From the NCBI GenBank assembly GCA_013791855.1, contig VMTA01000023.1, positions 62,001 through 126,000 of the forward strand: 64,000 bases of DNA, in the 5' to 3' direction. Position 1 is the stretch's first letter, and every line of letters starts with the position of its first letter. The DNA is from Sideroxydans sp. (GTDB lineage: Bacteria > Pseudomonadota > Gammaproteobacteria > Burkholderiales > Gallionellaceae). Both the position numbers and the translations under genes were made by a program. This document shows positions 1 to 64,000 of this stretch, one piece after another. The notes under the pieces were generated by a model. That model was not told the origin of the DNA. It was given only the letters and a program-made list of their open reading frames with translations, and did no database searches.

Positions 1-1157
1 GGCAACAGGCCCAGCCGGTGCAAGGTTCGACTGCCTGCATCTATGCGCTGGAGCAGGCATCCCCCGATCCGGCCTCAGCACGCAGCGGCGTGCTGCTGGA
101 TGACGCCGCCAGCCAAGGTAGCATGCAGCACATCTGCAACAAGCTGGGCTACGGCCTCATCCGTTTCTCCAGTGCGGGCGAAGTCATCGCCGTGTCGCGC
201 GCCATGCTGGACAGCATGCGCCTGCCTGCCGAGGCTGCGGCCATCGCCGACCTGTGTACGTCCATTCCGTTCAACTTCTATAACGATGTGATATGGGGCT
301 TGGCGCTGACCGGCGAGGGCGGTGTGTTCGAGAACTACCGTACGCGCGTCTATCTGCACGGGGAGGAGGGCGTGACGGCGCTGTTCAATGTGAGCGGCTA
401 TCGTGATGCGGATGCGACCATCCACTCGCTGTGGCAGATCGTGTCGCTGGATGAAGGCACCACCCATCTGGGTGAAGGCTCCATCCTGAGCGAGGCGCGC
501 ATACACAACATCACGCGCAACTATGTGCCGCAGATGGTGGAGGAGAAGGCGCGCGAAGCGGTGCAGTTGGGCAAGTCGAAGCTGATCAACGAGGAGTGCG
601 AGATCGCCGTGCTGTTCTGCGACATCGTGGGTTTCACCTCCTTCGTGGAAAGCAACGCCAGCAGCGAATCCATCATCAACACACTCAACACCATCTTGCG
701 CCGCGTGTCCGGCTCGGTGCGGCGGAATCGCGGCTATATCGACAAGTTCATGGGCGATAGCGTGATGGCCATCTTCATGGACCCGGCGGATGCCATCGCC
801 GCCGCTATCGACATGCAAAAACATGCTGCCGATATCAACGGTCTGCGTTCCCGCGCCGGGCAGGACTCGCTCAGTCTGCGCATCGGCATACACTGGGGTG
901 AGGTGGTCATCGGCAATGTAGGGACGGCGGAAAGACTGGATTGGACGGCGATAGGAGATGTGGTCAACACCGCGTCGCGCATCGAAAAGAATTGCAACCC
1001 CGGTGCCATCCTGATCAGCCAGAGTTTGATGGATGCTGTCGATGCGGCGCGCCATCCTGAGTTCGCTTTCGGCGACCTGTTCACCATCCATGTCAAAGGC
1101 AAGCGCCAGGGCTTGCCGGTATGCCATGTCGCGGCGCCCGAGATAAAGACGAAATGA
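1..1157 (+). CDS. Class III adenylate/guanylate cyclase, 5' end outside window
   Basis: Makes a cyclic nucleotide (cAMP most likely) from NTP. The frame is open to the left window edge; a GTG at 18 is the first possible start inside the window, but codons 3-17 are also open, so the gene is probably truncated. About 150 N-terminal residues look PAS-like. The class III catalytic domain follows: CDIVGFTSF with metal-binding Asp near residue 202 (counted from the GTG), DKFMGD near 242-247, and the IGDVVNTASRIE segment. A Thr in DWTAIGD sits where class IIIb cyclases have Thr. No membrane segment is visible in the part seen. mtfA-like gene follows after 13 nt. Substrate is inferred, not proven. 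Confidence 0.85.
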   Translation, partial: QQAQPVQGSTACIYALEQASPDPASARSGVLLDDAASQGSMQHICNKLGYGLIRFSSAGEVIAVSRAMLDSMRLPAEAAAIADLCTSIPFNFYNDVIWGLALTGEGGVFENYRTRVYLHGEEGVTALFNVSGYRDADATIHSLWQIVSLDEGTTHLGEGSILSEARIHNITRNYVPQMVEEKAREAVQLGKSKLINEECEIAVLFCDIVGFTSFVESNASSESIINTLNTILRRVSGSVRRNRGYIDKFMGDSVMAIFMDPADAIAAAIDMQKHAADINGLRSRAGQDSLSLRIGIHWGEVVIGNVGTAERLDWTAIGDVVNTASRIEKNCNPGAILISQSLMDAVDAARHPEFAFGDLFTIHVKGKRQGLPVCHVAAPEIKTK

Positions 1158-1170
1158 GCGGTGAGCTGCG

Positions 1171-1983
1171 ATGCGTGACACCGGAACGCGGCTGAATCCG
1201 CTCGACCTGCTGGCCAGCCTGTTCGACAGCGGGCGCGGTGCGTATAAGCTGGACGAGGTAGCGTGGCGGGCGGCGATGGCCTTGCCGGTGTTTGACGGGC
1301 TGGATGAAACAGCGCGTCTGCACTTGCGTGAACGGACGCAGGGACTGCTGGCGGACAAGGCGTTCTCCGGCGCGGGCGGGCTGGAAATGGATGCGGCGAT
1401 GGCGACGACCATCGCGGCGTTCGCCGTGCTGCCGGTGTTGAATCTGGAGGAAGGCTGGTACTCAGGCTGGGTCGAGGTGGTGGTTTACCCGGGCGAGTTC
1501 ATATTCGACGGCGAGCAGATGGACGAGACGGGTGTGGTGCATCATGTGCGCCATGCGCGTAGCGGGGAGGCGATGGCGGGCGGGCCGCTGGTGCTTTCCT
1601 GGCAGGATGTGCAGGGGGCGGGTCGTGGCGAGGGCTTCAATGTGGTGATCCACGAGTTCGCGCACAAACTGGACATGCGCAACGGCGAGGCGAACGGCAG
1701 GCCGCCGCTGCATGCGGGGATGGACCCGGCTGCGTGGGCGGAGGTGTGGCTGGCGGCTTACGATGATCTGTGTCGCCGCGTGGACGGTGGCGAAGTGACG
1801 CAGATCGACCCGTATGCGACGGAGAGTCCGGCGGAATGTTTCGCGGTGCTTTCCGAGTACTTCTTCGAAGCACCGCATGTGCTGCATGCTGAATATCCGG
1901 AAGTGTATGGGCAACTGGTGCAGTTCTACCGGCAGGATACGCTGGCGCGCCTGAGGCAGGCGGGCGGTATCATCGGTACCTGA
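1171..1983 (+). CDS. mtfA: M90-family zinc metallopeptidase, MtfA-like
   Basis: Probable soluble zinc peptidase of the MtfA (Mlc titration factor A) family; in E. coli MtfA acts as an aminopeptidase and binds the repressor Mlc. The zinc-binding HEFAH motif lies at residues 161-165, followed by KLDMRNG as in the family. Length, 270 residues, equals the usual 260-270. The conserved SPAECFAVLSEYFFEAP segment near the C-terminus is also typical. It starts 13 nt after the cyclase gene, so both are probably co-transcribed. Whether Mlc-type regulation exists here is unknown. Confidence 0.82.
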   Translation: MRDTGTRLNPLDLLASLFDSGRGAYKLDEVAWRAAMALPVFDGLDETARLHLRERTQGLLADKAFSGAGGLEMDAAMATTIAAFAVLPVLNLEEGWYSGWVEVVVYPGEFIFDGEQMDETGVVHHVRHARSGEAMAGGPLVLSWQDVQGAGRGEGFNVVIHEFAHKLDMRNGEANGRPPLHAGMDPAAWAEVWLAAYDDLCRRVDGGEVTQIDPYATESPAECFAVLSEYFFEAPHVLHAEYPEVYGQLVQFYRQDTLARLRQAGGIIGT

Positions 1984-2009
1984 ATCTTTCCATTCGACAG
2001 GATCGCAAT

Positions 2010-2351
2010 ATGAGCGAACACAAGGGCGACATCGCCGAGATCACCGAGGCACTCATCCGTTTCCGCGACGAGCGCGACTGGGCGCAGTTCCATAACCCAA
2101 AAGACTTGGCGGCCGCACTCTCCATCGAGGCGGGCGAATTACTGGAATGTTATCTGTGGAAGGCGCATGGCGAAGCGGATGGGTCGCGCGTGCGCGAGGA
2201 ACTCGCCGATGTGCTGGCCTATGCCTTGCTACTGGCGGAATATTACAAGCTGGATGTGAAGCAGGTGGTGCTGGAGAAGATTGCGAAGAACGCGGAGAAG
2301 TATCCCGCGCATAAAGCAAAAGGCAGCGCGAAGAAGTACAACGAGCTTTAG
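2010..2351 (+). CDS. MazG-like nucleotide pyrophosphohydrolase
   Basis: A 113-residue all-alpha NTP pyrophosphohydrolase of the MazG/RS21-C6 (dCTPase-like) type, expected to hydrolyse non-canonical or surplus dNTPs to NMP and pyrophosphate. The metal-binding acidic pattern is visible: EAGELLE near residues 37-43 and EELADVLAYALLLA near 60-75. The length fits single-domain members. It starts 26 nt after mtfA and its stop lies only 4 nt from the stop of the convergent flgN; no terminator is visible between them. Confidence 0.8.
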   Translation: MSEHKGDIAEITEALIRFRDERDWAQFHNPKDLAAALSIEAGELLECYLWKAHGEADGSRVREELADVLAYALLLAEYYKLDVKQVVLEKIAKNAEKYPAHKAKGSAKKYNEL

Positions 2352-2355
2352 CCTG

Positions 2356-2808
2356 CTAGCCGCTTCCCAGCGTGCGCCCGGAACCGGGCATATTGGTTTT
2401 GCCTTTGGTGTCGTACAGCCCGGCAGTTTGTTCGGCCGCCCCAAGCAGCGCTTGCAGCGCTTGCTGGTTGTAGCGCATACGCACCTGAATCAGTTCGCCG
2501 TTGGTCTTGTTGAGTTGTTGTGCCTGTTCGCCCATGCGCTGGATGTCCTGCCAAACGCCGAGAGAGGTGGCAGCATTGCTACGCAGCCAGGCTTCGATCT
2601 TTTCCGATTCTGCAGGGAGGTATTGCGCACGTTTCTTGACTAGCGCGAGTAGAGCTTCGGCAGCACGCGTTTTCTCGTGCGAAAGCTCGAGTAGGGGTTC
2701 AGTATCAGGGGCGAGCAGAATCTGTTGTTCGCGCTCAAGCAGGCCGACAAAGGCCTGCAGTGCAGCGTGCTCTTCTTTAAGGCGGGTCTGTGTCTCAGTC
2801 GCGTTCAA
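2356..2808 (-). CDS. flgN: Flagellar export chaperone FlgN
   Basis: Type III export chaperone for the hook-associated proteins FlgK and FlgL. It is a 150-residue helical protein with the FlgN-type N-terminus (LKEEHAALQAFVGLLEREQ) and a C-terminal helical region before a Gly-rich tail. It overlaps the end of flgM by 4 nt, the usual flgM-flgN arrangement, so it is translationally coupled and transcribed from the sigma-28 promoter upstream of flgM and probably also from flgA. Confidence 0.88.
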   Translation of the reverse strand: MNATETQTRLKEEHAALQAFVGLLEREQQILLAPDTEPLLELSHEKTRAAEALLALVKKRAQYLPAESEKIEAWLRSNAATSLGVWQDIQRMGEQAQQLNKTNGELIQVRMRYNQQALQALLGAAEQTAGLYDTKGKTNMPGSGRTLGSG

Positions 2809-3116
2809 CGCTGGCTCGCGGAGATGAGGTCGCTTACGGTCTTAATCAGGCCATCTGCTACAGCACCTGTATTGACCTGGAAGCGGCCTTCGCTGATGGC
2901 TTGTTTGATTTCAGCGACTTTCATCGCGTCTATCGCAGGCGCACTGGCCACACTGCTTTCCAGACTGCGCAACTGTGCGGAAGAGTTGCCCAGATGCACG
3001 CTGGTACCTTCGGCACTATTGGCCGCAGGGGAATTGCCACCTGATTTAGCGGCTGGCGTACGGACGGTAGCGTCAGTCAGATTGCCGGTGACGGCTTTGG
3101 TGTTGTCGATTTTCAT
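2805..3116 (-). CDS. flgM: Anti-sigma-28 factor FlgM
   Basis: FlgM holds sigma-28 (FliA) inactive until the hook-basal body is complete, then is exported. The 103-residue protein has the family layout: N-terminal MKIDNTKAV, a disordered Ala/Ser/Gly-rich half, and a C-terminal sigma-binding half containing VAEIKQAISEGRFQVN. A near-perfect sigma-28 promoter lies 37 nt upstream (3153-3179), giving the well-known feedback in which FliA drives its own inhibitor. It is followed by flgN with a 4 nt overlap. Confidence 0.92.
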   Translation of the reverse strand: MKIDNTKAVTGNLTDATVRTPAAKSGGNSPAANSAEGTSVHLGNSSAQLRSLESSVASAPAIDAMKVAEIKQAISEGRFQVNTGAVADGLIKTVSDLISASQR

Positions 3117-3152
3117 AGTAGGACTCCAACTTTTCTGGTTCGATTGGGTCTT

Positions 3153-3179
3153 CTATCGGACCGATTCTGGAAAACTTTA
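3153..3179 (-). promoter_or_regulatory. Sigma-28 (FliA) promoter of flgM-flgN
   Basis: Read on the minus strand: TAAAGTTT, 11 nt, TCCGATAG. The E. coli FliA consensus is TAAAGTTT-N11-GCCGATAA; the -35 matches fully and the -10 in 6 of 8 positions. It lies 37 nt upstream of the flgM start. Confidence 0.9.
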
Positions 3180-3210
3180 GCATATAGCGAAAATATTTTT
3201 CGGATAGTTG

Positions 3211-3900
3211 TCATGGCTGCACTTCGGCGCTCCCATCGGCCATCGTCCGTCCTGTAACCACCTGCGACGAAGTGGTACGGATACGCACTATCTCACCTTC
3301 TCCTGCATTGTTCATGGCTATACCTTCCTGGCTGACGACAAAACCTTTGCCGCGTGCGCGTAGTGTGACGGTCTGCCCCTGGCGTATCAGTAGCGGCGCG
3401 CGCAGCATGTCTTGACGTAGCACCTGTCCAGCTCCTATAGAGAATTTGAGCGACTTGCCGATGGCTTGCTCGGGGCTGGTGAGGATGCCGGAGCGGCTAA
3501 GTTCGCCAAGTTGCAGGTGGAAATCGGCAGGGCCTAAGATTGTTCCTTGTGTCAGAGGTCGACTGGCAACCAGAAGGTTGAGGGTCACTTTGATATCTGT
3601 CTGCAGAAAAACGCTCCAGTCAGCTGGGGAAACGCAGCGAACGCCGATGCTGGTCTTGCCTATCAGCTTTGCGCCGGCTGGCAGAAAGGCTTGCAACTTG
3701 TCACAGGCCGCAAGTTTGAGGCGGCGGTCGATATCTGTGACCTTTATATGGACTTCACCCGACTGGTTTTTGTTTTGTGCCTGAGCGAAGGCCAGGGCTG
3801 CAGCGCTGATGGCAGCGTGGCTTTGCTGGGATGTAGCCAGCACCGGACCGCCCCACAGGCAACCGATCAGCAGAAATAAGGACGCCAGCTGTTTGCTCAT
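3211..3900 (-). CDS. flgA: Flagellar P-ring assembly chaperone FlgA
   Basis: Periplasmic chaperone needed to assemble FlgI into the P-ring. The 229-residue product has a Sec signal peptide (residues 1 to about 22, SLFLLIGCLWGGPVLA) and the C-terminal SAF-like domain of FlgA, including SLKFSIGAGQVLRQDML and IRQGQTVTLRARGKGFVV. It is divergent from flgB, the common arrangement. The intergenic 3901-4042 must hold both promoters; I saw no sigma-28 or clear sigma-54 site there. Confidence 0.92.
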   Translation of the reverse strand: MSKQLASLFLLIGCLWGGPVLATSQQSHAAISAAALAFAQAQNKNQSGEVHIKVTDIDRRLKLAACDKLQAFLPAGAKLIGKTSIGVRCVSPADWSVFLQTDIKVTLNLLVASRPLTQGTILGPADFHLQLGELSRSGILTSPEQAIGKSLKFSIGAGQVLRQDMLRAPLLIRQGQTVTLRARGKGFVVSQEGIAMNNAGEGEIVRIRTTSSQVVTGRTMADGSAEVQP

Positions 3901-4042
3901 GACTGCATTGTCATCTTTTCAGAGAAGGGCGAAGAGGGGAAATAAAGCGGGTTTTTACCTTTAATCGATCGATTGGATGGAAAACCTCGGGTCTAGTATG
4001 CAATCCATCGTAAAAGTAGTCAGGAAAGGCAGGGTGCTCACC

Positions 4043-4447
4043 ATGGGCGGCAGAATAGACGAACTGTTCCAGTTTCATCAAGTGGCGCTGAATCTGCGCG
4101 CATCGAGACAAGAGCTGATCGCGTCCAACATCGCCAATGCGGATACGCCGAACTACAAGGCGAAGGACATCGATTTTTCCAGTGCGCTTAAAGGTGCGCT
4201 GACCGGTACGAGCGCGACGCTGCAACTGGAGGCGACAGCAGCGCAACACTTGTCGGGCGATTCCGGCGAGACGGTGATGGGCTCACCCGTACAGTATCGC
4301 GTGCCGTTGCAACCGAGCGCTGACGGCAATACGGTAGATATGGATGTGGAGCGCGCTCAGTTCGCAGACAACGCGATGCGTTATGAGGCGAGCGTGCGCT
4401 TCGTCAGCAGCAAGGCTAAGAACGTGTTGGCCGCGTTGCAGAACTAG
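4043..4447 (+). CDS. flgB: Flagellar proximal rod protein FlgB
   Basis: Rod subunit of the flagellar basal body, exported through the type III apparatus. I chose the ATG at 4043 ([13 protein letters not shown]) because family members begin there and a purine-rich GGCAGGG stretch precedes it; an in-frame ATG at 3977 would add 22 atypical residues. The rod/hook signature [19 protein letters not shown] is present near residues 29-47. At 134 residues it has normal length. First gene of the flgBCDEFGHIJKL run. Confidence 0.93.
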
Positions 4448-4458
4448 GAGGGCTGATC

Positions 4459-4863
4459 ATGTCATTGTTCAATGTATTTAATATCGCCGGCTCAGCCATG
4501 TCGGCGCAGGCGCAACGGCTCAACGTGGTGGCCAGCAATCTAGCCAACGTGGATAGCACTACCGGCCCGGACGGCCAGCCGTACAAGGCGAAACAGGTGG
4601 TGTTTGAGACCACGCAAAGCGCAGGCCAGGTCGGATCGGGGGTCAAGGTGTCGGCCGTGGTGGAAGATACTGCGCCGATGCGTATGATGTATGACCCGAA
4701 ACATCCTATGGCAAACGAGCAGGGTTACGTGACCATGCCTAACGTCAATCCTGTGGATGAGATGGTGAATATGATTTCGGCTTCGCGCTCTTACCAGAAC
4801 AACGTGGAAGTGATGAATACGTCCAAAACACTGCTAATGAAGACCCTGAGTATCGGGCAATAA
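4459..4863 (+). CDS. flgC: Flagellar proximal rod protein FlgC
   Basis: Rod subunit, 134 residues. It has the N-terminal signature [20 protein letters not shown] and the C-terminal [20 protein letters not shown] motif that form the coiled-coil D0 domain shared by rod, hook and hook-associated proteins. It starts 11 nt after flgB with a GGAGGG-type ribosome binding site and continues the operon. Confidence 0.94.
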
Positions 4864-4875
4864 AGGAGATAGATC

Positions 4876-5535
4876 ATGGTTGATTCAGTTCAGAACAGTA
4901 CCTCGGTCACGACGCAGACCAGTGCGAGCAAAGCCGCCTCTGAAGTCGGTGCGACGCAGGACCGCTTCCTCAAGCTGCTGGTGACGCAGATGAAAAACCA
5001 GGATCCGCTCAATCCGCTCGACAACGCACAGGTGACTTCGCAGATGGCGCAGCTGTCCACGGTGACCGGCATCGACAAATTGAACGCCACGGTGCAGGCA
5101 TTGAGCGCCAATATGACGGCAACGCAATCGTTGCAGGCTGCCTCGATGATCGGCCACGTGGCGATGGTCCCCGGTAAGCAGATCGACTTGTTTGAGGGCA
5201 ATGCTGACGCAGCCGTGGAGTTGATGAATCCGGCAGACAAGTTAACGGTGACGATTGAGGATGCCAAGGGCAATGCGGTGCGCACTCTACAGCTGGGCGC
5301 GCAGGACGCGGGTATTGTCGACTTCAAGTGGGACGGTCTGGACAATAGTGGCACTGCGATGGCAGACGGCAACTACAAGTTCATCGCACAGGCCGAACTG
5401 AGCGGCAAGAAGAGCGATCCGACAACGTTGTCCTACGGCTTGGTAGACAGCGTCACGTTGAATGCCGACGGAGCCAAGTTGAGTTTGGGAAATCGCGGTG
5501 ACGCGGGGCTGGATACCGTCCGGCGGATATTGTAA
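4876..5535 (+). CDS. flgD: Hook-capping scaffold protein FlgD
   Basis: Caps the growing hook and is discarded afterwards. The 219-residue protein has the conserved N-terminal FlgD motif (DRFLKLLVTQMKNQDPLNPL near residues 30-49), then the Ig/tudor-like C-terminal part with NAVRTLQLGAQDAG and FKWDGLDNSGTAMADGNY. It starts 12 nt after flgC behind a good AAGGAG site. Confidence 0.94.
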   Translation: MVDSVQNSTSVTTQTSASKAASEVGATQDRFLKLLVTQMKNQDPLNPLDNAQVTSQMAQLSTVTGIDKLNATVQALSANMTATQSLQAASMIGHVAMVPGKQIDLFEGNADAAVELMNPADKLTVTIEDAKGNAVRTLQLGAQDAGIVDFKWDGLDNSGTAMADGNYKFIAQAELSGKKSDPTTLSYGLVDSVTLNADGAKLSLGNRGDAGLDTVRRIL

Positions 5536-5582
5536 TGAATTTCGTCGCTACGGCGTGTGATCGATACTAATAGGAGGATGTC

Positions 5583-6800
5583 ATGGGTTTCCAACAAGGT
5601 TTAAGCGGTCTGAATGCAGCAGCCAAGAATCTGGATGTGATCGGAAACAACGTGGCCAATGCCAGCACCGTCGGCTTCAAAGGTGCGCAAGCGCAGTTTG
5701 CCGATGTTTACGCCAGCTCGATCGGCGGTGGAACGGCGGCTGGTATCGGCACGCGTGTGGCTGCCATCGCGCAACAGTTCACCCAGGGCAATATCACCAC
5801 CACCAACAACTCGCTCGATATGGCGATCAGCGGTAACGGTTTCTTCCGCCTCAGCGACAACGGCTCGATCGTTTATTCGCGTAACGGCCAGTTTCAGATG
5901 GATAAAGATGGATATATCGTCACCACTCAGGGGCATCGTCTGACCGGCTTCCTACCCAATACAGCAGGGGTGATCGTGGCCACCGCGCCTGCCGAAATAC
6001 AGATATCCACGGCCGATCTGTTGCCGAAAGCGACGGCAGCCGTCACGGCCGGCCTGAATCTCGATTCCCGCTCTGCCATCATTCCGGCCGCGCCCGCATT
6101 CGACCCGAACAATTCTGCGACCTACAGCAATTCGACTTCGATGACCGTCTACGACAGTCTGGGAAGTAGTCATGTGGCTTCGCTGTTTTTCGCCAAGACG
6201 GCAACCAATACTTGGAATGCTTATCTGACAGTGGATGGCGTGAATCCGCAGGCGGCCAATGCACCGCTGACCGCGATGACCTTTGATACCAACGGTGTGC
6301 TCACGGCGCCCGCAGCGGCGGTAACCTCAACGGCCTTTACACCGGCCGGCGCCACCGCGCAGACGCTCTCTTTTGACTTTGCATCCACTTCGCAGTTCGG
6401 CGGTTTGTTCGGGGTGAACTCATTGACACAGGATGGCTACACATCTGGCCGCCTGACCGGTTTTAGCACCGGTGCCGACGGGACGATTGCCGGCCGCTAT
6501 TCCAACGGGCAGTCCAAGACGCTGGGGCAGGTGGTGTTGTCTAACTTCAGCAATCCGCAGGGTCTGCAGCCATTGGGCGGCAATAACTGGGCGGAGACCA
6601 ATACCTCCGGCACGCCACTGACCGGCTCCCCGGGTTCGTCGAGTCTGGGCGTGTTGCAGACCTCGGCCGTAGAAGATTCAAACGTGGATCTGACCGCTGA
6701 GCTGGTGAATATGATCACCGCACAACGCGTGTATCAGGCCAACGCGCAGTCGGTGAAGACGCAAGACCAGGTGCTGCAGACCATCGTTAACTTGCGCTAA
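5583..6800 (+). CDS. flgE: Flagellar hook protein FlgE
   Basis: Main subunit of the universal joint (hook). The 405-residue protein has the N-terminal signature GLNAAAKNLDVIGNNVANAS, the SGNGFFRLSDNGSIVYSRNG region shared by FlgE/F/G, a variable middle domain, and the C-terminal DLTAELVNMITAQRVYQANA motif. Length is typical for betaproteobacteria. A strong AGGAGG site precedes the start. Confidence 0.95.
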   Translation: MGFQQGLSGLNAAAKNLDVIGNNVANASTVGFKGAQAQFADVYASSIGGGTAAGIGTRVAAIAQQFTQGNITTTNNSLDMAISGNGFFRLSDNGSIVYSRNGQFQMDKDGYIVTTQGHRLTGFLPNTAGVIVATAPAEIQISTADLLPKATAAVTAGLNLDSRSAIIPAAPAFDPNNSATYSNSTSMTVYDSLGSSHVASLFFAKTATNTWNAYLTVDGVNPQAANAPLTAMTFDTNGVLTAPAAAVTSTAFTPAGATAQTLSFDFASTSQFGGLFGVNSLTQDGYTSGRLTGFSTGADGTIAGRYSNGQSKTLGQVVLSNFSNPQGLQPLGGNNWAETNTSGTPLTGSPGSSSLGVLQTSAVEDSNVDLTAELVNMITAQRVYQANAQSVKTQDQVLQTIVNLR

Positions 6801-6824
6801 CTTTAGAAATTAGGGGGAGGAGAC

Positions 6825-7568
6825 ATGGACAGACTGATTTACACCGCAATGACCGGCGCGACGCATACCCTGCATCGTCAGGCAAATGTGTCGAACAATC
6901 TGGCCAACGTCAATACACCGGGATTTCGCGCCAGCATCGACGCTTTTCGCAGTGTGCCTTTGCAGGGCGAGGGCTTACCCACGCGCACGTTCGTGGTCGA
7001 TTCAACACCCGGCACCGACTTTACGCCGGGCATCATGCAACAGACCGGACGCGCACTGGATGTGGCGCTGGACGGTAAGGGTTGGATCGCCGTGGAGGAT
7101 GCCAACGGCAACGAGGCTTATACCCGCAACGGCAGCTTTCGGACTTTGCCCAGCGGCATTCTGCAAACAAGCGGTGGCCTGAACGTGATGGGTGATGCCG
7201 GCCCGTTGACCATACCGCCCGATACCGAAGTCACGATCGCCAAGGACGGCACCATCTCCACCGTGCCCAGCACGAATCAGAAGAGCGGTGTGGTGGTGGT
7301 CGGGCGGATCAAACTCACCAATCCGCCGGAAGACCAGCTGGTGCGTGGCGAGGATGGACTGTTTCGCACCCGCGACGGCAATCCGGCCGAGGCGGATGCA
7401 CGAGTTGGTTTAACGGCGGGCAGTCTGGAAGGTAGCAACGTCAACTCGGTCGAAGCGATGGTCAATATGATCTCACTGGCACGCCAATTCGACACGCAGA
7501 TGAAGTTACTGCAGAGCGCAGACGAGAATGCCAAGCGGGCGAGCTCGGTGCTCACCGTCAGCGGCTGA
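6825..7568 (+). CDS. flgF: Flagellar rod protein FlgF
   Basis: Distal part of the proximal rod, 247 residues. The N-terminus (MDRLIYTAMTGATHTLHRQA) and C-terminus (EAMVNMISLARQFDTQMKLL) are diagnostic of FlgF rather than FlgG. It starts 24 nt after flgE behind a GGGGAGGAG stretch. An unusually long 233 nt gap separates it from flgG. Confidence 0.94.
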   Translation: MDRLIYTAMTGATHTLHRQANVSNNLANVNTPGFRASIDAFRSVPLQGEGLPTRTFVVDSTPGTDFTPGIMQQTGRALDVALDGKGWIAVEDANGNEAYTRNGSFRTLPSGILQTSGGLNVMGDAGPLTIPPDTEVTIAKDGTISTVPSTNQKSGVVVVGRIKLTNPPEDQLVRGEDGLFRTRDGNPAEADARVGLTAGSLEGSNVNSVEAMVNMISLARQFDTQMKLLQSADENAKRASSVLTVSG

Positions 7569-7801
7569 TCTGGTGCGCTGACACATTTTGTAAAGGCAAT
7601 GCACGTGTTTGCAACACGCTGCAGCGTCATCTCCTTTGGCTGGTCGTAGTTGCATGTGACCGTCTGTTTTTCCGGAGCGGGGGAGTGACCCGCTGCCCAA
7701 ATTCCAAATTGAATCGTTTTTCCCTTTGTGTTCATTGGATGCAATTGCGGGCGCTTGGGTAATGTGTCATCCAAGCACTGAACAATGAAAGGACGAACAT
7801 C
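7569..7801 (+). other. Intergenic gap inside the rod-hook operon
   Basis: 233 nt between flgF and flgG, long compared with the 8-48 nt gaps elsewhere in this operon. It is A/T-richer toward its right end and ends in GAAAGGA before flgG. I tested it by eye for sigma-28 and sigma-54 (GG-N10-GC) sites and found none convincing. A second promoter for flgG onward is possible but not shown. Confidence 0.4.
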
Positions 7802-8584
7802 ATGATTCGCTCATTATGGATATCGAAGACTGGGTTGGAAGCACAGCAGACCCAGATGGATGTCATCTCCAACAACCTCGCCAACGTCAGTACCACTGGC
7901 TTCAAACGTTCGCGCGCGGTATTCGAGGATTTGCTGTACCAAAACCTGCGCCAACCCGGCGCACAGTCTTCGCAACAGACTCAAATCCCGTCCGGCTTGC
8001 AGATTGGCACCGGTGTGCGCCCGATCGCATCGGAGCGTATTCACACCCAAGGCAATCTGCAGCAGACCGGAAACAATATGGACCTGGCGATCCAGGGTAA
8101 CGGTTTCTTCCAAGTGTTGATGCCGGACGGCACGACGGCCTATAGCCGCGACGGTTCATTCCAGCTGGACAGTCAGGGACAGATTGTGACCGCTAACGGT
8201 TACCCACTACAGCCGGCGATGACCATTCCCGCCAACGCAACCAGCGTGACGGTTGGTTTGGATGGTGTGGTCTCAGTCACACAAGCCGGTGTGCCGGCTC
8301 CGGTGCAAGTGGGCAGCGTACAGCTGGCGACCTTCATCAATCCGGGCGGTCTTGAGAGCATGGGGCAGAACCTGTATCTGGAAACCGCTTCCAGCGGCAC
8401 GCCAAATACCAATGTACCGGGCACCAACGGCACCGGCACTCTGAGTCAGGGCTATGTGGAGACGTCCAATGTCAACGTGGTGGAAGAACTGGTGAACATG
8501 ATCCAGACGCAGCGCGCGTATGAGATTAACTCGAAATCAATCACCACTTCCGACCAGATGCTGCAACGGTTGTCGCAGATTTAA
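7802..8584 (+). CDS. flgG: Flagellar distal rod protein FlgG
   Basis: Distal rod subunit, 260 residues, the usual length. Diagnostic segments are [20 protein letters not shown] at the N-terminus, [21 protein letters not shown], and the C-terminal [20 protein letters not shown]. It follows the 233 nt gap and precedes flgH by 11 nt. Confidence 0.95.
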
Positions 8585-8595
8585 CGAGGTGCATC

Positions 8596-9240
8596 ATGCG
8601 TAATTTGACCGGTATGATCGGTGTATTGGCAGCCAGCTGGTTGTTGGTTGGTTGTGTGCCAAGCACCAACATCCGTGAGCCATTGACGGCGAGCCCGAAC
8701 ACGGCGCGCAGCCAGCCTGCACCGACTAACGGTGCCATTTTCCAGAGCGGAGTGAACGATCGCCCATTGTTCGAGGATCGTCGTGCGCGCCGCATCGGTG
8801 ACATCGTGACCATCACCATCGTCGAGACTACTGCAGCTAGCGGAAAGTCTGCCACGGCCCTCGGAAATTCCGGCAGCATTGCCGTCAATACGCCGCTGAT
8901 CACAGGCGGGGTGGCCGGCGATAGCAGCTTGTCGGGATCCAGCAAGAACGATGCTTCAGGCTCCAATACGTTCACCGGTACATTGACGGCGACCGTGACC
9001 GACGTCCTGCCAAACGGAAATTTGCGCGTGGCGGGTGAAAAACAGATCAGCATTCGCTACTCGGATGAATACGTCCGTTTCTCTGGGGTGGTGAGCCCAG
9101 CCGATATCAGCGGAACCAACAGTGTATTGTCAACCAAGGTGGCAGATGTGCACCTGGAATACAAGGGTGCGACCAATCTGGATGGCGCGTCGGTGACCAG
9201 CATGTTCGCCCGTATCTTCACCACTGTGTTGCCGTTCTAG
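8596..9240 (+). CDS. flgH: Flagellar L-ring lipoprotein FlgH
   Basis: Forms the outer-membrane L-ring bushing. The 214-residue protein carries a lipoprotein signal peptide with lipobox LLVGC (Cys near residue 20), then the family core with DRRARRIGDIVTITIVETT and LPNGNLRVAGEKQISI. The presence of L- and P-ring genes shows a Gram-negative envelope. Starts 11 nt after flgG. Confidence 0.95.
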   Translation: MRNLTGMIGVLAASWLLVGCVPSTNIREPLTASPNTARSQPAPTNGAIFQSGVNDRPLFEDRRARRIGDIVTITIVETTAASGKSATALGNSGSIAVNTPLITGGVAGDSSLSGSSKNDASGSNTFTGTLTATVTDVLPNGNLRVAGEKQISIRYSDEYVRFSGVVSPADISGTNSVLSTKVADVHLEYKGATNLDGASVTSMFARIFTTVLPF

Positions 9241-9249
9241 GAGAGCGAG

Positions 9250-10356
9250 ATGAAAACCATATTCAAACTTGCACTTGCCGCGTTGCTGGGCATGCTTGCT
9301 ATCGCTGCCTCGGCTGAACGCATCAAGGATCTGGCCAGCGTGCAGGGTGTGCGTGAGAACCAGTTGCTCGGTTACGGACTGGTGGTTGGTCTTGATGGAA
9401 GCGGCGACCAGACCACGCAAACACCGTTCACTGTACAGAGCACCATTACCATGCTGGCGCAGATGGGCGTGACCCTGCCGCCGAGCACCAGTCTGCAACT
9501 GAAGAACGTAGCTGCGGTGACGGTGACGGCATCGTTGCCGCCATTCTCACGCCCCGGTCAAACGATTGATATCACGGTTTCCTCCATTGGTAATGCCAAG
9601 AGCCTGCGCGGCGGCACGTTGCTGATGACGCCGCTGAAAGGCGTGGACGGACTGGTATATGCCATGGCGCAGGGTAATTTGCTGGTGAGCGGTGCAGGTG
9701 CGGCCGCCGGAGGCAGCAAGACGGTGATCAATCATCTGAGTGTGGGGCGAATTCCCGCCGGGGCGACAGTGGAACGCTCGGTGCCGACTGCATTGGGTCA
9801 AGGCGATTACATCTTTCTGCAACTGAACACGGCCGATTTCACCACGGCGGCACGCATGGCCGACACCATCAATCGTGACGTGTCGCCTGATTTTATGATC
9901 GCCAATGCGCTGGATGCGCGCACCGTGCAAGTATCGGCACCGCCCGGTTTCGAGCGCGTGCAGTTCCTGTCGCGTATTGAGAATCTGTCGGTGGATGCGG
10001 CTGCCGGTAGTGCAAAGGTGATCGTCAATGCCCGTACCGGCTCGGTTGTGATGAACCAGAAAGTTTCCTTGAGCGAGTGCGCTGTGGCACACGGCAATCT
10101 GACGGTGGTCATCAGTGCCGACAATGCAGTGAGTCAGCCCAACGCGCTGGCTGGAGGAGATACTGCGGCAGTGAGTAATGCGGACATAAAGATAGAGGCA
10201 TCCGCAGGCAATCTGCTGCATCTGAAACATGGTGTTGCGCTTGGCGATGTGGTCAAAGCGCTAAATTCCATCGGCGCTACACCGCAAGACATGCTGGCCA
10301 TCCTGCAGGCGATGAAAGCAGCAGGTGCCCTGCGCGCCGAGCTGGAAATCATTTAG
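9250..10356 (+). CDS. flgI: Flagellar P-ring protein FlgI
   Basis: Periplasmic P-ring subunit, 368 residues. A Sec signal peptide (residues 1 to about 22, ending IAASA) precedes the mature start ERIKDLASVQGVRENQL, which is highly conserved in FlgI, as is GLVVGLDGSGDQT. It depends on FlgA, encoded divergently upstream of flgB. Starts 9 nt after flgH. Confidence 0.96.
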   Translation: MKTIFKLALAALLGMLAIAASAERIKDLASVQGVRENQLLGYGLVVGLDGSGDQTTQTPFTVQSTITMLAQMGVTLPPSTSLQLKNVAAVTVTASLPPFSRPGQTIDITVSSIGNAKSLRGGTLLMTPLKGVDGLVYAMAQGNLLVSGAGAAAGGSKTVINHLSVGRIPAGATVERSVPTALGQGDYIFLQLNTADFTTAARMADTINRDVSPDFMIANALDARTVQVSAPPGFERVQFLSRIENLSVDAAAGSAKVIVNARTGSVVMNQKVSLSECAVAHGNLTVVISADNAVSQPNALAGGDTAAVSNADIKIEASAGNLLHLKHGVALGDVVKALNSIGATPQDMLAILQAMKAAGALRAELEII

Positions 10357-10365
10357 GAGATACTC

Positions 10366-11178
10366 ATGGCCATCTCTCCCAACTCGATTGGTAGTTTGGC
10401 GGCAGACAGCCAGTCATTGGACAAGCTGCGCTATCAGGCGCGGCAGTCGCCTGATCAGGCACTGAAGGCGGTTGCTCAGCAGTTCGAGACGGTTTTCCTC
10501 AATATGATGCTGAAGACCATGCGCGAGGCGACACCGCAGGACGGCATGATGGATAGCGAACAGACCAAGATGTTTACCGGCATGCTGGACCAGCAATTGG
10601 CGCAGGAGATGTCCAAGCGCGGGGTGGGGCTGGCAGAAGTCATGATGCGCCAGTTGAGCGGTGGATTGCCGGCGGCGCCCGCTGCTGCGCCGGGAGTCGT
10701 GTCATCAGCCTATCAACCTGACCCGCAGCAGGACTTCGTGGAACGGTTGCGGCCCCATGCCGAGCAAGCCAGCCGCAGCACTGGCGTGCCAGCCAATTTC
10801 ATCATGGGACAGGCGGCACTGGAAAGCGGCTGGGGCAAGCGTGAGATCAAACATGCGGATGGCAGCAACAGCTATAATCTTTTTGGCATCAAGGCTGGTA
10901 GCAGCTGGAATGGCAAAGTGGCGGAGGTGACTACCACTGAATATCAAGATGGTGTTGCCAGTAAACAAGTGGCGCGCTTCCGTGCTTATGACAACTACAC
11001 CGAGGCCTTTCAGGATTATGCAAAGCTGCTGGGTGGAGACAGCCGTTATGCGGGGGTGCTGGGACAGGCTGATGCAAAAGGTTTTGCACAGGCCTTGCAG
11101 CAATCTGGCTACGCCACCGACCCGCGTTATGCGGATAAACTGGTGGACGTGATTGGCAGTGTCCGCGCACGCGCCTAA
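10366..11178 (+). CDS. flgJ: Flagellar rod cap and muramidase FlgJ
   Basis: Two-domain protein of 270 residues. Residues 1 to about 100 form the rod-capping scaffold (QFETVFLNMMLKTMREATP), and about 125-270 form the peptidoglycan hydrolase that opens the wall for the rod. The catalytic Glu is probably E153 in AALESGWGKRE, with SYNLFGIKAG downstream, typical of the glucosaminidase/muramidase fold. The two-domain form is the beta/gamma-proteobacterial arrangement. The linker between domains is Ala/Pro-rich and short. Confidence 0.95.
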   Translation: MAISPNSIGSLAADSQSLDKLRYQARQSPDQALKAVAQQFETVFLNMMLKTMREATPQDGMMDSEQTKMFTGMLDQQLAQEMSKRGVGLAEVMMRQLSGGLPAAPAAAPGVVSSAYQPDPQQDFVERLRPHAEQASRSTGVPANFIMGQAALESGWGKREIKHADGSNSYNLFGIKAGSSWNGKVAEVTTTEYQDGVASKQVARFRAYDNYTEAFQDYAKLLGGDSRYAGVLGQADAKGFAQALQQSGYATDPRYADKLVDVIGSVRARA

Positions 11179-11186
11179 ATTTCAGC

Positions 11187-11213
11187 TAAAGTTTCCCCGC
11201 AGGATGCCGATAG
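11187..11213 (+). promoter_or_regulatory. Sigma-28 (FliA) promoter of flgK-flgL
   Basis: TAAAGTTT, 11 nt, GCCGATAG: 8/8 at -35 and 7/8 at -10 against the FliA consensus. It begins 8 nt after the flgJ stop and ends about 40 nt upstream of flgK, so the hook-filament junction genes can be expressed late, separately from the rod-hook operon. Confidence 0.92.
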
Positions 11214-11252
11214 CCAAGCTGAGGATGTTGTATAACGGCAAAAGGAAATGAT

Positions 11253-13169
11253 ATGAGCGGCATATACGGTATTGGAGTGAGTGCATTGAGGGCGGCCCAA
11301 GCGGGCATGGCCTCGACTTCGCATAATATTGCCAATGCCAACACGCCTGGTTACTCGCGGCAGGAGATCACACAGGCTGCGGGACAGGCCCAGAACACCG
11401 GCTCCGGCTACTTCGGGCAGGGCGTTGATGTAACGTCCGTGGTGCGCCGCTACGACCAGTTCCTCAGCCAGCAAGTGCTGGAGGCGCAGACTTCGTCCTC
11501 CAGTCTGAACACCCAATATGGCTTGTCGCAGCAACTGACCAATCTGTTCGGGGATTCCACCGGGGGTCTCACACCGACCTTGCAGGACTTCTTCGGTGCA
11601 GTGAACGATGTCGCTACCGCGCCTGAATCCATCGCCGCGCGTCAGACCATGATGGGCAGTGCACAATCACTGGTGAACCGACTGAACACACTGGATCAGC
11701 GTGCGAACGAGATTCGCGATGGTCTGAACGGACAGATCTCTAACAGTGTGAACTCGATCAATAGTTACGCCAAGCAGATCGCCGTACTTAACGAGCAAAT
11801 TGTGCAACTGCAGGCACGCACGCCGGGGCAGCCGCCCAATGATCTGCTGGATCAGCGTGATCAAGTGATCAATCAGCTCAGTCAGGAGATTCGCGTCACG
11901 GCGGTCACACAGTATGACGGCTCGATGGATGTGTTCATCGGTAGCGGACAGTCGCTGGTGGTCGGCAACAGCTTATCCTCGTTGCGGGTGGTTACCTCGC
12001 AGACAGACCCGAGCTCTCTGGAAGTCGCCTATTCAAACAATGGCAACGTGAGCAGAATGCAGCAGAGCGCCTTGCAGGGTGGCAATCTGGGCGGTTATCT
12101 CGATTTTCGTCAAAACGTGCTCGACCCTGCTGTGAATGCGCTGGGTCGCATCGCCATCGGCGTGGCCGATACTTTCAACCAGCAGCACCAGCAGGGAATG
12201 GACCTGAAAGGCGCTATGGGAGGGGAGTTTTTCACCATGGCAGCGCCACGGGTGACGCCCTCAGGTGCCAATACCGGTACGGCAGCGCTGGTATCCACCT
12301 TTGACAGCAGCGCTGCGCTGACTGGCGAAGACTACAATGTGCGATTCGACGGCACCAATTACAACGTCACCAATGCCTCTACCAATGCAACGTTGGCCTC
12401 ATTCACCGTTGCCCAACTGGCAACGGCACAAGTGGTGCCAGGAACCGGCATCACACTGCAACTGAGTGGGGGTGCAGCAGTAGCCGGTGATACTTTCGGC
12501 CTGCGCCCAACGGTGGACGGTGCGCGCGGCATCGCGTTGAATGTGACCGATCCGACCAAGATTGCGGCGGCGGTGCCGGTCCGCTCCAATACGCCATTGA
12601 CCAATCTTGGCACTGGGGCCATTGCCAACACGACGGTGGTGCCCCCGCTGGATGCCAATCTGCAGCAGCCGATAACCATTACCTTCGATACGCCACCGAC
12701 CACCTACACCGTCAGCGGAACAGGTGCACCGGCCGGTCCCCAAGCCTATACCGATGGAGGCACGATCACTATCAATGGCTGGACTACCAAGATCACCGGC
12801 ACGCCATTGGCTGGGGATGAATTCACCGTCGGTCCCAATAACAATGCCTCGACCGATGGCGGCAACATGCTCAAGCTGGCTTCGTTGCAGACCGCCTATA
12901 CCATGGTGAACAGCACCACCAGTTTTCAAGGGGCGTATGGTCAGTTGATCAGCCAGGTGGGCACGCAGACACGCGAACTTCAAGTAACTAGTACGGCGCA
13001 GAACAGCATGCTGTCGCAGGTGACTAAGGCGCAGCAGTCGGTATCCGGCGTCAATCTGGATGAGGAAGCGGCCAATCTGATGCGCTACCAGCAGGCTTAT
13101 CAGGCGGCAGCCAAAGCGATGTCCATTGCCGGCAACATGTTCGACACCTTGCTGTCGCTCGGAAATTAG
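11253..13169 (+). CDS. flgK: Hook-filament junction protein FlgK (HAP1)
   Basis: First hook-associated protein, 638 residues, exported with the help of FlgN. The N-terminal SGIYGIGVSALRAAQAGMAS and SHNIANANTPGYSRQEI signature and the C-terminal VSGVNLDEEAANLMRYQQAY motif are diagnostic. The middle (about 330-560) is a variable, Thr/Ala-rich, beta-rich region that makes it longer than the 547-residue E. coli protein. Driven by the sigma-28 promoter at 11187-11213. Confidence 0.95.
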   Translation: MSGIYGIGVSALRAAQAGMASTSHNIANANTPGYSRQEITQAAGQAQNTGSGYFGQGVDVTSVVRRYDQFLSQQVLEAQTSSSSLNTQYGLSQQLTNLFGDSTGGLTPTLQDFFGAVNDVATAPESIAARQTMMGSAQSLVNRLNTLDQRANEIRDGLNGQISNSVNSINSYAKQIAVLNEQIVQLQARTPGQPPNDLLDQRDQVINQLSQEIRVTAVTQYDGSMDVFIGSGQSLVVGNSLSSLRVVTSQTDPSSLEVAYSNNGNVSRMQQSALQGGNLGGYLDFRQNVLDPAVNALGRIAIGVADTFNQQHQQGMDLKGAMGGEFFTMAAPRVTPSGANTGTAALVSTFDSSAALTGEDYNVRFDGTNYNVTNASTNATLASFTVAQLATAQVVPGTGITLQLSGGAAVAGDTFGLRPTVDGARGIALNVTDPTKIAAAVPVRSNTPLTNLGTGAIANTTVVPPLDANLQQPITITFDTPPTTYTVSGTGAPAGPQAYTDGGTITINGWTTKITGTPLAGDEFTVGPNNNASTDGGNMLKLASLQTAYTMVNSTTSFQGAYGQLISQVGTQTRELQVTSTAQNSMLSQVTKAQQSVSGVNLDEEAANLMRYQQAYQAAAKAMSIAGNMFDTLLSLGN

Positions 13170-13178
13170 GAGTAGATC

Positions 13179-14384
13179 ATGCGTATAAGTACCAGTTCTC
13201 TCTATAACGATAACGTCGCGACCATGAACACGCTGCAGACGCAGATCGGTCAGACACAGCAGCAGATATCGACCGGGCGACGTCTGCTGAATGCGGCAGA
13301 CGATCCTGCTGCTGCTGCACGCGCGGCGGAGCTCACCCAAACCGATATGGCCAACGACCAGCTGGCATCCAATCGTATTGCGGCAATCAATACCCTGTCG
13401 CTGTCCGAGTCGATCTTACAGGGCGTGACCAGTCTGTTGCAGGACGCGAAAGATGTCGCGGTGGAAGCCAGCAGCGGGACGATGAGCGGTGTAAGCCGTA
13501 AAGGGCTGGCGGCAGACTTGCAGGGAAAGCTGGATGTGCTGATGGGTTTGGCGAACAGTACCGACGGCTTGGGTAATTATCTTTTCTCGGGAGGGCAGGG
13601 TGGGGTGCAGCCCTTTGTCAGCGACGCCGGCGGTGTAGCCTATAAGGGCGACGATGTGCAGCGTAAGGTACAAGCCTCCGCATCGCGCCAGATTACAACT
13701 ACTGATACCGGCTCCGATATTTTTATGCGTATCCGCAATGGTAACGGCACTTTTCAGGCGGCCCCTGCCGCAACTAATGGTGGTAGCGGAATCATTAGCC
13801 AAGGAGGGGTGACGGACCCATCCCAGTACACCGGTCAAAGTTACCAGCTGACTTTCAGCATGCCGGCTGCCACCTACACTGTAAATGATGTGACCGCAGG
13901 CGCGCCTGGAACATTGGTGACGACTGCTCCTTATGTGAGCGGTCAGTCCATCAGCTTTAACGGGATCCAGTTTGAGGTACAGGGCACACCGGCCAATGGT
14001 GATGTGTTCAATATCTCACCGAGCACCAATCAAAGTGTGTTCGAGACGCTGGGCAATCTTATTTCGGCACTGAATACAGGGGCAGTGAGTGGCGTGACCA
14101 CTGCCTACAACCAGTCGCTGAAAGATGCGAATGCCTCGCTCAGCCAGAGCTTAGGCAACGTGCTGGGCGTTCGTGCCACGATGGGGGCGCGCTTGAACGA
14201 GCTGGATGCACTACAGTCGAGTGGAGAGGACATTGGATTGCAGTACAAACAAACCCTCTCGAAGATACAGGATACGGACTACAACAAAGCCATCACCGAT
14301 CTCACCATGCAACAAATGATGTTGCAGGCATCGCAGCAGTCGTTTGTAAAAGTATCCCAAATGTCGCTGTTTAATTACCTTTAA
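13179..14384 (+). CDS. flgL: Hook-filament junction protein FlgL (HAP3)
   Basis: Third hook-associated protein and adaptor to flagellin, 401 residues. The flagellin-like N-terminus has MRISTSSLYNDNVATMNTLQ and the QISTGRRLLNAADDPAAAAR signature; the C-terminus SFVKVSQMSLFNYL matches the family end. It starts 9 nt after flgK and is the last gene of the rightward block; a strong terminator follows 16 nt downstream. Confidence 0.94.
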   Translation: MRISTSSLYNDNVATMNTLQTQIGQTQQQISTGRRLLNAADDPAAAARAAELTQTDMANDQLASNRIAAINTLSLSESILQGVTSLLQDAKDVAVEASSGTMSGVSRKGLAADLQGKLDVLMGLANSTDGLGNYLFSGGQGGVQPFVSDAGGVAYKGDDVQRKVQASASRQITTTDTGSDIFMRIRNGNGTFQAAPAATNGGSGIISQGGVTDPSQYTGQSYQLTFSMPAATYTVNDVTAGAPGTLVTTAPYVSGQSISFNGIQFEVQGTPANGDVFNISPSTNQSVFETLGNLISALNTGAVSGVTTAYNQSLKDANASLSQSLGNVLGVRATMGARLNELDALQSSGEDIGLQYKQTLSKIQDTDYNKAITDLTMQQMMLQASQQSFVKVSQMSLFNYL

Positions 14385-14400
14385 GTAGTGGATATTCAGA

Positions 14401-14435
14401 ACGGCACACAGAGTGATCTGTGTGCCGTTTTATTT
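14401..14435 (+). terminator. Rho-independent terminator after flgL
   Basis: Perfect 11 bp stem ACGGCACACAG / CTGTGTGCCGT with loop AGTGAT, followed by TTTATTTT. It ends the rightward flgB-flgL run. In the leftward direction the stem would also follow fliR, but there the downstream T-tract is poor. Confidence 0.9.
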
Positions 14436-14442
14436 TGTGCAG

Positions 14443-15249
14443 TCAGAGCGGGGCGGGAACGGGGCGTCCGCTGAGTTGCAGCATGATGCGGGCAACGGTA
14501 TCGAGTGCCTGGTGGAACATGAATTCCAGCAACGGCGCAAGGAACGGCAGCACCAGCGCCAGCACGATGAAGCCGACGCCTATGGTGATGGGGAAGCCGA
14601 CGGCGAATATGTTCAGCTGCGGTGCGGTGCGCGTGAGGACGCCGAGCGCCAGGTTGGTGATCAGCAGTGCCGCGATGAGCGGCAGCGAGAATTGCAGCGC
14701 GTAGGCGAAGATGCTGCCGCCCCATTCGGCCGCCGTGCGGAACGCACCGGCCGACGGTATCGTGTTGGCAATGGGGAAGGACTGGAAACTGTCGCCCAGC
14801 GCGGCCAGCATGTACAGATGCAGATCCATGGAGATGAAGGTCAGTGCCACGATGATGCCGAGGAACTGCGCCAGTACAGGGCGGATGGTGGAGTTCTGCG
14901 GATCGAAGAAGTTGGCGAAACCCAAACCCATCTGCATGCCAGCGATATCGCCGGCCATCTCGATGGCGGTGAAGATCAATCGAATCGAAAATCCCATCAG
15001 TAATCCGGCAACCATTTGCTGCAGCAGGATCAGGATGCCCTCCGCCGATGCTGGGTCGGGAAGGTCGTGCAAGTCCAGCGTGGGCGCGATGACGACGGTA
15101 AAGATCGCCGCCAGGCCGACCTTGATTCGCACCGGCACCTGACGATTGCCAATCACCGGTGCACTGGCGATCAGCGCCAGCACCCGCGCCATGGGATAGA
15201 TCAGCATGGCGATCCAGGCGGTGAGCTGGGCGCTGGTAAAACTGATCAC
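14443..15249 (-). CDS. fliR: Flagellar type III export membrane protein FliR
   Basis: Integral membrane component of the FliPQR export gate. The 268-residue protein has about six hydrophobic segments and the family motifs RVLALIASAPVIGNRQVPVR at residues 23-42 and GFSIRLIFTAIEMAGDIAGM. It ends the leftward fliF-fliR run and starts 2 nt after the fliQ stop. Confidence 0.93.
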   Translation of the reverse strand: MISFTSAQLTAWIAMLIYPMARVLALIASAPVIGNRQVPVRIKVGLAAIFTVVIAPTLDLHDLPDPASAEGILILLQQMVAGLLMGFSIRLIFTAIEMAGDIAGMQMGLGFANFFDPQNSTIRPVLAQFLGIIVALTFISMDLHLYMLAALGDSFQSFPIANTIPSAGAFRTAAEWGGSIFAYALQFSLPLIAALLITNLALGVLTRTAPQLNIFAVGFPITIGVGFIVLALVLPFLAPLLEFMFHQALDTVARIMLQLSGRPVPAPL

Positions 15250-15251
15250 GG

Positions 15252-15521
15252 CTAACCTATGGCGTAGGGGATGCTGCTATACAGTCGTGTGATGTATTCC
15301 AGCATCAGGTTGACCATCCAGTGGCCGGCGAGCAGCAGGGCGGCAAAGATGCCGAACACCTTGGGGATGAACGACAGGGTCATCTCGTTGATCTGCGTCG
15401 CAGCCTGAAAGATACTGACAGCCAGACCGATGGCCAATGCCGTCAGCAACATGGGTGCCGACAGTAGCAGAGTCAGTTCGATGGCCTGTTGGCCTATGGT
15501 CATTACGCTTTCGGGGGTCAT
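15252..15521 (-). CDS. fliQ: Flagellar type III export membrane protein FliQ
   Basis: Small gate subunit with two membrane helices, 89 residues as usual. MTPESVMTIGQQAIELTLLL and ISIFQAATQINEMTLSFIPK-like segment (SIFQAATQINEMTLSFIPK) are family hallmarks. It lies between fliP and fliR in the conserved gate order. Confidence 0.94.
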   Translation of the reverse strand: MTPESVMTIGQQAIELTLLLSAPMLLTALAIGLAVSIFQAATQINEMTLSFIPKVFGIFAALLLAGHWMVNLMLEYITRLYSSIPYAIG

Positions 15522-15544
15522 GAGACGCCTCCATTATTCATGAG

Positions 15545-16309
15545 TTAGGTATAGAAACTTTGCACCAGCGAGCCGATCAGCAGATTCCAGCCGTCGGCCA
15601 ATACGAACAACATGATCTTGAACGGCAGCGAGATGGTGGCGGGGGACAGCATCATCATACCCATCGACATCAGCACGCTCGCGACCACCATGTCGATGAT
15701 CAGGAAAGGGATGAAGATCAGGAAGCCGATCTGGAACGCGGTCTTCAATTCGCTGGTGACATAAGCTGGCACCAGTATCTTCAGCGGGATGTTCTCCGGG
15801 CTCTCCAGTTCTTCGCTGTTGGAGATGCGCACGAACAAGGCCAGATCGGCTTCGCGCGTCTGGCGCAGCATGAATTCCTTGAGCGGAGCGCTGCCTTTTT
15901 CATAGGCTGTTTCCAGGTTCATCTTGTTCTGGCTGTAGGGCAGATAGGCCTCGTTATAGATCTTTTCCAGCACCGGCGACATCACGAAGAAAGTGAGGAA
16001 CAGCGACAGACCGATCAATACCTGCGTTGGCGGGGACGACGGTGTGCCGATGGCGGAGCGCAACATGGCCAGCACGATGACGATGCGGGTGAACGCGGTC
16101 ATCATCAGCAGGATGGCCGGCAGGAAGGTGAGCGACGTGATCAGGATCAGCGTCTGCAAACTCAATGTGTAGGTCTGCCCCCCGCCGGCTGCGGGCGTGC
16201 TGGTGATTGCCAGCATGCCCGCATCCGCCGCATGCGCGACCGGCATGCCCAGGCTCAGTGCGAGCAGCAGGAAAATGGAAGCCCCGAGCGGGGACAAGCG
16301 GCTAGCCAT
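15545..16309 (-). CDS. fliP: Flagellar type III export membrane protein FliP
   Basis: Gate subunit of the export apparatus. I place the start at the ATG at 16309 ([20 protein letters not shown]), giving 254 residues with a cleavable signal peptide as in other FliP; the frame is open further upstream, but that part lies inside fliO. Family motifs seen: [39 protein letters not shown] and the C-terminal [20 protein letters not shown]. It overlaps fliO by 8 nt. Confidence 0.94.
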
Positions 16310-16751
16310 TGCGCTTCTCCATGTGCTGCTTGAGCCAACTCTGGAACGATCTTTCGGGCACGGCACCGTTGGCCGAACCACCTTCAGGAATGGTGCCCTT
16401 GGGCATGGTGTGCAGCGCGCTGACCTGGCCGGGGGCGACACCGACCACCAGCCAGGTGTCGTTCACCTCGACCAGTACGATGCGTTCGCGTTGACCGACC
16501 GCGATACCGCTCACCACCTTGAGCGCATTGAGGCCGCTCTGACTCGGATGGTTGATGCGTTTCAGGAACCATGCGACGGCCATCACGGCCGCCAGCACCA
16601 GCAGCAGGCTGACGACCACCTGTACCACGCTGCCGGACGACACGCCGGCGGGCGGCGGCGGAGGGACGTAGGCATTGCGTGCGGCATCCGCTGCATGGGC
16701 GAGCGGAGAGCAGATCGCTGCGAACAGGGCAGCAAACAGGCGGGTGAGCAT
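16302..16751 (-). CDS. fliO: Flagellar export assembly factor FliO
   Basis: FliO helps FliP oligomerise while the export gate is assembled. The 149-residue protein has an N-terminal signal-like segment ([16 protein letters not shown]), one membrane helix near residues 42-64 ([20 protein letters not shown]) and the cytoplasmic FliO domain with [20 protein letters not shown]. Position between fliN and fliP is canonical. Confidence 0.9.
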
Positions 16752-16765
16752 GGTTGTGTCCCGGG

Positions 16766-17167
16766 TTATTTGTTGATGCGGCGCAGGCGTTCGGACGGCG
16801 TGATGATGTCGGTCAGGCGGATGCCCAACTTGTCGTTCACCACCACCACTTCGCCCTGGGCGATGAGGAAGCCGTTGATCAATACATCCAGCGGCTCACC
16901 TGCCATACCGGCCAGTTCCACCACCGAACCCTGTGCCAGTTGCAGCAGGTTCTTGATCGGCATCTTGGTACGTCCCAGCTCCACGGTCAGTTGCACCGGG
17001 ATGTCCAGGATCATGTCCAGATCGTTGTGCGCGGTCGCGCCGCCTTCACCGGCGAACTGCTCGAACACATGCGGTTGTGCCGCCGGGGTCTCGACTGCGG
17101 CCTGTTCGGCCATCGCCGCGCCCCAATCGTCGGCGCTGATTGCTTCTTCTGTGGTGTCTTCAGCCAT
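16766..17167 (-). CDS. fliN: Flagellar motor switch protein FliN
   Basis: C-ring switch subunit, 133 residues. The C-terminal SpoA domain is clear: DIPVQLTVELGRTKMPIKNL, then GEPLDVLINGFLIAQGEVVV and DKLGIRLTDIITPSERLRRI. The N-terminus is acidic, as often in beta/gamma FliN. It overlaps fliM by 8 nt. Confidence 0.95.
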   Translation of the reverse strand: MAEDTTEEAISADDWGAAMAEQAAVETPAAQPHVFEQFAGEGGATAHNDLDMILDIPVQLTVELGRTKMPIKNLLQLAQGSVVELAGMAGEPLDVLINGFLIAQGEVVVVNDKLGIRLTDIITPSERLRRINK

Positions 17168-18158
17168 TTTTTCCTCCAGTTTGAGCTTCGCCCGTATCTG
17201 TTTTCACCATACGTTCGACCTTTAATGCGTAGTGCGAGTTGGAGATGCCGTATTTGCATTCCATCACCGGCACGTTATCCACCATCACGCTGACATTCTC
17301 GGGGACATCCAGCGGGATGACATCGTCGACTTTCATGCGCAGTACATGATCCAGCGTGGTCGAAGCATGGCCGAGTATGGCGTTGAGTTCGATCTCCGCC
17401 GACTGGATCTGCTTGGACAGCATGTGCAGCCAGCGTTTGTCGGCGATGACATGGTCGCCCTGCATGGTGCTGTAGAGCAGCTCGCGGATCGGTTCGATCA
17501 TCGCGTAAGGCATGCAGATATGGATGGATCCGCCGACGCCGGTGAATTCGACCTCGAAGGTCGTTACCACCACCACCTCGTTCGGTGTGGCGATGTTGGC
17601 GAACTGCGGGTTGACTTCGGAACGCAGGAACTCGAAGTCCAGTTTGTAGACCGGCTCCCATGATTTCTCGTACGCCTCGAACAGCACGTCGAGCAGTTTC
17701 TGGATGATGCGATGTTCTGTCTGCGTGAACTCGCGTCCTTCGACGCGGGTGTGGAAACGCCCGTCGCCGCCGAACAGGCTGTCCACCACCATGAACACCA
17801 GATTGGGGTCGAAGATGAACAGCGCATTGCCGCGCAAGGGTTTGACCTGCACCAGATTCAGGTTGGCCGGCACCGGCAGGTTGCGGATGAATTCGGAGAA
17901 CTTCATCACCTTGACCGGCCCGACTGACACTTCGGAGGAGCGGTGGATGAAGTTGTACAGCGCGATGCGGAACAGTCGTGCGAAGCGCTCGTTGATGATC
18001 TCCATGGTGGGCATACGCCCACGCACGATGCGCTCCTGTGTGGCCATGTTGTAGGAGCGGACACCTCCCGCTTCCGAGGCGTCCTTGACTTCCTCGGTCT
18101 CACCCGTGACGCCCCGCAGCAGCGAGTCGACTTCGTCCTGGGATAAGAATTCACTCAT
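17160..18158 (-). CDS. fliM: Flagellar motor switch protein FliM
   Basis: C-ring protein that binds CheY-P and sets the direction of rotation; 332 residues. The N-terminal CheY-binding motif LSQDEVDSLL is at residues 4-13. The middle domain has RIVRGRMPTMEIINERFARL, and the C-terminal SpoA-like domain precedes the end. The intact CheY-binding peptide implies chemotaxis control, although che genes are not in this window. Confidence 0.95.
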   Translation of the reverse strand: MSEFLSQDEVDSLLRGVTGETEEVKDASEAGGVRSYNMATQERIVRGRMPTMEIINERFARLFRIALYNFIHRSSEVSVGPVKVMKFSEFIRNLPVPANLNLVQVKPLRGNALFIFDPNLVFMVVDSLFGGDGRFHTRVEGREFTQTEHRIIQKLLDVLFEAYEKSWEPVYKLDFEFLRSEVNPQFANIATPNEVVVVTTFEVEFTGVGGSIHICMPYAMIEPIRELLYSTMQGDHVIADKRWLHMLSKQIQSAEIELNAILGHASTTLDHVLRMKVDDVIPLDVPENVSVMVDNVPVMECKYGISNSHYALKVERMVKTDTGEAQTGGKNG

Positions 18159-18173
18159 GGCCTCAATTCACTT

Positions 18174-18803
18174 TTACTGGATGATGAAATCGCTGAACAA
18201 CACATCCACCACACCGGTGGTTTTCGGTTCTTTCGGAGCGGCCGGAGCAGCGGGTGCCGGAGCGGATTCGCCGTGAGCCATTTCGCCGTGTGCGGCAGGG
18301 GCGTGCGCTTCAGCAGGGGCGGCCTGTGCTTCGCTCTTGAAACCCAGAATGCCGTCCACTTCGGCGATCACTTGCTCGACCAGGATCGTTTTGCCTTCGG
18401 AAGACACTAGTTCGGATGGCTTCTTGCTGGACAGCAGGAAAAGCAGCTTGCTGCGGATCTCGGGCATGGCGTTCTTGATCTTGAGTTCCAGCTCGGGATC
18501 AAGGATCTTTAGTGTGATACCCGCTTGCAGGTATTGGTCGCCTTCCTCGCGCTGCAGGTTGACGGTGAATTTCTCGCCCAGTGGGATGAATTTCGGCTCC
18601 AGCACCGGCTCTGGTTTGTGCGCCTCAGCCGCATGCTCTTCTGCGGGGGCTTTGCTCTGGGTGAAATACCAGCCTGCGCCGCCTGCCATGACGAGTACCA
18701 GCAGGCCGATGACGATGATCAGCAGTTTATTGCTCTTGGCGGGCGCTGGTGCGCCTTCTGCGGGAGCAGCTGGTGCAGCGGGCTTTGCGGGTTTTGACGC
18801 CAT
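18174..18803 (-). CDS. fliL: Flagellar basal-body protein FliL with low-complexity insert
   Basis: Inner-membrane, stator-associated protein, 209 residues. An Ala/Pro-rich cytoplasmic tail (about 1-27) precedes one membrane helix (LLIIVIGLLVLVMAGGAGWY), then the periplasmic FliL domain with FIPLGEKFTVNLQREEGDQY. Unusually, a block of roughly 40 residues rich in Ala, Pro and His lies between the domain body and the conserved end VVDVLFSDFIIQ. The start is 15 nt before fliM in transcription order. Confidence 0.9.
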   Translation of the reverse strand: MASKPAKPAAPAAPAEGAPAPAKSNKLLIIVIGLLVLVMAGGAGWYFTQSKAPAEEHAAEAHKPEPVLEPKFIPLGEKFTVNLQREEGDQYLQAGITLKILDPELELKIKNAMPEIRSKLLFLLSSKKPSELVSSEGKTILVEQVIAEVDGILGFKSEAQAAPAEAHAPAAHGEMAHGESAPAPAAPAAPKEPKTTGVVDVLFSDFIIQ

Positions 18804-18895
18804 CTCTGATTCCTTTCCTGTTGATGATGATTATGCGGAAGGCCAAGCTTACACCATCAAGGGAATAAGGCAGAAATTCGGGCGTATTTCTACGT

Positions 18896-20017
18896 TCAGG
18901 CGAAGGTATCCACTACGCCGTCATGACGGCGCAATATGGTTGTGGCCTGCACCTGGGGAGTGTCGGACTCAAGCGAATTATCAGTATTGCCAGTGCCATT
19001 GCCATTCGCACCGCCGGCTTGTCCTTGTCGCTGCTGTTCTTTTTGTGCCTGATCGCTGACCGTGGCGCTGCCCAGCGAGATTCCGCTGTCGGCCAGCATG
19101 TCTCGCAAGCGTGGGATAGATTGCTCAATAGCTTCGCGGACCCCGGCATGAGCGGAAGTGAATTGCATTGTCGCTTGGTCACCATTCAATTTGAGCGAGA
19201 CCTCCAGTGGCCCGAGTTGCGCCGGATTTAGACGCAGCTCGGCACTTTGCATGCGCTGTGTCGCCAGCCAAGTGACCTTCTGGCTGAAGTCATCTGACCA
19301 TTGCGGTTGATTCATTGGTGTAGCGACTGTGACTTGTGTGGGCTGAGAAGCGGGCGCGGTCAGGGTGTTCGGCATACCGATCACGCCCGCAGAGGTATTC
19401 ATCGTCTGCACAGGAAGGGCGCTGTCGACCTTTCCTGCGGTTGTGCGAATTCCGGCCTTATCCTCGGCCTGTAGTAATGCAGCGAACGCTGTGCCCTGCT
19501 TGATTTCACTGCTCCCACGATCATCTCGCCCGTTAGCTTGTTTGTCGGAAACGGTATTGGTGAGGCGCGCATCCGGTTTTACTTCACCATCAATGGTCGG
19601 CCCGATGCGACGGGCAGCGGAATCAAGTGATTCCATTTCTTCGCTCGCGTCGGTGTCGCGTGCGGCAACGGGAGTGTCTTTTGAACTGGTTAACGCTGCG
19701 CGTTTCTCTTGTGGCAACAAGCTAGCTAGGAAATCAACTGGGAGCGCTACGCCGTCAGTGCGTATTTCAGCGGCTGCTTGATTGCTCAATAAGCTTGGAT
19801 CGACAACGAGTTTGTCGCTGTCGGCAAGCGCACTATTCTTCACGATGGCGTTCTTGATATCACGGCCATGCGGGCTCAACTGCTTTGCCAGCAACTCGCC
19901 GAACGGAGCGGAACCATTGGCGCTGTCTTCAGCGCTTGGCGTGTTGTTGCCGGGTTTTCCGGCATCGATCTTGCCGTTGCTCGGTGTCTGGCTGCTAAGG
20001 ATGGGCAGGCTGCTCAT
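18896..20017 (-). CDS. fliK: Flagellar hook-length control protein FliK
   Basis: Molecular ruler that measures the hook and switches export specificity through FlhB. The 373-residue protein has a long, poorly conserved N-terminal region and the FliK C-terminal domain near 250-320, with SAELRLNPAQLGPLEVSLKL and REAIEQSIPRLRDMLADSG. It ends in a Gln/Gly/Asn-rich tail. A second fliK-like gene lies at 26869-27918. About 90 nt separate it from fliL. Confidence 0.9.
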   Translation of the reverse strand: MSSLPILSSQTPSNGKIDAGKPGNNTPSAEDSANGSAPFGELLAKQLSPHGRDIKNAIVKNSALADSDKLVVDPSLLSNQAAAEIRTDGVALPVDFLASLLPQEKRAALTSSKDTPVAARDTDASEEMESLDSAARRIGPTIDGEVKPDARLTNTVSDKQANGRDDRGSSEIKQGTAFAALLQAEDKAGIRTTAGKVDSALPVQTMNTSAGVIGMPNTLTAPASQPTQVTVATPMNQPQWSDDFSQKVTWLATQRMQSAELRLNPAQLGPLEVSLKLNGDQATMQFTSAHAGVREAIEQSIPRLRDMLADSGISLGSATVSDQAQKEQQRQGQAGGANGNGTGNTDNSLESDTPQVQATTILRRHDGVVDTFA

Positions 20018-20029
20018 GTCGTCTCTCCT

Positions 20030-20506
20030 TCATTGATTCGTGTTTTGCTTGTCAGCGCGATGCATGGCGGAGAAGCGTCCGCTCTGTTCGTCCTGTTGCC
20101 GCTGATCGGCTTTGGCTTCCAGCTTCTTCTCGTTGTCGGCATGGCGTTGAGCCAGCGTGTCGAAAGATCTCATCTTGCGTGTGGTATCCATCAATTCATG
20201 GCGGCCTGTCTGCACCGAAGAGCTGGCTTTCGCGATCTCGCCCTGCTGTTGCTGGATGGCCTGATCCAGACGCTCGATGAAGCGCTGGAAGTTCTGCATG
20301 TCCATCGGGGACATACCCTGTTTGGCTGCTTCCTCGAACTGTGCCGCGTAGTCGCGGCGGTATTGCTGCAGCGCGGCCATCTTGGCCTGTGCATTCTGCT
20401 GTTGCTGGTTGAGCTTGCCCAGTTTGCGTGTGGCCGCATCATTCTTCTGATGTGCCAGATCTACCAGCGGCGACAATGTGAACGGTTTGGTCATGGCGAT
20501 ATTCAT
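20030..20506 (-). CDS. fliJ: Flagellar export chaperone/stalk protein FliJ
   Basis: Coiled-coil stalk of the FliHIJ export ATPase, 158 residues. The sequence is almost entirely helical and Gln/Ala/Lys-rich, with FliJ-type segments [20 protein letters not shown] and [17 protein letters not shown]. It overlaps the end of fliI by 4 nt. Confidence 0.88.
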
Positions 20507-21906
20507 TGATTAGCAGCAAACAAAGTAGAGAACTGCGCCTGACATGAACTATACGCCTCTGCCTGGTACATGCCTTGTTTGAGGAATCTTTCCATCTTCG
20601 GATAGAGGGCGATCGCCTCATCCAATAACGGGTCGCTACCGGCTACGTAAGCGCCCACACTGACCAGATCGTGGTTGCGCTGGTAATGCGCGTACAGCCG
20701 TTTGAAATGCTGCACCTGCGCAAATTGTTCGTCGCTCACCAGATGGTTCATGGCGCGGCTGATCGAGGCTTCGATGTCGATGGCCGGGTAATGTCCGGCT
20801 TCGGCCAGACGGCGCGACAGCACGATGTGGCCGTCCAGGATGGCGCGCGCGCTGTCCGCGATCGGGTCCTGCTGGTCGTCGCCCTCGGTCAGCACGGTGT
20901 AGAAAGCGGTGATGGAGCCGCCGCCTTCGGCGCCGTTGCCGGCGCGTTCCACTAGTTGCGGCAGTTTGGCGAACACCGAGGGCGGATAGCCTTTGGTCGC
21001 GGGCGGTTCGCCGATGGCCAGCGCGATCTCGCGTTGCGCCATGGCGTAACGGGTGAGGGAGTCCATGATCAGCAGCACGTTCTTGCCCTGGTCGCGGAAG
21101 TATTCGGCGATGGTGGTGGCATAGGCCGCACCCTGCATGCGCAACAGCGGGCTGACGTCGGCCGGGGCAGCGACCACCACGGAGCGTTTCAAACCTTCCT
21201 TGCCGAGGATGTCGGTGATGAATTCCTTCACTTCGCGGCCGCGTTCGCCGATCAGCCCGACCACGATCACGTCGGCGCTGGTGTAGCGCGCCATCATGCC
21301 GAGCAGCACGCTCTTGCCCACGCCGGAACCGGCGAACAAGCCCATGCGCTGGCCGCGTCCCACGGTGAGCAGACTGTTGATGGCGCGTACACCCACGTCG
21401 AGTGCTTCATCGATGGCCGCGCGTTCTAGCGGATTGATGGGGCGGCTCTGCAGGGCGGCGCTGCCGCTTTCCTGCAGCGGACCGTATTGATCGAGCGGAC
21501 GTCCCGCGCCATCCAGCACGCGACCGAGCAAGTGGTCACCCACAGGCAGATGGCGCGCCAGGTCTGCGGTGCGGCGGCGCAACGGTGCCTGTTCACCGAC
21601 TTTATAGGGCGCGCGGATATGTTCAACCGGTGTCACGCGTGCTCCGGGCACCAGGCCGTGCACATCGTTCTCCGGCATCAGGAACAGCCTGTCGCCGGCG
21701 AAGCCGACCACTTCCGCTTCGATGCGGTTGTTGGGCAGTTCTATCCAGCAGGTGCTGCCCACCGCCATGCGCAGGCCGACCGCTTCCATCACCAGTCCTG
21801 TGACTTTGGTCAGGCGGCCGCTCACCAGCAAAGGCGAGCTCTGCTGCGCCATCTCGCGATGGATATGCAGCGCATCTTGCCAGCGTTGTTGGTGGGCGGC
21901 GTGCAT
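20503..21906 (-). CDS. fliI: Flagellum-specific export ATPase FliI
   Basis: Hexameric ATPase that energises flagellar type III export, homologous to F1-beta. In 467 residues: Walker A GSGVGKS near 193-199, [13 protein letters not shown], Walker [21 protein letters not shown], and the [20 protein letters not shown] signature. The start ([13 protein letters not shown]) lies 3 nt after the fliH stop. Confidence 0.96.
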
Positions 21907-21909
21907 GGT

Positions 21910-22551
21910 TCAGCTTTCTTCTGTTTTGATCAACCAGGGGGCATCTTTTCCCATGGCGGCGACCACGCGCTCCCAGCGCGCCGCCAGTGTGACGTCGACC
22001 TGGCTGTTGGCCGTTTCCAGTCGCGCATCGCCGCGCGCCATGCGCACGTCTTCCAGTATCTTCCATCCGGTGTGCGCGAGTTGGTCACCCATGCGCTCGC
22101 GCAGCATGGCGGCATCTGCAGGGTTCAGGATCACATGCGCGGATTGATTGAATACCGGCAGGGTGCCGATCGCCTCGCGCACCGCCGTTTGCAAAAGTTC
22201 CGGCTGCACTTTGAGCGCTTGCTGGATCACCTGGCGTGCGACATCCAGCGCCAACCCTGTGAGTTCCTGCACCACCATATCGTCGATCTTCTGGGTGAGT
22301 ATGTTGGCGAGTTCGACCAGATGCTGGTTCTCCTGAGCTGCTTGCTGCAGGCCGTCGGCGTAACCGCGCTGCTGGCCTTCCGCGTAGCCAGCCTGTGATG
22401 CTTCGTCGCGTGCCTGCGTTTGCATCTGCTCCAGCTCGACGGCGGTAGGCAGGTTGGCACGCACGGTGCTGCGGCCGGATTCGAAGGCCGGGAGCTCCCA
22501 GCGCTGCCAGGCCGTGAGTGTGTCTTCGCCTTTGCTGACGATGTCAGACAT
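21910..22551 (-). CDS. fliH: Flagellar export ATPase regulator FliH
   Basis: Stator/inhibitor of FliI that links it to the C-ring, 213 residues. An acidic/Gln-rich N-terminal half with AGYAEGQQRGYADGLQQA, giving the GxxxG-like repeats typical of FliH, precedes the V-ATPase E-like C-terminal half (VRMARGDARLETANSQVDVT). It overlaps fliG by 8 nt. Confidence 0.92.
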   Translation of the reverse strand: MSDIVSKGEDTLTAWQRWELPAFESGRSTVRANLPTAVELEQMQTQARDEASQAGYAEGQQRGYADGLQQAAQENQHLVELANILTQKIDDMVVQELTGLALDVARQVIQQALKVQPELLQTAVREAIGTLPVFNQSAHVILNPADAAMLRERMGDQLAHTGWKILEDVRMARGDARLETANSQVDVTLAARWERVVAAMGKDAPWLIKTEES

Positions 22552-23536
22552 AAGCGTCCTCTCCCTTGCCGCCTAGTACTATCTGGCCTTCGTCGGCCAG
22601 ACGACGCACGACCTTGAGGATCTCCTTCTGCTCGGATTCCACTTCGCTGAGTTTGACCGGCCCCTTGGCTTCCAGATCCTCGCGCAACATCTCGGCAGCA
22701 CGTTGCGACATGTTTTTGAATATCTTCTCGCGCATCTCTTCGCTGGCGCCCTTGAGGGCAACGATCAGCGATTCGGACTGGACTTCGCGCAGTACCAGCT
22801 GGATACCGCGATCGTCGACTTCCAGTATGTCCTCGAATACGAACATCTCGTCCATGACCTTTTGTGCCAACTCGGCATCATGCGTGCGTATAGACTCGAT
22901 GATGGCTTCCTGTGTGCTACCGATATAGTTGAGGATTTCGGCAGCGGTCTTGATGCCGCCGCGTATGCTCTTCTTCTGCATGGCATTGCCCGACAGCAGC
23001 TTGGTCAGCACATCGTTCAATTCGTGCAGGGCAGTCGGTTGCACACTGTCCAAGGTGGCGATACGCAGCAACACATCGTTGCGGGTTCGTTCGGTCAGTT
23101 GGTTCAGCACTGCTGAAGCCTGGTCGGGCTCCAGGTGCACCATGATGGTGGCGATGATCTGCGGGTGTTCGTTGGCGACCAGATCGGCGACCGAGTCCGG
23201 ATCCATCCACTTCAGACTCTCGATGCCGCTGGTGTCGCTGTTATGAAGGATACGGTCGAGCAGACCAGCCGCCTTGTCGTCACCCAAGGCCTTGTTCAGC
23301 ATGTTGCGGATATAGTCGCTGGAGTCCATGCCGATGGTGGTCTTTTCCGAGGCACTGGTATGGAATTCATCGAACACATTGGCGATCTGCTCGCGCGACA
23401 GGTTTTTGAGCGAGACCATCGCGGAGCTGATCTTCTGCACTTCCTTGGGTTCAAGATAGCGCATCACCTCGGCGGCCTCGTCGGCGCCGAGTGTCATGAG
23501 CAGGATCGCGCTCTTGTTTATGCCCTCGTCACTCAT
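22544..23536 (-). CDS. fliG: Flagellar motor switch protein FliG
   Basis: Rotor protein that meets the stator; 330 residues. Conserved parts: SAILLMTLGADEAAEVMRYL at the N-terminus, the EHPQIIATIMVHLEPDQASA middle-domain signature (EHPQ motif), and the C-terminal torque domain with FVFEDILEVDDRGIQLVLRE carrying the charged residues. It overlaps fliF by 4 nt. Confidence 0.96.
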   Translation of the reverse strand: MSDEGINKSAILLMTLGADEAAEVMRYLEPKEVQKISSAMVSLKNLSREQIANVFDEFHTSASEKTTIGMDSSDYIRNMLNKALGDDKAAGLLDRILHNSDTSGIESLKWMDPDSVADLVANEHPQIIATIMVHLEPDQASAVLNQLTERTRNDVLLRIATLDSVQPTALHELNDVLTKLLSGNAMQKKSIRGGIKTAAEILNYIGSTQEAIIESIRTHDAELAQKVMDEMFVFEDILEVDDRGIQLVLREVQSESLIVALKGASEEMREKIFKNMSQRAAEMLREDLEAKGPVKLSEVESEQKEILKVVRRLADEGQIVLGGKGEDAYV

Positions 23537-25170
23537 TCTTTATTCACCCATTCCTTGACCACCGTCGCGACGATCTTGGGGTCGTCCTTGGCCAGCTGCT
23601 TGGCGATCTGCAGGTTGTTCTCATAGGCGTGGGCTGCCGACACCGGCTGGCCATGCCCCATGGCTATCCCTTCTTCGCTTGCACCGCCGCCCGTGTACTC
23701 CGGGGCGGGTGTGTAATCTGCCACCGACTTGAATGCCGGGCGGATGATGCCGAACAGCAGGAAGAACACGCCGCCGATGATGAGCAGATATTTCACAATG
23801 TCCTTGGCCAGCTCGATGATCTCGGTCTGTTTCCAGATAGGGATATCGGGCAGGACTTCGGTCGTGTCGTTGAAGGCGCTGTTGAGCAGGTTGAGCGTGT
23901 CGCCGCGCTGTTCTTCGAAGCCGACCGCTTCCTTGATGAGCGAGGCGATCTGGGCTTTTTCCTGTTCGGTATACGGTGTGGACACGATCTTGCCGTCCTT
24001 GTCAGCCACGCTGCGGTTGTTCAGCACCACCGCCAGCGACAGGCGCTTGATGTTGCCGGTGGGCAGCTTGGTATGCTGGATGGTGCGATCTACTTCATAG
24101 TTGGTGGTCTGCGCCTTTTGCATGTTGTCCGCCGCAGGGCCGTTCGCGGCGGTGACCGCATTGGCGGGCGTTACCAGCGGTGCCGTAGCCGGCACCGGCG
24201 GCTGGTTGGTGAGGGCACCGGGAACGCCGCCAGCGGGTTTTACGCCGTTGAGGGCTTCCGTGCTTTGCATGCTGCGCACGGTGGCCGCATTCGGCGGCTG
24301 ATTTGGCTTGAACAGTTCAGAGGTCTGCTCGGTCGTGGTGAAGTCCAGGCTGGCGGTGACCTGTGCGCGCACGTTCTGCACGCCGGTGATCGGGCTGAGG
24401 ATGTCCTCGATGCGCCGCACATAATCCTGCTCGATCTGGCGCACATATTTAAGTTGCGAGGCATCCAGTATCTGTCGGTTGCCATCGCGCGCGGCGGAGA
24501 GCAGGGTGCCGCTCTGGTCGACCACGGTCACGTTCTGCGCAGGCATGTTGGGGATGCTGCTGGAGACCAGATGCACGATGGCGTTGACCTGGCCCTCATC
24601 CAGCGTGCGGCCGGCATAGAGCGCCAGCACCACGGAGGCGGTCGGTTTCTGTTTGTCTTTGACGAACACGCTGGGCTTGGGGATGGCCAGGTGGATGCGG
24701 GCATTGGCGACGGAGGCCATGGACTGCACCGAGCGTGCCAGTTCGCCTTCCAGCGCGCGCTGGAAGTTGACCTGCTCCAGAAACTGGCTGGTGCCGAACT
24801 TCTGGTTCTCCATCAGTTCGAACCCGGTCGTTCCGCCTTTGGGCAGCCCCTGTGCAGCCATCTTCAGGCGCACTTCATGTACGCGGTCGGACGGCACCAT
24901 CAGCGCGCCGCCGCCTTCTGCGAACTTGTAAGGGATGTTCTGTTGCTGCAAGGATTCGATGACGGCACCGCCGTCGCGCTCGGACATGTTGGCGTACAGC
25001 ACACGGTAGTCCGCAGACTGTCCCCACATCCATAGTCCCGCCAGCATCGCGACCGTTGCCGCGACAGCGACCATCAGTCCCAGTTTCTGCTGGCTGGGGA
25101 TACCCAGCAGCAGTTGCGCCATCGATGGATTGTTGATGTTCGTAGTAGCCATACTGTTCACCCTGTTCAT
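23533..25170 (-). CDS. fliF: Flagellar MS-ring protein FliF
   Basis: Forms the inner-membrane MS ring on which the motor and export gate are built. The 545-residue protein has membrane helices near 32-52 and 450-470, ring-building motifs LYANMSERDGGAVIESLQQQ and FLEQVNFQRALEGELARSVQ, and a C-terminal FliG-binding end (KQLAKDDPKIVATVVKEWVN). The start may be residue 1 or the ATG at 25152 (residue 7). First gene of the leftward export/switch operon and divergent from fliE. Confidence 0.96.
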   Translation of the reverse strand: MNRVNSMATTNINNPSMAQLLLGIPSQQKLGLMVAVAATVAMLAGLWMWGQSADYRVLYANMSERDGGAVIESLQQQNIPYKFAEGGGALMVPSDRVHEVRLKMAAQGLPKGGTTGFELMENQKFGTSQFLEQVNFQRALEGELARSVQSMASVANARIHLAIPKPSVFVKDKQKPTASVVLALYAGRTLDEGQVNAIVHLVSSSIPNMPAQNVTVVDQSGTLLSAARDGNRQILDASQLKYVRQIEQDYVRRIEDILSPITGVQNVRAQVTASLDFTTTEQTSELFKPNQPPNAATVRSMQSTEALNGVKPAGGVPGALTNQPPVPATAPLVTPANAVTAANGPAADNMQKAQTTNYEVDRTIQHTKLPTGNIKRLSLAVVLNNRSVADKDGKIVSTPYTEQEKAQIASLIKEAVGFEEQRGDTLNLLNSAFNDTTEVLPDIPIWKQTEIIELAKDIVKYLLIIGGVFFLLFGIIRPAFKSVADYTPAPEYTGGGASEEGIAMGHGQPVSAAHAYENNLQIAKQLAKDDPKIVATVVKEWVNKE

Positions 25171-25382
25171 GCTCCAACTTGTAAGTCACGGCTAAAACCA
25201 GACGGTCTGCCCGCACCTACACTCGTTTTACGATGCGGATTATCTGCCTGTCGAGCAAGCATGGTCTTTGGAAAAGCGGGGAAATTACGGCGCTATTCGG
25301 CTTTAGGCCACGATTCCTGCCCTGTTACTGTGACGCCATCGGTCAATGCGCGCAAGCCGCGCGAGATTAAAGGAGGTGCCCC
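25171..25382. promoter_or_regulatory. Divergent fliF / fliE promoter region
   Basis: 212 nt between the divergent starts of fliF and fliE. It must hold both promoters. I found no sigma-28 site and no sigma-54 GG-N10-GC pair with correct spacing. The right end carries an excellent ribosome binding site, AAAGGAGGTG, for fliE. Confidence 0.5.
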
Positions 25383-25718
25383 ATGAGCATGAACGTGAGC
25401 AATGTAGACAATCTGTTATCCCAGATGCAGGCGGCGGTAGCAGCTGCCCAGGGTAACGCCCTGTCCGGCCCGAAATCCACGACCGCCGCCGGCGGTGTCG
25501 ATTTCGCCAATGTGCTGAAATCATCGCTGGATGGTGTGAACCAGATGCAGCGAGAGTCAGAGTCACTGCAGAAGGCTTTCATACTGGGGGATGACAAAGT
25601 CAGCCTGTCCGACACCATGATCGCCATGCAGAAAGCCAATATCTCGTTCCAGACTGCTGTTCAGGTGCGCAACAAGTTCGTGGCGGCCTATAACGACATC
25701 ATGAATATGCAGGTGTAA
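25383..25718 (+). CDS. fliE: Flagellar MS-ring/rod junction protein FliE
   Basis: Adapter between MS-ring and rod and the first substrate exported; 111 residues. The C-terminal signature VSLSDTMIAMQKANISFQTA followed by VRNKFVAAYNDIMNM is diagnostic. Unlike the common fliEFGHIJK order it is transcribed away from fliF and stands alone, converging on the PilZ gene. Confidence 0.94.
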   Translation: MSMNVSNVDNLLSQMQAAVAAAQGNALSGPKSTTAAGGVDFANVLKSSLDGVNQMQRESESLQKAFILGDDKVSLSDTMIAMQKANISFQTAVQVRNKFVAAYNDIMNMQV

Positions 25719-25728
25719 CCACAGTCCA

Positions 25729-25750
25729 GAGTGCCGGCTTCCGGGCACTC
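25729..25750. terminator. Hairpin between convergent fliE and pilZ gene
   Basis: Inverted repeat GAGTGCC / GGCACTC with an 8 nt loop, 11 nt after the fliE stop. No T-tract follows on either strand, so termination is only suggested by the position between convergent genes. Confidence 0.4.
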
Positions 25751-25762
25751 GGCATTCCGAGC

Positions 25763-26545
25763 TCATTCCTCGGAACTTCTCCTGCTGGCCAGCTCCCGTT
25801 GTGCCAGCGCTACATAGCGTTGCAGCATCATGCGGGTCTCGGCATCGGGATTCACGAATACGCATCCGGCGCGGCGCTTTATCTCGCCGTTGCGCGCAGT
25901 GACTTCGAACACGTTCTTTACTTCGATTCCGGTGCGGATAGTGCCGACATCCGGCAGGTCGATCTGGCAATCCTGATAGGTCGAACCTGGCGTCAATTCC
26001 ACGCCGTCCTCGGCGCAGACTAGTGCCACGCCGCCGATGCTGATGTCCATCACCGTCACTTCGTGATGGACGTGTTTTTTTGCGGCGTAAGGCCTGATCA
26101 GGCATCTGAGGGCGTTCGGCTCGGCATTGAGCAAACGGTAATAGTCGCGTCGCTGCAGGCGCAACAACTTCTTGGGTAGCGGCAGGAAGAACGCCGCAGA
26201 ATTCTGGTACAGGCCCTGCGTGGTCTCGGTGGACACCCATTGCACTTTGGCCATGTTGTGGGTGCTGACGAAGACGATGCGGTTGCTGCGCTCGATATTG
26301 CGGTTGTCGACCGGGTTGGGCGAAGCGTCCACCCAGATGCCGGTCTCGTCGGCCGACAGCAGCAGGGTCAGCACCATGCTGCTGTCGTCGTTGTAATAGA
26401 GTGCCACGCGATTGCGTTGCTGCACGATGTCGCGCAGGACGGAAAGGATCTCGCGCGGATCACGCAGGATGAAATCGTTCTCGTCATCCTGGGCGAATAC
26501 TTCGATCTTGAGCGGAATCTCTTTGCTGCGCATGGTGCGGTCCAT
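25763..26545 (-). CDS. ycgR: YcgR-type PilZ flagellar brake protein
   Basis: Cyclic-di-GMP effector that slows the motor in the YcgR family. The 260-residue protein has the YcgR N-terminal domain (about 10-125) and a C-terminal PilZ domain. The c-di-GMP-binding motifs are intact: RRDYYR at 132-137 (RxxxR) and DISIGG at 167-172 (DxSxxG). It lies at the end of the late flagellar cluster; a diguanylate cyclase with intact active site lies at 31419-33059, so both sides of a c-di-GMP switch are linked here. Confidence 0.88.
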   Translation of the reverse strand: MDRTMRSKEIPLKIEVFAQDDENDFILRDPREILSVLRDIVQQRNRVALYYNDDSSMVLTLLLSADETGIWVDASPNPVDNRNIERSNRIVFVSTHNMAKVQWVSTETTQGLYQNSAAFFLPLPKKLLRLQRRDYYRLLNAEPNALRCLIRPYAAKKHVHHEVTVMDISIGGVALVCAEDGVELTPGSTYQDCQIDLPDVGTIRTGIEVKNVFEVTARNGEIKRRAGCVFVNPDAETRMMLQRYVALAQRELASRRSSEE

Positions 26546-26575
26546 CCTGAGTGAATACCCGCGCGATTCTAACGG

Positions 26576-26872
26576 TTAGGATGCTTTTACGGTGGGTGGA
26601 ATAGCAGGGATTTCTCCCCGCTCCAGTCGGTATAGCCAGGCAAGCAGCTCGGCCACCGCCAGATAAAGCACTGGCGGGATGTGCTGATCAAGTTCGACCT
26701 GCATCAGCATCGCCACCAGTTCTTCCGATTCATGCACGAACACGCCGTGTTCCTTGGCGCGTTCGATGATGGCCTGTGCGATCAGGCCGCGCCCGCTGGC
26801 CACGACTTTCGGGGCGGTGTCGCCGCTGCGATAGGCGAGGGCGACGGCCAATTGGCGGTTGGGCTGGTTCAT
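26576..26872 (-). CDS. Stand-alone FlhB C-terminal domain protein (FlhB2/FhlB-like)
   Basis: A 98-residue protein equivalent to the cytoplasmic C-terminal domain of FlhB/YscU just after the NPTH self-cleavage site: QLAVALAYRSGDTAPKVVASG, IIERAKEHGVFVHESEELV and IPPVLYLAVAELLAWLYRLE. It has no membrane part and no NPTH. The ATG at 26872 is chosen because family similarity begins there; the open frame further upstream only shadows the previous gene. It overlaps that fliK-like gene by 4 nt (ATGA). It may take part in the export-specificity switch. Confidence 0.85.
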   Translation of the reverse strand: MNQPNRQLAVALAYRSGDTAPKVVASGRGLIAQAIIERAKEHGVFVHESEELVAMLMQVELDQHIPPVLYLAVAELLAWLYRLERGEIPAIPPTVKAS

Positions 26873-27918
26873 CGCGACACCTCGGGTGTGCGTTCGATGA
26901 GGGTCTGCAACACGGGTACGCCGTGGGCGGTCAGCGACGCGACCAATTGCTCGGTGGCGGCCCCCATCGTGCGGGCGGTCTGCTCGTCGGCGACTTCGAA
27001 CTTCAGGCTGACTGCGTTGCCGTTCATGCTCAGGCGAGCGGTCACGCCGCCCAGTTTGGGCAGGTCGAGATGCAATTCTGTCACCCATTGTTTGGCGTCC
27101 TCGCCCTCCTTGCCGGATCGAGCATCCTCTTCGCGCACTTCCCAGCGCATGTCCTGCCCCTGCCAGGCCTGCCCCATCCACACCACCTGTTTGTTCTCCA
27201 AAGCCTGTAGCTGTTGCTGAACGAGCGGTTGTAAATGCTCCGGGATGGTCGGCATGCGCGTGCTTGATTCTGTGCCGGCAGGTAGGGAGGCCGGCGTCGC
27301 CATGGCCGCTTGGGATGTGGCGGGCTGCGCGGCAGACTGGGCACCCTGCGGGCGGAACAGATTTTGTGGTTCCTGCATCAGTTGCGGGGTGGTGCGTGCG
27401 CCGGCAATCCATTGCGCCTGGTGCGATTCATAGAACAGACCGCTGTGGCTCAGGCTCTGGTGCAAGCGACTGGCAAGTTGCGAGGTGTCCGGCGCAGCAC
27501 GCTCACCTATCCATAACGGCTCGCGGCGTGTCGGCGGGACGTAATCCTGTCGTATAGGCTGTTGCGACAAGGACGAGAGCATGCGCGCGGTCGAGCCGAG
27601 TTGTTCGGAAGTGGAGAGCGGGTTGACCGAGGCGGCGAAGGAAAAGGTGAGGCGGGGTTGTAACGAGACGACTTGCAGGGTGATCAGATCGCCCGGCCGG
27701 ACGAACGCCGGAAGTTGCATCTGCATGGTCTGGTTTGCAACCTTGACCTGGAATACATCGGCGGCGACTTTCGCTTGCACAGTGGCTTGGACGTGCTGTC
27801 CGACTGCCAGCTTGAGGGTGTTCTGTGAATTCTGCTGGGCAGCAGAGGGTGTGATCAGCGGCTTATCAGTAGTCGCTATTCGGGAAAGGGTGGCGGCAAG
27901 TAAGTCTGCAGGCAACAT
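26869..27918 (-). CDS. FliK-like hook-length control protein, second copy
   Basis: A 349-residue protein whose C-terminal third resembles the FliK C-terminal domain: WVTELHLDLPKLGGVTARLS then LKFEVADEQTARTMGAATEQ. The middle is Gln/Ala/Pro-rich and probably disordered. It is translationally coupled to the free FlhB C-terminal domain, the partner with which FliK interacts in the specificity switch. The main fliK is at 18896-20017; this copy sits in the late cluster behind fliD-fliS-fliT. Confidence 0.78.
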   Translation of the reverse strand: MLPADLLAATLSRIATTDKPLITPSAAQQNSQNTLKLAVGQHVQATVQAKVAADVFQVKVANQTMQMQLPAFVRPGDLITLQVVSLQPRLTFSFAASVNPLSTSEQLGSTARMLSSLSQQPIRQDYVPPTRREPLWIGERAAPDTSQLASRLHQSLSHSGLFYESHQAQWIAGARTTPQLMQEPQNLFRPQGAQSAAQPATSQAAMATPASLPAGTESSTRMPTIPEHLQPLVQQQLQALENKQVVWMGQAWQGQDMRWEVREEDARSGKEGEDAKQWVTELHLDLPKLGGVTARLSMNGNAVSLKFEVADEQTARTMGAATEQLVASLTAHGVPVLQTLIERTPEVSR

Positions 27919-27938
27919 AGCTCATTGCCGCGCTCGGT

Positions 27939-28250
27939 TCAGCGATAGGCTTGTTGCAGGCGCTGTTCGCTACGGGTGCTTTGCATGATCTTTTCCAGTT
28001 GGCGCATCCAAGGTTCAGTGCGCGCACGAATCGCCTTGTCATCCGCCAGCATTTTTCTGATCAGCGCTGCTTTTTGTTGACGCGACTGTTCGTCAGAAGG
28101 CACGACATCATGCGGTTTGATTTCAGCCACCTGTTGCGCGCAACGCTTTTCCAGCGCGACCAGCTGATCCCATTCGCCGGCATCCGCCGCTTCGCGCATT
28201 TGGCCGGTGATGACGGACAGCTGCTGATATTCTTCAACGATCATGTTCAT
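27939..28250 (-). CDS. fliT: Flagellar chaperone FliT-like protein
   Basis: Small helical protein of 103 residues directly after fliS, the conserved place of fliT, the chaperone of the filament cap FliD. The sequence (YQQLSVITGQMREAADAGEW, then KALIRKMLADDKAIRARTEP) matches the general FliT pattern; FliT is poorly conserved, so the call depends partly on context. Confidence 0.78.
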   Translation of the reverse strand: MNMIVEEYQQLSVITGQMREAADAGEWDQLVALEKRCAQQVAEIKPHDVVPSDEQSRQQKAALIRKMLADDKAIRARTEPWMRQLEKIMQSTRSEQRLQQAYR

Positions 28251-28253
28251 GAT

Positions 28254-28721
28254 TCACATTCTTCCATAGACTAGCGAGGGTTGTTTTTTGGCAGGTGGAG
28301 CAGCTTGGGCTGCTACTGCCGGTCGGGCAGTCGTCGTCATCGGACGGATACTGTCCCAAGCACCTTTCAGTTCATTCAGTAGGCGCGCTACCTCATCCAG
28401 CGCCTCCGGATCATTGTTGGCGTTGGCATGAACTAAACGCGAGCACATGTACGAATATAGTGCGTCCAGATTTAGAGCCAGTTGGCCGCCAGCATTTTTG
28501 TCCAGGCTGGCCTGAAGGCCTTCTGCAATGATCAACAGGGCTTTGGCGACAGCCGCGCCTTTGGCGGGGATGTCCTTGCGCAACATGGCGTTCTTGGTAT
28601 TGGCGATAGCCAATAGTGCGCCCTGATAAAGCATGGCGATCAGTTTGTGCGGGTCGGCAGCGAGGGTGCCGGATTCGATTCCGACTTTTGCATAGGCATT
28701 GCTGGCGGTGATAGCGTTCAT
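28254..28721 (-). CDS. fliS: Flagellin export chaperone FliS
   Basis: Binds the C-terminus of flagellin before export. The 155-residue protein has the family N-terminus AYAKVGIESGTLAADPHKLI, LIAMLYQGALLAIANTKNAM and the NLDALYSYMCSRLVHANANN motif. An Ala/Pro-rich tail of about 25 residues is added at the C-terminus. Between fliD and fliT, spacing 15 and 3 nt. Confidence 0.93.
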   Translation of the reverse strand: MNAITASNAYAKVGIESGTLAADPHKLIAMLYQGALLAIANTKNAMLRKDIPAKGAAVAKALLIIAEGLQASLDKNAGGQLALNLDALYSYMCSRLVHANANNDPEALDEVARLLNELKGAWDSIRPMTTTARPAVAAQAAPPAKKQPSLVYGRM

Positions 28722-28736
28722 GATTGCGTCCCTAAG

Positions 28737-30146
28737 TTATAGTTTGCCCAGTTGCTGGGTCAGGTACGAGCTGGTCATGTTCAGTCCTGCTAACGCGACG
28801 TTCAGCGAGCTGAATTGTCTGCGGTAATTCTTTTCTACGCTAGCCATTCTTGTCTCCAGTGTGTCGCGCTGGGTCGCGATGTACTTCAGCGTCTGGTTGA
28901 GATTGGAAGTGCGGTTGGCGAAAGTGCCGTCAAGGGCCAAAGCGGAGGTCGACCATTGGTCGAGGCGAGTGGCAAAGCCGGTGGTTGAGTTGAACAGGCT
29001 GGCTACATCACTGAAATTGGCGGACATCGCGCTACTCAATTGTTCGCTGTCGACTTTCAACGTGCCATCCGACTTTGAACTGACGCCAATCTCAAACAGA
29101 TTGTTCAGGGAGCCGCTGCCGGTCGCGGTGGCGATGATCTGGCGCATCTCAGTTTGCAATGTGCGCAAGGTGCTATCACCGGCAAGCGCAGAGCCCGATT
29201 TGTAGGCGAAGGAATTCTTCATCGCGGTGTACAACTCGTTGTAAGCGGTGACGAAATCCGTTACCGACTTGCTGACAGCTGCGGTATCGCGTCCCACCGT
29301 CAACGTGGCACTGGATGCTGCCTTGTTTAAAGTCAGGGTGACGCCTTCGACGACATCGGTGACGGTGTTGCTGGTCTTGGTGACTGCAATGCCGTTGACG
29401 CTGAACGCCGCATTCTGGGCGCTGACTGTCTCAGTCAATTTTTGCGTCCCGGCCGGGTTGTGTGCCAACAGGCTGTCGATGCTGGCATCGGCCCCGTCTG
29501 TCGAAATTTTAATGCTGTTAGTTACGCCTGTTGCATTTGAAGACAGGGCCAGGCGATATGGTGTGCCGCTACCGTCGTTGACGATGGTAGCACTCACCCC
29601 CATGTTGGCGGCATTGATCGCGTCGCGGATGCCCTGCAGTGTATTGTTGCTGGAATCTATGGTGATGTTGGCGGTGGTGCCGCCTGATGTGAAGCTGGCA
29701 CCGGTATAGACACCGTTGGTCAGTGTGCCGCCGCTGATGGTGCCAAAATCAAAGGTGACTACAGTAGATGTGCCGCTGCCGATGGCGGCGGTGCTACTAG
29801 TTTGCCCGGCGGCCACCAGCTTTTGCGACTGGGCAAGGCTGGTGACTGCCAGAGAATAGGTTCCCGCCACGGCAGTGCTGCTGGCTGCGGCGGAAAGGAC
29901 AGACGTGTCGGAGGATGACGCATTGAACGCAGACAGGCTGCTCGAACTTGAGCTGCCCAGTGCCTGTGCGGCGGTTTGCAAATTCGCCACTTTGCTTTTG
30001 ATGCTACCCAGCGCGGTGATCTTTGCCTGATAGCTAGTTTCCTTGGAGTTGAGCTTGTCGATAGGCTGCCGCTCAATGGACATCAGTCCACTGACGATGG
30101 CATCTACATCAATGCTCGAACCCGATGTTGCTGAGGAAATAGCCAT
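28737..30146 (-). CDS. fliD: Flagellar filament cap protein FliD (HAP2)
   Basis: Caps the filament and folds incoming flagellin; 469 residues. The N-terminal motif SSIDVDAIVSGLMSIERQPI and the C-terminal end with LDQWSTSALALDGTFANRTS and LAGLNMTSSYLTQQLGKL are typical. The middle is Ser/Thr/Ala-rich. Starts 16 nt after flaG. Confidence 0.94.
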   Translation of the reverse strand: MAISSATSGSSIDVDAIVSGLMSIERQPIDKLNSKETSYQAKITALGSIKSKVANLQTAAQALGSSSSSSLSAFNASSSDTSVLSAAASSTAVAGTYSLAVTSLAQSQKLVAAGQTSSTAAIGSGTSTVVTFDFGTISGGTLTNGVYTGASFTSGGTTANITIDSSNNTLQGIRDAINAANMGVSATIVNDGSGTPYRLALSSNATGVTNSIKISTDGADASIDSLLAHNPAGTQKLTETVSAQNAAFSVNGIAVTKTSNTVTDVVEGVTLTLNKAASSATLTVGRDTAAVSKSVTDFVTAYNELYTAMKNSFAYKSGSALAGDSTLRTLQTEMRQIIATATGSGSLNNLFEIGVSSKSDGTLKVDSEQLSSAMSANFSDVASLFNSTTGFATRLDQWSTSALALDGTFANRTSNLNQTLKYIATQRDTLETRMASVEKNYRRQFSSLNVALAGLNMTSSYLTQQLGKL

Positions 30147-30162
30147 GATTCAACCCTCCGGA

Positions 30163-30513
30163 TTACGCTTGCTGCTTCAACAACAAACCCCGCTGAAATT
30201 CGTCAATCCCTTGCGCGATCGCCAGCATAGCTTCAGATGGATATTGTAGCAGGGTGTCCCCCGTGTCTTTATCCGTCAGCTTGACGATTTGTTTATTGGT
30301 TGACTTGTCAACGCTGATACTCAGTTCCAGATTCTTATTCGCCTGCTGCAGGGCGGAGTTGATCTTGCTGACTTCGCTTTGCAGTTGGGCGGGCGAGGGA
30401 GTCTGGGCCGGTGTTTGCGCGACTTCGGCCGCAACGCCGCCTGGCCCGCCGTTGCCGGCGGGCCTTGCAGGTGCCGCAACTTGTGCCGCATTACTTATGT
30501 TTTGGATGAGCAT
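30163..30513 (-). CDS. flaG: Flagellar protein FlaG
   Basis: FlaG affects filament length in several bacteria; its mechanism is not settled. The 116-residue protein has an Ala/Pro-rich N-terminal half and the conserved C-terminal LSISVDKSTNKQIVKLTDKD with IAQGIDEFQRGLLL. It sits between fliC and fliD, the usual place. Confidence 0.9.
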   Translation of the reverse strand: MLIQNISNAAQVAAPARPAGNGGPGGVAAEVAQTPAQTPSPAQLQSEVSKINSALQQANKNLELSISVDKSTNKQIVKLTDKDTGDTLLQYPSEAMLAIAQGIDEFQRGLLLKQQA

Positions 30514-30534
30514 TTTGCCTCTCCTTGCTTAAAT

Positions 30535-30562
30535 CTCCCCAACCGCGTCAGCGGCCGGGGAG
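30535..30562 (-). terminator. Hairpin between fliC and flaG
   Basis: Stem CTCCCC / GGGGAG extended by CCGC / GCGG across a 2 nt mismatch on each side, tetraloop GTCA (plus-strand reading). It lies 10 nt after the fliC stop. No long T-tract follows, so it may be a partial terminator or 3' stabiliser that lowers flaG-fliD expression relative to flagellin. Confidence 0.6.
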
Positions 30563-30572
30563 GTACTTACTG

Positions 30573-31289
30573 TTAACGCAGCAAGCTCAGAACGTTGTTC
30601 GGAACTTGATTCGCTTGGGCCAACATCGCCGTACCCGCTTGTTGCAGAATCATGTTACGTGTCATCGCGGTGGTTTCGACAGCGTAGTCGGTGTCCATCA
30701 CTCGGCTGTATGCAGCTGCCGTATTATTGGCTTCCGTCGCGAGGTTGTTGATGGCCGACTGGAAGGTCGCCATATCGCCACCGTAAGAAGCACGAGCAGT
30801 GGTTACTTTGGTGATGTCAGCATCGATGCCGGCAACGGTTAAGGTGCCTGTAAGAGAGGCCGCAGTACCCGAACCTGTAACAGTTCCGCCGTCAGAGTCA
30901 ACCACCACAGCGCCGGTTGCAGTCGCCAAGCCCAAGATACGGGTGTTCTCCGCGACTAGCGCAGTGGTTTCAGCACCGGATGCTGTACCACCCAATTGCA
31001 CCGCGATTTCACGCAGACGTTGCAGGTTTTCATAGACCTGAGCATGGTAGCCGTCGTTGGTTTGGGCGGTCGAAATACCGTCGCTGGCTTCACGCATGGC
31101 GATATTTGCGCCGCGCATTGTGCTTTCGTAACCGGAGGCGGTCACCATGCCGGTGGCATCATCCTTAGCGCTGTTGATGCGCTGGCCAGAAGACAGGCGA
31201 GCCATGGCAGTTTGCAGGGCCAGGTTAGATTTGTTCAGGGCTGATCCGCTGAACAGGGCCGGGACGTTGGTGTTGATGACTTGTGCCAT
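30573..31289 (-). CDS. fliC: Flagellin FliC, short form
   Basis: Filament subunit of only 238 residues. The conserved D0/D1 halves are present: N-terminal MAQVINTNVPALFSGSALNK, RLSSGQRINSAKDDATGM and ENLQRLREIAVQLG; C-terminal NMILQQAGTAMLAQANQVPN and the final NNVLSLLR. The variable D2/D3 region is almost missing: only about 40 Gly/Thr/Val-rich residues lie between the halves, against about 500 residues in total for Salmonella FliC. Driven by the sigma-28 promoter at 31383-31409, with a 5' UTR hairpin. Confidence 0.94.
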   Translation of the reverse strand: MAQVINTNVPALFSGSALNKSNLALQTAMARLSSGQRINSAKDDATGMVTASGYESTMRGANIAMREASDGISTAQTNDGYHAQVYENLQRLREIAVQLGGTASGAETTALVAENTRILGLATATGAVVVDSDGGTVTGSGTAASLTGTLTVAGIDADITKVTTARASYGGDMATFQSAINNLATEANNTAAAYSRVMDTDYAVETTAMTRNMILQQAGTAMLAQANQVPNNVLSLLR

Positions 31290-31318
31290 TTTAGTTCTCC
31301 TTAACTTGGTTCACTTTT

Positions 31319-31334
31319 GCGGCTGTTTTGCCGC
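31319..31334 (-). promoter_or_regulatory. Hairpin in the fliC 5' untranslated region
   Basis: Inverted repeat GCGGC / GCCGC with a 6 nt loop, about 30 nt upstream of the fliC start and downstream of its sigma-28 promoter. The ribosome binding site AAGGAGAAC is outside it. It could stabilise the mRNA; there is no direct evidence. Confidence 0.45.
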
Positions 31335-31382
31335 TTACTTTGGTTGGCTGTTTGTGATGCTTAGCAACCGCCGTTGAATCAG

Positions 31383-31409
31383 TTATCGGAGGGTTCGGGG
31401 AAAACTTTA
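31383..31409 (-). promoter_or_regulatory. Sigma-28 (FliA) promoter of fliC
   Basis: Read on the minus strand: TAAAGTTT, 11 nt, TCCGATAA, a match in 15 of 16 consensus positions. It lies about 94 nt upstream of the fliC start and just beyond the stop of the diguanylate cyclase gene. Confidence 0.94.
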
Positions 31410-31418
31410 GGAACAATT

Positions 31419-33059
31419 TCATATATTCAGCGCAGGGGCGGCGATTACACGGTTCTTCCCAGTCTGTTTGGCCTGATACATGGCCTTGTCAGCACGTCCC
31501 AACAGGTCTTCTTGGTCTTCTTCTTTGCCGCGTAGTGCGACCCCGGCGCTGAAAGTGACCAGGATGCGTTCATTATTGTGCAAGAAGAACTTCTTGGTCA
31601 GATCCCGTTGCAGGCGTTGCAAGGCCTCGATACCTGCCTGCAGATCCGTATCCGGCAAGATGATGACGAATTCCTCGCCGCCGTAACGTCCTACTGCATC
31701 GGTTGGGCGAAGGGTGTCTTTGATGACTTGGGTGAGGTGGGTTAGTGCACGGTCTCCTGCCTGATGGCCAAGGGAGTCGTTCAGCTTCTTGAAGTTGTCG
31801 ATGTCGAGTAGGGCGACACAGAGCGGGGTTTTGTTGCGGTCGGCACGCTTCAGTTCCCGGTCCAGGGTCTCGTCCAGCCCACGCCGGTTCAGCGCGCCGG
31901 TGAGCTGGTCCTCTCGCACCAGTTCACTTACCTGCATCAGTTCCTGTTCCAGTGCCTTGATGCGTCCCTCGGCTTCATCGGCTTTTTTCTTGGTGTCCAG
32001 CAGTTCTTCATGTGAGCGCAAAGCACTGGCCTGAATGACACGGGTGTCGTGCATCACGTCATCAAGGATGTGGCCCAGCACGGTAAGGTTATCGGCCTTG
32101 CTGATCTTCTGGCTGTAGCCTTCGATCTTCTGGTGGTATTCGCCGGTGCTTTCGGTGAGGTTGCCCAAGCGGTCGATGAAGGTGGTCATCAGGCTCTTGA
32201 GCGTGGTCTTGGCATCGGTCAGGCTTTGCTTCAGGCTGCTCTGCTTGATGATGGCGTCGCGCAGGTTGCGCTCGGCATCGGCGATGGCGTGCTTGTCCAT
32301 CGGTTGCGAGATGATGGTCTGCAGCGCGGTGACCTGTCCCTGCATCCATTCATCGTCGGCCACCAGTTCGCTGACGTTCTCCACCAACAGGCGCAGCAGG
32401 CGCAACAGCCCCTCCTGTATCTTCACCTTGTCGCCGCCGCGCAGTTCCAGCTTGAGCCAGAACTGGCGCAGTTGTTTGGCCAGCTCGTTGATCTTGGCGG
32501 GGTCGTCGGTGCTGCGCACCACCACGACCAGGCGCTTGATCTCTTCGCCCAATTCGGGGTGGGTGAGCAAGGAGTTCTCCAGCGACTGCGCAAGCAGTTC
32601 GCGCAATTGCTTGAGCAGATCATGCCCGGCTGCCTTGTCCGCAGATTTTGCGGGGGAGGTGGTCGGTGTGGGGGGGGCGGCCGGCTCGGCCGGAGCAGCT
32701 TCAGGTGCTGCAGTGGAAGTCAGATCGGGCGCGGCTGAGCCGCTCCCCCAGGAGCGCATCAAGCCATTCAGCTTTTCAGACATCACGTCGGGCTTGCTGG
32801 CGAAGCGATTGAGAACGACCTCCAGCCCTTCTTTCTTGCGTGTGAGTGTGACGCCTTTGTGCGTCATCTCCAGTTGACGCAGCAAGTCACGGATCAGCGC
32901 CGACCAGTTGGGTGCAGCAGAAGCGCTTGCTGCTTCTTTGTCGCCGCCCAGTTCCCGGAACACACTCGCGTAATGCTCAGGCGTGGGCGCCAGACCGCGT
33001 TCACCCAGTAACTTCAGGGTCTCTCGGGCTAGTTCTGCGGGTTCCTTGTGCTTGCTCAT
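31419..33059 (-). CDS. GGDEF diguanylate cyclase
   Basis: Makes cyclic di-GMP from two GTP. In 546 residues a long helical, partly coiled-coil N-terminal region (about 1-380, with an Ala/Pro-rich stretch near 115-145) precedes a GGDEF domain. The active-site motif is GGEEF near 460-464, and an inhibitory I-site RPTD lies exactly five residues upstream, so product feedback is expected. No membrane helix is visible, so it is probably cytosolic. It is upstream of fliC on the same strand and linked to a PilZ flagellar brake 5 kb away. Confidence 0.9.
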   Translation of the reverse strand: MSKHKEPAELARETLKLLGERGLAPTPEHYASVFRELGGDKEAASASAAPNWSALIRDLLRQLEMTHKGVTLTRKKEGLEVVLNRFASKPDVMSEKLNGLMRSWGSGSAAPDLTSTAAPEAAPAEPAAPPTPTTSPAKSADKAAGHDLLKQLRELLAQSLENSLLTHPELGEEIKRLVVVVRSTDDPAKINELAKQLRQFWLKLELRGGDKVKIQEGLLRLLRLLVENVSELVADDEWMQGQVTALQTIISQPMDKHAIADAERNLRDAIIKQSSLKQSLTDAKTTLKSLMTTFIDRLGNLTESTGEYHQKIEGYSQKISKADNLTVLGHILDDVMHDTRVIQASALRSHEELLDTKKKADEAEGRIKALEQELMQVSELVREDQLTGALNRRGLDETLDRELKRADRNKTPLCVALLDIDNFKKLNDSLGHQAGDRALTHLTQVIKDTLRPTDAVGRYGGEEFVIILPDTDLQAGIEALQRLQRDLTKKFFLHNNERILVTFSAGVALRGKEEDQEDLLGRADKAMYQAKQTGKNRVIAAPALNI

Positions 33060-33161
33060 CTATATGTCGTATGTGGTGCTTCGCTATGTTTGGCATTATC
33101 GGCTGTCGGCGCGACGACGATTCGCTGAATAGCGCCGGATATTGCCCGCTATTGGCCGGGA

Positions 33162-33794
33162 TCACTCGATCAGGTGGTTGCTGATCGCATAATGGATGGC
33201 TTCGGCATTGGTCTTGAGCTTCATCTTTTCCAGCAGGCGCATGCGGTAGACACTGATGGTCTTGGGGCTGAGCGACATGATCTCGGCCATTTCGCTCAGC
33301 TTCTTGCCCTGTGCCATCAGACACAACGTCTGATATTCCCGATTCGACAGGGTCTGGTGTGTCAGCTCCTGGTAGCCCTGCGACAGACCTTCCGCCAGTT
33401 GCTCAGCCATCTCGTTGCTGATGTATTTCTTGCCTTCTCCGACCTTGCGGATGGCGGTCAACAGTTGTGCAGGGGCACTTTGTTTGTTCAGGTAGCCGGA
33501 GGCACCGGCTTTCATCGAACGCACAGCATACTGGTCTTCGGCATGCATGCTGAGCATCAGCACCGGGGTGTTCGGGCGATTGGCCTTGATCTGCTTGAGG
33601 ACATCGATGCCGTTCTTGTCGGGCAGGCTGATGTCGAGCAGGACCATGTCGTACTCATTCTCTTGCGCCATCTGGATGGCCTGCATGCCGGTCTCGGCCT
33701 CGCCGGTGACGCGCATGTCGGGCGAGTCGTCAAGGATCTGCTTGAGGCCCTTGCGTATCAGTGCGTGGTCGTCGGCGATCAGGATTTTGAGCAT
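33162..33794 (-). CDS. NarL/FixJ-family response regulator
   Basis: Two-component transcription regulator, 210 residues. The receiver domain (about 1-120) has the acidic pair D8 D9, phospho-acceptor D54 in VLLDISLPD and Lys in GYLNKQ. The C-terminal LuxR-type HTH (about 145-205) contains LSNREYQTLCLMAQGKKLSE and SLSPKTISVYRMRLLEKM. The histidine kinase lies 29 nt upstream in the same direction. Target genes are unknown; the position suggests flagellar or surface control. Confidence 0.9.
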   Translation of the reverse strand: MLKILIADDHALIRKGLKQILDDSPDMRVTGEAETGMQAIQMAQENEYDMVLLDISLPDKNGIDVLKQIKANRPNTPVLMLSMHAEDQYAVRSMKAGASGYLNKQSAPAQLLTAIRKVGEGKKYISNEMAEQLAEGLSQGYQELTHQTLSNREYQTLCLMAQGKKLSEMAEIMSLSPKTISVYRMRLLEKMKLKTNAEAIHYAISNHLIE

Positions 33795-33823
33795 GGTGTT
33801 GATAGTTTGCGTGTATCTATTAT

Positions 33824-35044
33824 CTAGAACAGGGATTTCTGGGAACGGGCAAGCGCTACGCCGTCGGCGGCTCCATCCTGAAAGTGGGGGATGCTGACCG
33901 CCACCGTGACACCTTGGCCCGGAGCGCTGGAGATGTTGACCTCGCCGCCGAAGTGAACCACTCTTTCTTGGATGCCGCGCAAGCCGAAAGATCTGGGTTT
34001 GGCGCGCGCCTCTTGGCTGAACCCGCGACCATTATCGCGAATGGTCAGGTCTATGCGCTCAGGGCTGTTGCGAATCAGCACCTGCACTTCGCTGGCTTGT
34101 GAGTGCTTCATGATGTTGGTGAGCGATTCCTGGAAGATGCGGAACATGGCGATGGAGACATCTGGATGTAGGTCCAGCTCCATTTCGTCTTCATTGTGGT
34201 CAAGCAGTACCTTGATGCTGGTGCGCTGCGAGAACTCGTCCGCTTCCATCTCGATCGCTGCCACGATGCCAAAACTATCCAGGTAACCGGGCCGTAGGCT
34301 GTGTGCCAGATTGCGTGCAGACGTCATCGCTTTGTCCACCATATTCTCGATGGTGGTCGTCTTATCTGTCAGCATCTGCTTGCTTTTGGGTAAGCGTTCC
34401 TTGATCCAGGCCAGATCCATCTTGATGGCTGTGAGCAGGCCGCCGATCTCGTCGTGAACCTCGCGCGCAATGCGCAGGCGTTCCTGTTCTTTGGCGTCCT
34501 GAATGTGGGATGAGAATTCGCGCAGTTGCTCTTGCGAGCGCAACAGTTCGAGTTCGTCCAGCTTGGTCTTGGTGATGTTGACGATTAAGCCTTCCCACTC
34601 GACATCACCGTCTGCATTGGTTTGAGGGGTGGAACCCAGCGCCAGCCATTTCAACTCGCCGTCTGCCAGTGTGACGCGACCCTCCCAGCTCCAGAATCCC
34701 GAGCCGGTCGCGGATCGCACCATGCTGTCTTGGAACACGCTACGATCTTCGGGGTGTATCAGGCTTAGGAAGCTGTCGATATCGGCTTGCAGCTGTTGCT
34801 GGGTCAGGCCCAGCAAGGCCTGACTGCCTTCTCCTATGTAGGAGAAATAGATTTCGCCCTTTTTGTTCCGCACAAGCTGAAATGCCATGCAGGGCAGGTT
34901 GGCGATGAAATTATCGAGGCGCAAAGGCTTGTTTGAGATGTCTGGCACAGTCTGTGTGGCTCTCTTCAAGTCGGTGTTGATTGTTGGTGCGGTGCGCCGA
35001 AAATGTGTCGCTCGCTGTTCATGGCCGTATGCTGAGATTGCCAT
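33824..35044 (-). CDS. PAS-domain histidine kinase of the NarX/DegS type
   Basis: Sensor kinase partner of the downstream response regulator. The 406-residue protein has a PAS/PAC region (about 45-160, with [16 protein letters not shown] and [12 protein letters not shown]), a HisKA_3 dimerisation domain with phospho-acceptor H197 in REVHDEIGG, and a HATPase domain with DNGRGFS and [16 protein letters not shown]. No membrane helix is seen, so the signal is probably cytoplasmic. Confidence 0.9.
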
Positions 35045-35203
35045 CAGGCCAGCGGGTTGAGGGTACTACACGCTGACAGGTTTGGGCAATCGCTTTGCGC
35101 TTGTCTGTATTGGGCGATTCCCGTCCAGCTATCGGGCAATATGGTGTTTTTCGGGTGGCGTGATTGCGGTAGAATCGCCGCTCGATATCCAACGCTGCTT
35201 TTA

Positions 35204-36298
35204 ATGTCTGCCGCCAGCCCTGCCGTGACCCCGCAACAACTGATCCGCAAAGAGATACAGGCCTTGCACGCCTATCATGTCCCGCCGTCTGCCGACATGA
35301 TCAAGCTGGATGCGATGGAGAATCCCCATTCCTTGCCGCAGGTCTTGCGCGACGAGATCGCACGCCGCGTGGCGGATGCCGCGATCAACCGTTATCCCGA
35401 TGCCGGTGCGCAGCGACTCAAAGAAGACATCCGCGACGTGACGCAGCTGCCGGAAGGCATGGATGTGCTGCTGGGTAACGGCTCTGATGAGATCATCCAG
35501 TTGCTGGCGATGGCCGTGGCGCAACCGGGTGCGGTCTTGCTGAGTGTCGAGCCCTCTTTCGTCATGTACAAGATGATCGCCACCTTCGTCGGTATGCGCT
35601 ATGTGGGCGTGCCGCTGGCTGGGGATTTCTCGCTTGATCTGGATGCGACCCTGGCGGCGATAGAACGTGAACGTCCCGCACTGGTGTTCCTCGCCTATCC
35701 CAACAATCCCACGGGCAATCTGTTCGATGCCGATGCCGTGCGTCGCATCATCGAGGCCACCCCCGGTCTGGTGGTAGTGGACGAGGCTTACTATGCCTTC
35801 GCCAGCGACAGCTTCATCCCGCAGTTGGGTAAGTATGACAACCTGCTGGTGATGCGCACTTACTCCAAACTCGGCATGGCCGGTTTGCGTCTGGGCTTCA
35901 TCGCCGGTGATAAAACGTGGCTGGAACAATTGGACAAGCTGCGCTTGCCGTATAATGTGGGCGTCCTGCCGCAGCTGGTGGCGAGCACCTTGCTGGCGCA
36001 CCATGATGTGTTGCTGGCCCAAGCGGAGAGCATCAGGTCGGAACGCACGAAGATGATGGCGGCCTTGCATGCGATGGCAGGCGTACAGGCGTATCCCAGC
36101 GAGGCGAACTTCATCCTGTTCCGTGTGGCAAAAGCTACGCAGGTGTTCGAAGGCCTGAAACAGCGCGGGGTATTGATCAAGAATCTGAACGGCGGGCATC
36201 CGGCATTGGCCGACTGTCTGCGCGTCACAGTAGGTTCGCCCGAAGAGAATAAGAAGTTTTACGCCGCACTACAGGATTCCATTAACCAACTCGCATAG
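35204..36298 (+). CDS. hisC: Histidinol-phosphate aminotransferase HisC
   Basis: PLP enzyme converting imidazole acetol-phosphate to histidinol-phosphate. Start chosen at the ATG at 35204 ([20 protein letters not shown]), giving the usual 364 residues; an upstream in-frame ATG at 35057 adds 49 atypical residues. The PLP lysine is probably K222 in [26 protein letters not shown] and [10 protein letters not shown] are also seen. A -10-like TAGAAT lies at 35170-35175. First gene of hisCBHAFIE; hisG and hisD do not precede it here. Confidence 0.94.
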
Positions 36299-36306
36299 GG
36301 CAAATC

Positions 36307-36894
36307 ATGCGTAGCGCACAAGTCACCCGCAACACCCTCGAGACGCAGATCGCGGTCGAGTTGAACCTCGACGGAACCGGCAAGGTCAAGCTGGATACCG
36401 GCCTGCCGTTCTTGGAGCACATGCTGGACCAGATCGCACGTCACGGTCTGCTCGATCTCGTCATCAAGGCCAAGGGCGATCTGCATATCGATGCGCATCA
36501 CACGGTGGAAGACATCGGCATCACGCTGGGGCAAGCCTTCACGCAAGCCATCGGCGACAAGAAAGGCCTGCGTCGCTACGGTCATGCCTATGTGCCGCTG
36601 GATGAAGCCTTGTCGCGCGTGGTGCTGGACATCTCCGGCCGTCCCGGACTGGTGTTCAATGCCGAGTTCGTGCGTTCCAACGTCGGCGAGTTCGAGGTCG
36701 ATCTGATCCGTGAGTTCTTCCAGGGCTTCGTCAACCACGCGCTGGTGACGTTGCACATCGATAATCTGGCAGGCGAGAACGCGCACCATCAGGCCGAGAC
36801 CATCTTCAAAGCCTTCGGCCGCGCCATGCGCGTGGCGCTGGAGCAAGATCCGCGCATGGCCGGTGTGATGCCCTCCACCAAGGGCACGCTATAA
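36307..36894 (+). CDS. hisB: Imidazoleglycerol-phosphate dehydratase HisB
   Basis: Mn-dependent dehydratase of histidine synthesis, 195 residues, monofunctional (no phosphatase domain). Metal-binding motifs [10 protein letters not shown] and [16 protein letters not shown] are present, along with the N-terminal [18 protein letters not shown]. Starts 8 nt after hisC. Confidence 0.96.
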
Positions 36895-36899
36895 GCATC

Positions 36900-37535
36900 A
36901 TGGTCGATATCGCCATCGTTGATTACGGCATGGGCAACCTGCGTTCGGTGTATCAGGCCGTGCGCAAGGTCGCCCCGTCCGCGTCTGTGCAAGTCACCGA
37001 CGATGCGAACGTGATCGCTGCAGCCAAGCGGGTGATATTCCCCGGCCAGGGCGCGATGCCCGACTGCATGCGGGAACTCGATGCGCGCGGCCTGCGCCAG
37101 GCGGTGCTGGATGCGGCGCAGAACAAACCGTTCCTGGGTATCTGCATCGGCCTGCAGATGTTGTTCGAGCACAGCGCCGAAGGTGACATCCCGGGACTGG
37201 GCGTGTTGCAGGGCGAGGTGGTGCGATTCGCGCATGAGCTCAGGGATGCGCAGGGCAACAAGCTCAAGGTGCCGCACATGGGCTGGAACGGCGTGCATCA
37301 TGCCGATCACCCGCTGTGGGCAGGCATCGCGCAGGATGCGCGCTTCTATTATGTACATAGCTACTACGTGCAACCGCGCGACACGGACATCGTGCAGGGT
37401 ACAAGTGACTATCCGCAGCCCTTTGTCTGCGCCGTGTCGCGTGGTAACTTGTTCGCCGTGCAGTTCCACCCCGAGAAGAGTGCGGCTGCCGGATTGAAAC
37501 TGCTGGAAAATTTCGTCAACTGGAATCCCGTTTAA
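36900..37535 (+). CDS. hisH: Imidazole glycerol phosphate synthase, glutaminase subunit HisH
   Basis: Class I glutamine amidotransferase that feeds ammonia to HisF; 211 residues. The nucleophile is C82 in [10 protein letters not shown]; the His-Glu pair lies in AVQFHPEKS. The N-terminus [14 protein letters not shown] is typical. Starts 5 nt after hisB. Confidence 0.96.
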
Positions 37536-37551
37536 CCACGATATTAAAGCC

Positions 37552-38310
37552 ATGGATATTTCAACACTGATCATCCCCGCAATCGACCTGAAAGACGGCC
37601 AATGTGTGCGCCTGCGCCAAGGCGAGATGGAGGGCGCGACCGTGTTCTCCGATGACCCGACCGCGATGGCCAGACACTGGCTGGAGCAGGGCGCGCGCCG
37701 TCTGCATCTGGTCGACCTGAACGGCGCCTTTGCCGGCAAACCCAAGAACGAAGCGGCGGTACGCAGCATCGTCGAAGCCGTGGGCAGTGACATTCCGGTG
37801 CAGCTGGGCGGCGGTATCCGCGATCTGGAGACCATTGAGCGTTATCTCGATCTGGGCTTGAGTTACGTCATCATTGGTACGGCGGCCGTCAAAGTCCCCG
37901 GTTTCCTGCACGAGGCATGCGATGCCTTCCCCGGCCACATCATGGTCGGTCTGGATGCCAAGGGCGGCAAGGTCGCGGTGGACGGCTGGTCCAAGCTGAC
38001 CGGTCACGATGTGGCCGATCTGGCCAAGCGTTTCGAAGACTATGGTGTGGAAGCCATCATCTATACCGACATCGGTCGCGACGGCATGATGAACGGCGTG
38101 AACATCGAAGCCACCGTGGAACTGGCGCAACCCTTGCACGTGCCGGTCATCGCCAGCGGCGGCATCACCAATCTGGACGATGTGCGCAAGCTGTGCGCCG
38201 TACGCGGCGAAGGCATCACCGGAGCCATCACCGGTCGTGCCATCTACGAAGGCACGCTGGACTTCCGTGCCGCACAGGCTTTGGCGGACGAACTGGCCCC
38301 CAAGATCTGA
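37552..38310 (+). CDS. hisA: ProFAR isomerase HisA
   Basis: Beta/alpha-barrel isomerase converting ProFAR to PRFAR, 252 residues. The N-terminal [20 protein letters not shown] contains the catalytic Asp, and the second half has [14 protein letters not shown]. The stop overlaps the hisF start in TGATG, so the two are translationally coupled. Confidence 0.96.
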
Positions 38311-39068
38311 TGCTCGCCAAACGCATCATCCCCTGCATGGACGTGACTGCCGGTCGCGTGGTCAAGGGTGTCAGTTTCGTTGAACTGCGCGATGCCGGCG
38401 ATCCGGTCGAGATCGCCAAGCGCTACGACGAGCAGGGTGCGGATGAACTCACCTTCCTCGATATCACCGCTAGTTCCGATGACCGCAGCATCATCTTCCA
38501 TATCATCGAGAAAGTTGCCGAGCAGGTGTTCATTCCGCTGACAGTGGGCGGTGGCGTGCGCGAGGTGCAGGATGTGCGCAACCTGCTCAACGCGGGAGCG
38601 GACAAGGTCAGCATCAACACTTCAGCAGTGGTTAATCCGCAACTGGTCGCCGATGCGGCGGGTCGCTATGGTTCGCAATGCATCGTGGTCGCCATCGACG
38701 CCAAGCAGGTCGCGCCGGGCAAGTGGGAGGTGTTCACGCACGGCGGCCGCAAGGCCACCGGGCTGGATGCGGTGGAATGGGCGCAGAAGATGCAGACACT
38801 GGGCGCGGGCGAGATCCTGCTGACCAGCATGGATCAGGACGGGCAGAAGAAAGGTTTCGACTTGGCGCTGACCCGTGCGGTGACCGATGCACTGGAGATA
38901 CCGGTGATCGCCAGCGGCGGCGTGGGCAACCTGCAACACCTCGCCGACGGCGTGACGCTGGGCGGCGCCGATGCGGTGCTGGCGGCCAGCATCTTCCACT
39001 TTGGCGAATACACGGTACAACAGGCCAAGCAGCACATGGCGCAACAAGGCATCGAGGTGCGGCTGTGA
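38310..39068 (+). CDS. hisF: Imidazole glycerol phosphate synthase, cyclase subunit HisF
   Basis: Barrel subunit that forms IGP and AICAR with ammonia from HisH. Start is the ATG at 38310, 1 nt overlapping hisA, giving 252 residues that begin [20 protein letters not shown] with the catalytic Asp; the second Asp is in VVAIDAKQV. The frame is open further upstream only as a shadow of hisA. Confidence 0.96.
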
Positions 39069-39457
39069 ACAATGAAACTTGGCTGAACAAGGTGAACTGG
39101 TCGGACGACGGCCTCGTCCCCGCCATCGCGCAGGATTCGGTGACCGGCCGCGTGCTGATGGTGGCTTGGATGGATCGCGAGGCGCTCAAGCGCACGGAGG
39201 AAACCGGCGAGGCGATATACTGGTCGCGCTCGCGCAAGAAACTGTGGCACAAGGGTGAAGAATCCGGCCATGTGCAGAAGGTGAAAGAGATACGTCTCGA
39301 TTGCGACGGCGATGTGATCCTGATGCAGATCGAGCAGGCAGGCGGCATCGCCTGCCATACCGGCCGCGAGAGTTGCTTTTACAGCAAGCTGGAGAACGGC
39401 GAGTGGAAGGCCACCGACGCCGTGCTGAAGAACCCGGACGAGATATACAAGAAATGA
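39065..39457 (+). CDS. hisI: Phosphoribosyl-AMP cyclohydrolase HisI
   Basis: Zn-dependent cyclohydrolase, here separate from HisE. The start must be the GTG at 39065, overlapping hisF by 4 nt (GTGA): it gives 130 residues beginning [12 protein letters not shown], and no in-frame ATG fits. The metal site shows in [17 protein letters not shown] and [28 protein letters not shown] is the family signature. Confidence 0.94.
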
Positions 39458-39768
39458 ACGATATCCTGCAACGACTGACCGAGACGCTGGAAGCGCGCAA
39501 AGGTGCTGCGGCCGATTCGTCCTACGTCGCCAAGCTGTACAGCAAGGGTGACGATGCGATCCTGAAGAAGGTGATCGAGGAGGCGGGCGAGGTGTTGCTG
39601 GCAGCCAAGGATGGCGACAAGCAACATCTGCTCTATGAAGTGGCCGATCTGTGGTTCCACAGCATGGTGCTGCTGGCCCACAAGGGTTTGAGCGTCGAAC
39701 AGGTGTTGCAGGAACTTGCGCGTCGCGAAGGCGTGTCCGGTATTGCAGAGAAAGCGAGCCGCAAATGA
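39454..39768 (+). CDS. hisE: Phosphoribosyl-ATP pyrophosphatase HisE
   Basis: MazG-fold pyrophosphohydrolase, 104 residues. The motif [18 protein letters not shown] with downstream [13 protein letters not shown] carries the metal-binding acidic residues. The ATG overlaps the hisI stop by 4 nt, and its own stop overlaps the HIT gene by 4 nt. Confidence 0.95.
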
Positions 39769-40115
39769 GCGACAACTGTCTCTTCTGCAAGATAGCCCGC
39801 GGCGAGATACCTTGCCGCAAGGTGTACGAGGACGATGAAGTGCTGGCGTTCCACGACATCAATCCGGTAGCGCCGGTGCATTTTATGCTGGTGCCAAAGC
39901 TGCATGTGGTGTCGCTACTGGAGGCGGATGCATCGCATGCAGCATTGTTGGGCAAGATGCTGCTGCTGGCACCGAAGCTTGCGAAGGAGCAAGGTCTGGA
40001 CAATGGTTTCCGCACTGTCATCAACAGCGGCAAGGGCGGCGGCCAGGAAGTGTTTCACTTGCATGTGCATGTCATCGGCGGCGGCAACATCCCGCCTATG
40101 GTCAAACGTAGCTAA
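39765..40115 (+). CDS. hinT: HIT-family nucleotide hydrolase (HinT-like)
   Basis: Histidine triad protein of 116 residues, probably a purine nucleoside phosphoramidase. The triad [10 protein letters not shown] lies near residues 97-106, and the N-terminal [13 protein letters not shown] has the Cys pair often seen in bacterial HinT. It follows hisE with a 4 nt overlap, the standard place in betaproteobacteria. Confidence 0.92.
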
Positions 40116-40132
40116 TCTATCAGGAGCGCATC

Positions 40133-40330
40133 ATGGGTTCATTCAGTATCTGGCATTGGTTGATCGTGTTGCTGGTCGTGGTGCTGATCTTCGGCACCAA
40201 GAAACTGCGCAACATGGGGAGCGATCTCGGCGGCGCGGTCAAAGGTTTCAAGGAAGGCATGAAGGACGGCGAGGGAGCGGGCAAGTCGCAAGACTCCCGC
40301 ACCATCGAAGGCGAAGCGAAGGAGAAGTAA
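40133..40330 (+). CDS. tatA: Twin-arginine translocase subunit TatA
   Basis: Pore-forming subunit of the Tat exporter for folded proteins, 65 residues. One N-terminal membrane helix ([20 protein letters not shown]) is followed by the amphipathic helix and a charged tail. First of tatABC. A likely Tat client in this window is the Rieske protein with its twin-Arg signal. Confidence 0.93.
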
Positions 40331-40334
40331 GGCG

Positions 40335-40676
40335 ATGTTCGACATCGCCTTCTCGGAGCTGATGGTGGTGGCGCTGGTGGCGCTGATCGTCATCGGCCCC
40401 GAACGATTGCCCGGTTTGGCGCGCAAGGCCGGCGAATGGTGGGGCCGGACGCAGCGCTATGTGAACAAGGTCAAGCAAGACATCGCGCATGACATGGCAG
40501 TAGAAGAGGCGACCAAGCTGCAGCACGATATCGAGAAGCATGTCGCTGAAGCCGAGCAAGCCATGCAGGCGAACGGACTGTCTCTGGAGCAGAGCATCCT
40601 GCAAGCGCAATACAAGAAGCCGACGGTCGAAGCGTCGGCGACACCTCCTGCCACACCCGACGAAGCACCTAAATGA
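40335..40676 (+). CDS. tatB: Twin-arginine translocase subunit TatB
   Basis: Receptor-complex subunit, 113 residues. MFDIAFSELMVVALVALIVI then GPERLPGLARKAGEW is the TatB signature (GPERLP), distinguishing it from TatA. A long charged helical tail follows. Starts 4 nt after tatA. Confidence 0.94.
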   Translation: MFDIAFSELMVVALVALIVIGPERLPGLARKAGEWWGRTQRYVNKVKQDIAHDMAVEEATKLQHDIEKHVAEAEQAMQANGLSLEQSILQAQYKKPTVEASATPPATPDEAPK

Positions 40677-41422
40677 GCAAAAGCGAAACACTGATCGCGC
40701 ACTTGGTCGAGTTGCGCTCGCGCTTGCTGAACAGTTTCCTGGCCTGGTTGCTGGTGTTCATCTGTCTGTTCCCGTGGGCGGCCGATCTGTATGCCTTGCT
40801 GGCGCAGCCCATGCTGGCCAAGTTGCCGCAAGGTGGGCAGATGATCGCCACCGATGTCACCACGCCGTTCTTCGTGCCGCTCAAGGTGGCGATGATGGCG
40901 GCCTTCGTGATCGCGCTACCCTTTGTCCTGTATCAGATATGGCGATTCGTTGCGCCGGGTCTGTATGCGCACGAGAAGAAGCTGATGCTGCCGCTCATCA
41001 TGGCCAGCACGCTGCTGTTCTTGTGCGGCATGGCATTCGCCTATTTCGCGGTGTTCCCGGTGGTGTTCGGTTTCGTCACGGCGGCCGCACCGGTCGGTGT
41101 GGCGGTGATGACCGACATCGACAAATATCTGAGCTTCGTGATGGGCATGTTCCTCGCTTTCGGCATCACCTTCGAGGTGCCGATCGCAGTCGTGGTAATG
41201 GTGCGCATGGGCATGGTGACAGTGGAAAAGCTGCGCGAGATGCGTTCCTATGTCATCGTCGGCGCATTCGTGGTGGCTGCGATCGTCACGCCGCCGGATG
41301 TCGTCTCGCAATTCATGCTGGCGATCCCGCTATGGCTGCTCTACGAGGCGGGTATGGTGGTGGCGAGTTGGATCGGTGTGCGCGAACACACCTCGAACGA
41401 CAGCGTGACGGATGACAACTGA
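40673..41422 (+). CDS. tatC: Twin-arginine translocase subunit TatC
   Basis: Six-helix membrane receptor for twin-Arg signal peptides; 249 residues. LIAHLVELRSRLLNSFLAW at the N-terminus, and FEVPIAVVVMVRMGMVTVEK plus FVVAAIVTPPDVVSQFMLAI later, are hallmarks. It overlaps tatB by 4 nt and the next gene by 11 nt. Confidence 0.95.
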   Translation: MSKSETLIAHLVELRSRLLNSFLAWLLVFICLFPWAADLYALLAQPMLAKLPQGGQMIATDVTTPFFVPLKVAMMAAFVIALPFVLYQIWRFVAPGLYAHEKKLMLPLIMASTLLFLCGMAFAYFAVFPVVFGFVTAAAPVGVAVMTDIDKYLSFVMGMFLAFGITFEVPIAVVVMVRMGMVTVEKLREMRSYVIVGAFVVAAIVTPPDVVSQFMLAIPLWLLYEAGMVVASWIGVREHTSNDSVTDDN

Positions 41423-43880
41423 TCCTGCGCAAGCGTTGGTAGAACAAACTCTGCAGCAGGCCGTTGAACTGCATCGCTCCGGACGTGCGGCCGATGCAGC
41501 CGAACTATATCAGGCCGTTCTGAGCATCCAGCCCAAACATCCCGAAGCCAACCACGAGCTGGCTGTCATCCTGCTACAGGACGGTCAGGCCCTAGTCGCC
41601 ATTCCACATTTCCTTGCCGCACTCGAAGCGGATCCTGAACGCGCACGATTCTGGCTGAGTTACATCGATGCATTGGCGCAGGCCGGGCAGACAGATGCCG
41701 CACGTGAGGTCTTGCAGATGGGAAAACAGCAAGGTTTGCAAGGTGATGAGGTCGACGCACTTGAAGCTCGCTTATCAGCAAGTAGTAAATCGGCGCAATT
41801 ATTAAAGCCCGGAAAAAAAGCGCCGACACAAGCGCAACTCGACGAGTTGGTCGCCTTGTTCAATCAGGGGCGGATCGCAGACACGGCATCGCGTGCCCGT
41901 GAATTGACAGAACGCTTCCCCAAGCACGGATTCGGCTGGAAGGTGCTGGGGCTGGCATTGAAGCGACTGGGCAATAACGAAGAGGCAATTGCTGCTATGC
42001 AGAAAGCTGCGGCCTTATCTCCCAAGGAAGCGGATGTGCATAGCAATCTCGGTGTTGCGCTGCATGATGGGGGGCAATTGAAGGAGGCGGAGGCCAGCTA
42101 CCGGCGTGCGCTGAAACTTAAACCAGACTATGCCGACGCGCATTGCAATCTGGGCACACTGTTGCAAGACATGGGGCGACTGGAAGAAGCTGAGTCCTGC
42201 CACCGCCGTGCGTTGAGACTTGCGCCCGATCTTGCGGATGCCCATTACAACCTAGGTAATACTTTGCGTGCCATGGGGCGTTTGGAAGGGGCAGTGCAAA
42301 GCTATCGGCGCGCATTGGCATTGCGCCCGGTATACCTGCAAGCCTGTTGCAATCTGGGCATCGCGCTGCAAGACTTGGGCAGACCGGGCGAGGCAGAAGC
42401 GATGCTGCGCCGCACGCTGGAACTTAAGCCCGACCATGTCGAGGCATACAGCAATCTCGGCAATGCACTCAAGGAACAGGGTAGGCTGCGGGAAGCGGAG
42501 GCCTGTTATCGGCGCGCACTGGAATTGAATCCGTCAATGGCTGAAGTGCACAACAACCTCGGCATCCTGTTGCAGGACATGGGCGGGCTGGAAGCCGCTG
42601 CCGCCAGTTACCGTAAGGCGCTTGAACTCAAGCCTGATTACTTCAAGGCGCACAGTAACCTGCTGTTCCTGCTCAATTACGACCCCAAGGTATCGCAGCA
42701 GGACGCATTCGAAGAAGCGCAGCGTTACGGCGCGAACGTTGCAGCGCACGTCAGGCATCGTTACAGCAAATGGTCGTGCAATAAACAAGCCGAACGGCTG
42801 CGTATCGGTTTCGTCTCCGGCGATTTTCGCAATCATCCGGTCGGCTACTTTCTGGAAAATCTGTTGCGCCACATCGACCGAGAAGCGTTCGAGCTGTATG
42901 CCTATCCGACCGATCCGTGGACGGATGAGATGACCCTGCGCCTCGAATCGTATTTTGCAAAATGGCAGCCGCTGTACGGGCTGGATGATGAGGCTGCTGC
43001 CAAACGCATACACGGCGACGGTGTGCATATCCTGATCGACCTCTCTGGCCACTCGCGCTATAACCGTCTGCCTATGTTCGCGTACAAGCCTGCACCGGTA
43101 CAGCTGGCCTGGCTGGGATATTTTGCGACGACCGGCGTGGCGGAGATGGACTACCTCATTGCCGACCCCGTGACCTTGCTGGAGTCACAGGAACGCTATT
43201 TCACCGAAAGGATCTGGCGACTGCCGGAGACTCGCTTGTGCTTCAGTCGGCCGGATATCGAGATTGACGTGTCACCGCTGCCCGCGCTGACGAATGGCTT
43301 CGTCACATTCGGTTGTTTCAACAACCTCGCAAAGATGAACGACGACGTGGTCGCACTGTGGTCGCGCATCCTCAAAGAGGTTGCAGGAAGCCGCCTATTC
43401 CTGAAATCGAAACAGCTGTCTGATGAGGCTGTTCGTGAGCAGACTGTTGCACGCTTTGCCGCACATGGCATTACCCCAGAAAAATTGATACTGGAAGGTG
43501 CGGAGTCGCGTGCGAAGTATTTCGAGGCTTACCACCACGTGGACATCTCGCTCGATCCTTTCCCCTATCCGGGCGGGACGACGACGGTCGAAAGCCTGTG
43601 GATGGGTGTGCCGGTGTTGAACCTGAGCGGAAACTCGTTCCTGTTCAGGCAGGGGACGGGTTTCCTGAGTAATGCGGGATTGCCCGATTGGATAGCCTGC
43701 ACACCTGATGAATATGTGGCGAGCGCGGTGGTGCATGCATCGAACCTGTCTGGCCTTGCCGAACTTCGTCAGGGATTACGGCAGCAGGTGGAATCGTCGC
43801 CGATCATGGACGGCAAGCGGTTTGCTCTTCACTTTGGGCGAGCCGCCGAAGATATGTGGCAGAGGCGGATTGCAAGCTAG
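41412..43880 (+). CDS. TPR-GT41 (SPINDLY/OGT-like) glycosyltransferase
   Basis: Probable protein O-glycosyltransferase. In 822 residues: about 10-11 TPR repeats in two blocks (1-115 and 145-440) split by a Ser/Lys/Gln linker, then a GT41 catalytic region from about 460. Visible motifs: LRIGFVSGDFRNHPVGYFLE, DLSGHSRYNRLP (catalytic-type His near 547), FVTFGCFNNLAKM, LFLKSKQL (nucleotide-binding-type Lys 665), and PYPGGTTTVESLWMGVPVL. It overlaps tatC by 11 nt and converges on a glycan cluster. Flagellin is a plausible substrate by analogy with other bacterial GT41 enzymes; not shown here. Confidence 0.88.
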   Translation: MTTDPAQALVEQTLQQAVELHRSGRAADAAELYQAVLSIQPKHPEANHELAVILLQDGQALVAIPHFLAALEADPERARFWLSYIDALAQAGQTDAAREVLQMGKQQGLQGDEVDALEARLSASSKSAQLLKPGKKAPTQAQLDELVALFNQGRIADTASRARELTERFPKHGFGWKVLGLALKRLGNNEEAIAAMQKAAALSPKEADVHSNLGVALHDGGQLKEAEASYRRALKLKPDYADAHCNLGTLLQDMGRLEEAESCHRRALRLAPDLADAHYNLGNTLRAMGRLEGAVQSYRRALALRPVYLQACCNLGIALQDLGRPGEAEAMLRRTLELKPDHVEAYSNLGNALKEQGRLREAEACYRRALELNPSMAEVHNNLGILLQDMGGLEAAAASYRKALELKPDYFKAHSNLLFLLNYDPKVSQQDAFEEAQRYGANVAAHVRHRYSKWSCNKQAERLRIGFVSGDFRNHPVGYFLENLLRHIDREAFELYAYPTDPWTDEMTLRLESYFAKWQPLYGLDDEAAAKRIHGDGVHILIDLSGHSRYNRLPMFAYKPAPVQLAWLGYFATTGVAEMDYLIADPVTLLESQERYFTERIWRLPETRLCFSRPDIEIDVSPLPALTNGFVTFGCFNNLAKMNDDVVALWSRILKEVAGSRLFLKSKQLSDEAVREQTVARFAAHGITPEKLILEGAESRAKYFEAYHHVDISLDPFPYPGGTTTVESLWMGVPVLNLSGNSFLFRQGTGFLSNAGLPDWIACTPDEYVASAVVHASNLSGLAELRQGLRQQVESSPIMDGKRFALHFGRAAEDMWQRRIAS

Positions 43881-43904
43881 CCGCCGGTATCACATGATTG
43901 AAAT

Positions 43905-44801
43905 TCACTTACGTGTGCTTTGCTTTTTTGCCGCTGCTTGGGTCGCCTCAATGAAACGGTCGAGATGGATCCATGCATCTTTCAACACGGTCTCCTCGTA
44001 GATACTTCTAAATTTTCCTACATTTGATTTTGCCATGGCGAGCGATTTCGGCGTGCCATCCATCGTTACCCCCCAGTCTGGAGGATAGGAATAGTTGGAA
44101 GTGTTTTCCTTCCAGTAATCCGTCACAATGATCGATACGGGACACCCGCATAACAGTGCTTCGGTAACTAGTGCAGTTGGCTCGTATACGTAGAGTACTT
44201 TTGCGCATCGCAGCAATGCCGCGATTTCGTGGTGTGTCAGTTGTTGATCCTTGCACAGACTGACTGCATCGGCCAGATGCTCATCAACTACGCCGCCTTT
44301 GCTCAGATATTTATGTGCGTAAAAGCATACGAATTCGCGGGAATCATCGTGGTGATTGTCGTCATTGTTGAATATCGAGAGATCACAAGTCGGGATGTGC
44401 AATATATCTCCCGTCATGCCTGACGGGAGATAGCTTGGGTCATATGCGAAGATCATCTCCTGCGGCGGGAAGCTCGTGTCTCCAGCGATGTGTCCGGGCC
44501 GATTCAGTAGCCAGCGCGCTACTACACCGCCGGCGGCGAGTGGGTCTCCTGAGATGATCTCCGGGTAAACTACGATCGGCTTTCTGCAGGAAATATGGTG
44601 ATGGTGCAGCGCATTTTCGCTCAGCTCTGGGGTTCGGAGTTGCGGGGAAGTGCCCTCGCAAGTTACATAGGCCTCCAGACCGCTCTCGTTGAGTGCGTGG
44701 CAAAGATAGTGCAGTGCGCGAATGCCCGCCGACTGCTGGATATAGTCCAAGGCACATATGTAGTAGGGCGCATGGTCGGAGGTGTAGAAGCTGCGTGTCA
44801 T
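43905..44801 (-). CDS. Putative GT-B type glycosyltransferase
   Basis: A 298-residue protein, last in the leftward glycan run. I do not recognise the exact family. The end of the donor-binding region, LYVYEPTALVTEALLCGCPV near residues 205-225, resembles the E-x-E motif region of GT4/GT1 glycosyltransferases; the N-terminal SAGIRALHYLCHALNESGLE fits an acceptor-domain start. The short length suggests a reduced enzyme. Starts 22 nt after the radical SAM gene. Confidence 0.6.
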   Translation of the reverse strand: MTRSFYTSDHAPYYICALDYIQQSAGIRALHYLCHALNESGLEAYVTCEGTSPQLRTPELSENALHHHHISCRKPIVVYPEIISGDPLAAGGVVARWLLNRPGHIAGDTSFPPQEMIFAYDPSYLPSGMTGDILHIPTCDLSIFNNDDNHHDDSREFVCFYAHKYLSKGGVVDEHLADAVSLCKDQQLTHHEIAALLRCAKVLYVYEPTALVTEALLCGCPVSIIVTDYWKENTSNYSYPPDWGVTMDGTPKSLAMAKSNVGKFRSIYEETVLKDAWIHLDRFIEATQAAAKKQSTRK

Positions 44802-44823
44802 GTCTGCCTTTCACGGAGTGATT

Positions 44824-46620
44824 TCATATCCTGCCCAAATAGAACTCGGCGTGGGTGTCATCGATCTTTGCTGTCTGCGGCAAATAGATGCTGGTGATGC
44901 CGGGGAATGCCGCAAGCTGGCGCAAGATTTCTTCTTTTCTGCGGACGACGGTGAGGATCGCCGTGCCGACGTTGTGCTCCGAGATATAAGAGGGCGGGAA
45001 TATTTGCTTGCCGCAGACCGAATATCCCTGTCGGGACTTCGAGCTGTCAACGACGATGAATTTCTCGTTTTGAAAAGCGGGATATTGATCAAGCAGCTTG
45101 ATGCATAGTTCGCCGGCTCCCCACAAGATCACACGCTCGTATTGCTCAAAGTCATTGTCGGGCAACTGCCGGTGTGCAATTTTTTTGAACGGATCAAGAT
45201 AATAACGTTGTTTGCATTTCCGGCAGGTCGTGCGATGGATGTGCATGTTGTCCGTTTTGACGGATGAGACATGCCCGCACCGGTTGCAGATCATGCTGAT
45301 CGTGCAGTTGCCGTCATCCTGGATGTTGTTGATTTCCATCGCATGCGGCTCGTATTTTGCCCGCATGTTTCTTTCATACAGATTGGAAGAGAGGTCTCTG
45401 TATTCCTGATCTGACAGATTGGAAACGTTTATGAGCGGGCAGCCGTCGGTCAGGAATTTGACGCGATCCTTGAGGATGCCGCGGGTGATGGCATTGTTGT
45501 ACAGCCCGGTGCCCGGGAATATGTTAATCATGTTTAGTTCCAGACCGTAATGGATGTTCTCGTCGTACCACTTCAACGAGTTGTTCACCGTTTCCATCGT
45601 TTCTGCTGCATCGCCGAATATCAGCCCACCCTGAATGTCGATGCCTGCCGCATAGGTCAACTCCAGTGCACGATCGATTTGCGCGCGCGTGATCTTCTTG
45701 GCCATGCTGAACAATATCCTGTCGTCGGCGCTCTCGATGCCGTAGCTGATGGTGACGCAGCCCGAGTCGCGCATGATGTTCAGCATCTCTTCATCGACAT
45801 CGCACACCCGAAGTTGCACCGACCAACTAATCTTGTATTTGGCGATGCGCTTGCAGAACTCAATCACACGATCTCTTTTGGGCGCGAACAACTCATCGCT
45901 GACAATCAGGGCTTTTGGATGGTATGTGTCGACGAGGTAGTCGATTTCCTGAAAGATATTGTCGAGCGAACGTTTGCGGTATTTATCTCCGGACGGATGG
46001 AAGCAGAAGGTGCATTTCAGTGGACAGGATCTGCTGGCGATGATGTAGGCCGCATCATAGTTGATTTGCCGCATGTACTTGGGGAACGAGAACCCGTCGT
46101 AATCCGGGAACGGCAGGTCATCGAGATTCTTGACCTCCTGTCTGGGGCTGGTGGTGATGTAGCGCACGCCCGATTTGAAGATCAGCCCGGGAATCTCCTC
46201 ATAGGAGAGGTTGTTGTCGAGCGCAGTGGCCAATTCATGCATGGTAATCTCGCCCTGTCCAATCACGCCGATATCGGCTTTCAGGGCGATCATCGCCGGC
46301 ATCGGGTCGCCGCTGATGATGCCACCGCCAAGGACAATACGAAGCTCGGGCTTGATCGAGCGCGCAGTATCGATCAGCGCTTTCAGCATCATGTAATCCC
46401 GGCTCAAGCCGGAAGTGCCAAGCACGTCGATAGCGTGGGTCTCAATCAGATGCCGCAAGGCGTCGTGTGTGGATTCTTTGAAAAACTCCAGATTGGCGGT
46501 GAAAACGCTGTGGCCTTTGGATTTGAGGTAGGCTGAAACGTAGGCGATGCCGACCGGGAAAACGTTATATCCGCCGGATGATTTGGCCGAATCCTTGGGT
46601 AGTACCAGTAAATAGTTCAT
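44824..46620 (-). CDS. B12-binding radical SAM protein with C-terminal Zn-ribbon and Rossmann module
   Basis: Multi-domain protein of 598 residues. Residues 1-150 form a B12-binding-like fold (GIAYVSAYLKSKGHSV; LGGGIISGDP; IGQGEITMHEL), with no DxHxxG motif seen, so cobalamin may bind base-off or not at all. A radical SAM barrel follows with CPLKCTFC (C199, C203, C206). Near 445-469 a CNRC...CRKC zinc-ribbon pattern appears, and from about 497 a Rossmann-like module starts with ILWGAGELC. The reaction is unknown; B12-radical SAM enzymes often methylate or rearrange unactivated carbons. Confidence 0.75.
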   Translation of the reverse strand: MNYLLVLPKDSAKSSGGYNVFPVGIAYVSAYLKSKGHSVFTANLEFFKESTHDALRHLIETHAIDVLGTSGLSRDYMMLKALIDTARSIKPELRIVLGGGIISGDPMPAMIALKADIGVIGQGEITMHELATALDNNLSYEEIPGLIFKSGVRYITTSPRQEVKNLDDLPFPDYDGFSFPKYMRQINYDAAYIIASRSCPLKCTFCFHPSGDKYRKRSLDNIFQEIDYLVDTYHPKALIVSDELFAPKRDRVIEFCKRIAKYKISWSVQLRVCDVDEEMLNIMRDSGCVTISYGIESADDRILFSMAKKITRAQIDRALELTYAAGIDIQGGLIFGDAAETMETVNNSLKWYDENIHYGLELNMINIFPGTGLYNNAITRGILKDRVKFLTDGCPLINVSNLSDQEYRDLSSNLYERNMRAKYEPHAMEINNIQDDGNCTISMICNRCGHVSSVKTDNMHIHRTTCRKCKQRYYLDPFKKIAHRQLPDNDFEQYERVILWGAGELCIKLLDQYPAFQNEKFIVVDSSKSRQGYSVCGKQIFPPSYISEHNVGTAILTVVRRKEEILRQLAAFPGITSIYLPQTAKIDDTHAEFYLGRI

Positions 46621-46652
46621 GCAGCGTTCCTGATCGATGGATTAAGACTGGG

Positions 46653-48170
46653 TCAAATTGCTCGGCACTCTATGCTGCTCGGCGGCGCCGAGTATGAAAC
46701 GCTGCGCAAGGCCAGATTGGCCTGGTTTGTAAGCGCGGCCAGGATTTTCGGCCTAGTTTTTCCTTGCGTGGTCGGATACCAGTAGTCGTGCAACATCCGG
46801 AAGGTATCGTCGGTGACGATACCGGGAAAGATGGCTTGGCCAAGATGCAGATAGCGCAGCGCCGTGGCTTCTTCGTTTTGCAGCAGGAAGCGCGCACAGT
46901 AACGTAGGCAGAGTCTGCCGACTTTCTCCGTAGCTTCTCCCAGCCTGCCGGCAGCCTTGGTCAGACCGTGCGCGCCGGCAATCTCCGCGAGCTGGTGCAG
47001 CAATACATATTGTCCGGTGCATTGCATCAGGTTGGCATCGATGGCGGCACCGTCGCTGCCGCCGTGTACGCGATTCAGCAACAGCGGCTCTTTGATGTAG
47101 ACCACAGGGTGGTCGAGGCAAAGGGTGAAGTCCAGCACGCGGGCGCCGAACCAGCGGGTATTGAAGCCGGCAGCTAGATCTTTTACCTGCGTCCTTTCGC
47201 GGTTGTAGAGTATCTGGGAGATGCTCGGATTTACGGCGGCCATCATATAGACGGCGGCTTGCTCTTCGCCGGGGATGAGGCAGGTCCGGTCATAGAACGG
47301 AGGCTCTTCGGTAACGCACCCCGCCTCATCGATGATGCTGCGGTGAACCATGGCAAATGCGGCATCTGGGTGACGCTCGAGCAGCGTCACGCAGCGTTCG
47401 ACGAAGTCAGGCTGCATCGCATCGTCGCTGCATAGCATAAGCATATATTTGCCCTGATTGTGGATCAGGCAATTGATCAGGTTTCGCGACGCGCCTAGGT
47501 TCTTGCGGTTGCGCGTCATGCTCATCCTGTGCGGATAGTGGCGGGAGAACTCCAGCGCGATCTGCCAGGATTCGTCCGAGGACGCATTGTCTGAAAAACA
47601 TATCTCGATGTTGCCGTAGGTCTGTGCAGCGATGCTGTCGAGACACTGCCGCAGGTAAGCTCCGTAGTTGTAGTTGTGGACATTGATGCTCACCAGCGGG
47701 TTGTCGGTGCGTTTCAATTCCGGCGACGGCTTCCCGTTCCAGTTTCCTAGGGGGCGGTGATCCTTCACCTTGCCAATATAGGCGTGGATCAGCAACGGAT
47801 CCGCCTCAAGTCTGGGAATGACGCTTTGGATATAGGTCGCATCGAACTTCCTGTCTCTGGTCAGCACGACGTAATATTTTCCTCCCGCCATCTGTATCGA
47901 CTTGTCGGAATTTCCGGCCGCGTTCATGGGGAGCTGGTTGCGGTTCAGCGTGATGCGATCCGGATGTCTTGCCATCCATGCATTGGCTATCTCCCATGAG
48001 CCATCAGAGGTGGCGTTATCGCAGATGATGACTTCAAAACCCCCGATCCGGTTTTGGCAGAAGATAGCTTCGAGGCAGTGCGCGAGCGCATCGTGATCAT
48101 AATCGTGGATGACGATGGAAAGGAGCGAGGGTTTTGCAGCTTGGCTATCGGTAGCGATGTGCGCGTTCAT
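46653..48170 (-). CDS. Tandem GT2 glycosyltransferase, first domain degenerate
   Basis: A 505-residue protein with two GT2 (GT-A fold) regions. The second (about 159-300) is complete: SINVHNYNYGAYLRQCLDSI, SDNASSDESW and the metal-binding CSDDAMQ at 247-253. The first (about 15-130) has IVIHDYDHDALAHCLEAIFC and CDNATSDGSW, but TRDRK stands where the acidic DxD-like motif should be, so it is probably not catalytic. A helical C-terminal extension of about 150 residues follows. Gap to the upstream GT2 gene is 9 nt. Confidence 0.82.
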   Translation of the reverse strand: MNAHIATDSQAAKPSLLSIVIHDYDHDALAHCLEAIFCQNRIGGFEVIICDNATSDGSWEIANAWMARHPDRITLNRNQLPMNAAGNSDKSIQMAGGKYYVVLTRDRKFDATYIQSVIPRLEADPLLIHAYIGKVKDHRPLGNWNGKPSPELKRTDNPLVSINVHNYNYGAYLRQCLDSIAAQTYGNIEICFSDNASSDESWQIALEFSRHYPHRMSMTRNRKNLGASRNLINCLIHNQGKYMLMLCSDDAMQPDFVERCVTLLERHPDAAFAMVHRSIIDEAGCVTEEPPFYDRTCLIPGEEQAAVYMMAAVNPSISQILYNRERTQVKDLAAGFNTRWFGARVLDFTLCLDHPVVYIKEPLLLNRVHGGSDGAAIDANLMQCTGQYVLLHQLAEIAGAHGLTKAAGRLGEATEKVGRLCLRYCARFLLQNEEATALRYLHLGQAIFPGIVTDDTFRMLHDYWYPTTQGKTRPKILAALTNQANLALRSVSYSAPPSSIECRAI

Positions 48171-48179
48171 GATTGATAT

Positions 48180-49619
48180 TTAAGGTTGCATTGGGATGGT
48201 ATTGCCGGACGGAAGAGAGGCGTCTTGTCGGAAGCCCGCGGCAGCCAGCTCCTTCCACGAGTAAATCTGAAATGACCGACGCTCTTGGGCGGGCGACAGG
48301 ATCTTGCGTAGACCCTCGTCGTGGTCGCGCTCACTGCTCAATATCACCGCATCAAGCAGTCCGCCCAGATCGAGCAGATACTCGTGGGATACGACGGGGA
48401 TGCCGAAAACATCCTTGCCGATCCGTGCGGGACTGGAGTCCAGGCAATACACAACTTCTATGCCGCATCGCTTAGCGGCCAATACCAGCAGATAGGCCGT
48501 CAGCATGCTGCCCAGTATGGCAATACGTTTCAATCCCCTCGCGCCGGCGAACAGCGAGCTTCCGCTATGGAGCAAGCTGGCCCATTGGCGATAGGCGAGT
48601 TGGCTGCCGCCCGTGGCGGGAGCTCGCATCAAGCGGTCGAGTGCATCGTCGGGGATGCTCAATCCCTTTCCCGTCTCGCCGAGCAGTATCTCGAACGGGA
48701 GCGCGGCATCAACGCTACGGTTGTCCGGCTTCACGGCGTGTTCCCAGTGTGTCTTCAATTTCATCAGCGCGGAATCAAGCGGCGCGCCTGCTGATTTGAA
48801 CAAATGATCCTGCGCCTGATAGCGTGCCGAGAAAGCATGGACGGTCGGTGCCAGCGCGCGTAACCGTTGGTCAGAATCGGGGGCTGCGAGCAGGCTTTCG
48901 GCGTATTTTGCCAGCGCCACGAGAGGGGCGCTCTGATCGACATTGCGCGATTCCTGGGCAGCGTGTTGCCGATAACGTAACAACGGTTCGGCAAGGATGG
49001 CTACCTGCGCATGCATATTCATGTTGAACATGCCGGCGATGTCGCCGCTGGGGGCGTAGGTCGGACTTGCTTCGCAGGCGAAGGAGCTGTTCCGTGATGA
49101 ACTGATGTCGCGGTTGAAAAGCAGGGTAGGGGTGGGGAACCATAGTTTCTCTTCGAAGTAGGTTTGGATGTAATCGCCGATCCCGAAGAAACGGTCGGTC
49201 TTCATTTCGTAGAGTTTTTGCTGCAGGATGTCGCCGCGCTCGTCGATTAGGCTGACATTTGTGGCCAGGCAACCCAGTTCAGGATGCTCTTCCATGATGC
49301 GCATCTGTCGGGCGATCATGGTTGGCTCCATTATGTCGTCGTCATGGGTGGTTAGCAGATATCTTCCCCTGCTTGCACCAAATGCGCGCCGGATACTATC
49401 TGCCGGGGTCCCGCCGGGAGGCAGGCGCATGTATGTCAGACGCGGATCTTTGCAGGACAGGACGATCTCTGGTGTCTCATCAGTGCTGTGGTTGTCGATG
49501 ACCAGCAACTCGAAGTCGCCATAGGTCTGGGCAAGGATGGCTTCCAGTGCGGCGCGTAGATAGCCGCTGCTGCCGCGGTTATAAGTTTGCAGGGAGACGC
49601 TGAGCTGTATCGAACTCAT
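48180..49619 (-). CDS. GT2 glycosyltransferase with C-terminal Rossmann-like module
   Basis: A 479-residue protein. The N-terminal GT2 domain (about 1-250) shows SVSLQTYNRGSSGYLRAALE, VIDNHSTDETPE and the metal-binding THDDDIM. A helical linker follows, and from about residue 365 a Rossmann-like segment starts with RIAILGS and has CLDSSPARIGKDVFGIPVVS, similar to modules in the radical SAM and methyltransferase proteins of the same cluster. Its start lies 29 nt after the upstream gene. Confidence 0.8.
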   Translation of the reverse strand: MSSIQLSVSLQTYNRGSSGYLRAALEAILAQTYGDFELLVIDNHSTDETPEIVLSCKDPRLTYMRLPPGGTPADSIRRAFGASRGRYLLTTHDDDIMEPTMIARQMRIMEEHPELGCLATNVSLIDERGDILQQKLYEMKTDRFFGIGDYIQTYFEEKLWFPTPTLLFNRDISSSRNSSFACEASPTYAPSGDIAGMFNMNMHAQVAILAEPLLRYRQHAAQESRNVDQSAPLVALAKYAESLLAAPDSDQRLRALAPTVHAFSARYQAQDHLFKSAGAPLDSALMKLKTHWEHAVKPDNRSVDAALPFEILLGETGKGLSIPDDALDRLMRAPATGGSQLAYRQWASLLHSGSSLFAGARGLKRIAILGSMLTAYLLVLAAKRCGIEVVYCLDSSPARIGKDVFGIPVVSHEYLLDLGGLLDAVILSSERDHDEGLRKILSPAQERRSFQIYSWKELAAAGFRQDASLPSGNTIPMQP

Positions 49620-49648
49620 GGCATTAATCTGTGCTGGTCATCGCGGGG

Positions 49649-50476
49649 TCAATTCACATTGCGGCATGGCCATTTTCCCCGGTTCGTTCTGAACGGCAGC
49701 CGCCGGATCCATAGCAGGAAGTATAGTAGCCCTCTGGCTTCCGCGTGGAGGCGGCGCTCAGTGTCGTGGAAATCGCGCCTTGCCGCATCACTGCTTATCG
49801 CGGGATGGGCCTGTGCCCCTCTGTAACGATACAAATAGCCGATGCTCCCAAGATAGGCAAAGCGACGGGAGTTCATGATCTTCAATGCGCTCCAACGATC
49901 TTCCAGGCAGTGTTCCTCGATATACCGGCCGAACTTGAGAAATTTCCTCCTGCGTCCGAACAGTCGCGACCAGATCACGCTCCAGTTGAACAACATGTTC
50001 AGCAAGGCGAACAGCCGCAGGGACAACAATCCCGACATGAATGGACCGGCTGCACGCTGTTTAATGGGACGGCCCTCCATATCGATGATGGTGCAGTTAA
50101 CGAACAGGAAATCGACATCGGTATGGGCGAGCAGATAATCCCGCTGCATATCGACGGCATCGCCTGGCAACATGTCATCGGAAGCGAGCAGGGTGATGAA
50201 CTCTCCCGTTGCCGCCTCGATCATGGTATTCAGGCTGGCCGTGATCCCTCTGTTGGACTTTCCGGCGAACAGGCTGGTACGTCGGAACTTGCTTCCGTGA
50301 CGGGCTAGCCAGTCGCTGGCAACCTGCACCGAGCGGTCGGATGATGCGTCATCGGAGATGATCAGTTCGATCTTGCTGCAATCCGAGGCGAGCAGACTGT
50401 CCAGCGTCTCACCGATGAACCGCTCATGGTTATACAGGGGGATCAGGACCGAGGTGACGCCGACGAGCTCTTGCAT
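49649..50476 (-). CDS. GT2 family glycosyltransferase
   Basis: Single-domain GT2 enzyme of 275 residues: SVLIPLYNHERFIGETLDSL at the N-terminus, SDDASSDRSVQVASDWLA, and the metal-binding ASDDMLPGDAV. A hydrophobic, basic stretch near 150-180 suggests membrane association. It follows the epimerase gene by 2 nt and probably adds a sugar to a lipid-linked glycan or protein; donor and acceptor are unknown. Confidence 0.85.
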   Translation of the reverse strand: MQELVGVTSVLIPLYNHERFIGETLDSLLASDCSKIELIISDDASSDRSVQVASDWLARHGSKFRRTSLFAGKSNRGITASLNTMIEAATGEFITLLASDDMLPGDAVDMQRDYLLAHTDVDFLFVNCTIIDMEGRPIKQRAAGPFMSGLLSLRLFALLNMLFNWSVIWSRLFGRRRKFLKFGRYIEEHCLEDRWSALKIMNSRRFAYLGSIGYLYRYRGAQAHPAISSDAARRDFHDTERRLHAEARGLLYFLLWIRRLPFRTNRGKWPCRNVN

Positions 50477-50478
50477 GG

Positions 50479-51552
50479 TCAGCGGGCGGAAGAGGCGGAT
50501 GGGGGGAGGGGGGCGGCGTGTGCGGCCGTCCGGCGGATAGCCGCGGACAGACAGGTCCAGCCATCCAGTCCCAGCTCCTTGCGTGCTTTGTTGATGTCCG
50601 GCACATAACGGTTGCGTATCGGGTTGCCGACGTTCTGGTTCTTCAGTCCCAGTATGTTTACGATCTTGCCGGAGCTCACGATATCCCTGACCAGACGGGC
50701 CAGCTCTCCGATGCTGATCTCTTGATCAGACCCGACGTTGTATATTTGTCCGTTGCGGCCTTGTAGCAGCAAGGTCAACAACCAAGTCACCAGATCGCCA
50801 AGGTAGAGGTAACTGCGGAGCGACGTGCCGTCGCCCTTCACCATGATCTCCTCCTCGTGCAGTGCCTGATGGATGAAGTTGCCGATCGCATAATGAAGAT
50901 CGAGTGGCATGAACGGCCCGGCAAATGAGAAGCAGCGTGCGATGGTGTTGTTCCAGCCATGCTTGTGCGCATAGTAAGTGGAAAGGTACTCGGCAGCGCG
51001 TTTGGCTTGTCCCAGCGAGGTATCAACATCGCTGGTGTCCGGTGCCCCCTGATAGCTTTCAGGGATGTGCGACATGTCTGCCGGCTGGGTGCCATAAGCC
51101 ACACCTGAACTGAGGAACAAAAAACGCTCGACTTCGCATTGCACTGCGAAGTCGAGCACGCGGCGCGTGCCGTCTACCAGCGTATCGAACTTGCGCAGCG
51201 AATCTTCGCCGTTAAAGGTCTCGCTCGCTGAGGTGGTGGCACCGTGGATGAGATAGTCGAAATATCCCTGCGGAAATTCAAAGTCACGCACATCGCCGCT
51301 GTGCAAAGTGAGCATCACATCTGAAGCCAGGTGCGGGGCTTGCCGGGTGAAGGCTTCGGCATCGCGCGTCAGTACGGTGACGTGCAGATCGAGGTCGAGC
51401 TCACGGTTCGCATGGCACAGCGCTTCCAGTAGCCAGCGGCCGAACAATCCGGTGCCGCCGGTGAGGAATAGCGAACGACCGCGCAGCATTTCCCACAATG
51501 CGGGCGAACGTTGCAGGATGTTCGCGAGGTCTTGCGCCAGCACGTCGCTCAT
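50479..51552 (-). CDS. NAD-dependent epimerase/dehydratase-like protein lacking the catalytic Tyr
   Basis: Extended-SDR nucleotide-sugar enzyme of 357 residues. The dinucleotide-binding TGGTGLFGRWLLEAL is at 31-45 and the SSGVAYG strand at 148-154. Where YxxxK is expected the sequence reads LGQAKRAAE (L180...K184): Lys is kept but Tyr is replaced by Leu (codon CTG). The substrate-binding half has IARCFSFAGPFMPLDLH and SYLYLGDLVTWLL. Normal redox catalysis is doubtful unless another residue acts as acid/base. Overlaps the HAD gene by 4 nt. Confidence 0.82.
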   Translation of the reverse strand: MSDVLAQDLANILQRSPALWEMLRGRSLFLTGGTGLFGRWLLEALCHANRELDLDLHVTVLTRDAEAFTRQAPHLASDVMLTLHSGDVRDFEFPQGYFDYLIHGATTSASETFNGEDSLRKFDTLVDGTRRVLDFAVQCEVERFLFLSSGVAYGTQPADMSHIPESYQGAPDTSDVDTSLGQAKRAAEYLSTYYAHKHGWNNTIARCFSFAGPFMPLDLHYAIGNFIHQALHEEEIMVKGDGTSLRSYLYLGDLVTWLLTLLLQGRNGQIYNVGSDQEISIGELARLVRDIVSSGKIVNILGLKNQNVGNPIRNRYVPDINKARKELGLDGWTCLSAAIRRTAAHAAPLPPSASSAR

Positions 51553-52202
51553 GACGGCAGCTCCTCCGCCAGCAGATCAAGCGGCTGCGCAAGCCAATGC
51601 CATTCGGTCGGTAGCGTGTCCGTAGTGAGATCGCCGTAGCCCCAAGCTGCGTAATGGAAACGCAGACCGTTCGCGCTGGCAGCCGCACCATCTTCCGTTT
51701 TGTCGCCGATATAGCGGGCGCTATTCGCTGGCAGCGCCAGTTCTGCGAGCTGCTTTTGCAGCAAAGCCGCTTTGCCGGGCAAGCGTGGCGCCACCATGTC
51801 CAGCGCGTACACCGTGCTGAAATAGTGTTTCCATCCAAGGTGATCGAGGATGGCCTGTGTGGCGGAGAAACGTTTATTCGTGGCGATGTGCAGCACGAGT
51901 CCGTCTGCCGATAATCGTTGCAGCAGTTGCTCGACACCGGCATAAGCGTGCGTGTTGGCCACGCCGTCGCGGTCGTAATGCGCCTTGAAACGCTCGGTCA
52001 GCAACTGAATCAATGCCGGGTCATCGCTGCCGCTGATGCGGGCCAGTGTCTCGGCCAGCGGCGGGCCGATCAGACGGTCATCCAGTGCGACTTGCGGGCT
52101 GAGGCCTGTCTCAGCCAGTGCGGCGGCAAAGGCCTCCAGGATAGCGGGAGCGGAATCGATCAGGGTGCCGTCGAAATCGAAGATCCAGTGCCTGATACGC
52201 AT
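51549..52202 (-). CDS. HAD-superfamily phosphatase
   Basis: Gph/PGP-type phosphatase of 217 residues. Motif I is FDFDGTLIDS (nucleophile D9, acid/base D11), motif II THATNKR-like in LVLHIATNKRFSATQAILDH, and motif IV YIGDKTEDGAAASANGL. A helical cap lies between. In this cluster it may dephosphorylate a sugar phosphate, by analogy with nonulosonate pathways; generic phosphoglycolate phosphatase is the alternative. Confidence 0.87.
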   Translation of the reverse strand: MRIRHWIFDFDGTLIDSAPAILEAFAAALAETGLSPQVALDDRLIGPPLAETLARISGSDDPALIQLLTERFKAHYDRDGVANTHAYAGVEQLLQRLSADGLVLHIATNKRFSATQAILDHLGWKHYFSTVYALDMVAPRLPGKAALLQKQLAELALPANSARYIGDKTEDGAAASANGLRFHYAAWGYGDLTTDTLPTEWHWLAQPLDLLAEELPS

Positions 52203-52205
52203 CGT

Positions 52206-52988
52206 TCAACCCAGCACGGTCAGGCCGCTGTTCCAGTATTCGGCGGCTTGCCCGAAATGCGGGCGACGGTTGAAAGTGAGGTTATAGCCATAGGCTTCGT
52301 AGTAATAGCCTACCAGCGGCTTCTCCGCCTGCACGGCAGCCAGCCAGAGCAGCGGCGGATAGCCGTCTGTGCGCTGCAGCAGACCCGGGGTGCCGACCAG
52401 CGCAGCGCTGGTGTCATAGCCCCCCGCCAGCAGAAACTGTTCCGGCAACGCTTGCACCCGCTCTAGGGCGGCGGGCAGCGAATACTCTGACAAACAAGGG
52501 AAATAACAGCCCACCACCGGCCCCTGCTGCATGGCCTGCAGCAAACGCTCGTGGCGCGAACCGGGGGCGATGCCAAGCTGGCCGGCCATCACATTCTTGT
52601 TGTGGTCGGTAAAGCTGTATTGCGGGAACGCCTGAGCAAAAGCGTGCGCCACTGCCGGGATGTAGCGCTGACTCAATGCCTCGCCGTAGTCTGCATGTTC
52701 GGCCCGGGGTAACAGGAACGGCACGGCCACGCCTTTAGAGATGCCATGCGTCCGCGAATCTGCACGCAACGCATGCATCAGGTTCTCGCAGCGTCGGGCA
52801 AACTCATCTACCAAGATGCCGCTGCCTCCCAGATGTTCAGTCGAGCGCGCGTGGATGGCGGCGTAATCGATCTGTGGCGTGGTGATCCCGAAGTAGCGGC
52901 GGCTCTGTGCAAGCGCAGGCGCGTTGAGGTTCGCAGGCATGCAGCGGCCATGTTCGTCGAAAAGAGGGGGGAGTTCATTGAGGTTCAT
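52206..52988 (-). CDS. Uncharacterised protein of the glycan cluster
   Basis: A 260-residue protein I do not recognise. The start is the ATG at 52988 (MNLNELPPLFDEHGRCMP); the frame is open upstream, but there it shadows the radical SAM gene. It has no signal peptide or membrane helix. Notable features are the DHNKNVMAGQLG segment, VVGCYFPCLSEYSLPAALE and the aromatic-rich C-terminus GYYYEAYGYNLTFNRRPHFG. It lies 5 nt after the radical SAM gene and 3 nt before the HAD gene, so it is very likely co-expressed and part of the pathway. Confidence 0.7.
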   Translation of the reverse strand: MNLNELPPLFDEHGRCMPANLNAPALAQSRRYFGITTPQIDYAAIHARSTEHLGGSGILVDEFARRCENLMHALRADSRTHGISKGVAVPFLLPRAEHADYGEALSQRYIPAVAHAFAQAFPQYSFTDHNKNVMAGQLGIAPGSRHERLLQAMQQGPVVGCYFPCLSEYSLPAALERVQALPEQFLLAGGYDTSAALVGTPGLLQRTDGYPPLLWLAAVQAEKPLVGYYYEAYGYNLTFNRRPHFGQAAEYWNSGLTVLG

Positions 52989-52993
52989 GGCGG

Positions 52994-54109
52994 TCAATCG
53001 GTGAGAGTGTCGGTGTCCGAGAAGCCCTGTCCCCAGGGCACGGGCAAGTGCGTGACGCCACGGGTCTTTTCGGTGTGGAGTTTGATGAACTTCGGGTCTT
53101 CGCCGATGATGCAGTCTGGCCGGTAAGGGCCCAACCATGGATTGCGCATGCCGCGCGCGAGGACTTCTTTCAGCGATGTCTCGCGCAGGTTGCCGAGCGA
53201 AAAATCGATGTAAGGGCAGGGGGTGACTTCAAAAGTGGAGGTCACGGTGATGATGCCCTTGACCGTGATGCATCCTTTGAACGAGCCGTAAGTCGGCGTC
53301 ATGTGGGTGAATACGTTGTAGTCTTTTTCCAGCTCGCGCAGGATGTCTGCATCTTCCTTCTCGATGACGAACTCGGGATGCTCGGTGCAGGAGCCGGTGG
53401 GCTTTGCGTAAGAGACATACAGGCCGACGTTGCGCTCGGTGGCGAACCTGCACATATCGAGGAATTCGGGCGACTTGGCGCGCCCCTTGATCAGCACGGT
53501 GGACAACAGCAGGTTGAGACCGGCATTCAGCGAGGCATCGATGGCGCGCATCACCTTCTTGTAGGAGCCGGGCTTGTTGCGGAAGGCATCGTGGTCCGCT
53601 TCGATCATGCTGTCCAGCGACAACTGCACCTTTTCCACGCCGATGGATTTGAGGTGTCTGGCTTTGGCGTCATCGAGGAACCAGCCGTTGGTGTCGGTGA
53701 TGACATAATGCTTATCCGGATCAATGGCTTCCACCACGGCATCGAAGTCCTTCATCACCAGCGGTTCGCCGCCGGTGATGACGAAGCGGGCCAGTCCCAG
53801 TTCGTCGGCCTGTCGCGACAGTTCGCGGATGTCGTCGAGATCTATCTTGCGTCGTGCGTCCTTGATCTTGAACACCTTCTTCTGGTGACGATCCATGTAG
53901 TATTCGGCGGAACAGTGGGTGCACTGGAAGTTGCACAGGTAGCTCTTCTCCAGCCGAATGATGGGGCTGATTTCGCCGCGTTCTTCCATCTCGGTGATCG
54001 CCGCGAGCTTGTCGGCCACATAGTGTTTGCGCGCGCGCAGACCTTCACGCTTGGCCAGTTCGGCGGGGGTGAGCTTGTTGGGCTGGGTGTCTTGGGCCAT
54101 GGTTGTCAT
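52994..54109 (-). CDS. Radical SAM protein with SPASM-like C-terminus
   Basis: A 371-residue radical SAM enzyme. The 4Fe-4S motif CNFQCTHC is at 59-66, followed by FVITGGEPLVMKDFDAVVEA (GGEPL, SAM-binding) and later KVQLSLDSMIEADHD. The C-terminal third, with CPYIDFSLGNLRETSLKEVL, resembles SPASM/Twitch regions. The substrate is unknown; neighbours suggest a sugar or sugar-linked intermediate. It overlaps the Nudix gene by 4 nt. Confidence 0.82.
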   Translation of the reverse strand: MTTMAQDTQPNKLTPAELAKREGLRARKHYVADKLAAITEMEERGEISPIIRLEKSYLCNFQCTHCSAEYYMDRHQKKVFKIKDARRKIDLDDIRELSRQADELGLARFVITGGEPLVMKDFDAVVEAIDPDKHYVITDTNGWFLDDAKARHLKSIGVEKVQLSLDSMIEADHDAFRNKPGSYKKVMRAIDASLNAGLNLLLSTVLIKGRAKSPEFLDMCRFATERNVGLYVSYAKPTGSCTEHPEFVIEKEDADILRELEKDYNVFTHMTPTYGSFKGCITVKGIITVTSTFEVTPCPYIDFSLGNLRETSLKEVLARGMRNPWLGPYRPDCIIGEDPKFIKLHTEKTRGVTHLPVPWGQGFSDTDTLTD

Positions 54110-54618
54110 GATGCTGTTCCTTCAATGTACTTGCGAAACACCCGTTGCGGGGCGATCAGATCCTGCGGGCAGGTGTCGTGCCAGGCCCATGCGCCGTGGC
54201 GAGGTGTGCCGGATTCGTGGGCGAGATGCGGTGCCAGCGGTCCGATCAGTCTGCATTCGTATAGTAGCGAGATGAAATGTCCGCGCGTGTCACGTCCCTG
54301 ATTCATCATTTCGGTGATGGTCAGCGGTGTTTCGTTGAATTCGACGGTGGTGCCCAGTTCTGTCTCTGCCACTTTATTTATCCGTTGTGCTGCCGTTTCC
54401 TTGAAGCGGATGATGCCGCCGGGTATATGCCAGACGGGGCCATAAAATCTGTCTTCCCGCCATGTCAATAACGTCCGGTTTGCGGAATCCTTTAGCAGCA
54501 GGTCGACATTGACCATGGGCGTGAGGCGGGTAACGAGATCGAACACCGCTTCCGACAAGCCCTGCTTCGGGTCTGCGATGCGCGCTTCAAGTGCTGTGAT
54601 CAGTTCCTTAAGCTCCAT
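54106..54618 (-). CDS. Nudix hydrolase, GDP-mannose mannosyl hydrolase-like
   Basis: A 170-residue Nudix protein from the ATG at 54618 (MELKELITALEARI), which has a GGAG site; a further ATG at 54639 has none. The Nudix box near 67-90 (GGIIRFKETAAQ ... KVAETELG) lacks the canonical RE and second Glu, a pattern known from GDP-mannose mannosyl hydrolases. Such enzymes release the sugar from GDP-sugars by C-O cleavage. It overlaps the methyltransferase gene by 11 nt and the radical SAM gene by 4 nt. Confidence 0.78.
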   Translation of the reverse strand: MELKELITALEARIADPKQGLSEAVFDLVTRLTPMVNVDLLLKDSANRTLLTWREDRFYGPVWHIPGGIIRFKETAAQRINKVAETELGTTVEFNETPLTITEMMNQGRDTRGHFISLLYECRLIGPLAPHLAHESGTPRHGAWAWHDTCPQDLIAPQRVFRKYIEGTAS

Positions 54619-55756
54619 GCGGCAGTATCTCCAGTCCATGCTCGCGCAGGATCGCCAGATGGAAGGTGTCTCCCCAGCGTTGGCGAATGGTGCGTGCTAC
54701 CTCGTCCGAATAACTGGCAGCCATGATGATGATCGCGCCCACAGGTTTTCGGTCCAGATGGTCTGGCGCCACGATGGGCAGATGCGTTGCCGGGGTGAAT
54801 TTATCCTGCTTGAAGGGGGCGGAGTCAACCACGTAGCGCACGCGGTCTGCCAGTTCGAGCAGGGCTATGGTCGCCAGCGCCTGGTGTCCTGCCCCCCAGA
54901 TGGCGACACCCTGCGCGGCATGTTGCCGGGTGTAGTCGTTTAGTGCCTGCTGCAAATTTTCGCGTGCCGCGCTGAATCCGGTAACGTCGCAACTGCGACG
55001 CTTGCGTACCACGGCGGACAGGATGTAGTCATGCCATACCGCTTCACATGTGACAATTTCGAAGCCGCTGATCTGCAGCAGGGTGGTCAAAGTGTCGCGT
55101 GTGAAATAGCAGATGTGGTCGCTGATGAATTCGGTGAATAACTTCTGCCGCAGGATCATATCGAAGTTGGGCACTTCTACCAGACCGATGCCGTCATCGC
55201 CAAGGTTGTGCGCGATGCCGCGCAGGCTGGCGCGCGGCTCGGGCCAGTGCTCGAGGAAGTTCAAGGTTGCGAAGACATCGAACGGCGCGGCTGTCAGTGT
55301 TTGTCGGGGCTGCTCGATGAAGCCGTGCTTGGCGCGTAACCCTTGTGCGAGACAAGTCTCTACCGCGGCTGTGTCATATTCCAGTCCATGCGCTTCCACG
55401 CCGGCTTCAGCGAACAGTGTGAGGTATTCGCCGCGCCCACAGCCGACCTCGAGCAGGCGTTTGCCATGCAAATCGTAGCGTTGCACGAAGTCGGCGAACT
55501 GCTGGCGGCGGAACGACTTCATCTCTTCCGAGAAGGCGGCGGCGCGTATCACTTCGCGATAATAGGGCACCGGCTCATGGGCAGTCTGCACCAGTCCGCA
55601 TGATGCGCATTGGAAGATGTCGAGATCTATGCCACTTTCATGTGAAAGCTGCGCGCGGTCTGGAAAGTGCTGGGCAGCGCCCGGCATGTTGCGGAATTGC
55701 AGCAGCGGTTGCGCTGGCAGAGCTTGGTCACACAGGCGGCATGCATGGCTAGACAT
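54608..55756 (-). CDS. TylCIII-like sugar C-methyltransferase family protein
   Basis: A 382-residue SAM-dependent methyltransferase. The N-terminal zinc-binding domain has CRLC (C6, C9) and CASC (C50, C53). The SAM-binding motif LLEVGCGRGEYL is near 101-112. The C-terminal domain from about 285 starts with IWGAGHQ and has VVDSAPFKQDKF, typical of nucleotide-sugar C-methyltransferases that branch deoxysugars (TylCIII family). Together with the ThDP enzyme this suggests a branched sugar. Gap to the upstream gene is 7 nt. Confidence 0.83.
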   Translation of the reverse strand: MSSHACRLCDQALPAQPLLQFRNMPGAAQHFPDRAQLSHESGIDLDIFQCASCGLVQTAHEPVPYYREVIRAAAFSEEMKSFRRQQFADFVQRYDLHGKRLLEVGCGRGEYLTLFAEAGVEAHGLEYDTAAVETCLAQGLRAKHGFIEQPRQTLTAAPFDVFATLNFLEHWPEPRASLRGIAHNLGDDGIGLVEVPNFDMILRQKLFTEFISDHICYFTRDTLTTLLQISGFEIVTCEAVWHDYILSAVVRKRRSCDVTGFSAARENLQQALNDYTRQHAAQGVAIWGAGHQALATIALLELADRVRYVVDSAPFKQDKFTPATHLPIVAPDHLDRKPVGAIIIMAASYSDEVARTIRQRWGDTFHLAILREHGLEILPHGA

Positions 55757-55763
55757 GCCGTAA

Positions 55764-57596
55764 TCAGTTCCTGCGTGCAGCCAGTGATGCTACAGACAAG
55801 CCAGATGGCATCTCGGCACGCAATTGTTCGAGCGGCAGTAGCGGCGACATGTCTTCCAGCGGCATGGACAGCATGCTGCCGTCGGGCTGTGGCAGCGCTG
55901 CAACCTTGGGCGTCAGCGCCTCGTCGGTGACTAGGCGCACATCCACCAGTAAGGGGCGCGGTTGCGCCATGGCCCACTGCAGCTTGTCATGCAGTTCAGC
56001 GGCATCGCTGATGCGCAGGAAGGGCAGGTCGTAGGTAGCGGCGATCTTTTCCAGATCGGGCAGCAGCAGTCCGGCTTCCGGTCCGGTACCGACGTAGCGT
56101 CCCTTGAAGTAGTTGCGCTGCGTGTTGCGGATGGAGGCATAGCCCTCATTGTTCAGGATGACCAGACAGATGGGCAGATTGAATGCTCTCATCGTTGCCA
56201 GTTCCTGGATGTTGAGTTGCAAGCTGCCGTCGCTCTCGATGGCGACCATGGGTTTGCGGTCGTTGGCGAAGCAGGCGCCGATGGCGGCGGGCAGGCCGTA
56301 GCCCATCGCGCCCAGACCGGAAGTCAGGAACACGCGTTGGCCCGGCTTGTTGCGGAACACGGTGTAGAAAGCTTCGACCGCCAGACCGGAACTGCCGGTG
56401 CTGACCAGCGTGTCGGCAGGGATGGCGTCCGACAGCGCATCCATCAGCTGGTAATGGCTGATGGGGCCGCTGGCAGGGAAAGGTGCGCCGTCGTTGACCG
56501 GATAGCGCAGCTTCCAGTCGGTGCAGCGCGTTTTCCAGTCAGACCAGTCGGGATGCTCCGGGATGGCGGATTTTTGCCACGCGCGCAGGAATGCTCCTGC
56601 ATCCGCCTCAATGGGGAGTGCGATGTCCATATCCAGCTTGTCGATCTCATTACGATCCACATCGACCATGATTTTTTGCGCGTTGCGTGCGAAGCCGCGC
56701 GGGTTGTAGGCGGTGATGATGTTGTCGAGGCGACTGCCGACGGCGATCAGCAGGTCGCAGTTCTGTATCGCAAAATTTGGCGCGCGCAGAGCGACCACGC
56801 CGGGACGGCCGACCAGCAGCGGATGGTCGTAGGGCAGCAGGTCGAGTGCATTCCAGGTGGTGACCACGGGGATGCCATGCTTCTCGGCCAGTTCGCGGAA
56901 CAGTTTGGCAGCACCGGACAGACGCACGCCGTGCCCTGCCAAAATCAGCGGGCGCTGAGCCTGACTGAGCAGGTGTTGTAGTTGTTCGATCTCACGGGTG
57001 AGCGTTGCAACGCTGGGACTTGGCACTGCCGCGCGCCAAGGTGGCAAGGATGCTGGATCGATGGGCGCGCCCTGTACGTCGAGCGGCACGTCGATCCACA
57101 CAGGCCCGGCGCGTCCGCTACGCGCAAGATAAGCGGCCTGTTCCATCACGCTGCGGATGTCTTCAGGGCGTTCTACCGTGATAGCGTATTTGGTGATGCC
57201 GCGCACCATGCCGATAATGTCGACCTCCTGCACGCCCTTCTGGCGCAGCGGTGCGCCGCGCAGCATGTCGGCGCGCTTCACCTGGCCGGAGATGACCATC
57301 ATGGGCACCGATTCGATCCAGGCGCCGGCGACCGCCGTGATGGCGTTGGTCGCGCCGGGACCGGTGGTGACCATGCACACACCGATGTTCTCGTTGATGC
57401 GTGCGTAGGCTTCGGCGGAAATGGCGGCAGCCTGTTCGTGCAGGCAGGCGACCGTTTCGATCTGCGGGCACTTGCCGACGGCATCCACCAGATGCATGGC
57501 TCCACCGCCGGGCAGCAGGAACACATGTCCGACGCCGAGCGAGGTTATGAAGTCGGCGATGTAGTCGGCGACGCGATACGGTTCTTGCACAGTCAT
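55764..57596 (-). CDS. ThDP-dependent acetolactate-synthase-like enzyme
   Basis: A 610-residue ThDP enzyme with the start at the ATG at 57596, overlapping the previous stop in TGATG. The PYR domain carries the catalytic Glu (E54 in CLHEQAA) and MVTTGPGATN; the PP domain has SDG (455-457) and ILNNEGY, the ThDP/Mg motif GDG-N24-NN with Ser for the first Gly. Homologues make acetolactate; YerE, in the same superfamily, attaches a two-carbon unit from pyruvate to a keto sugar. Its place in a sugar cluster favours the latter, by inference. Confidence 0.82.
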   Translation of the reverse strand: MTVQEPYRVADYIADFITSLGVGHVFLLPGGGAMHLVDAVGKCPQIETVACLHEQAAAISAEAYARINENIGVCMVTTGPGATNAITAVAGAWIESVPMMVISGQVKRADMLRGAPLRQKGVQEVDIIGMVRGITKYAITVERPEDIRSVMEQAAYLARSGRAGPVWIDVPLDVQGAPIDPASLPPWRAAVPSPSVATLTREIEQLQHLLSQAQRPLILAGHGVRLSGAAKLFRELAEKHGIPVVTTWNALDLLPYDHPLLVGRPGVVALRAPNFAIQNCDLLIAVGSRLDNIITAYNPRGFARNAQKIMVDVDRNEIDKLDMDIALPIEADAGAFLRAWQKSAIPEHPDWSDWKTRCTDWKLRYPVNDGAPFPASGPISHYQLMDALSDAIPADTLVSTGSSGLAVEAFYTVFRNKPGQRVFLTSGLGAMGYGLPAAIGACFANDRKPMVAIESDGSLQLNIQELATMRAFNLPICLVILNNEGYASIRNTQRNYFKGRYVGTGPEAGLLLPDLEKIAATYDLPFLRISDAAELHDKLQWAMAQPRPLLVDVRLVTDEALTPKVAALPQPDGSMLSMPLEDMSPLLPLEQLRAEMPSGLSVASLAARRN

Positions 57597-59101
57597 CAAT
57601 CCATCCAGTAGGTGAGCAGCGTCTTGCGCTGTTTGTTCTCCATGATCGCCGGATCGGTGTAGAACGAATCGTGCAGATTGTGGGTGGTCGATATCTCTTC
57701 GATCACCGCGCCTGTCTCGGTCTTGAACTTGTGGCGCACGCCGGGCTCGATGGTGACCACGTCGCCGGGCTTGCATAGCATGGGCTCATCATCCAGTTCC
57801 AGCAGGATCTCGCCGTGGATGATGTGGAAAGTCTCTTCTTTTTGTTTGTGGTATTGCTCGGGATGCATCTGTCCGGGCAGGCTGACCAGCAGTTTCTTGC
57901 AGTAGCCCCGGTTGACTACGGTTATAAGCACCAGTCCGACCTCGTCGAAACGGTCGATGCCGTAGTGGTGCGATATCTCCAGGTCGGCGCTGCCTGGCAC
58001 CACGATATTGTTGTGAGAGAGCATTTCCTTGACTTGCCGGGCGATGTCCCAGATGCGGGCGCGACGGTCGTTGCGCATGGCATTCTGGGGGGAGATTGCC
58101 GCATTCGCTGCGATGTCCATGGTTGCCGAGAACTCGATGTATTTTGAACAGTCGTTGGCGGTGAACTGCCCGTTTTCCGGAGGGAAGGCGAAATAGGTAT
58201 CCTGTTCGGTAAGCAGTTGCCCGGCCTTGAGGGAGTGGCGGGCGAACATGCCACGGCGCAGCGAGCGCAGACTGGCGGCTTCTTCAGGATTGGGAGGCAG
58301 TCTTCTATCGCCGATGCCGCACAGCGACCATGCGCGAAGCGCGGCCTGCAACCACGTGCGCACTTGTGCGGGAGAGGCGGAATAGGCGTTCAGCGGATAG
58401 CTTGCGGTCGGCAGGCCGACATGTTTTTCGAACAAAGTGATGCCTTTGGCGATCGCCATCTGCACGATGTCTGTGGCATCCGGATCCTCATGGGTGGAAA
58501 ACCCGATGCGCACGTTGGGATAGCGTGCGCGCAGGAAGTCTATCTGCGACAGGTGCATGTGTTCGTCAGGTGTCGGATATTCCCCGACGCAATGCATGAT
58601 CGCGAAATTCTTGCTGCGGTGTGCAAAGAAACTCACGACGCGGTCGATGTCTTCTACGCTGGCACCGGCAGTCGATGCAACGATGGGTTTATCGCACAGC
58701 GCGATGCGCTCCAGCAGTGGCCAGTCGGTGAACGAGCAGCTGGCGATCTTGATGAAGTCGAGATTTTGCTCCTCGATAGTACTCACCGAGACTTCGTCGA
58801 ACGGAGTCGACATGGTCAAAAATCCGTTGGCGCGCATCTCCTCCACCAGACGGTCGAATGCTTCGCGGGTCAATCGCGTCTCGGAGAAACGTTTGACGTA
58901 CTTGATGTCGTCTCGGCCTTGTGAGGAAGGATGGATGAAGGTGTCTAAGTCGCGATATTGCAGTTTGAAGGCAAAATGGAACGGTAATTCGCGGCAAACC
59001 GCGCCGAAAGCTCGAACCAACGCCAATCCATGATTGAGATCTCCCATATGGTTGTTGGCCATCTCCAATACGAAAAGTGGAGTTGGAATGGGTGCGGTCA
59101 T
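57596..59101 (-). CDS. NeuB-type PEP-condensing synthase fused to a cupin domain
   Basis: A 501-residue fusion. The NeuB barrel (about 1-270) has EMANNHMGDLNHGLALVRAF, AFKLQYRDLDTF, IKIASCSFTDWPLLERI, STAGASVEDIDRVV, HCVGEYPTP and FEKHVGL. A SAF-like segment (RRGMFARHSLKAGQLLTEQD) and a C-terminal cupin (about 375-500, with EETFHIIHGEILLELDDEP and VVTIEPGVRHKFKT) follow. The start at 59101 is chosen for its GGAGAG site; an in-frame ATG at 59197 adds 32 odd residues. NeuB enzymes join PEP to an amino sugar; the substrate here is unknown. First gene of the run. Confidence 0.84.
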   Translation of the reverse strand: MTAPIPTPLFVLEMANNHMGDLNHGLALVRAFGAVCRELPFHFAFKLQYRDLDTFIHPSSQGRDDIKYVKRFSETRLTREAFDRLVEEMRANGFLTMSTPFDEVSVSTIEEQNLDFIKIASCSFTDWPLLERIALCDKPIVASTAGASVEDIDRVVSFFAHRSKNFAIMHCVGEYPTPDEHMHLSQIDFLRARYPNVRIGFSTHEDPDATDIVQMAIAKGITLFEKHVGLPTASYPLNAYSASPAQVRTWLQAALRAWSLCGIGDRRLPPNPEEAASLRSLRRGMFARHSLKAGQLLTEQDTYFAFPPENGQFTANDCSKYIEFSATMDIAANAAISPQNAMRNDRRARIWDIARQVKEMLSHNNIVVPGSADLEISHHYGIDRFDEVGLVLITVVNRGYCKKLLVSLPGQMHPEQYHKQKEETFHIIHGEILLELDDEPMLCKPGDVVTIEPGVRHKFKTETGAVIEEISTTHNLHDSFYTDPAIMENKQRKTLLTYWMD

Positions 59102-59375
59102 CAAGTCTCTCCAGTTTGTTGTGCATTGCCATCTTGCGTTGCCGGTTCTCGGCAAGCTTAAGGATGGTTCGCATCCATTGTCGTTTTGGTCAGTCACGGA
59201 TAGATACCTGGCTAGAAGGTATCACGCATCTCACTAACTGTATTCGGCAACTCGCCGACTTTCTACAGTGCTATAAGAAAAAAATGCCGGGTATGGCGAA
59301 ATAGATGCCGTGCGCCTGGAGGCGTCGTTCTTCCGGACATTCTGCGGGCGATGCCAACACATTCGATGGGGTGAA
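59102..59375 (-). promoter_or_regulatory. Intergenic region upstream of the glycan run
   Basis: 274 nt between the DegS-like protease gene and the glycan run. It contains a short inverted repeat GATACC / GGTATC (59203-59223), an A-run near 59278-59284 and a self-complementary CGCCTGGAGGCG at 59315-59326. No sigma-28 site and no convincing -35/-10 pair was found, so the transcription start of the cluster is undefined. Confidence 0.4.
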
Positions 59376-60536
<1,161 letters not shown>

Positions 60537-60574
60537 GTTATGATCCAGTCAGGCCGTTGATAAGGACAGTTGCG

Positions 60575-61321
60575 ATGCAATTAAAAGAGTTGGCCGATTA
60601 TATCGGAAGCGAGCTGGCGATCAGCCGTTTTCGCGATTATTGCCCGAATGGCGTGCAGGTCGAGGGGCGCTCGCAGGTTAGGCGTATCGCGACCGGGGTC
60701 ACCGCATCGCAGGCTGTGCTCGATGCCGCCGCCGCGTGGGGCGCCGATGCCATCCTGGTCCATCATGGGTATTTCTGGCGTAGCGAGGATGCCGTCATCA
60801 CCGGTGTCAAGAAAAGGCGCATCGCCAGTTTGTTGGCACAAGATATCAGTTTGCTGGCCTATCACCTGCCGCTGGATGCGCATCCGCAATGGGGGAATAA
60901 CGTGCAGCTCGCTGCGCGATTGGGCCTGGTCGAGAGTGGGCGTTTCGGGGAGCAGGACGTTGCATGCCATGGTGTCTTGGCTCAGCCTTTGGGGCTGGCC
61001 GAATTCGCCAAGGTGGTGGCTGAGGCATTGCGATTCGAGCCGCTGGTAGCGGGCGGGAAGTCTGGCAAGATATCCCGCATCGCATGGTGTAGCGGTGCCG
61101 CCCAGGGATATTATGAGCAAGCGATCGCAATGGGGGTGGATGTTTTTCTGACCGGCGAGATATCCGAGAGTAATGTGCATATGGCGCGCGAAAGCGGCGT
61201 GGCTTATATGGCAGCGGGACATCATGCGACAGAGCGCTACGGCGTGCAGGCCTTGGGCGCGCATTTGGCCGAAAGGTTTGGACTGGAGCACAGGTTCTTT
61301 GATGAAGAAGTCCCTGTTTAG
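60575..61321 (+). CDS. Nif3-like dinuclear metal centre protein
   Basis: Hexameric dinuclear-metal protein of the Nif3/DUF34 family, 248 residues; often annotated as a GTP cyclohydrolase I type 2-like protein, with function unsettled. The start is the ATG at 60575 with AAGGA upstream. HHGYFWRSED, LPLDAHPQWGNNVQLAARLG and the C-terminal MAAGHHATERYGVQALGAHL carry the metal-binding His residues. Confidence 0.92.
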   Translation: MQLKELADYIGSELAISRFRDYCPNGVQVEGRSQVRRIATGVTASQAVLDAAAAWGADAILVHHGYFWRSEDAVITGVKKRRIASLLAQDISLLAYHLPLDAHPQWGNNVQLAARLGLVESGRFGEQDVACHGVLAQPLGLAEFAKVVAEALRFEPLVAGGKSGKISRIAWCSGAAQGYYEQAIAMGVDVFLTGEISESNVHMARESGVAYMAAGHHATERYGVQALGAHLAERFGLEHRFFDEEVPV

Positions 61322-61347
61322 GTAGTGGGTATATCGCCGAGTGTGCG

Positions 61348-61376
61348 TTGCATTCTGAAAAGGCGTTGCGTAGTAT
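61348..61376 (+). promoter_or_regulatory. Candidate sigma-70 promoter before the cytochrome gene
   Basis: TTGCAT, 17 nt, TAGTAT. The hexamers are only 3/6 and 4/6 matches, but spacing is ideal and a start point would fall at the foot of the hairpin at 61381-61404. Weak support. Confidence 0.35.
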
Positions 61377-61380
61377 TCGG

Positions 61381-61421
61381 CATATAACCATTTCGGGTTA
61401 TATGTGTCGGCAGGATCCTGC
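61381..61421 (+). promoter_or_regulatory. Two inverted repeats in the cytochrome leader
   Basis: A perfect 9 bp stem CATATAACC / GGTTATATG with a 6 nt loop (61381-61404), followed after 5 nt by the 12 bp palindrome GCAGGATCCTGC (61410-61421). No T-tract follows either. They lie in the 220 nt between the Nif3 gene and the cytochrome gene and could be an operator or a leader structure. Confidence 0.5.
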
Positions 61422-61541
61422 TGGCAGATGACGCAACGACTTCCGGTTGTTCAGGTCGTTTGGGGCAGCGCCACTCCGCTGCGAGGTAAGCTTTGCTGTT
61501 GCGCCGCACTTGTGACGCACATGGGGCTACGGGGAGAAAGT

Positions 61542-61973
61542 ATGAGAATCAGAATAATGATAGGCGGCGCGCTGATGGCCGCACTTTCCTTTAACGCATT
61601 GGCCGAGGACAAGGCACTCATGCCGGCGCATAACGCGCTCAATGTTCTGCAATCCGGAGAAGTCAGTTTCAGCAAGGATGTGATGCCTATCCTGCAGGAC
61701 TATTGCGTGAGTTGCCATCATCCGTCACCCACATCCAAGGGTTATGCCAAGAGCGGCCTGGACCTGACTTCCTATGAAGGCCTGATGAAAGGCACCAAGT
61801 TCGGCAAGGTAGTCGTTCCCGGTGATAGCCAGACCAGCACCTTCACCAAATTGCTGACCGGCACCAATAAAGGACTGAAGATGCCGATGGGCTTGAATGC
61901 CAGCGGCACCCTGGATCGCCAATACATCCTGACGCTGCGCAAGTGGGTCAAGCAGGGCGCCAAGAACAACTAG
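61542..61973 (+). CDS. Small periplasmic c-type cytochrome
   Basis: A 143-residue monohaem cytochrome c. The start is the ATG at 61542 behind GGGGAGAAAG. A signal peptide (residues 1-21, MIGGALMAALSFNALA) is followed by the haem motif CVSCH at 55-59. A Met-rich LKMPMGLNASG near 115 may give the sixth ligand. The spacing around CxxCH resembles planctomycete-type (PSD1-like) haem domains more than class I cytochromes. It lies directly upstream of petA and may receive electrons from, or feed, the bc1 complex. Confidence 0.82.
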   Translation: MRIRIMIGGALMAALSFNALAEDKALMPAHNALNVLQSGEVSFSKDVMPILQDYCVSCHHPSPTSKGYAKSGLDLTSYEGLMKGTKFGKVVVPGDSQTSTFTKLLTGTNKGLKMPMGLNASGTLDRQYILTLRKWVKQGAKNN

Positions 61974-62179
61974 GCATTCCGAGTAGCAATTGCGGCGAAA
62001 TAGCTGACCAAGTAGTATTCGCCGCCGGCAGGGGATCGAGTTGGGGAGCCGATCCTGTGCTTGTCCGATAAAAACGCGACGGACAACGCAATGCCATCCT
62101 CCAGCACCGACGAGAAACCAGGGCAGCAAGAAGCTGCCCCAGTGGATATTTGACAACGTATTACGGAAGGAAGAGGGTC
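61974..62179 (+). promoter_or_regulatory. petA leader with two hairpins
   Basis: 206 nt between the cytochrome gene and petA. It holds TTGTCCG / CGGACAA (62061-62086, 12 nt loop) and GGGCAGC / GCTGCCC (62121-62139, loop AAGAA). Neither is followed by a T-tract. A strong site GGAAGGAAGAGGG precedes petA. The promoter was not identified. Confidence 0.45.
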
Positions 62180-62809
62180 ATGACAGATAACGTGGATCAC
62201 AGCAAGCGACGAATGCTGATCGCTGCTACCGCAGCAGTAGGTGGTGTTGCCGCCGCCGGTGCGGGCGCACCGTTCGTATTGAGCTTGCAGCCTAGCGAAC
62301 GAGCCAAGGCAGCAGGCGCGCCGGTCGAAGTCGATATCAGCAGCATCGAGCCTGGCTCGATGATCAGCATCGAATGGCAAGGCAAACCGGTGTGGATCGT
62401 GCGCCGCACCCAGGAGATGCTGGACTTGCTGCCCAAGCATGACGCAGATCTGGCAGACCCTTCTTCTTCCATTCCGCAGCAACCTGAGTACTGTAATAAT
62501 CCGACACGATCTATCAAGCCGGAGGTGCTGGTAGTGCTGGGCGTCTGTACGCATCTGGGTTGCTCGCCGACGTTCCGCCCCGAAGTCGCACCTGCCGACT
62601 TGGGCGCGCAATGGGCCGGCGGTTGGTTCTGCCCTTGCCACGGTTCGCGATTCGATCTGGCTGCCCGTGTATTCAAAGGCGTGCCGGCACCGACCAATCT
62701 GATCATCCCTCCTCACATGTATCTGAGCGACACGCGCCTGTTGATCGGGGATGACGACAAAAGTAAGCTCAAAGGCGGTCAACCCGCTGATAAGGGGGCT
62801 GCAGCATGA
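62180..62809 (+). CDS. petA: Ubiquinol-cytochrome c reductase Rieske subunit
   Basis: Iron-sulfur subunit of complex III, 209 residues from the ATG at 62180. A twin-Arg signal anchor (SKRRMLIAATAAVGG) shows export by the Tat system. The 2Fe-2S ligands lie in CTHLGC (123-128) and CPCHGS (151-156), with the two disulfide Cys residues also there. It overlaps petB by 4 nt (ATGA). Confidence 0.95.
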   Translation: MTDNVDHSKRRMLIAATAAVGGVAAAGAGAPFVLSLQPSERAKAAGAPVEVDISSIEPGSMISIEWQGKPVWIVRRTQEMLDLLPKHDADLADPSSSIPQQPEYCNNPTRSIKPEVLVVLGVCTHLGCSPTFRPEVAPADLGAQWAGGWFCPCHGSRFDLAARVFKGVPAPTNLIIPPHMYLSDTRLLIGDDDKSKLKGGQPADKGAAA

Positions 62810-64000
62810 TGAATCTTCTGAAAAATCTGATCGGCTGGATCGATGAACGCTTCCCGCTGGTCTCTACCTGGAAGGCGCACCTGTCAGAGTACTACGCGCC
62901 CAAGAACTTCAACTTCTGGTATTTCTTCGGCGGCCTGGCGCTGCTGGTGCTGGTCATTCAGATCCTCAGCGGTATCTTCCTGACCATGAACTACAAGCCG
63001 GATGCGTTGTTCGCGTTCGCGTCGGTCGAATACATCATGCGTGATGTGCAGTGGGGCTGGTTGTTGCGTTATATCCACTCCACCGGTGCATCGATGTTCT
63101 TCGTGGTGATCTACCTGCATATGTTCCGCGGTTTGATGTACGGCTCGTATCGCAAGCCGCGCGAGTTACTGTGGATCATCGGCATGATCATTTATCTGGC
63201 GTTGATGGGCGAGGCATTCATGGGCTATCTGTTGCCATGGGGGCAAATGTCCTTCTGGGGCGCGCAAGTGATCGTGAACCTGTTCTCTTCCGTGCCGTTC
63301 ATCGGTCCGGATCTGGCGATCATGATTCGTGGCGACTTCGTGGTGTCCGATATCACGCTGAACCGCTTCTTCGCGCTGCATGTGGTGGCGATCCCGCTGG
63401 TACTGGTGCTGATTATTGTGGCGCACCTGGTGGCATTGCATGAAGTGGGTTCCAACAATCCGGACGGTGTCGAGATCAAGAAGCACAAGGATGCCAATGG
63501 TATACCGCTGGATGGTGTGCCGTTCTTCCCCTACATGGTAGTCAAGGACGGCGTGGCGGCAGTGGCCTTCCTGATGGTGTTCAGTGCGGTGGTGTTTTTC
63601 GCACCGGATATGGGCGGCTACTTCCTGGAGTACAACAACTTCGTGCCAGCCAACCCGATGAAGACCCCCGAGCACATCGCCCCGGTGTGGTACTTCACTC
63701 CCTACTACGCCATCCTGCGCGCTGTGCCGCCGATGTTCGGCTCCCAGTTCCCCGGTGTGGTGGCGATGGGCGTGGCGACTGTGATCTTCTTCGCGTTGCC
63801 ATGGCTGGATCGCGGTCCGGTCAAGTCGATCCGCTATCGCGGCCCGATCTACAAGACCTTCCTGGCGGCTTTCGTGGTGAGCTTCGTCGGTCTGGGCTAT
63901 CTCGGCCTGATGCCGGCAACGGAAACCTACACTCTGATCTCGCGCATCCTGGCGGTGGTGTACTTCGCGTTCTTCTTCCTGATGCCTTGGTATACGAAGA
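62806..64000 (+). CDS. petB: Cytochrome b of complex III, 3' end outside window
   Basis: Membrane core of the bc1 complex, open to the window end with about 398 codons visible of roughly 410-420. Starts at the ATG at 62806 (or 62809), overlapping petA by 4 nt. Haem ligands are H91 and H105 in RYIHSTGASMFFVVIYLH (spacing 14) and H192 and H207 (spacing 15). The Qo-site motif reads PVWY in APVWYFTPYYAILRA where PEWY is the ancestral form. petC (cytochrome c1) presumably follows beyond the window. Confidence 0.95.
   Translation, partial: MMNLLKNLIGWIDERFPLVSTWKAHLSEYYAPKNFNFWYFFGGLALLVLVIQILSGIFLTMNYKPDALFAFASVEYIMRDVQWGWLLRYIHSTGASMFFVVIYLHMFRGLMYGSYRKPRELLWIIGMIIYLALMGEAFMGYLLPWGQMSFWGAQVIVNLFSSVPFIGPDLAIMIRGDFVVSDITLNRFFALHVVAIPLVLVLIIVAHLVALHEVGSNNPDGVEIKKHKDANGIPLDGVPFFPYMVVKDGVAAVAFLMVFSAVVFFAPDMGGYFLEYNNFVPANPMKTPEHIAPVWYFTPYYAILRAVPPMFGSQFPGVVAMGVATVIFFALPWLDRGPVKSIRYRGPIYKTFLAAFVVSFVGLGYLGLMPATETYTLISRILAVVYFAFFFLMPWYTK

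Follow-up and report, generated by a model that had tools for sequence, protein, structure and literature searches.

Flagellin modification in Shewanella oneidensis depends on the sfmABCDE operon, in which sfmAB, a pair of genes for a NeuB protein and a thiamine enzyme, is required; deleting any one of its first four genes left cells non-motile on soft agar with flagellins at the unmodified size, and the sfm-dependent modification includes a C9H16O7 residue, the glycan structure being reported as incomplete (PMC3765264). YerE-like branching enzymes form an established class within the ThDP decarboxylase superfamily, and their sugars have been placed by a review mainly in cell structures, e.g., LPS; ErwE favors 4-hydroxy-2-oxo acids over other donors and leaves pyruvate unused, and YerE itself takes pyruvate as a substrate (PMC12247030). 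Another member, JanthE, ligates 2-keto acids to ketones and is reported to take 4-hydroxy-2-oxovalerate (PMC12188165). The NeuB of Caulobacter makes pseudaminic acid, and its Arg322 variant is inactive (PMC7591256). NeuB homologues are commonly taken as signs of sialic-acid-like sugars. The yersiniose pathway is composed of RfbF/G/H, YerE, and YerF.

The window, i.e., the whole stretch of 64,000 nucleotides analyzed here, holds an unbroken row of 13 genes on the minus strand, running from 59101 to 43905. By ORF calls, all junctions of this run, which had been described in a sequence-only reading, lie within 32 nt; with the chosen starts, the extremes among the 12 junctions are a 32-nt overlap (g03/g04) and a 32-nt gap (g11/g12). 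The genes, with two others used below, are as follows.

57596..59101, minus strand, g01: NeuB-type PEP-dependent ulosonate synthase with C-terminal cupin, 501 aa (Pfam NeuB, Cupin_2)
55764..57596, minus strand, g02: YerE-like ThDP-dependent carboligase (TPP_enzyme N/M/C; nearest solved chain 8rph)
54608..55756, minus strand, g03: sugar C-methyltransferase (Methyltransf_13/23/14; PF08421, PF13489, PF08484)
54106..54639, minus strand, g04: Nudix hydrolase (PF00293, 4.5e-6)
52994..54109, minus strand, g05: radical SAM/SPASM-type enzyme (PF04055, 2e-20; SPASM match weak)
52206..52988, minus strand, g06: 260 aa, no family match; co-occurs with g05
51549..52202, minus strand, g07: HAD phosphatase (HAD_2, 3.8e-28)
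50479..51552, minus strand, g08: extended SDR (epimerase/dehydratase fold) with catalytic Tyr replaced by Leu (PF01370, 1e-31)
49649..50476, minus strand, g09: GT2 glycosyltransferase (PF00535)
48180..49619, minus strand, g10: GT2 glycosyltransferase with C-terminal extension (PF00535)
46653..48170, minus strand, g11: GT2 glycosyltransferase with two GT2 stretches (PF00535 twice)
44824..46620, minus strand, g12: B12-binding radical SAM protein (PF02310 and PF04055)
43905..44801, minus strand, g13: 298 aa, no Pfam or NCBIfam match
41412..43880, plus strand: TPR-GT41 (OGT/SPINDLY-like) transferase facing the island (Glyco_transf_41, 6e-47, and TPRs)
30573..31289, minus strand: flagellin FliC (Flagellin_N and Flagellin_C)

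Domain searches have confirmed the NeuB-cupin fusion (PF03102, 6e-38; PF07883, 2e-11), the three-domain ThDP enzyme, the C-methyltransferase, the HAD phosphatase, the three GT2 proteins, and the two radical SAM proteins (g05 and g12) named in the sequence-only reading, and a motif alignment has shown that the epimerase called altered there is truly so, the Tyr of YxxxK being Leu in g08. The label “TylCIII-like” for g03 is that of the earlier reading. The Nudix assignment of g04 holds, and its naming as a GDP-mannose hydrolase is weak because the corresponding model, whose cut-off is 146 bits, scored 33. Two proteins, g06 and g13, instead of one are without a family match.

The best explanation of this locus, to which we assign a probability of about 0.5, is a flagellin glycosylation island with a coupled NeuB-ThDP pair as its signature. 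Compared by description, sfm and the island have in common a protein with a NeuB domain, a TPP enzyme encoded next to it, a predicted reductase, and a methyltransferase. SfmA (290 aa) is too short to carry a cupin as in g01, a short reductase like SfmC (255 aa) and an ATP-grasp protein like SfmE are not found among the 13 genes of the island, where g06 and g13 match no family, and the five genes as listed in the source include no radical SAM, HAD, or Nudix protein and no g06, unlike the island (PMC3765264). The pathway had been called undescribed; this is right in part and too strong as a whole, because the sfmAB pair has been published (PMC3765264), as have branching enzymes of the YerE-like class (PMC12247030). 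In the main texts of Aeromonas and Clostridium flagellin-island papers, the words “thiamine” and “acetolactate” are absent. Both enzyme types are known, and the chemistry proposed below for the pair is new to us and unproven.

The nearest solved chain of g01 is 3g8r, and the alignment shows that g01 keeps Glu13 and both metal-type His residues and lacks the canonical Arg. In the SAF-type-domain column of this Arg, all 19 family members have Phe, Ile, or Met, whereas 3/3 canonical NeuB proteins have Arg; in the NeuB proteins of two loci (G506 and L021), an Arg follows two or three positions beyond the column. Like Caulobacter, which has NeuB and FlmG, the window combines a NeuB-type synthase with a TPR glycosyltransferase, but Arg322, needed in Caulobacter (PMC7591256), is missing from the matching column in this NeuB family, and the neighborhood of NeuB here yielded no gene of the NeuA/PseF type. 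The NCBIfam equivalog scores of g01 (NeuB or PseI) are 126.7 bits against a cut-off of 399.65 and 115 bits against 340.25, both far below. With one NeuA query, no match was detected in the window, as had been stated for NeuA-type CMP-transferases, or in 15 related NeuB-ThDP stretches (fetched stretches of 5–64 kb), and none of the matches of this genome to RfbH-type (PseC-related) aminotransferases is on the contig of the window. The low scores, the missing Arg, and the lack of a NeuA match in the stretch bear out the earlier statement that the route differs from the standard ones to sialic, legionaminic, or pseudaminic acid. Among 19 NeuB loci, from 19 of the 20 NeuB-positive genomes (G176, with a NeuB match of 33% identity, was left out), 16 have ThDP without NeuA and 3 have NeuA without ThDP, as judged by one NeuA query in fetched stretches.

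The ThDP enzyme g02, whose start overlaps the stop of g01, is closer to the YerE-like enzyme JanthE (8rph, 414 bits) than to the best acetolactate synthase (295 bits) and has a C-terminal LEDxSPL stretch in common with JanthE; the GDG cofactor motif is SDG in g02 and CDG in JanthE (PMC12188165). The locus resembles those of YerE-like carboligases (YerE, ErwE, JanthE, and MMAR_2332) in the sequence relation of g02 to JanthE and in the presence of CDP-ketosugar genes in the same clusters or genomes, and differs in that the apparent donor source is a NeuB-type PEP synthase. An improbable alternative is chain extension without branching, in which the ThDP enzyme would turn the NeuB product into an aldehyde by decarboxylation, NeuB and ThDP together lengthening an aldose by two carbons to a 2-deoxy higher aldose; this would suit enzymes belonging to the ThDP decarboxylase superfamily (PMC12247030), as well as the C9H16O7 residue, which by formula arithmetic leaves no room for a carboxylate (PMC3765264), but the nearest solved relative of g02 is a ketone ligase, and RfbF/G/H, for which such a model has no need, co-occur with the pair.

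The pairing of NeuB and ThDP genes, which favors the preferred reading of a flagellin glycosylation island, recurs across genomes. In 379 genomes of the order, NeuB was found in 9, ThDP in 16, and both in 8, with the two genes adjacent in 8/8 (hypergeometric P = 1e-11, or 2e-10 without the genome of the window, the genomes not being independent); the corresponding numbers in 369 genomes of the class are 7, 7, and 4. All 16 NeuB-ThDP loci have the two genes on the same strand, separated in 14 of them by 51 nt or less. Since the core is conserved in other genomes and the co-occurrence is statistically supported, the arrangement exceeds chance. The check proposed in the sequence-only reading, co-occurrence outside this genome, has been passed by NeuB and ThDP, and the 260-residue protein g06, which that check had also named, is present in just 8/16 of these loci and was rejected as a pathway marker. 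Among 121 plasmid records, no place covers 80% of NeuB, and no record has a radical SAM match that reaches 60% identity.

The ThDP search gave 22 loci (A1 was built from NeuB-adjacent ThDP proteins and favors recovering more such proteins), and 21 of them encode a keto-acid-forming synthase no more than 6 kb away on the same strand, as compared with 0/8 RfbFGH control loci. The synthase is this NeuB in 11, another NeuB in 3, a 4-hydroxy-2-oxovalerate aldolase in 3, and an HpcH-like aldolase in 4, where one aldolase of each kind was checked by family models and the rest were called by similarity to that one. Such locus counts overstate independent cases because some loci are near-copies (G342/G235 and G516/G681), and G516 and G681, which are of the same genus with near-identical ThDP proteins, are weak among the 21 because their NeuB is 5.5 kb away in a nonulosonate cluster that looks ordinary by eye. 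An AroB-like cyclase accompanies the HpcH-like or NeuB gene in five loci, and the keto acid may therefore be cyclized there instead. Strict mutual exclusion of NeuB and the HpcH-like aldolase was considered and dropped, because the contigs of G001 and G368 end near the ThDP gene.

In a tree of the ThDP proteins, JanthE groups with the aldolase-partnered enzymes (support 100/100; 57% identity to that of G342), and 4-hydroxy-2-oxovalerate, which JanthE is reported to accept, is the product of the aldolase beside those enzymes. The HpcH-like partner needs 5 changes on this tree, a number equally low in 500/500 shuffles, and the cupin-less NeuB partner needs 4, equally low in 110/500 shuffles. Since these partners stray from ThDP ancestry, the partner need not fix the donor.

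Genes for a likely keto-sugar acceptor have also been found. RfbF and RfbH are present in 13/13 genomes tested, a search covering 13 of the 16 NeuB-ThDP genomes, and RfbG is in the stretches of the same 13; beyond these, RfbH is present in G731 by the order search, G128 has RfbF/G/H in its stretch, and G368, a 5 kb contig of a 58% complete genome, was left out of the count. The background of RfbH is 14/34 in genus genomes and 41/340 in order genomes, the latter draw possibly differing from that of 379 genomes. RfbF/G/H are in the same stretch as the NeuB-ThDP pair in 6/16 loci. In the present genome they are on another contig (C39), unlinked to the island, with family models naming the copies of G671, and they adjoin a second, more acetolactate-synthase-like ThDP gene (L130), which could use their product alone, a point against the best explanation. 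That the run by itself builds the sugar is not supported, the likely keto-sugar genes being outside it in this genome. The locus is similar to the yersiniose pathway in having genes for CDP-3,6-dideoxy-4-ketoglucose in the genome and a ThDP enzyme and an SDR in one run, and differs from it in the additional NeuB-cupin, HAD, and radical SAM proteins, in an SDR without the catalytic Tyr, and in the unlinked RfbF/G/H.

A classical-looking RfbFGH-SDR-ThDP cluster in this genome, the use of pyruvate by YerE (PMC12247030), and NeuA-type genes adjoining NeuB-cupin relatives in G506, G287, and G339 are consistent with two sugars in one glycan, namely, an ulosonic acid made by NeuB and activated by a CMP-transferase encoded elsewhere, and a short-branched yersiniose-type sugar made by the ThDP enzyme from pyruvate. 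We consider this rather unlikely, in view of the absence of NeuA from the 16 fetched NeuB-ThDP stretches, the short gap between the two genes in 14/16 loci, and the other keto-acid synthases beside related ThDP enzymes.

For the island with a coupled NeuB-ThDP pair, what the analysis shows directly is gene content, conservation, co-occurrence, other keto-acid synthases next to related ThDP genes, and a flagellar context; all substrates, the use of the NeuB product as donor, the sequence of the steps, and the flagellin target are inferred. The NeuB-cupin protein would condense PEP and an aldose, probably a phosphorylated one without an N-acetyl group, into a 4-hydroxy-2-keto acid, from which the HAD enzyme g07 would strip the phosphate; the YerE-like enzyme would then decarboxylate the keto acid and attach the acyl unit so formed at the C4 keto position of CDP-3,6-dideoxy-4-ketoglucose. 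The resulting CDP-sugar would bear a long branch with hydroxyl groups. It may next be tailored by the C-methyltransferase, by the radical SAM enzyme acting with g06, and by the altered SDR, and the GT2 proteins would assemble the glycan, which g13 and the TPR-GT41 protein would attach to flagellin. The earlier idea of one unusual sugar is largely supported in the form of a branched, NeuB-related sugar pathway. Its full version is tentative, at somewhat less than even odds: a NeuB-type synthase of the sialic acid family would supply the acyl donor for a YerE-like ligase instead of a sugar acid destined for activation with CMP, most of a ulosonic acid, without the carboxylate, being joined to a CDP-4-keto-sugar to form a single branched higher sugar of perhaps 12–14 carbons on flagellin, and in one sub-lineage a radical SAM protein and g06, a new family, would replace the usual ketoreductase chemistry. 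If this is true, a whole NeuB subfamily has been misread, its product being an intermediate that loses the carboxylate, and the source of the hydroxylated keto acids of long-branch YerE-like enzymes could be predicted from the synthase encoded nearby, whether NeuB, a 4-hydroxy-2-oxovalerate aldolase, or an HpcH-like aldolase. Unsolved branched sugars would then be easier to predict from genomes. It also provides a concrete hypothesis for the Shewanella pair needed for flagellin modification.

The island is 13 kb from fliC and beside the TPR-GT41 transferase, and FliC, FliD, FliF, FliI, and FliK are encoded in the window. The TPR-GT41 protein has an N-terminal TPR and a C-terminal glycosyltransferase domain and is thus likened to FlmG by domain layout (PMC7591256); it is a candidate flagellin O-glycosyltransferase, with FliC as the likely acceptor, and g13 is possibly a GT-B-like transferase, as seen by eye. 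The target may instead be an O-antigen or another surface polysaccharide, with flagellar closeness incidental, which could be combined with either alternative above: flagellar genes are in the fetched stretch of 8/16 NeuB-ThDP loci and in none of the other eight stretches (e.g., G128, G001, and G731), and YerE-like sugars belong mainly to cell structures such as LPS (PMC12247030). We regard this as unlikely, because fliC and fliD are also in the stretches of G008, G030, G505, G624, and G220, the loci of G006 and G004 sit among flagellar genes, and adjacency of g13 to TPR-GT41 is kept in nine loci (here, G008, G004, G030, G006, G505, G594, G558, and G624). Upstream of NeuB in 9/16 loci, the best sigma-28-like score was matched by at least 42 of 200 shuffles every time, and no sigma-54 match was obtained, which counts against the best explanation.

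The HAD protein g07 is found at 90 bits or more in 12/16 NeuB-ThDP loci versus 0/11 ThDP loci without this NeuB, and is a candidate phosphatase for the NeuB product. The radical SAM protein g05 is in 8/16 loci, with 80–92% identity in the seven others that have it, and g06 occupies the same eight, tracking g05 and the altered SDR. No Pfam, NCBIfam, or PDB sequence match was found for g06, and since its AlphaFold2 model from three sequences has a mean pLDDT of 34, a fold search was not made. The catalytic Tyr of YxxxK is lost from the SDR of eight loci including this one, where g08 has Leu, and is retained by 13 further SDRs from loci of this kind. This SDR would be the one to reduce the branch ketone, and the loss counts against the best explanation. 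The B12-binding radical SAM protein g12 belongs to the variable part of the island, and its G671 copy is 89% identical.

The sequence-only reading had described a run of 13 genes on one strand, and ORF calls bore this out: consecutive, tightly packed minus-strand genes (g01 to g13) extend from 59101 down to 43905, and the stop of the NeuB gene overlaps the start of the ThDP gene at the g01/g02 junction. Scans with Pfam and NCBIfam assigned a NeuB-cupin, a ThDP enzyme, a C-methyltransferase, a Nudix protein, a radical SAM/SPASM protein (g05), a HAD protein, an SDR (g08), three GT2 proteins and a B12 radical SAM protein, and gave no family match for g06 and g13. A TPR-GT41 gene lies downstream on the opposite strand, and a gene for a DegQ-like protease with trypsin and PDZ domains lies upstream. 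The host genome comprises 2.55 Mb in 47 contigs, and the island core is present in two named MAGs, one Sideroxydans and one Sulfuriferula. The run is real and conserved, and belongs to a wider modular sugar system.

The island is probably devoted to glycosylation of flagellin, with a sugar branched in the YerE-like manner, and is a variant of known system types. The window contains the following flagellin gene, together with fliD, fliF, fliI, a fliK-type gene and a flhB-type gene:
30573-31289, fliC
A flgB-L operon near 4.9-14.4 kb was recognized by eye from ORF sizes, with a second Flagellin_N match on its last gene. Flagellar genes were found in the fetched stretches of 8 of 16 NeuB-ThDP loci, the stretches varying from 5 to 64 kb, and some gene names in relatives rest on similarity to genes named by eye. 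The locus lies between hook-associated genes (by eye) and two flagellins in genome G220, near fliC, flaG and fliD in G505 and G624, between fliS/fliK and fliE in G006, and adjoining fliK and fliS in G004. Shewanella sfmABCDE, required for flagellin modification, likewise has a NeuB gene adjoining a TPP enzyme gene (excerpt of PMC3765264), and the flagellin islands of Erwinia and Pantoea reportedly include genes for CDP-4-keto-6-deoxyglucose (excerpt of PMC13317340).

The nearest solved sequence to the ThDP enzyme g02 is JanthE (414 bits; best acetolactate synthase, 295 bits). The JanthE alignment spans the C-terminal LEDMSPLLP stretch up to residue 601, and those of the other chains among the 60 listed stop by residue 576. 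JanthE is described as a YerE-like enzyme that couples ketones with 2-keto acids and carries an unusual CDG motif (excerpt of PMC12188165), whereas the island enzyme has SDG. In an excerpt of PMC12247030, YerE uses pyruvate and CDP-3,6-dideoxy-4-keto-glucose; ErwE does not accept pyruvate, its preferred substrates being 4-hydroxy-2-oxo acids.

The joint occurrence of NeuB and ThDP genes, part of the check proposed in the sequence-only reading, was confirmed. In a search of 379 genomes of the order (NeuB profile A2, E <= 1e-50), ThDP was found in 16, NeuB in 9 and both in 8, adjacent in all eight (hypergeometric P 1.2e-11, rising to 2.4e-10 once the genome of the window is excluded; the genomes being related, both values are a guide only). 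In a class search of 369 genomes (NeuB as a single sequence, E <= 1e-30; ThDP profile A1, E <= 1e-150), each was found in 7 and both in 4; in the genus, NeuB was found in 6 of 34 genomes. No more than 51 nt separate the two genes in 14 of 16 loci; the exceptions are G001 (2433 nt) and G368 (1237 nt).

Synthases beside ThDP genes were tabulated for 22 loci from two ThDP searches and for five further NeuB-ThDP loci from the genus NeuB search. Among the 22, the partner is an island-type NeuB in 11, another NeuB in three, a 4-hydroxy-2-oxovalerate aldolase with an acetaldehyde dehydrogenase in three and an HpcH-like aldolase in four; G431 is the sole locus without a keto-acid synthase on the same strand within 6 kb. 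Every partner synthase (21 loci) lies on the ThDP strand at a distance of at most 6 kb, and synthases of these kinds were found in none of eight RfbF/G/H control loci without an island-type ThDP. The G342 aldolase/dehydrogenase pair scored above both family-model cut-offs, and the other pairs were assigned by 56-89% identity to it; the G684 HpcH-like copy was barely above the Pfam cut-off, and the others were assigned by 46-58% identity to that copy.

We read the neighbouring synthase as the supplier of the ThDP donor. This reading is calibrated by JanthE, compared here by its sequence and published activity: it groups with the aldolase-partnered enzymes in the ThDP tree (100/100; 57% identity to G342) and reportedly accepts 4-hydroxy-2-oxovalerate (excerpt of PMC12188165), the product of the neighbouring aldolase in its tree group. 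The 11 NeuB-cupin-partnered enzymes form a single clade (100/100). Two observations count against the reading: partners of the HpcH-like and cupin-less NeuB kinds do not cluster in the tree (5 and 4 changes, respectively, no fewer than in many shuffles), and in G516 and G681 the NeuB looks by eye like a member of an ordinary nonulosonate cluster. NeuB is a probable donor maker for YerE-like branching; this donor coupling is what makes the model most interesting, and it is also its least proven element. The literature surveyed gave no link from NeuB to a YerE-like donor; since the survey was incomplete, novelty of the link is not established.

In three fetched stretches, the genes for 4-hydroxy-2-oxovalerate aldolase and acetaldehyde dehydrogenase are embedded in CDP-sugar clusters and lie close to ThDP genes of the JanthE-like type:
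L082:10546-12422
L126:10452-12352
L122:5624-7505
In five ThDP loci, the HpcH-like aldolase or NeuB is joined by a gene for an AroB-like putative sugar-phosphate cyclase, a hint that this pathway family may have a carbocyclic branch:
L079:1184-2263
L081:6652-7806
L124:3239-4390
L078:9667-10812
L022:2129-3316

As for the acceptor, RfbF and RfbH were found in all 13 NeuB-ThDP genomes tested, with RfbG in stretches of the same 13, and RfbF/G/H share a stretch with the pair in 6 of 16 loci. As background, RfbH was found in 41 of 340 genomes of the order and in 14 of 34 of the genus, among them all 6 that have NeuB (P = 0.002). In the window's genome these genes lie on contig C39 beside an SDR and a second ThDP gene:
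L130:525-6964, RfbF-RfbG-RfbH-SDR-ThDP cluster
Its ThDP enzyme is more acetolactate-synthase-like, and neither an aldolase nor another keto-acid synthase was found in the cluster. The cluster looks like an ordinary yersiniose-type pathway that makes its branch from pyruvate; it could draw on the same CDP-sugar as the island, as a competitor or from a common pool.

Among 19 NeuB loci, 16 have ThDP and no NeuA match, also by a laxer search of the fetched stretches, and three have NeuA and no ThDP (Fisher 0.001). In these three (L015, L017 and L080), NeuB-cupin adjoins a NeuA-type cytidylyltransferase, which suggests that synthases of this family also serve a distinct CMP-sugar route. At the threshold used, a HAD gene is present in 12 of 16 NeuB-ThDP loci versus 0 of 11 ThDP loci without an island-type NeuB; G731 has a more distant one (24% identity). 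The NeuB family keeps both metal-type His and, in 18 of 19 members, the catalytic Glu (Asp in one), but a column that is Arg in 3/3 canonical NeuB proteins is Phe, Ile or Met in 19/19. Change of the matching Arg inactivated Caulobacter NeuB (excerpt of PMC7591256). The acceptor aldose in the island's NeuB family is presumed to differ from the canonical one and is probably non-N-acetylated. For the Shewanella flagellin glycan, a 236-264 Da part was assigned C9H16O7 plus methyls; by our arithmetic this formula leaves no room for a carboxylic acid. This would fit a NeuB product that has lost its carboxylate but proves nothing, because the same paper assigns a 274-Da part to nonulosonic acid (excerpt of PMC3765264).

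In the SDR g08 (50479-51552, minus strand), the catalytic Tyr is replaced by Leu in exactly the eight loci carrying g05 and g06 (52206-54109, minus strand), and is kept in all 13 other SDRs aligned. G030, nested in the g05/g06-bearing group of the ThDP tree, lacks both, and its SDR is another one that has Tyr. It therefore seems that the three genes come and go as a unit; our guess is that they take over or replace reduction of the branch ketone. Among G004, G505, G558, G594 and G671, g05 (52994-54109, minus strand) is the most conserved of the island proteins compared (85-88% identity), above ThDP (77-80%) and NeuB (73-79%).
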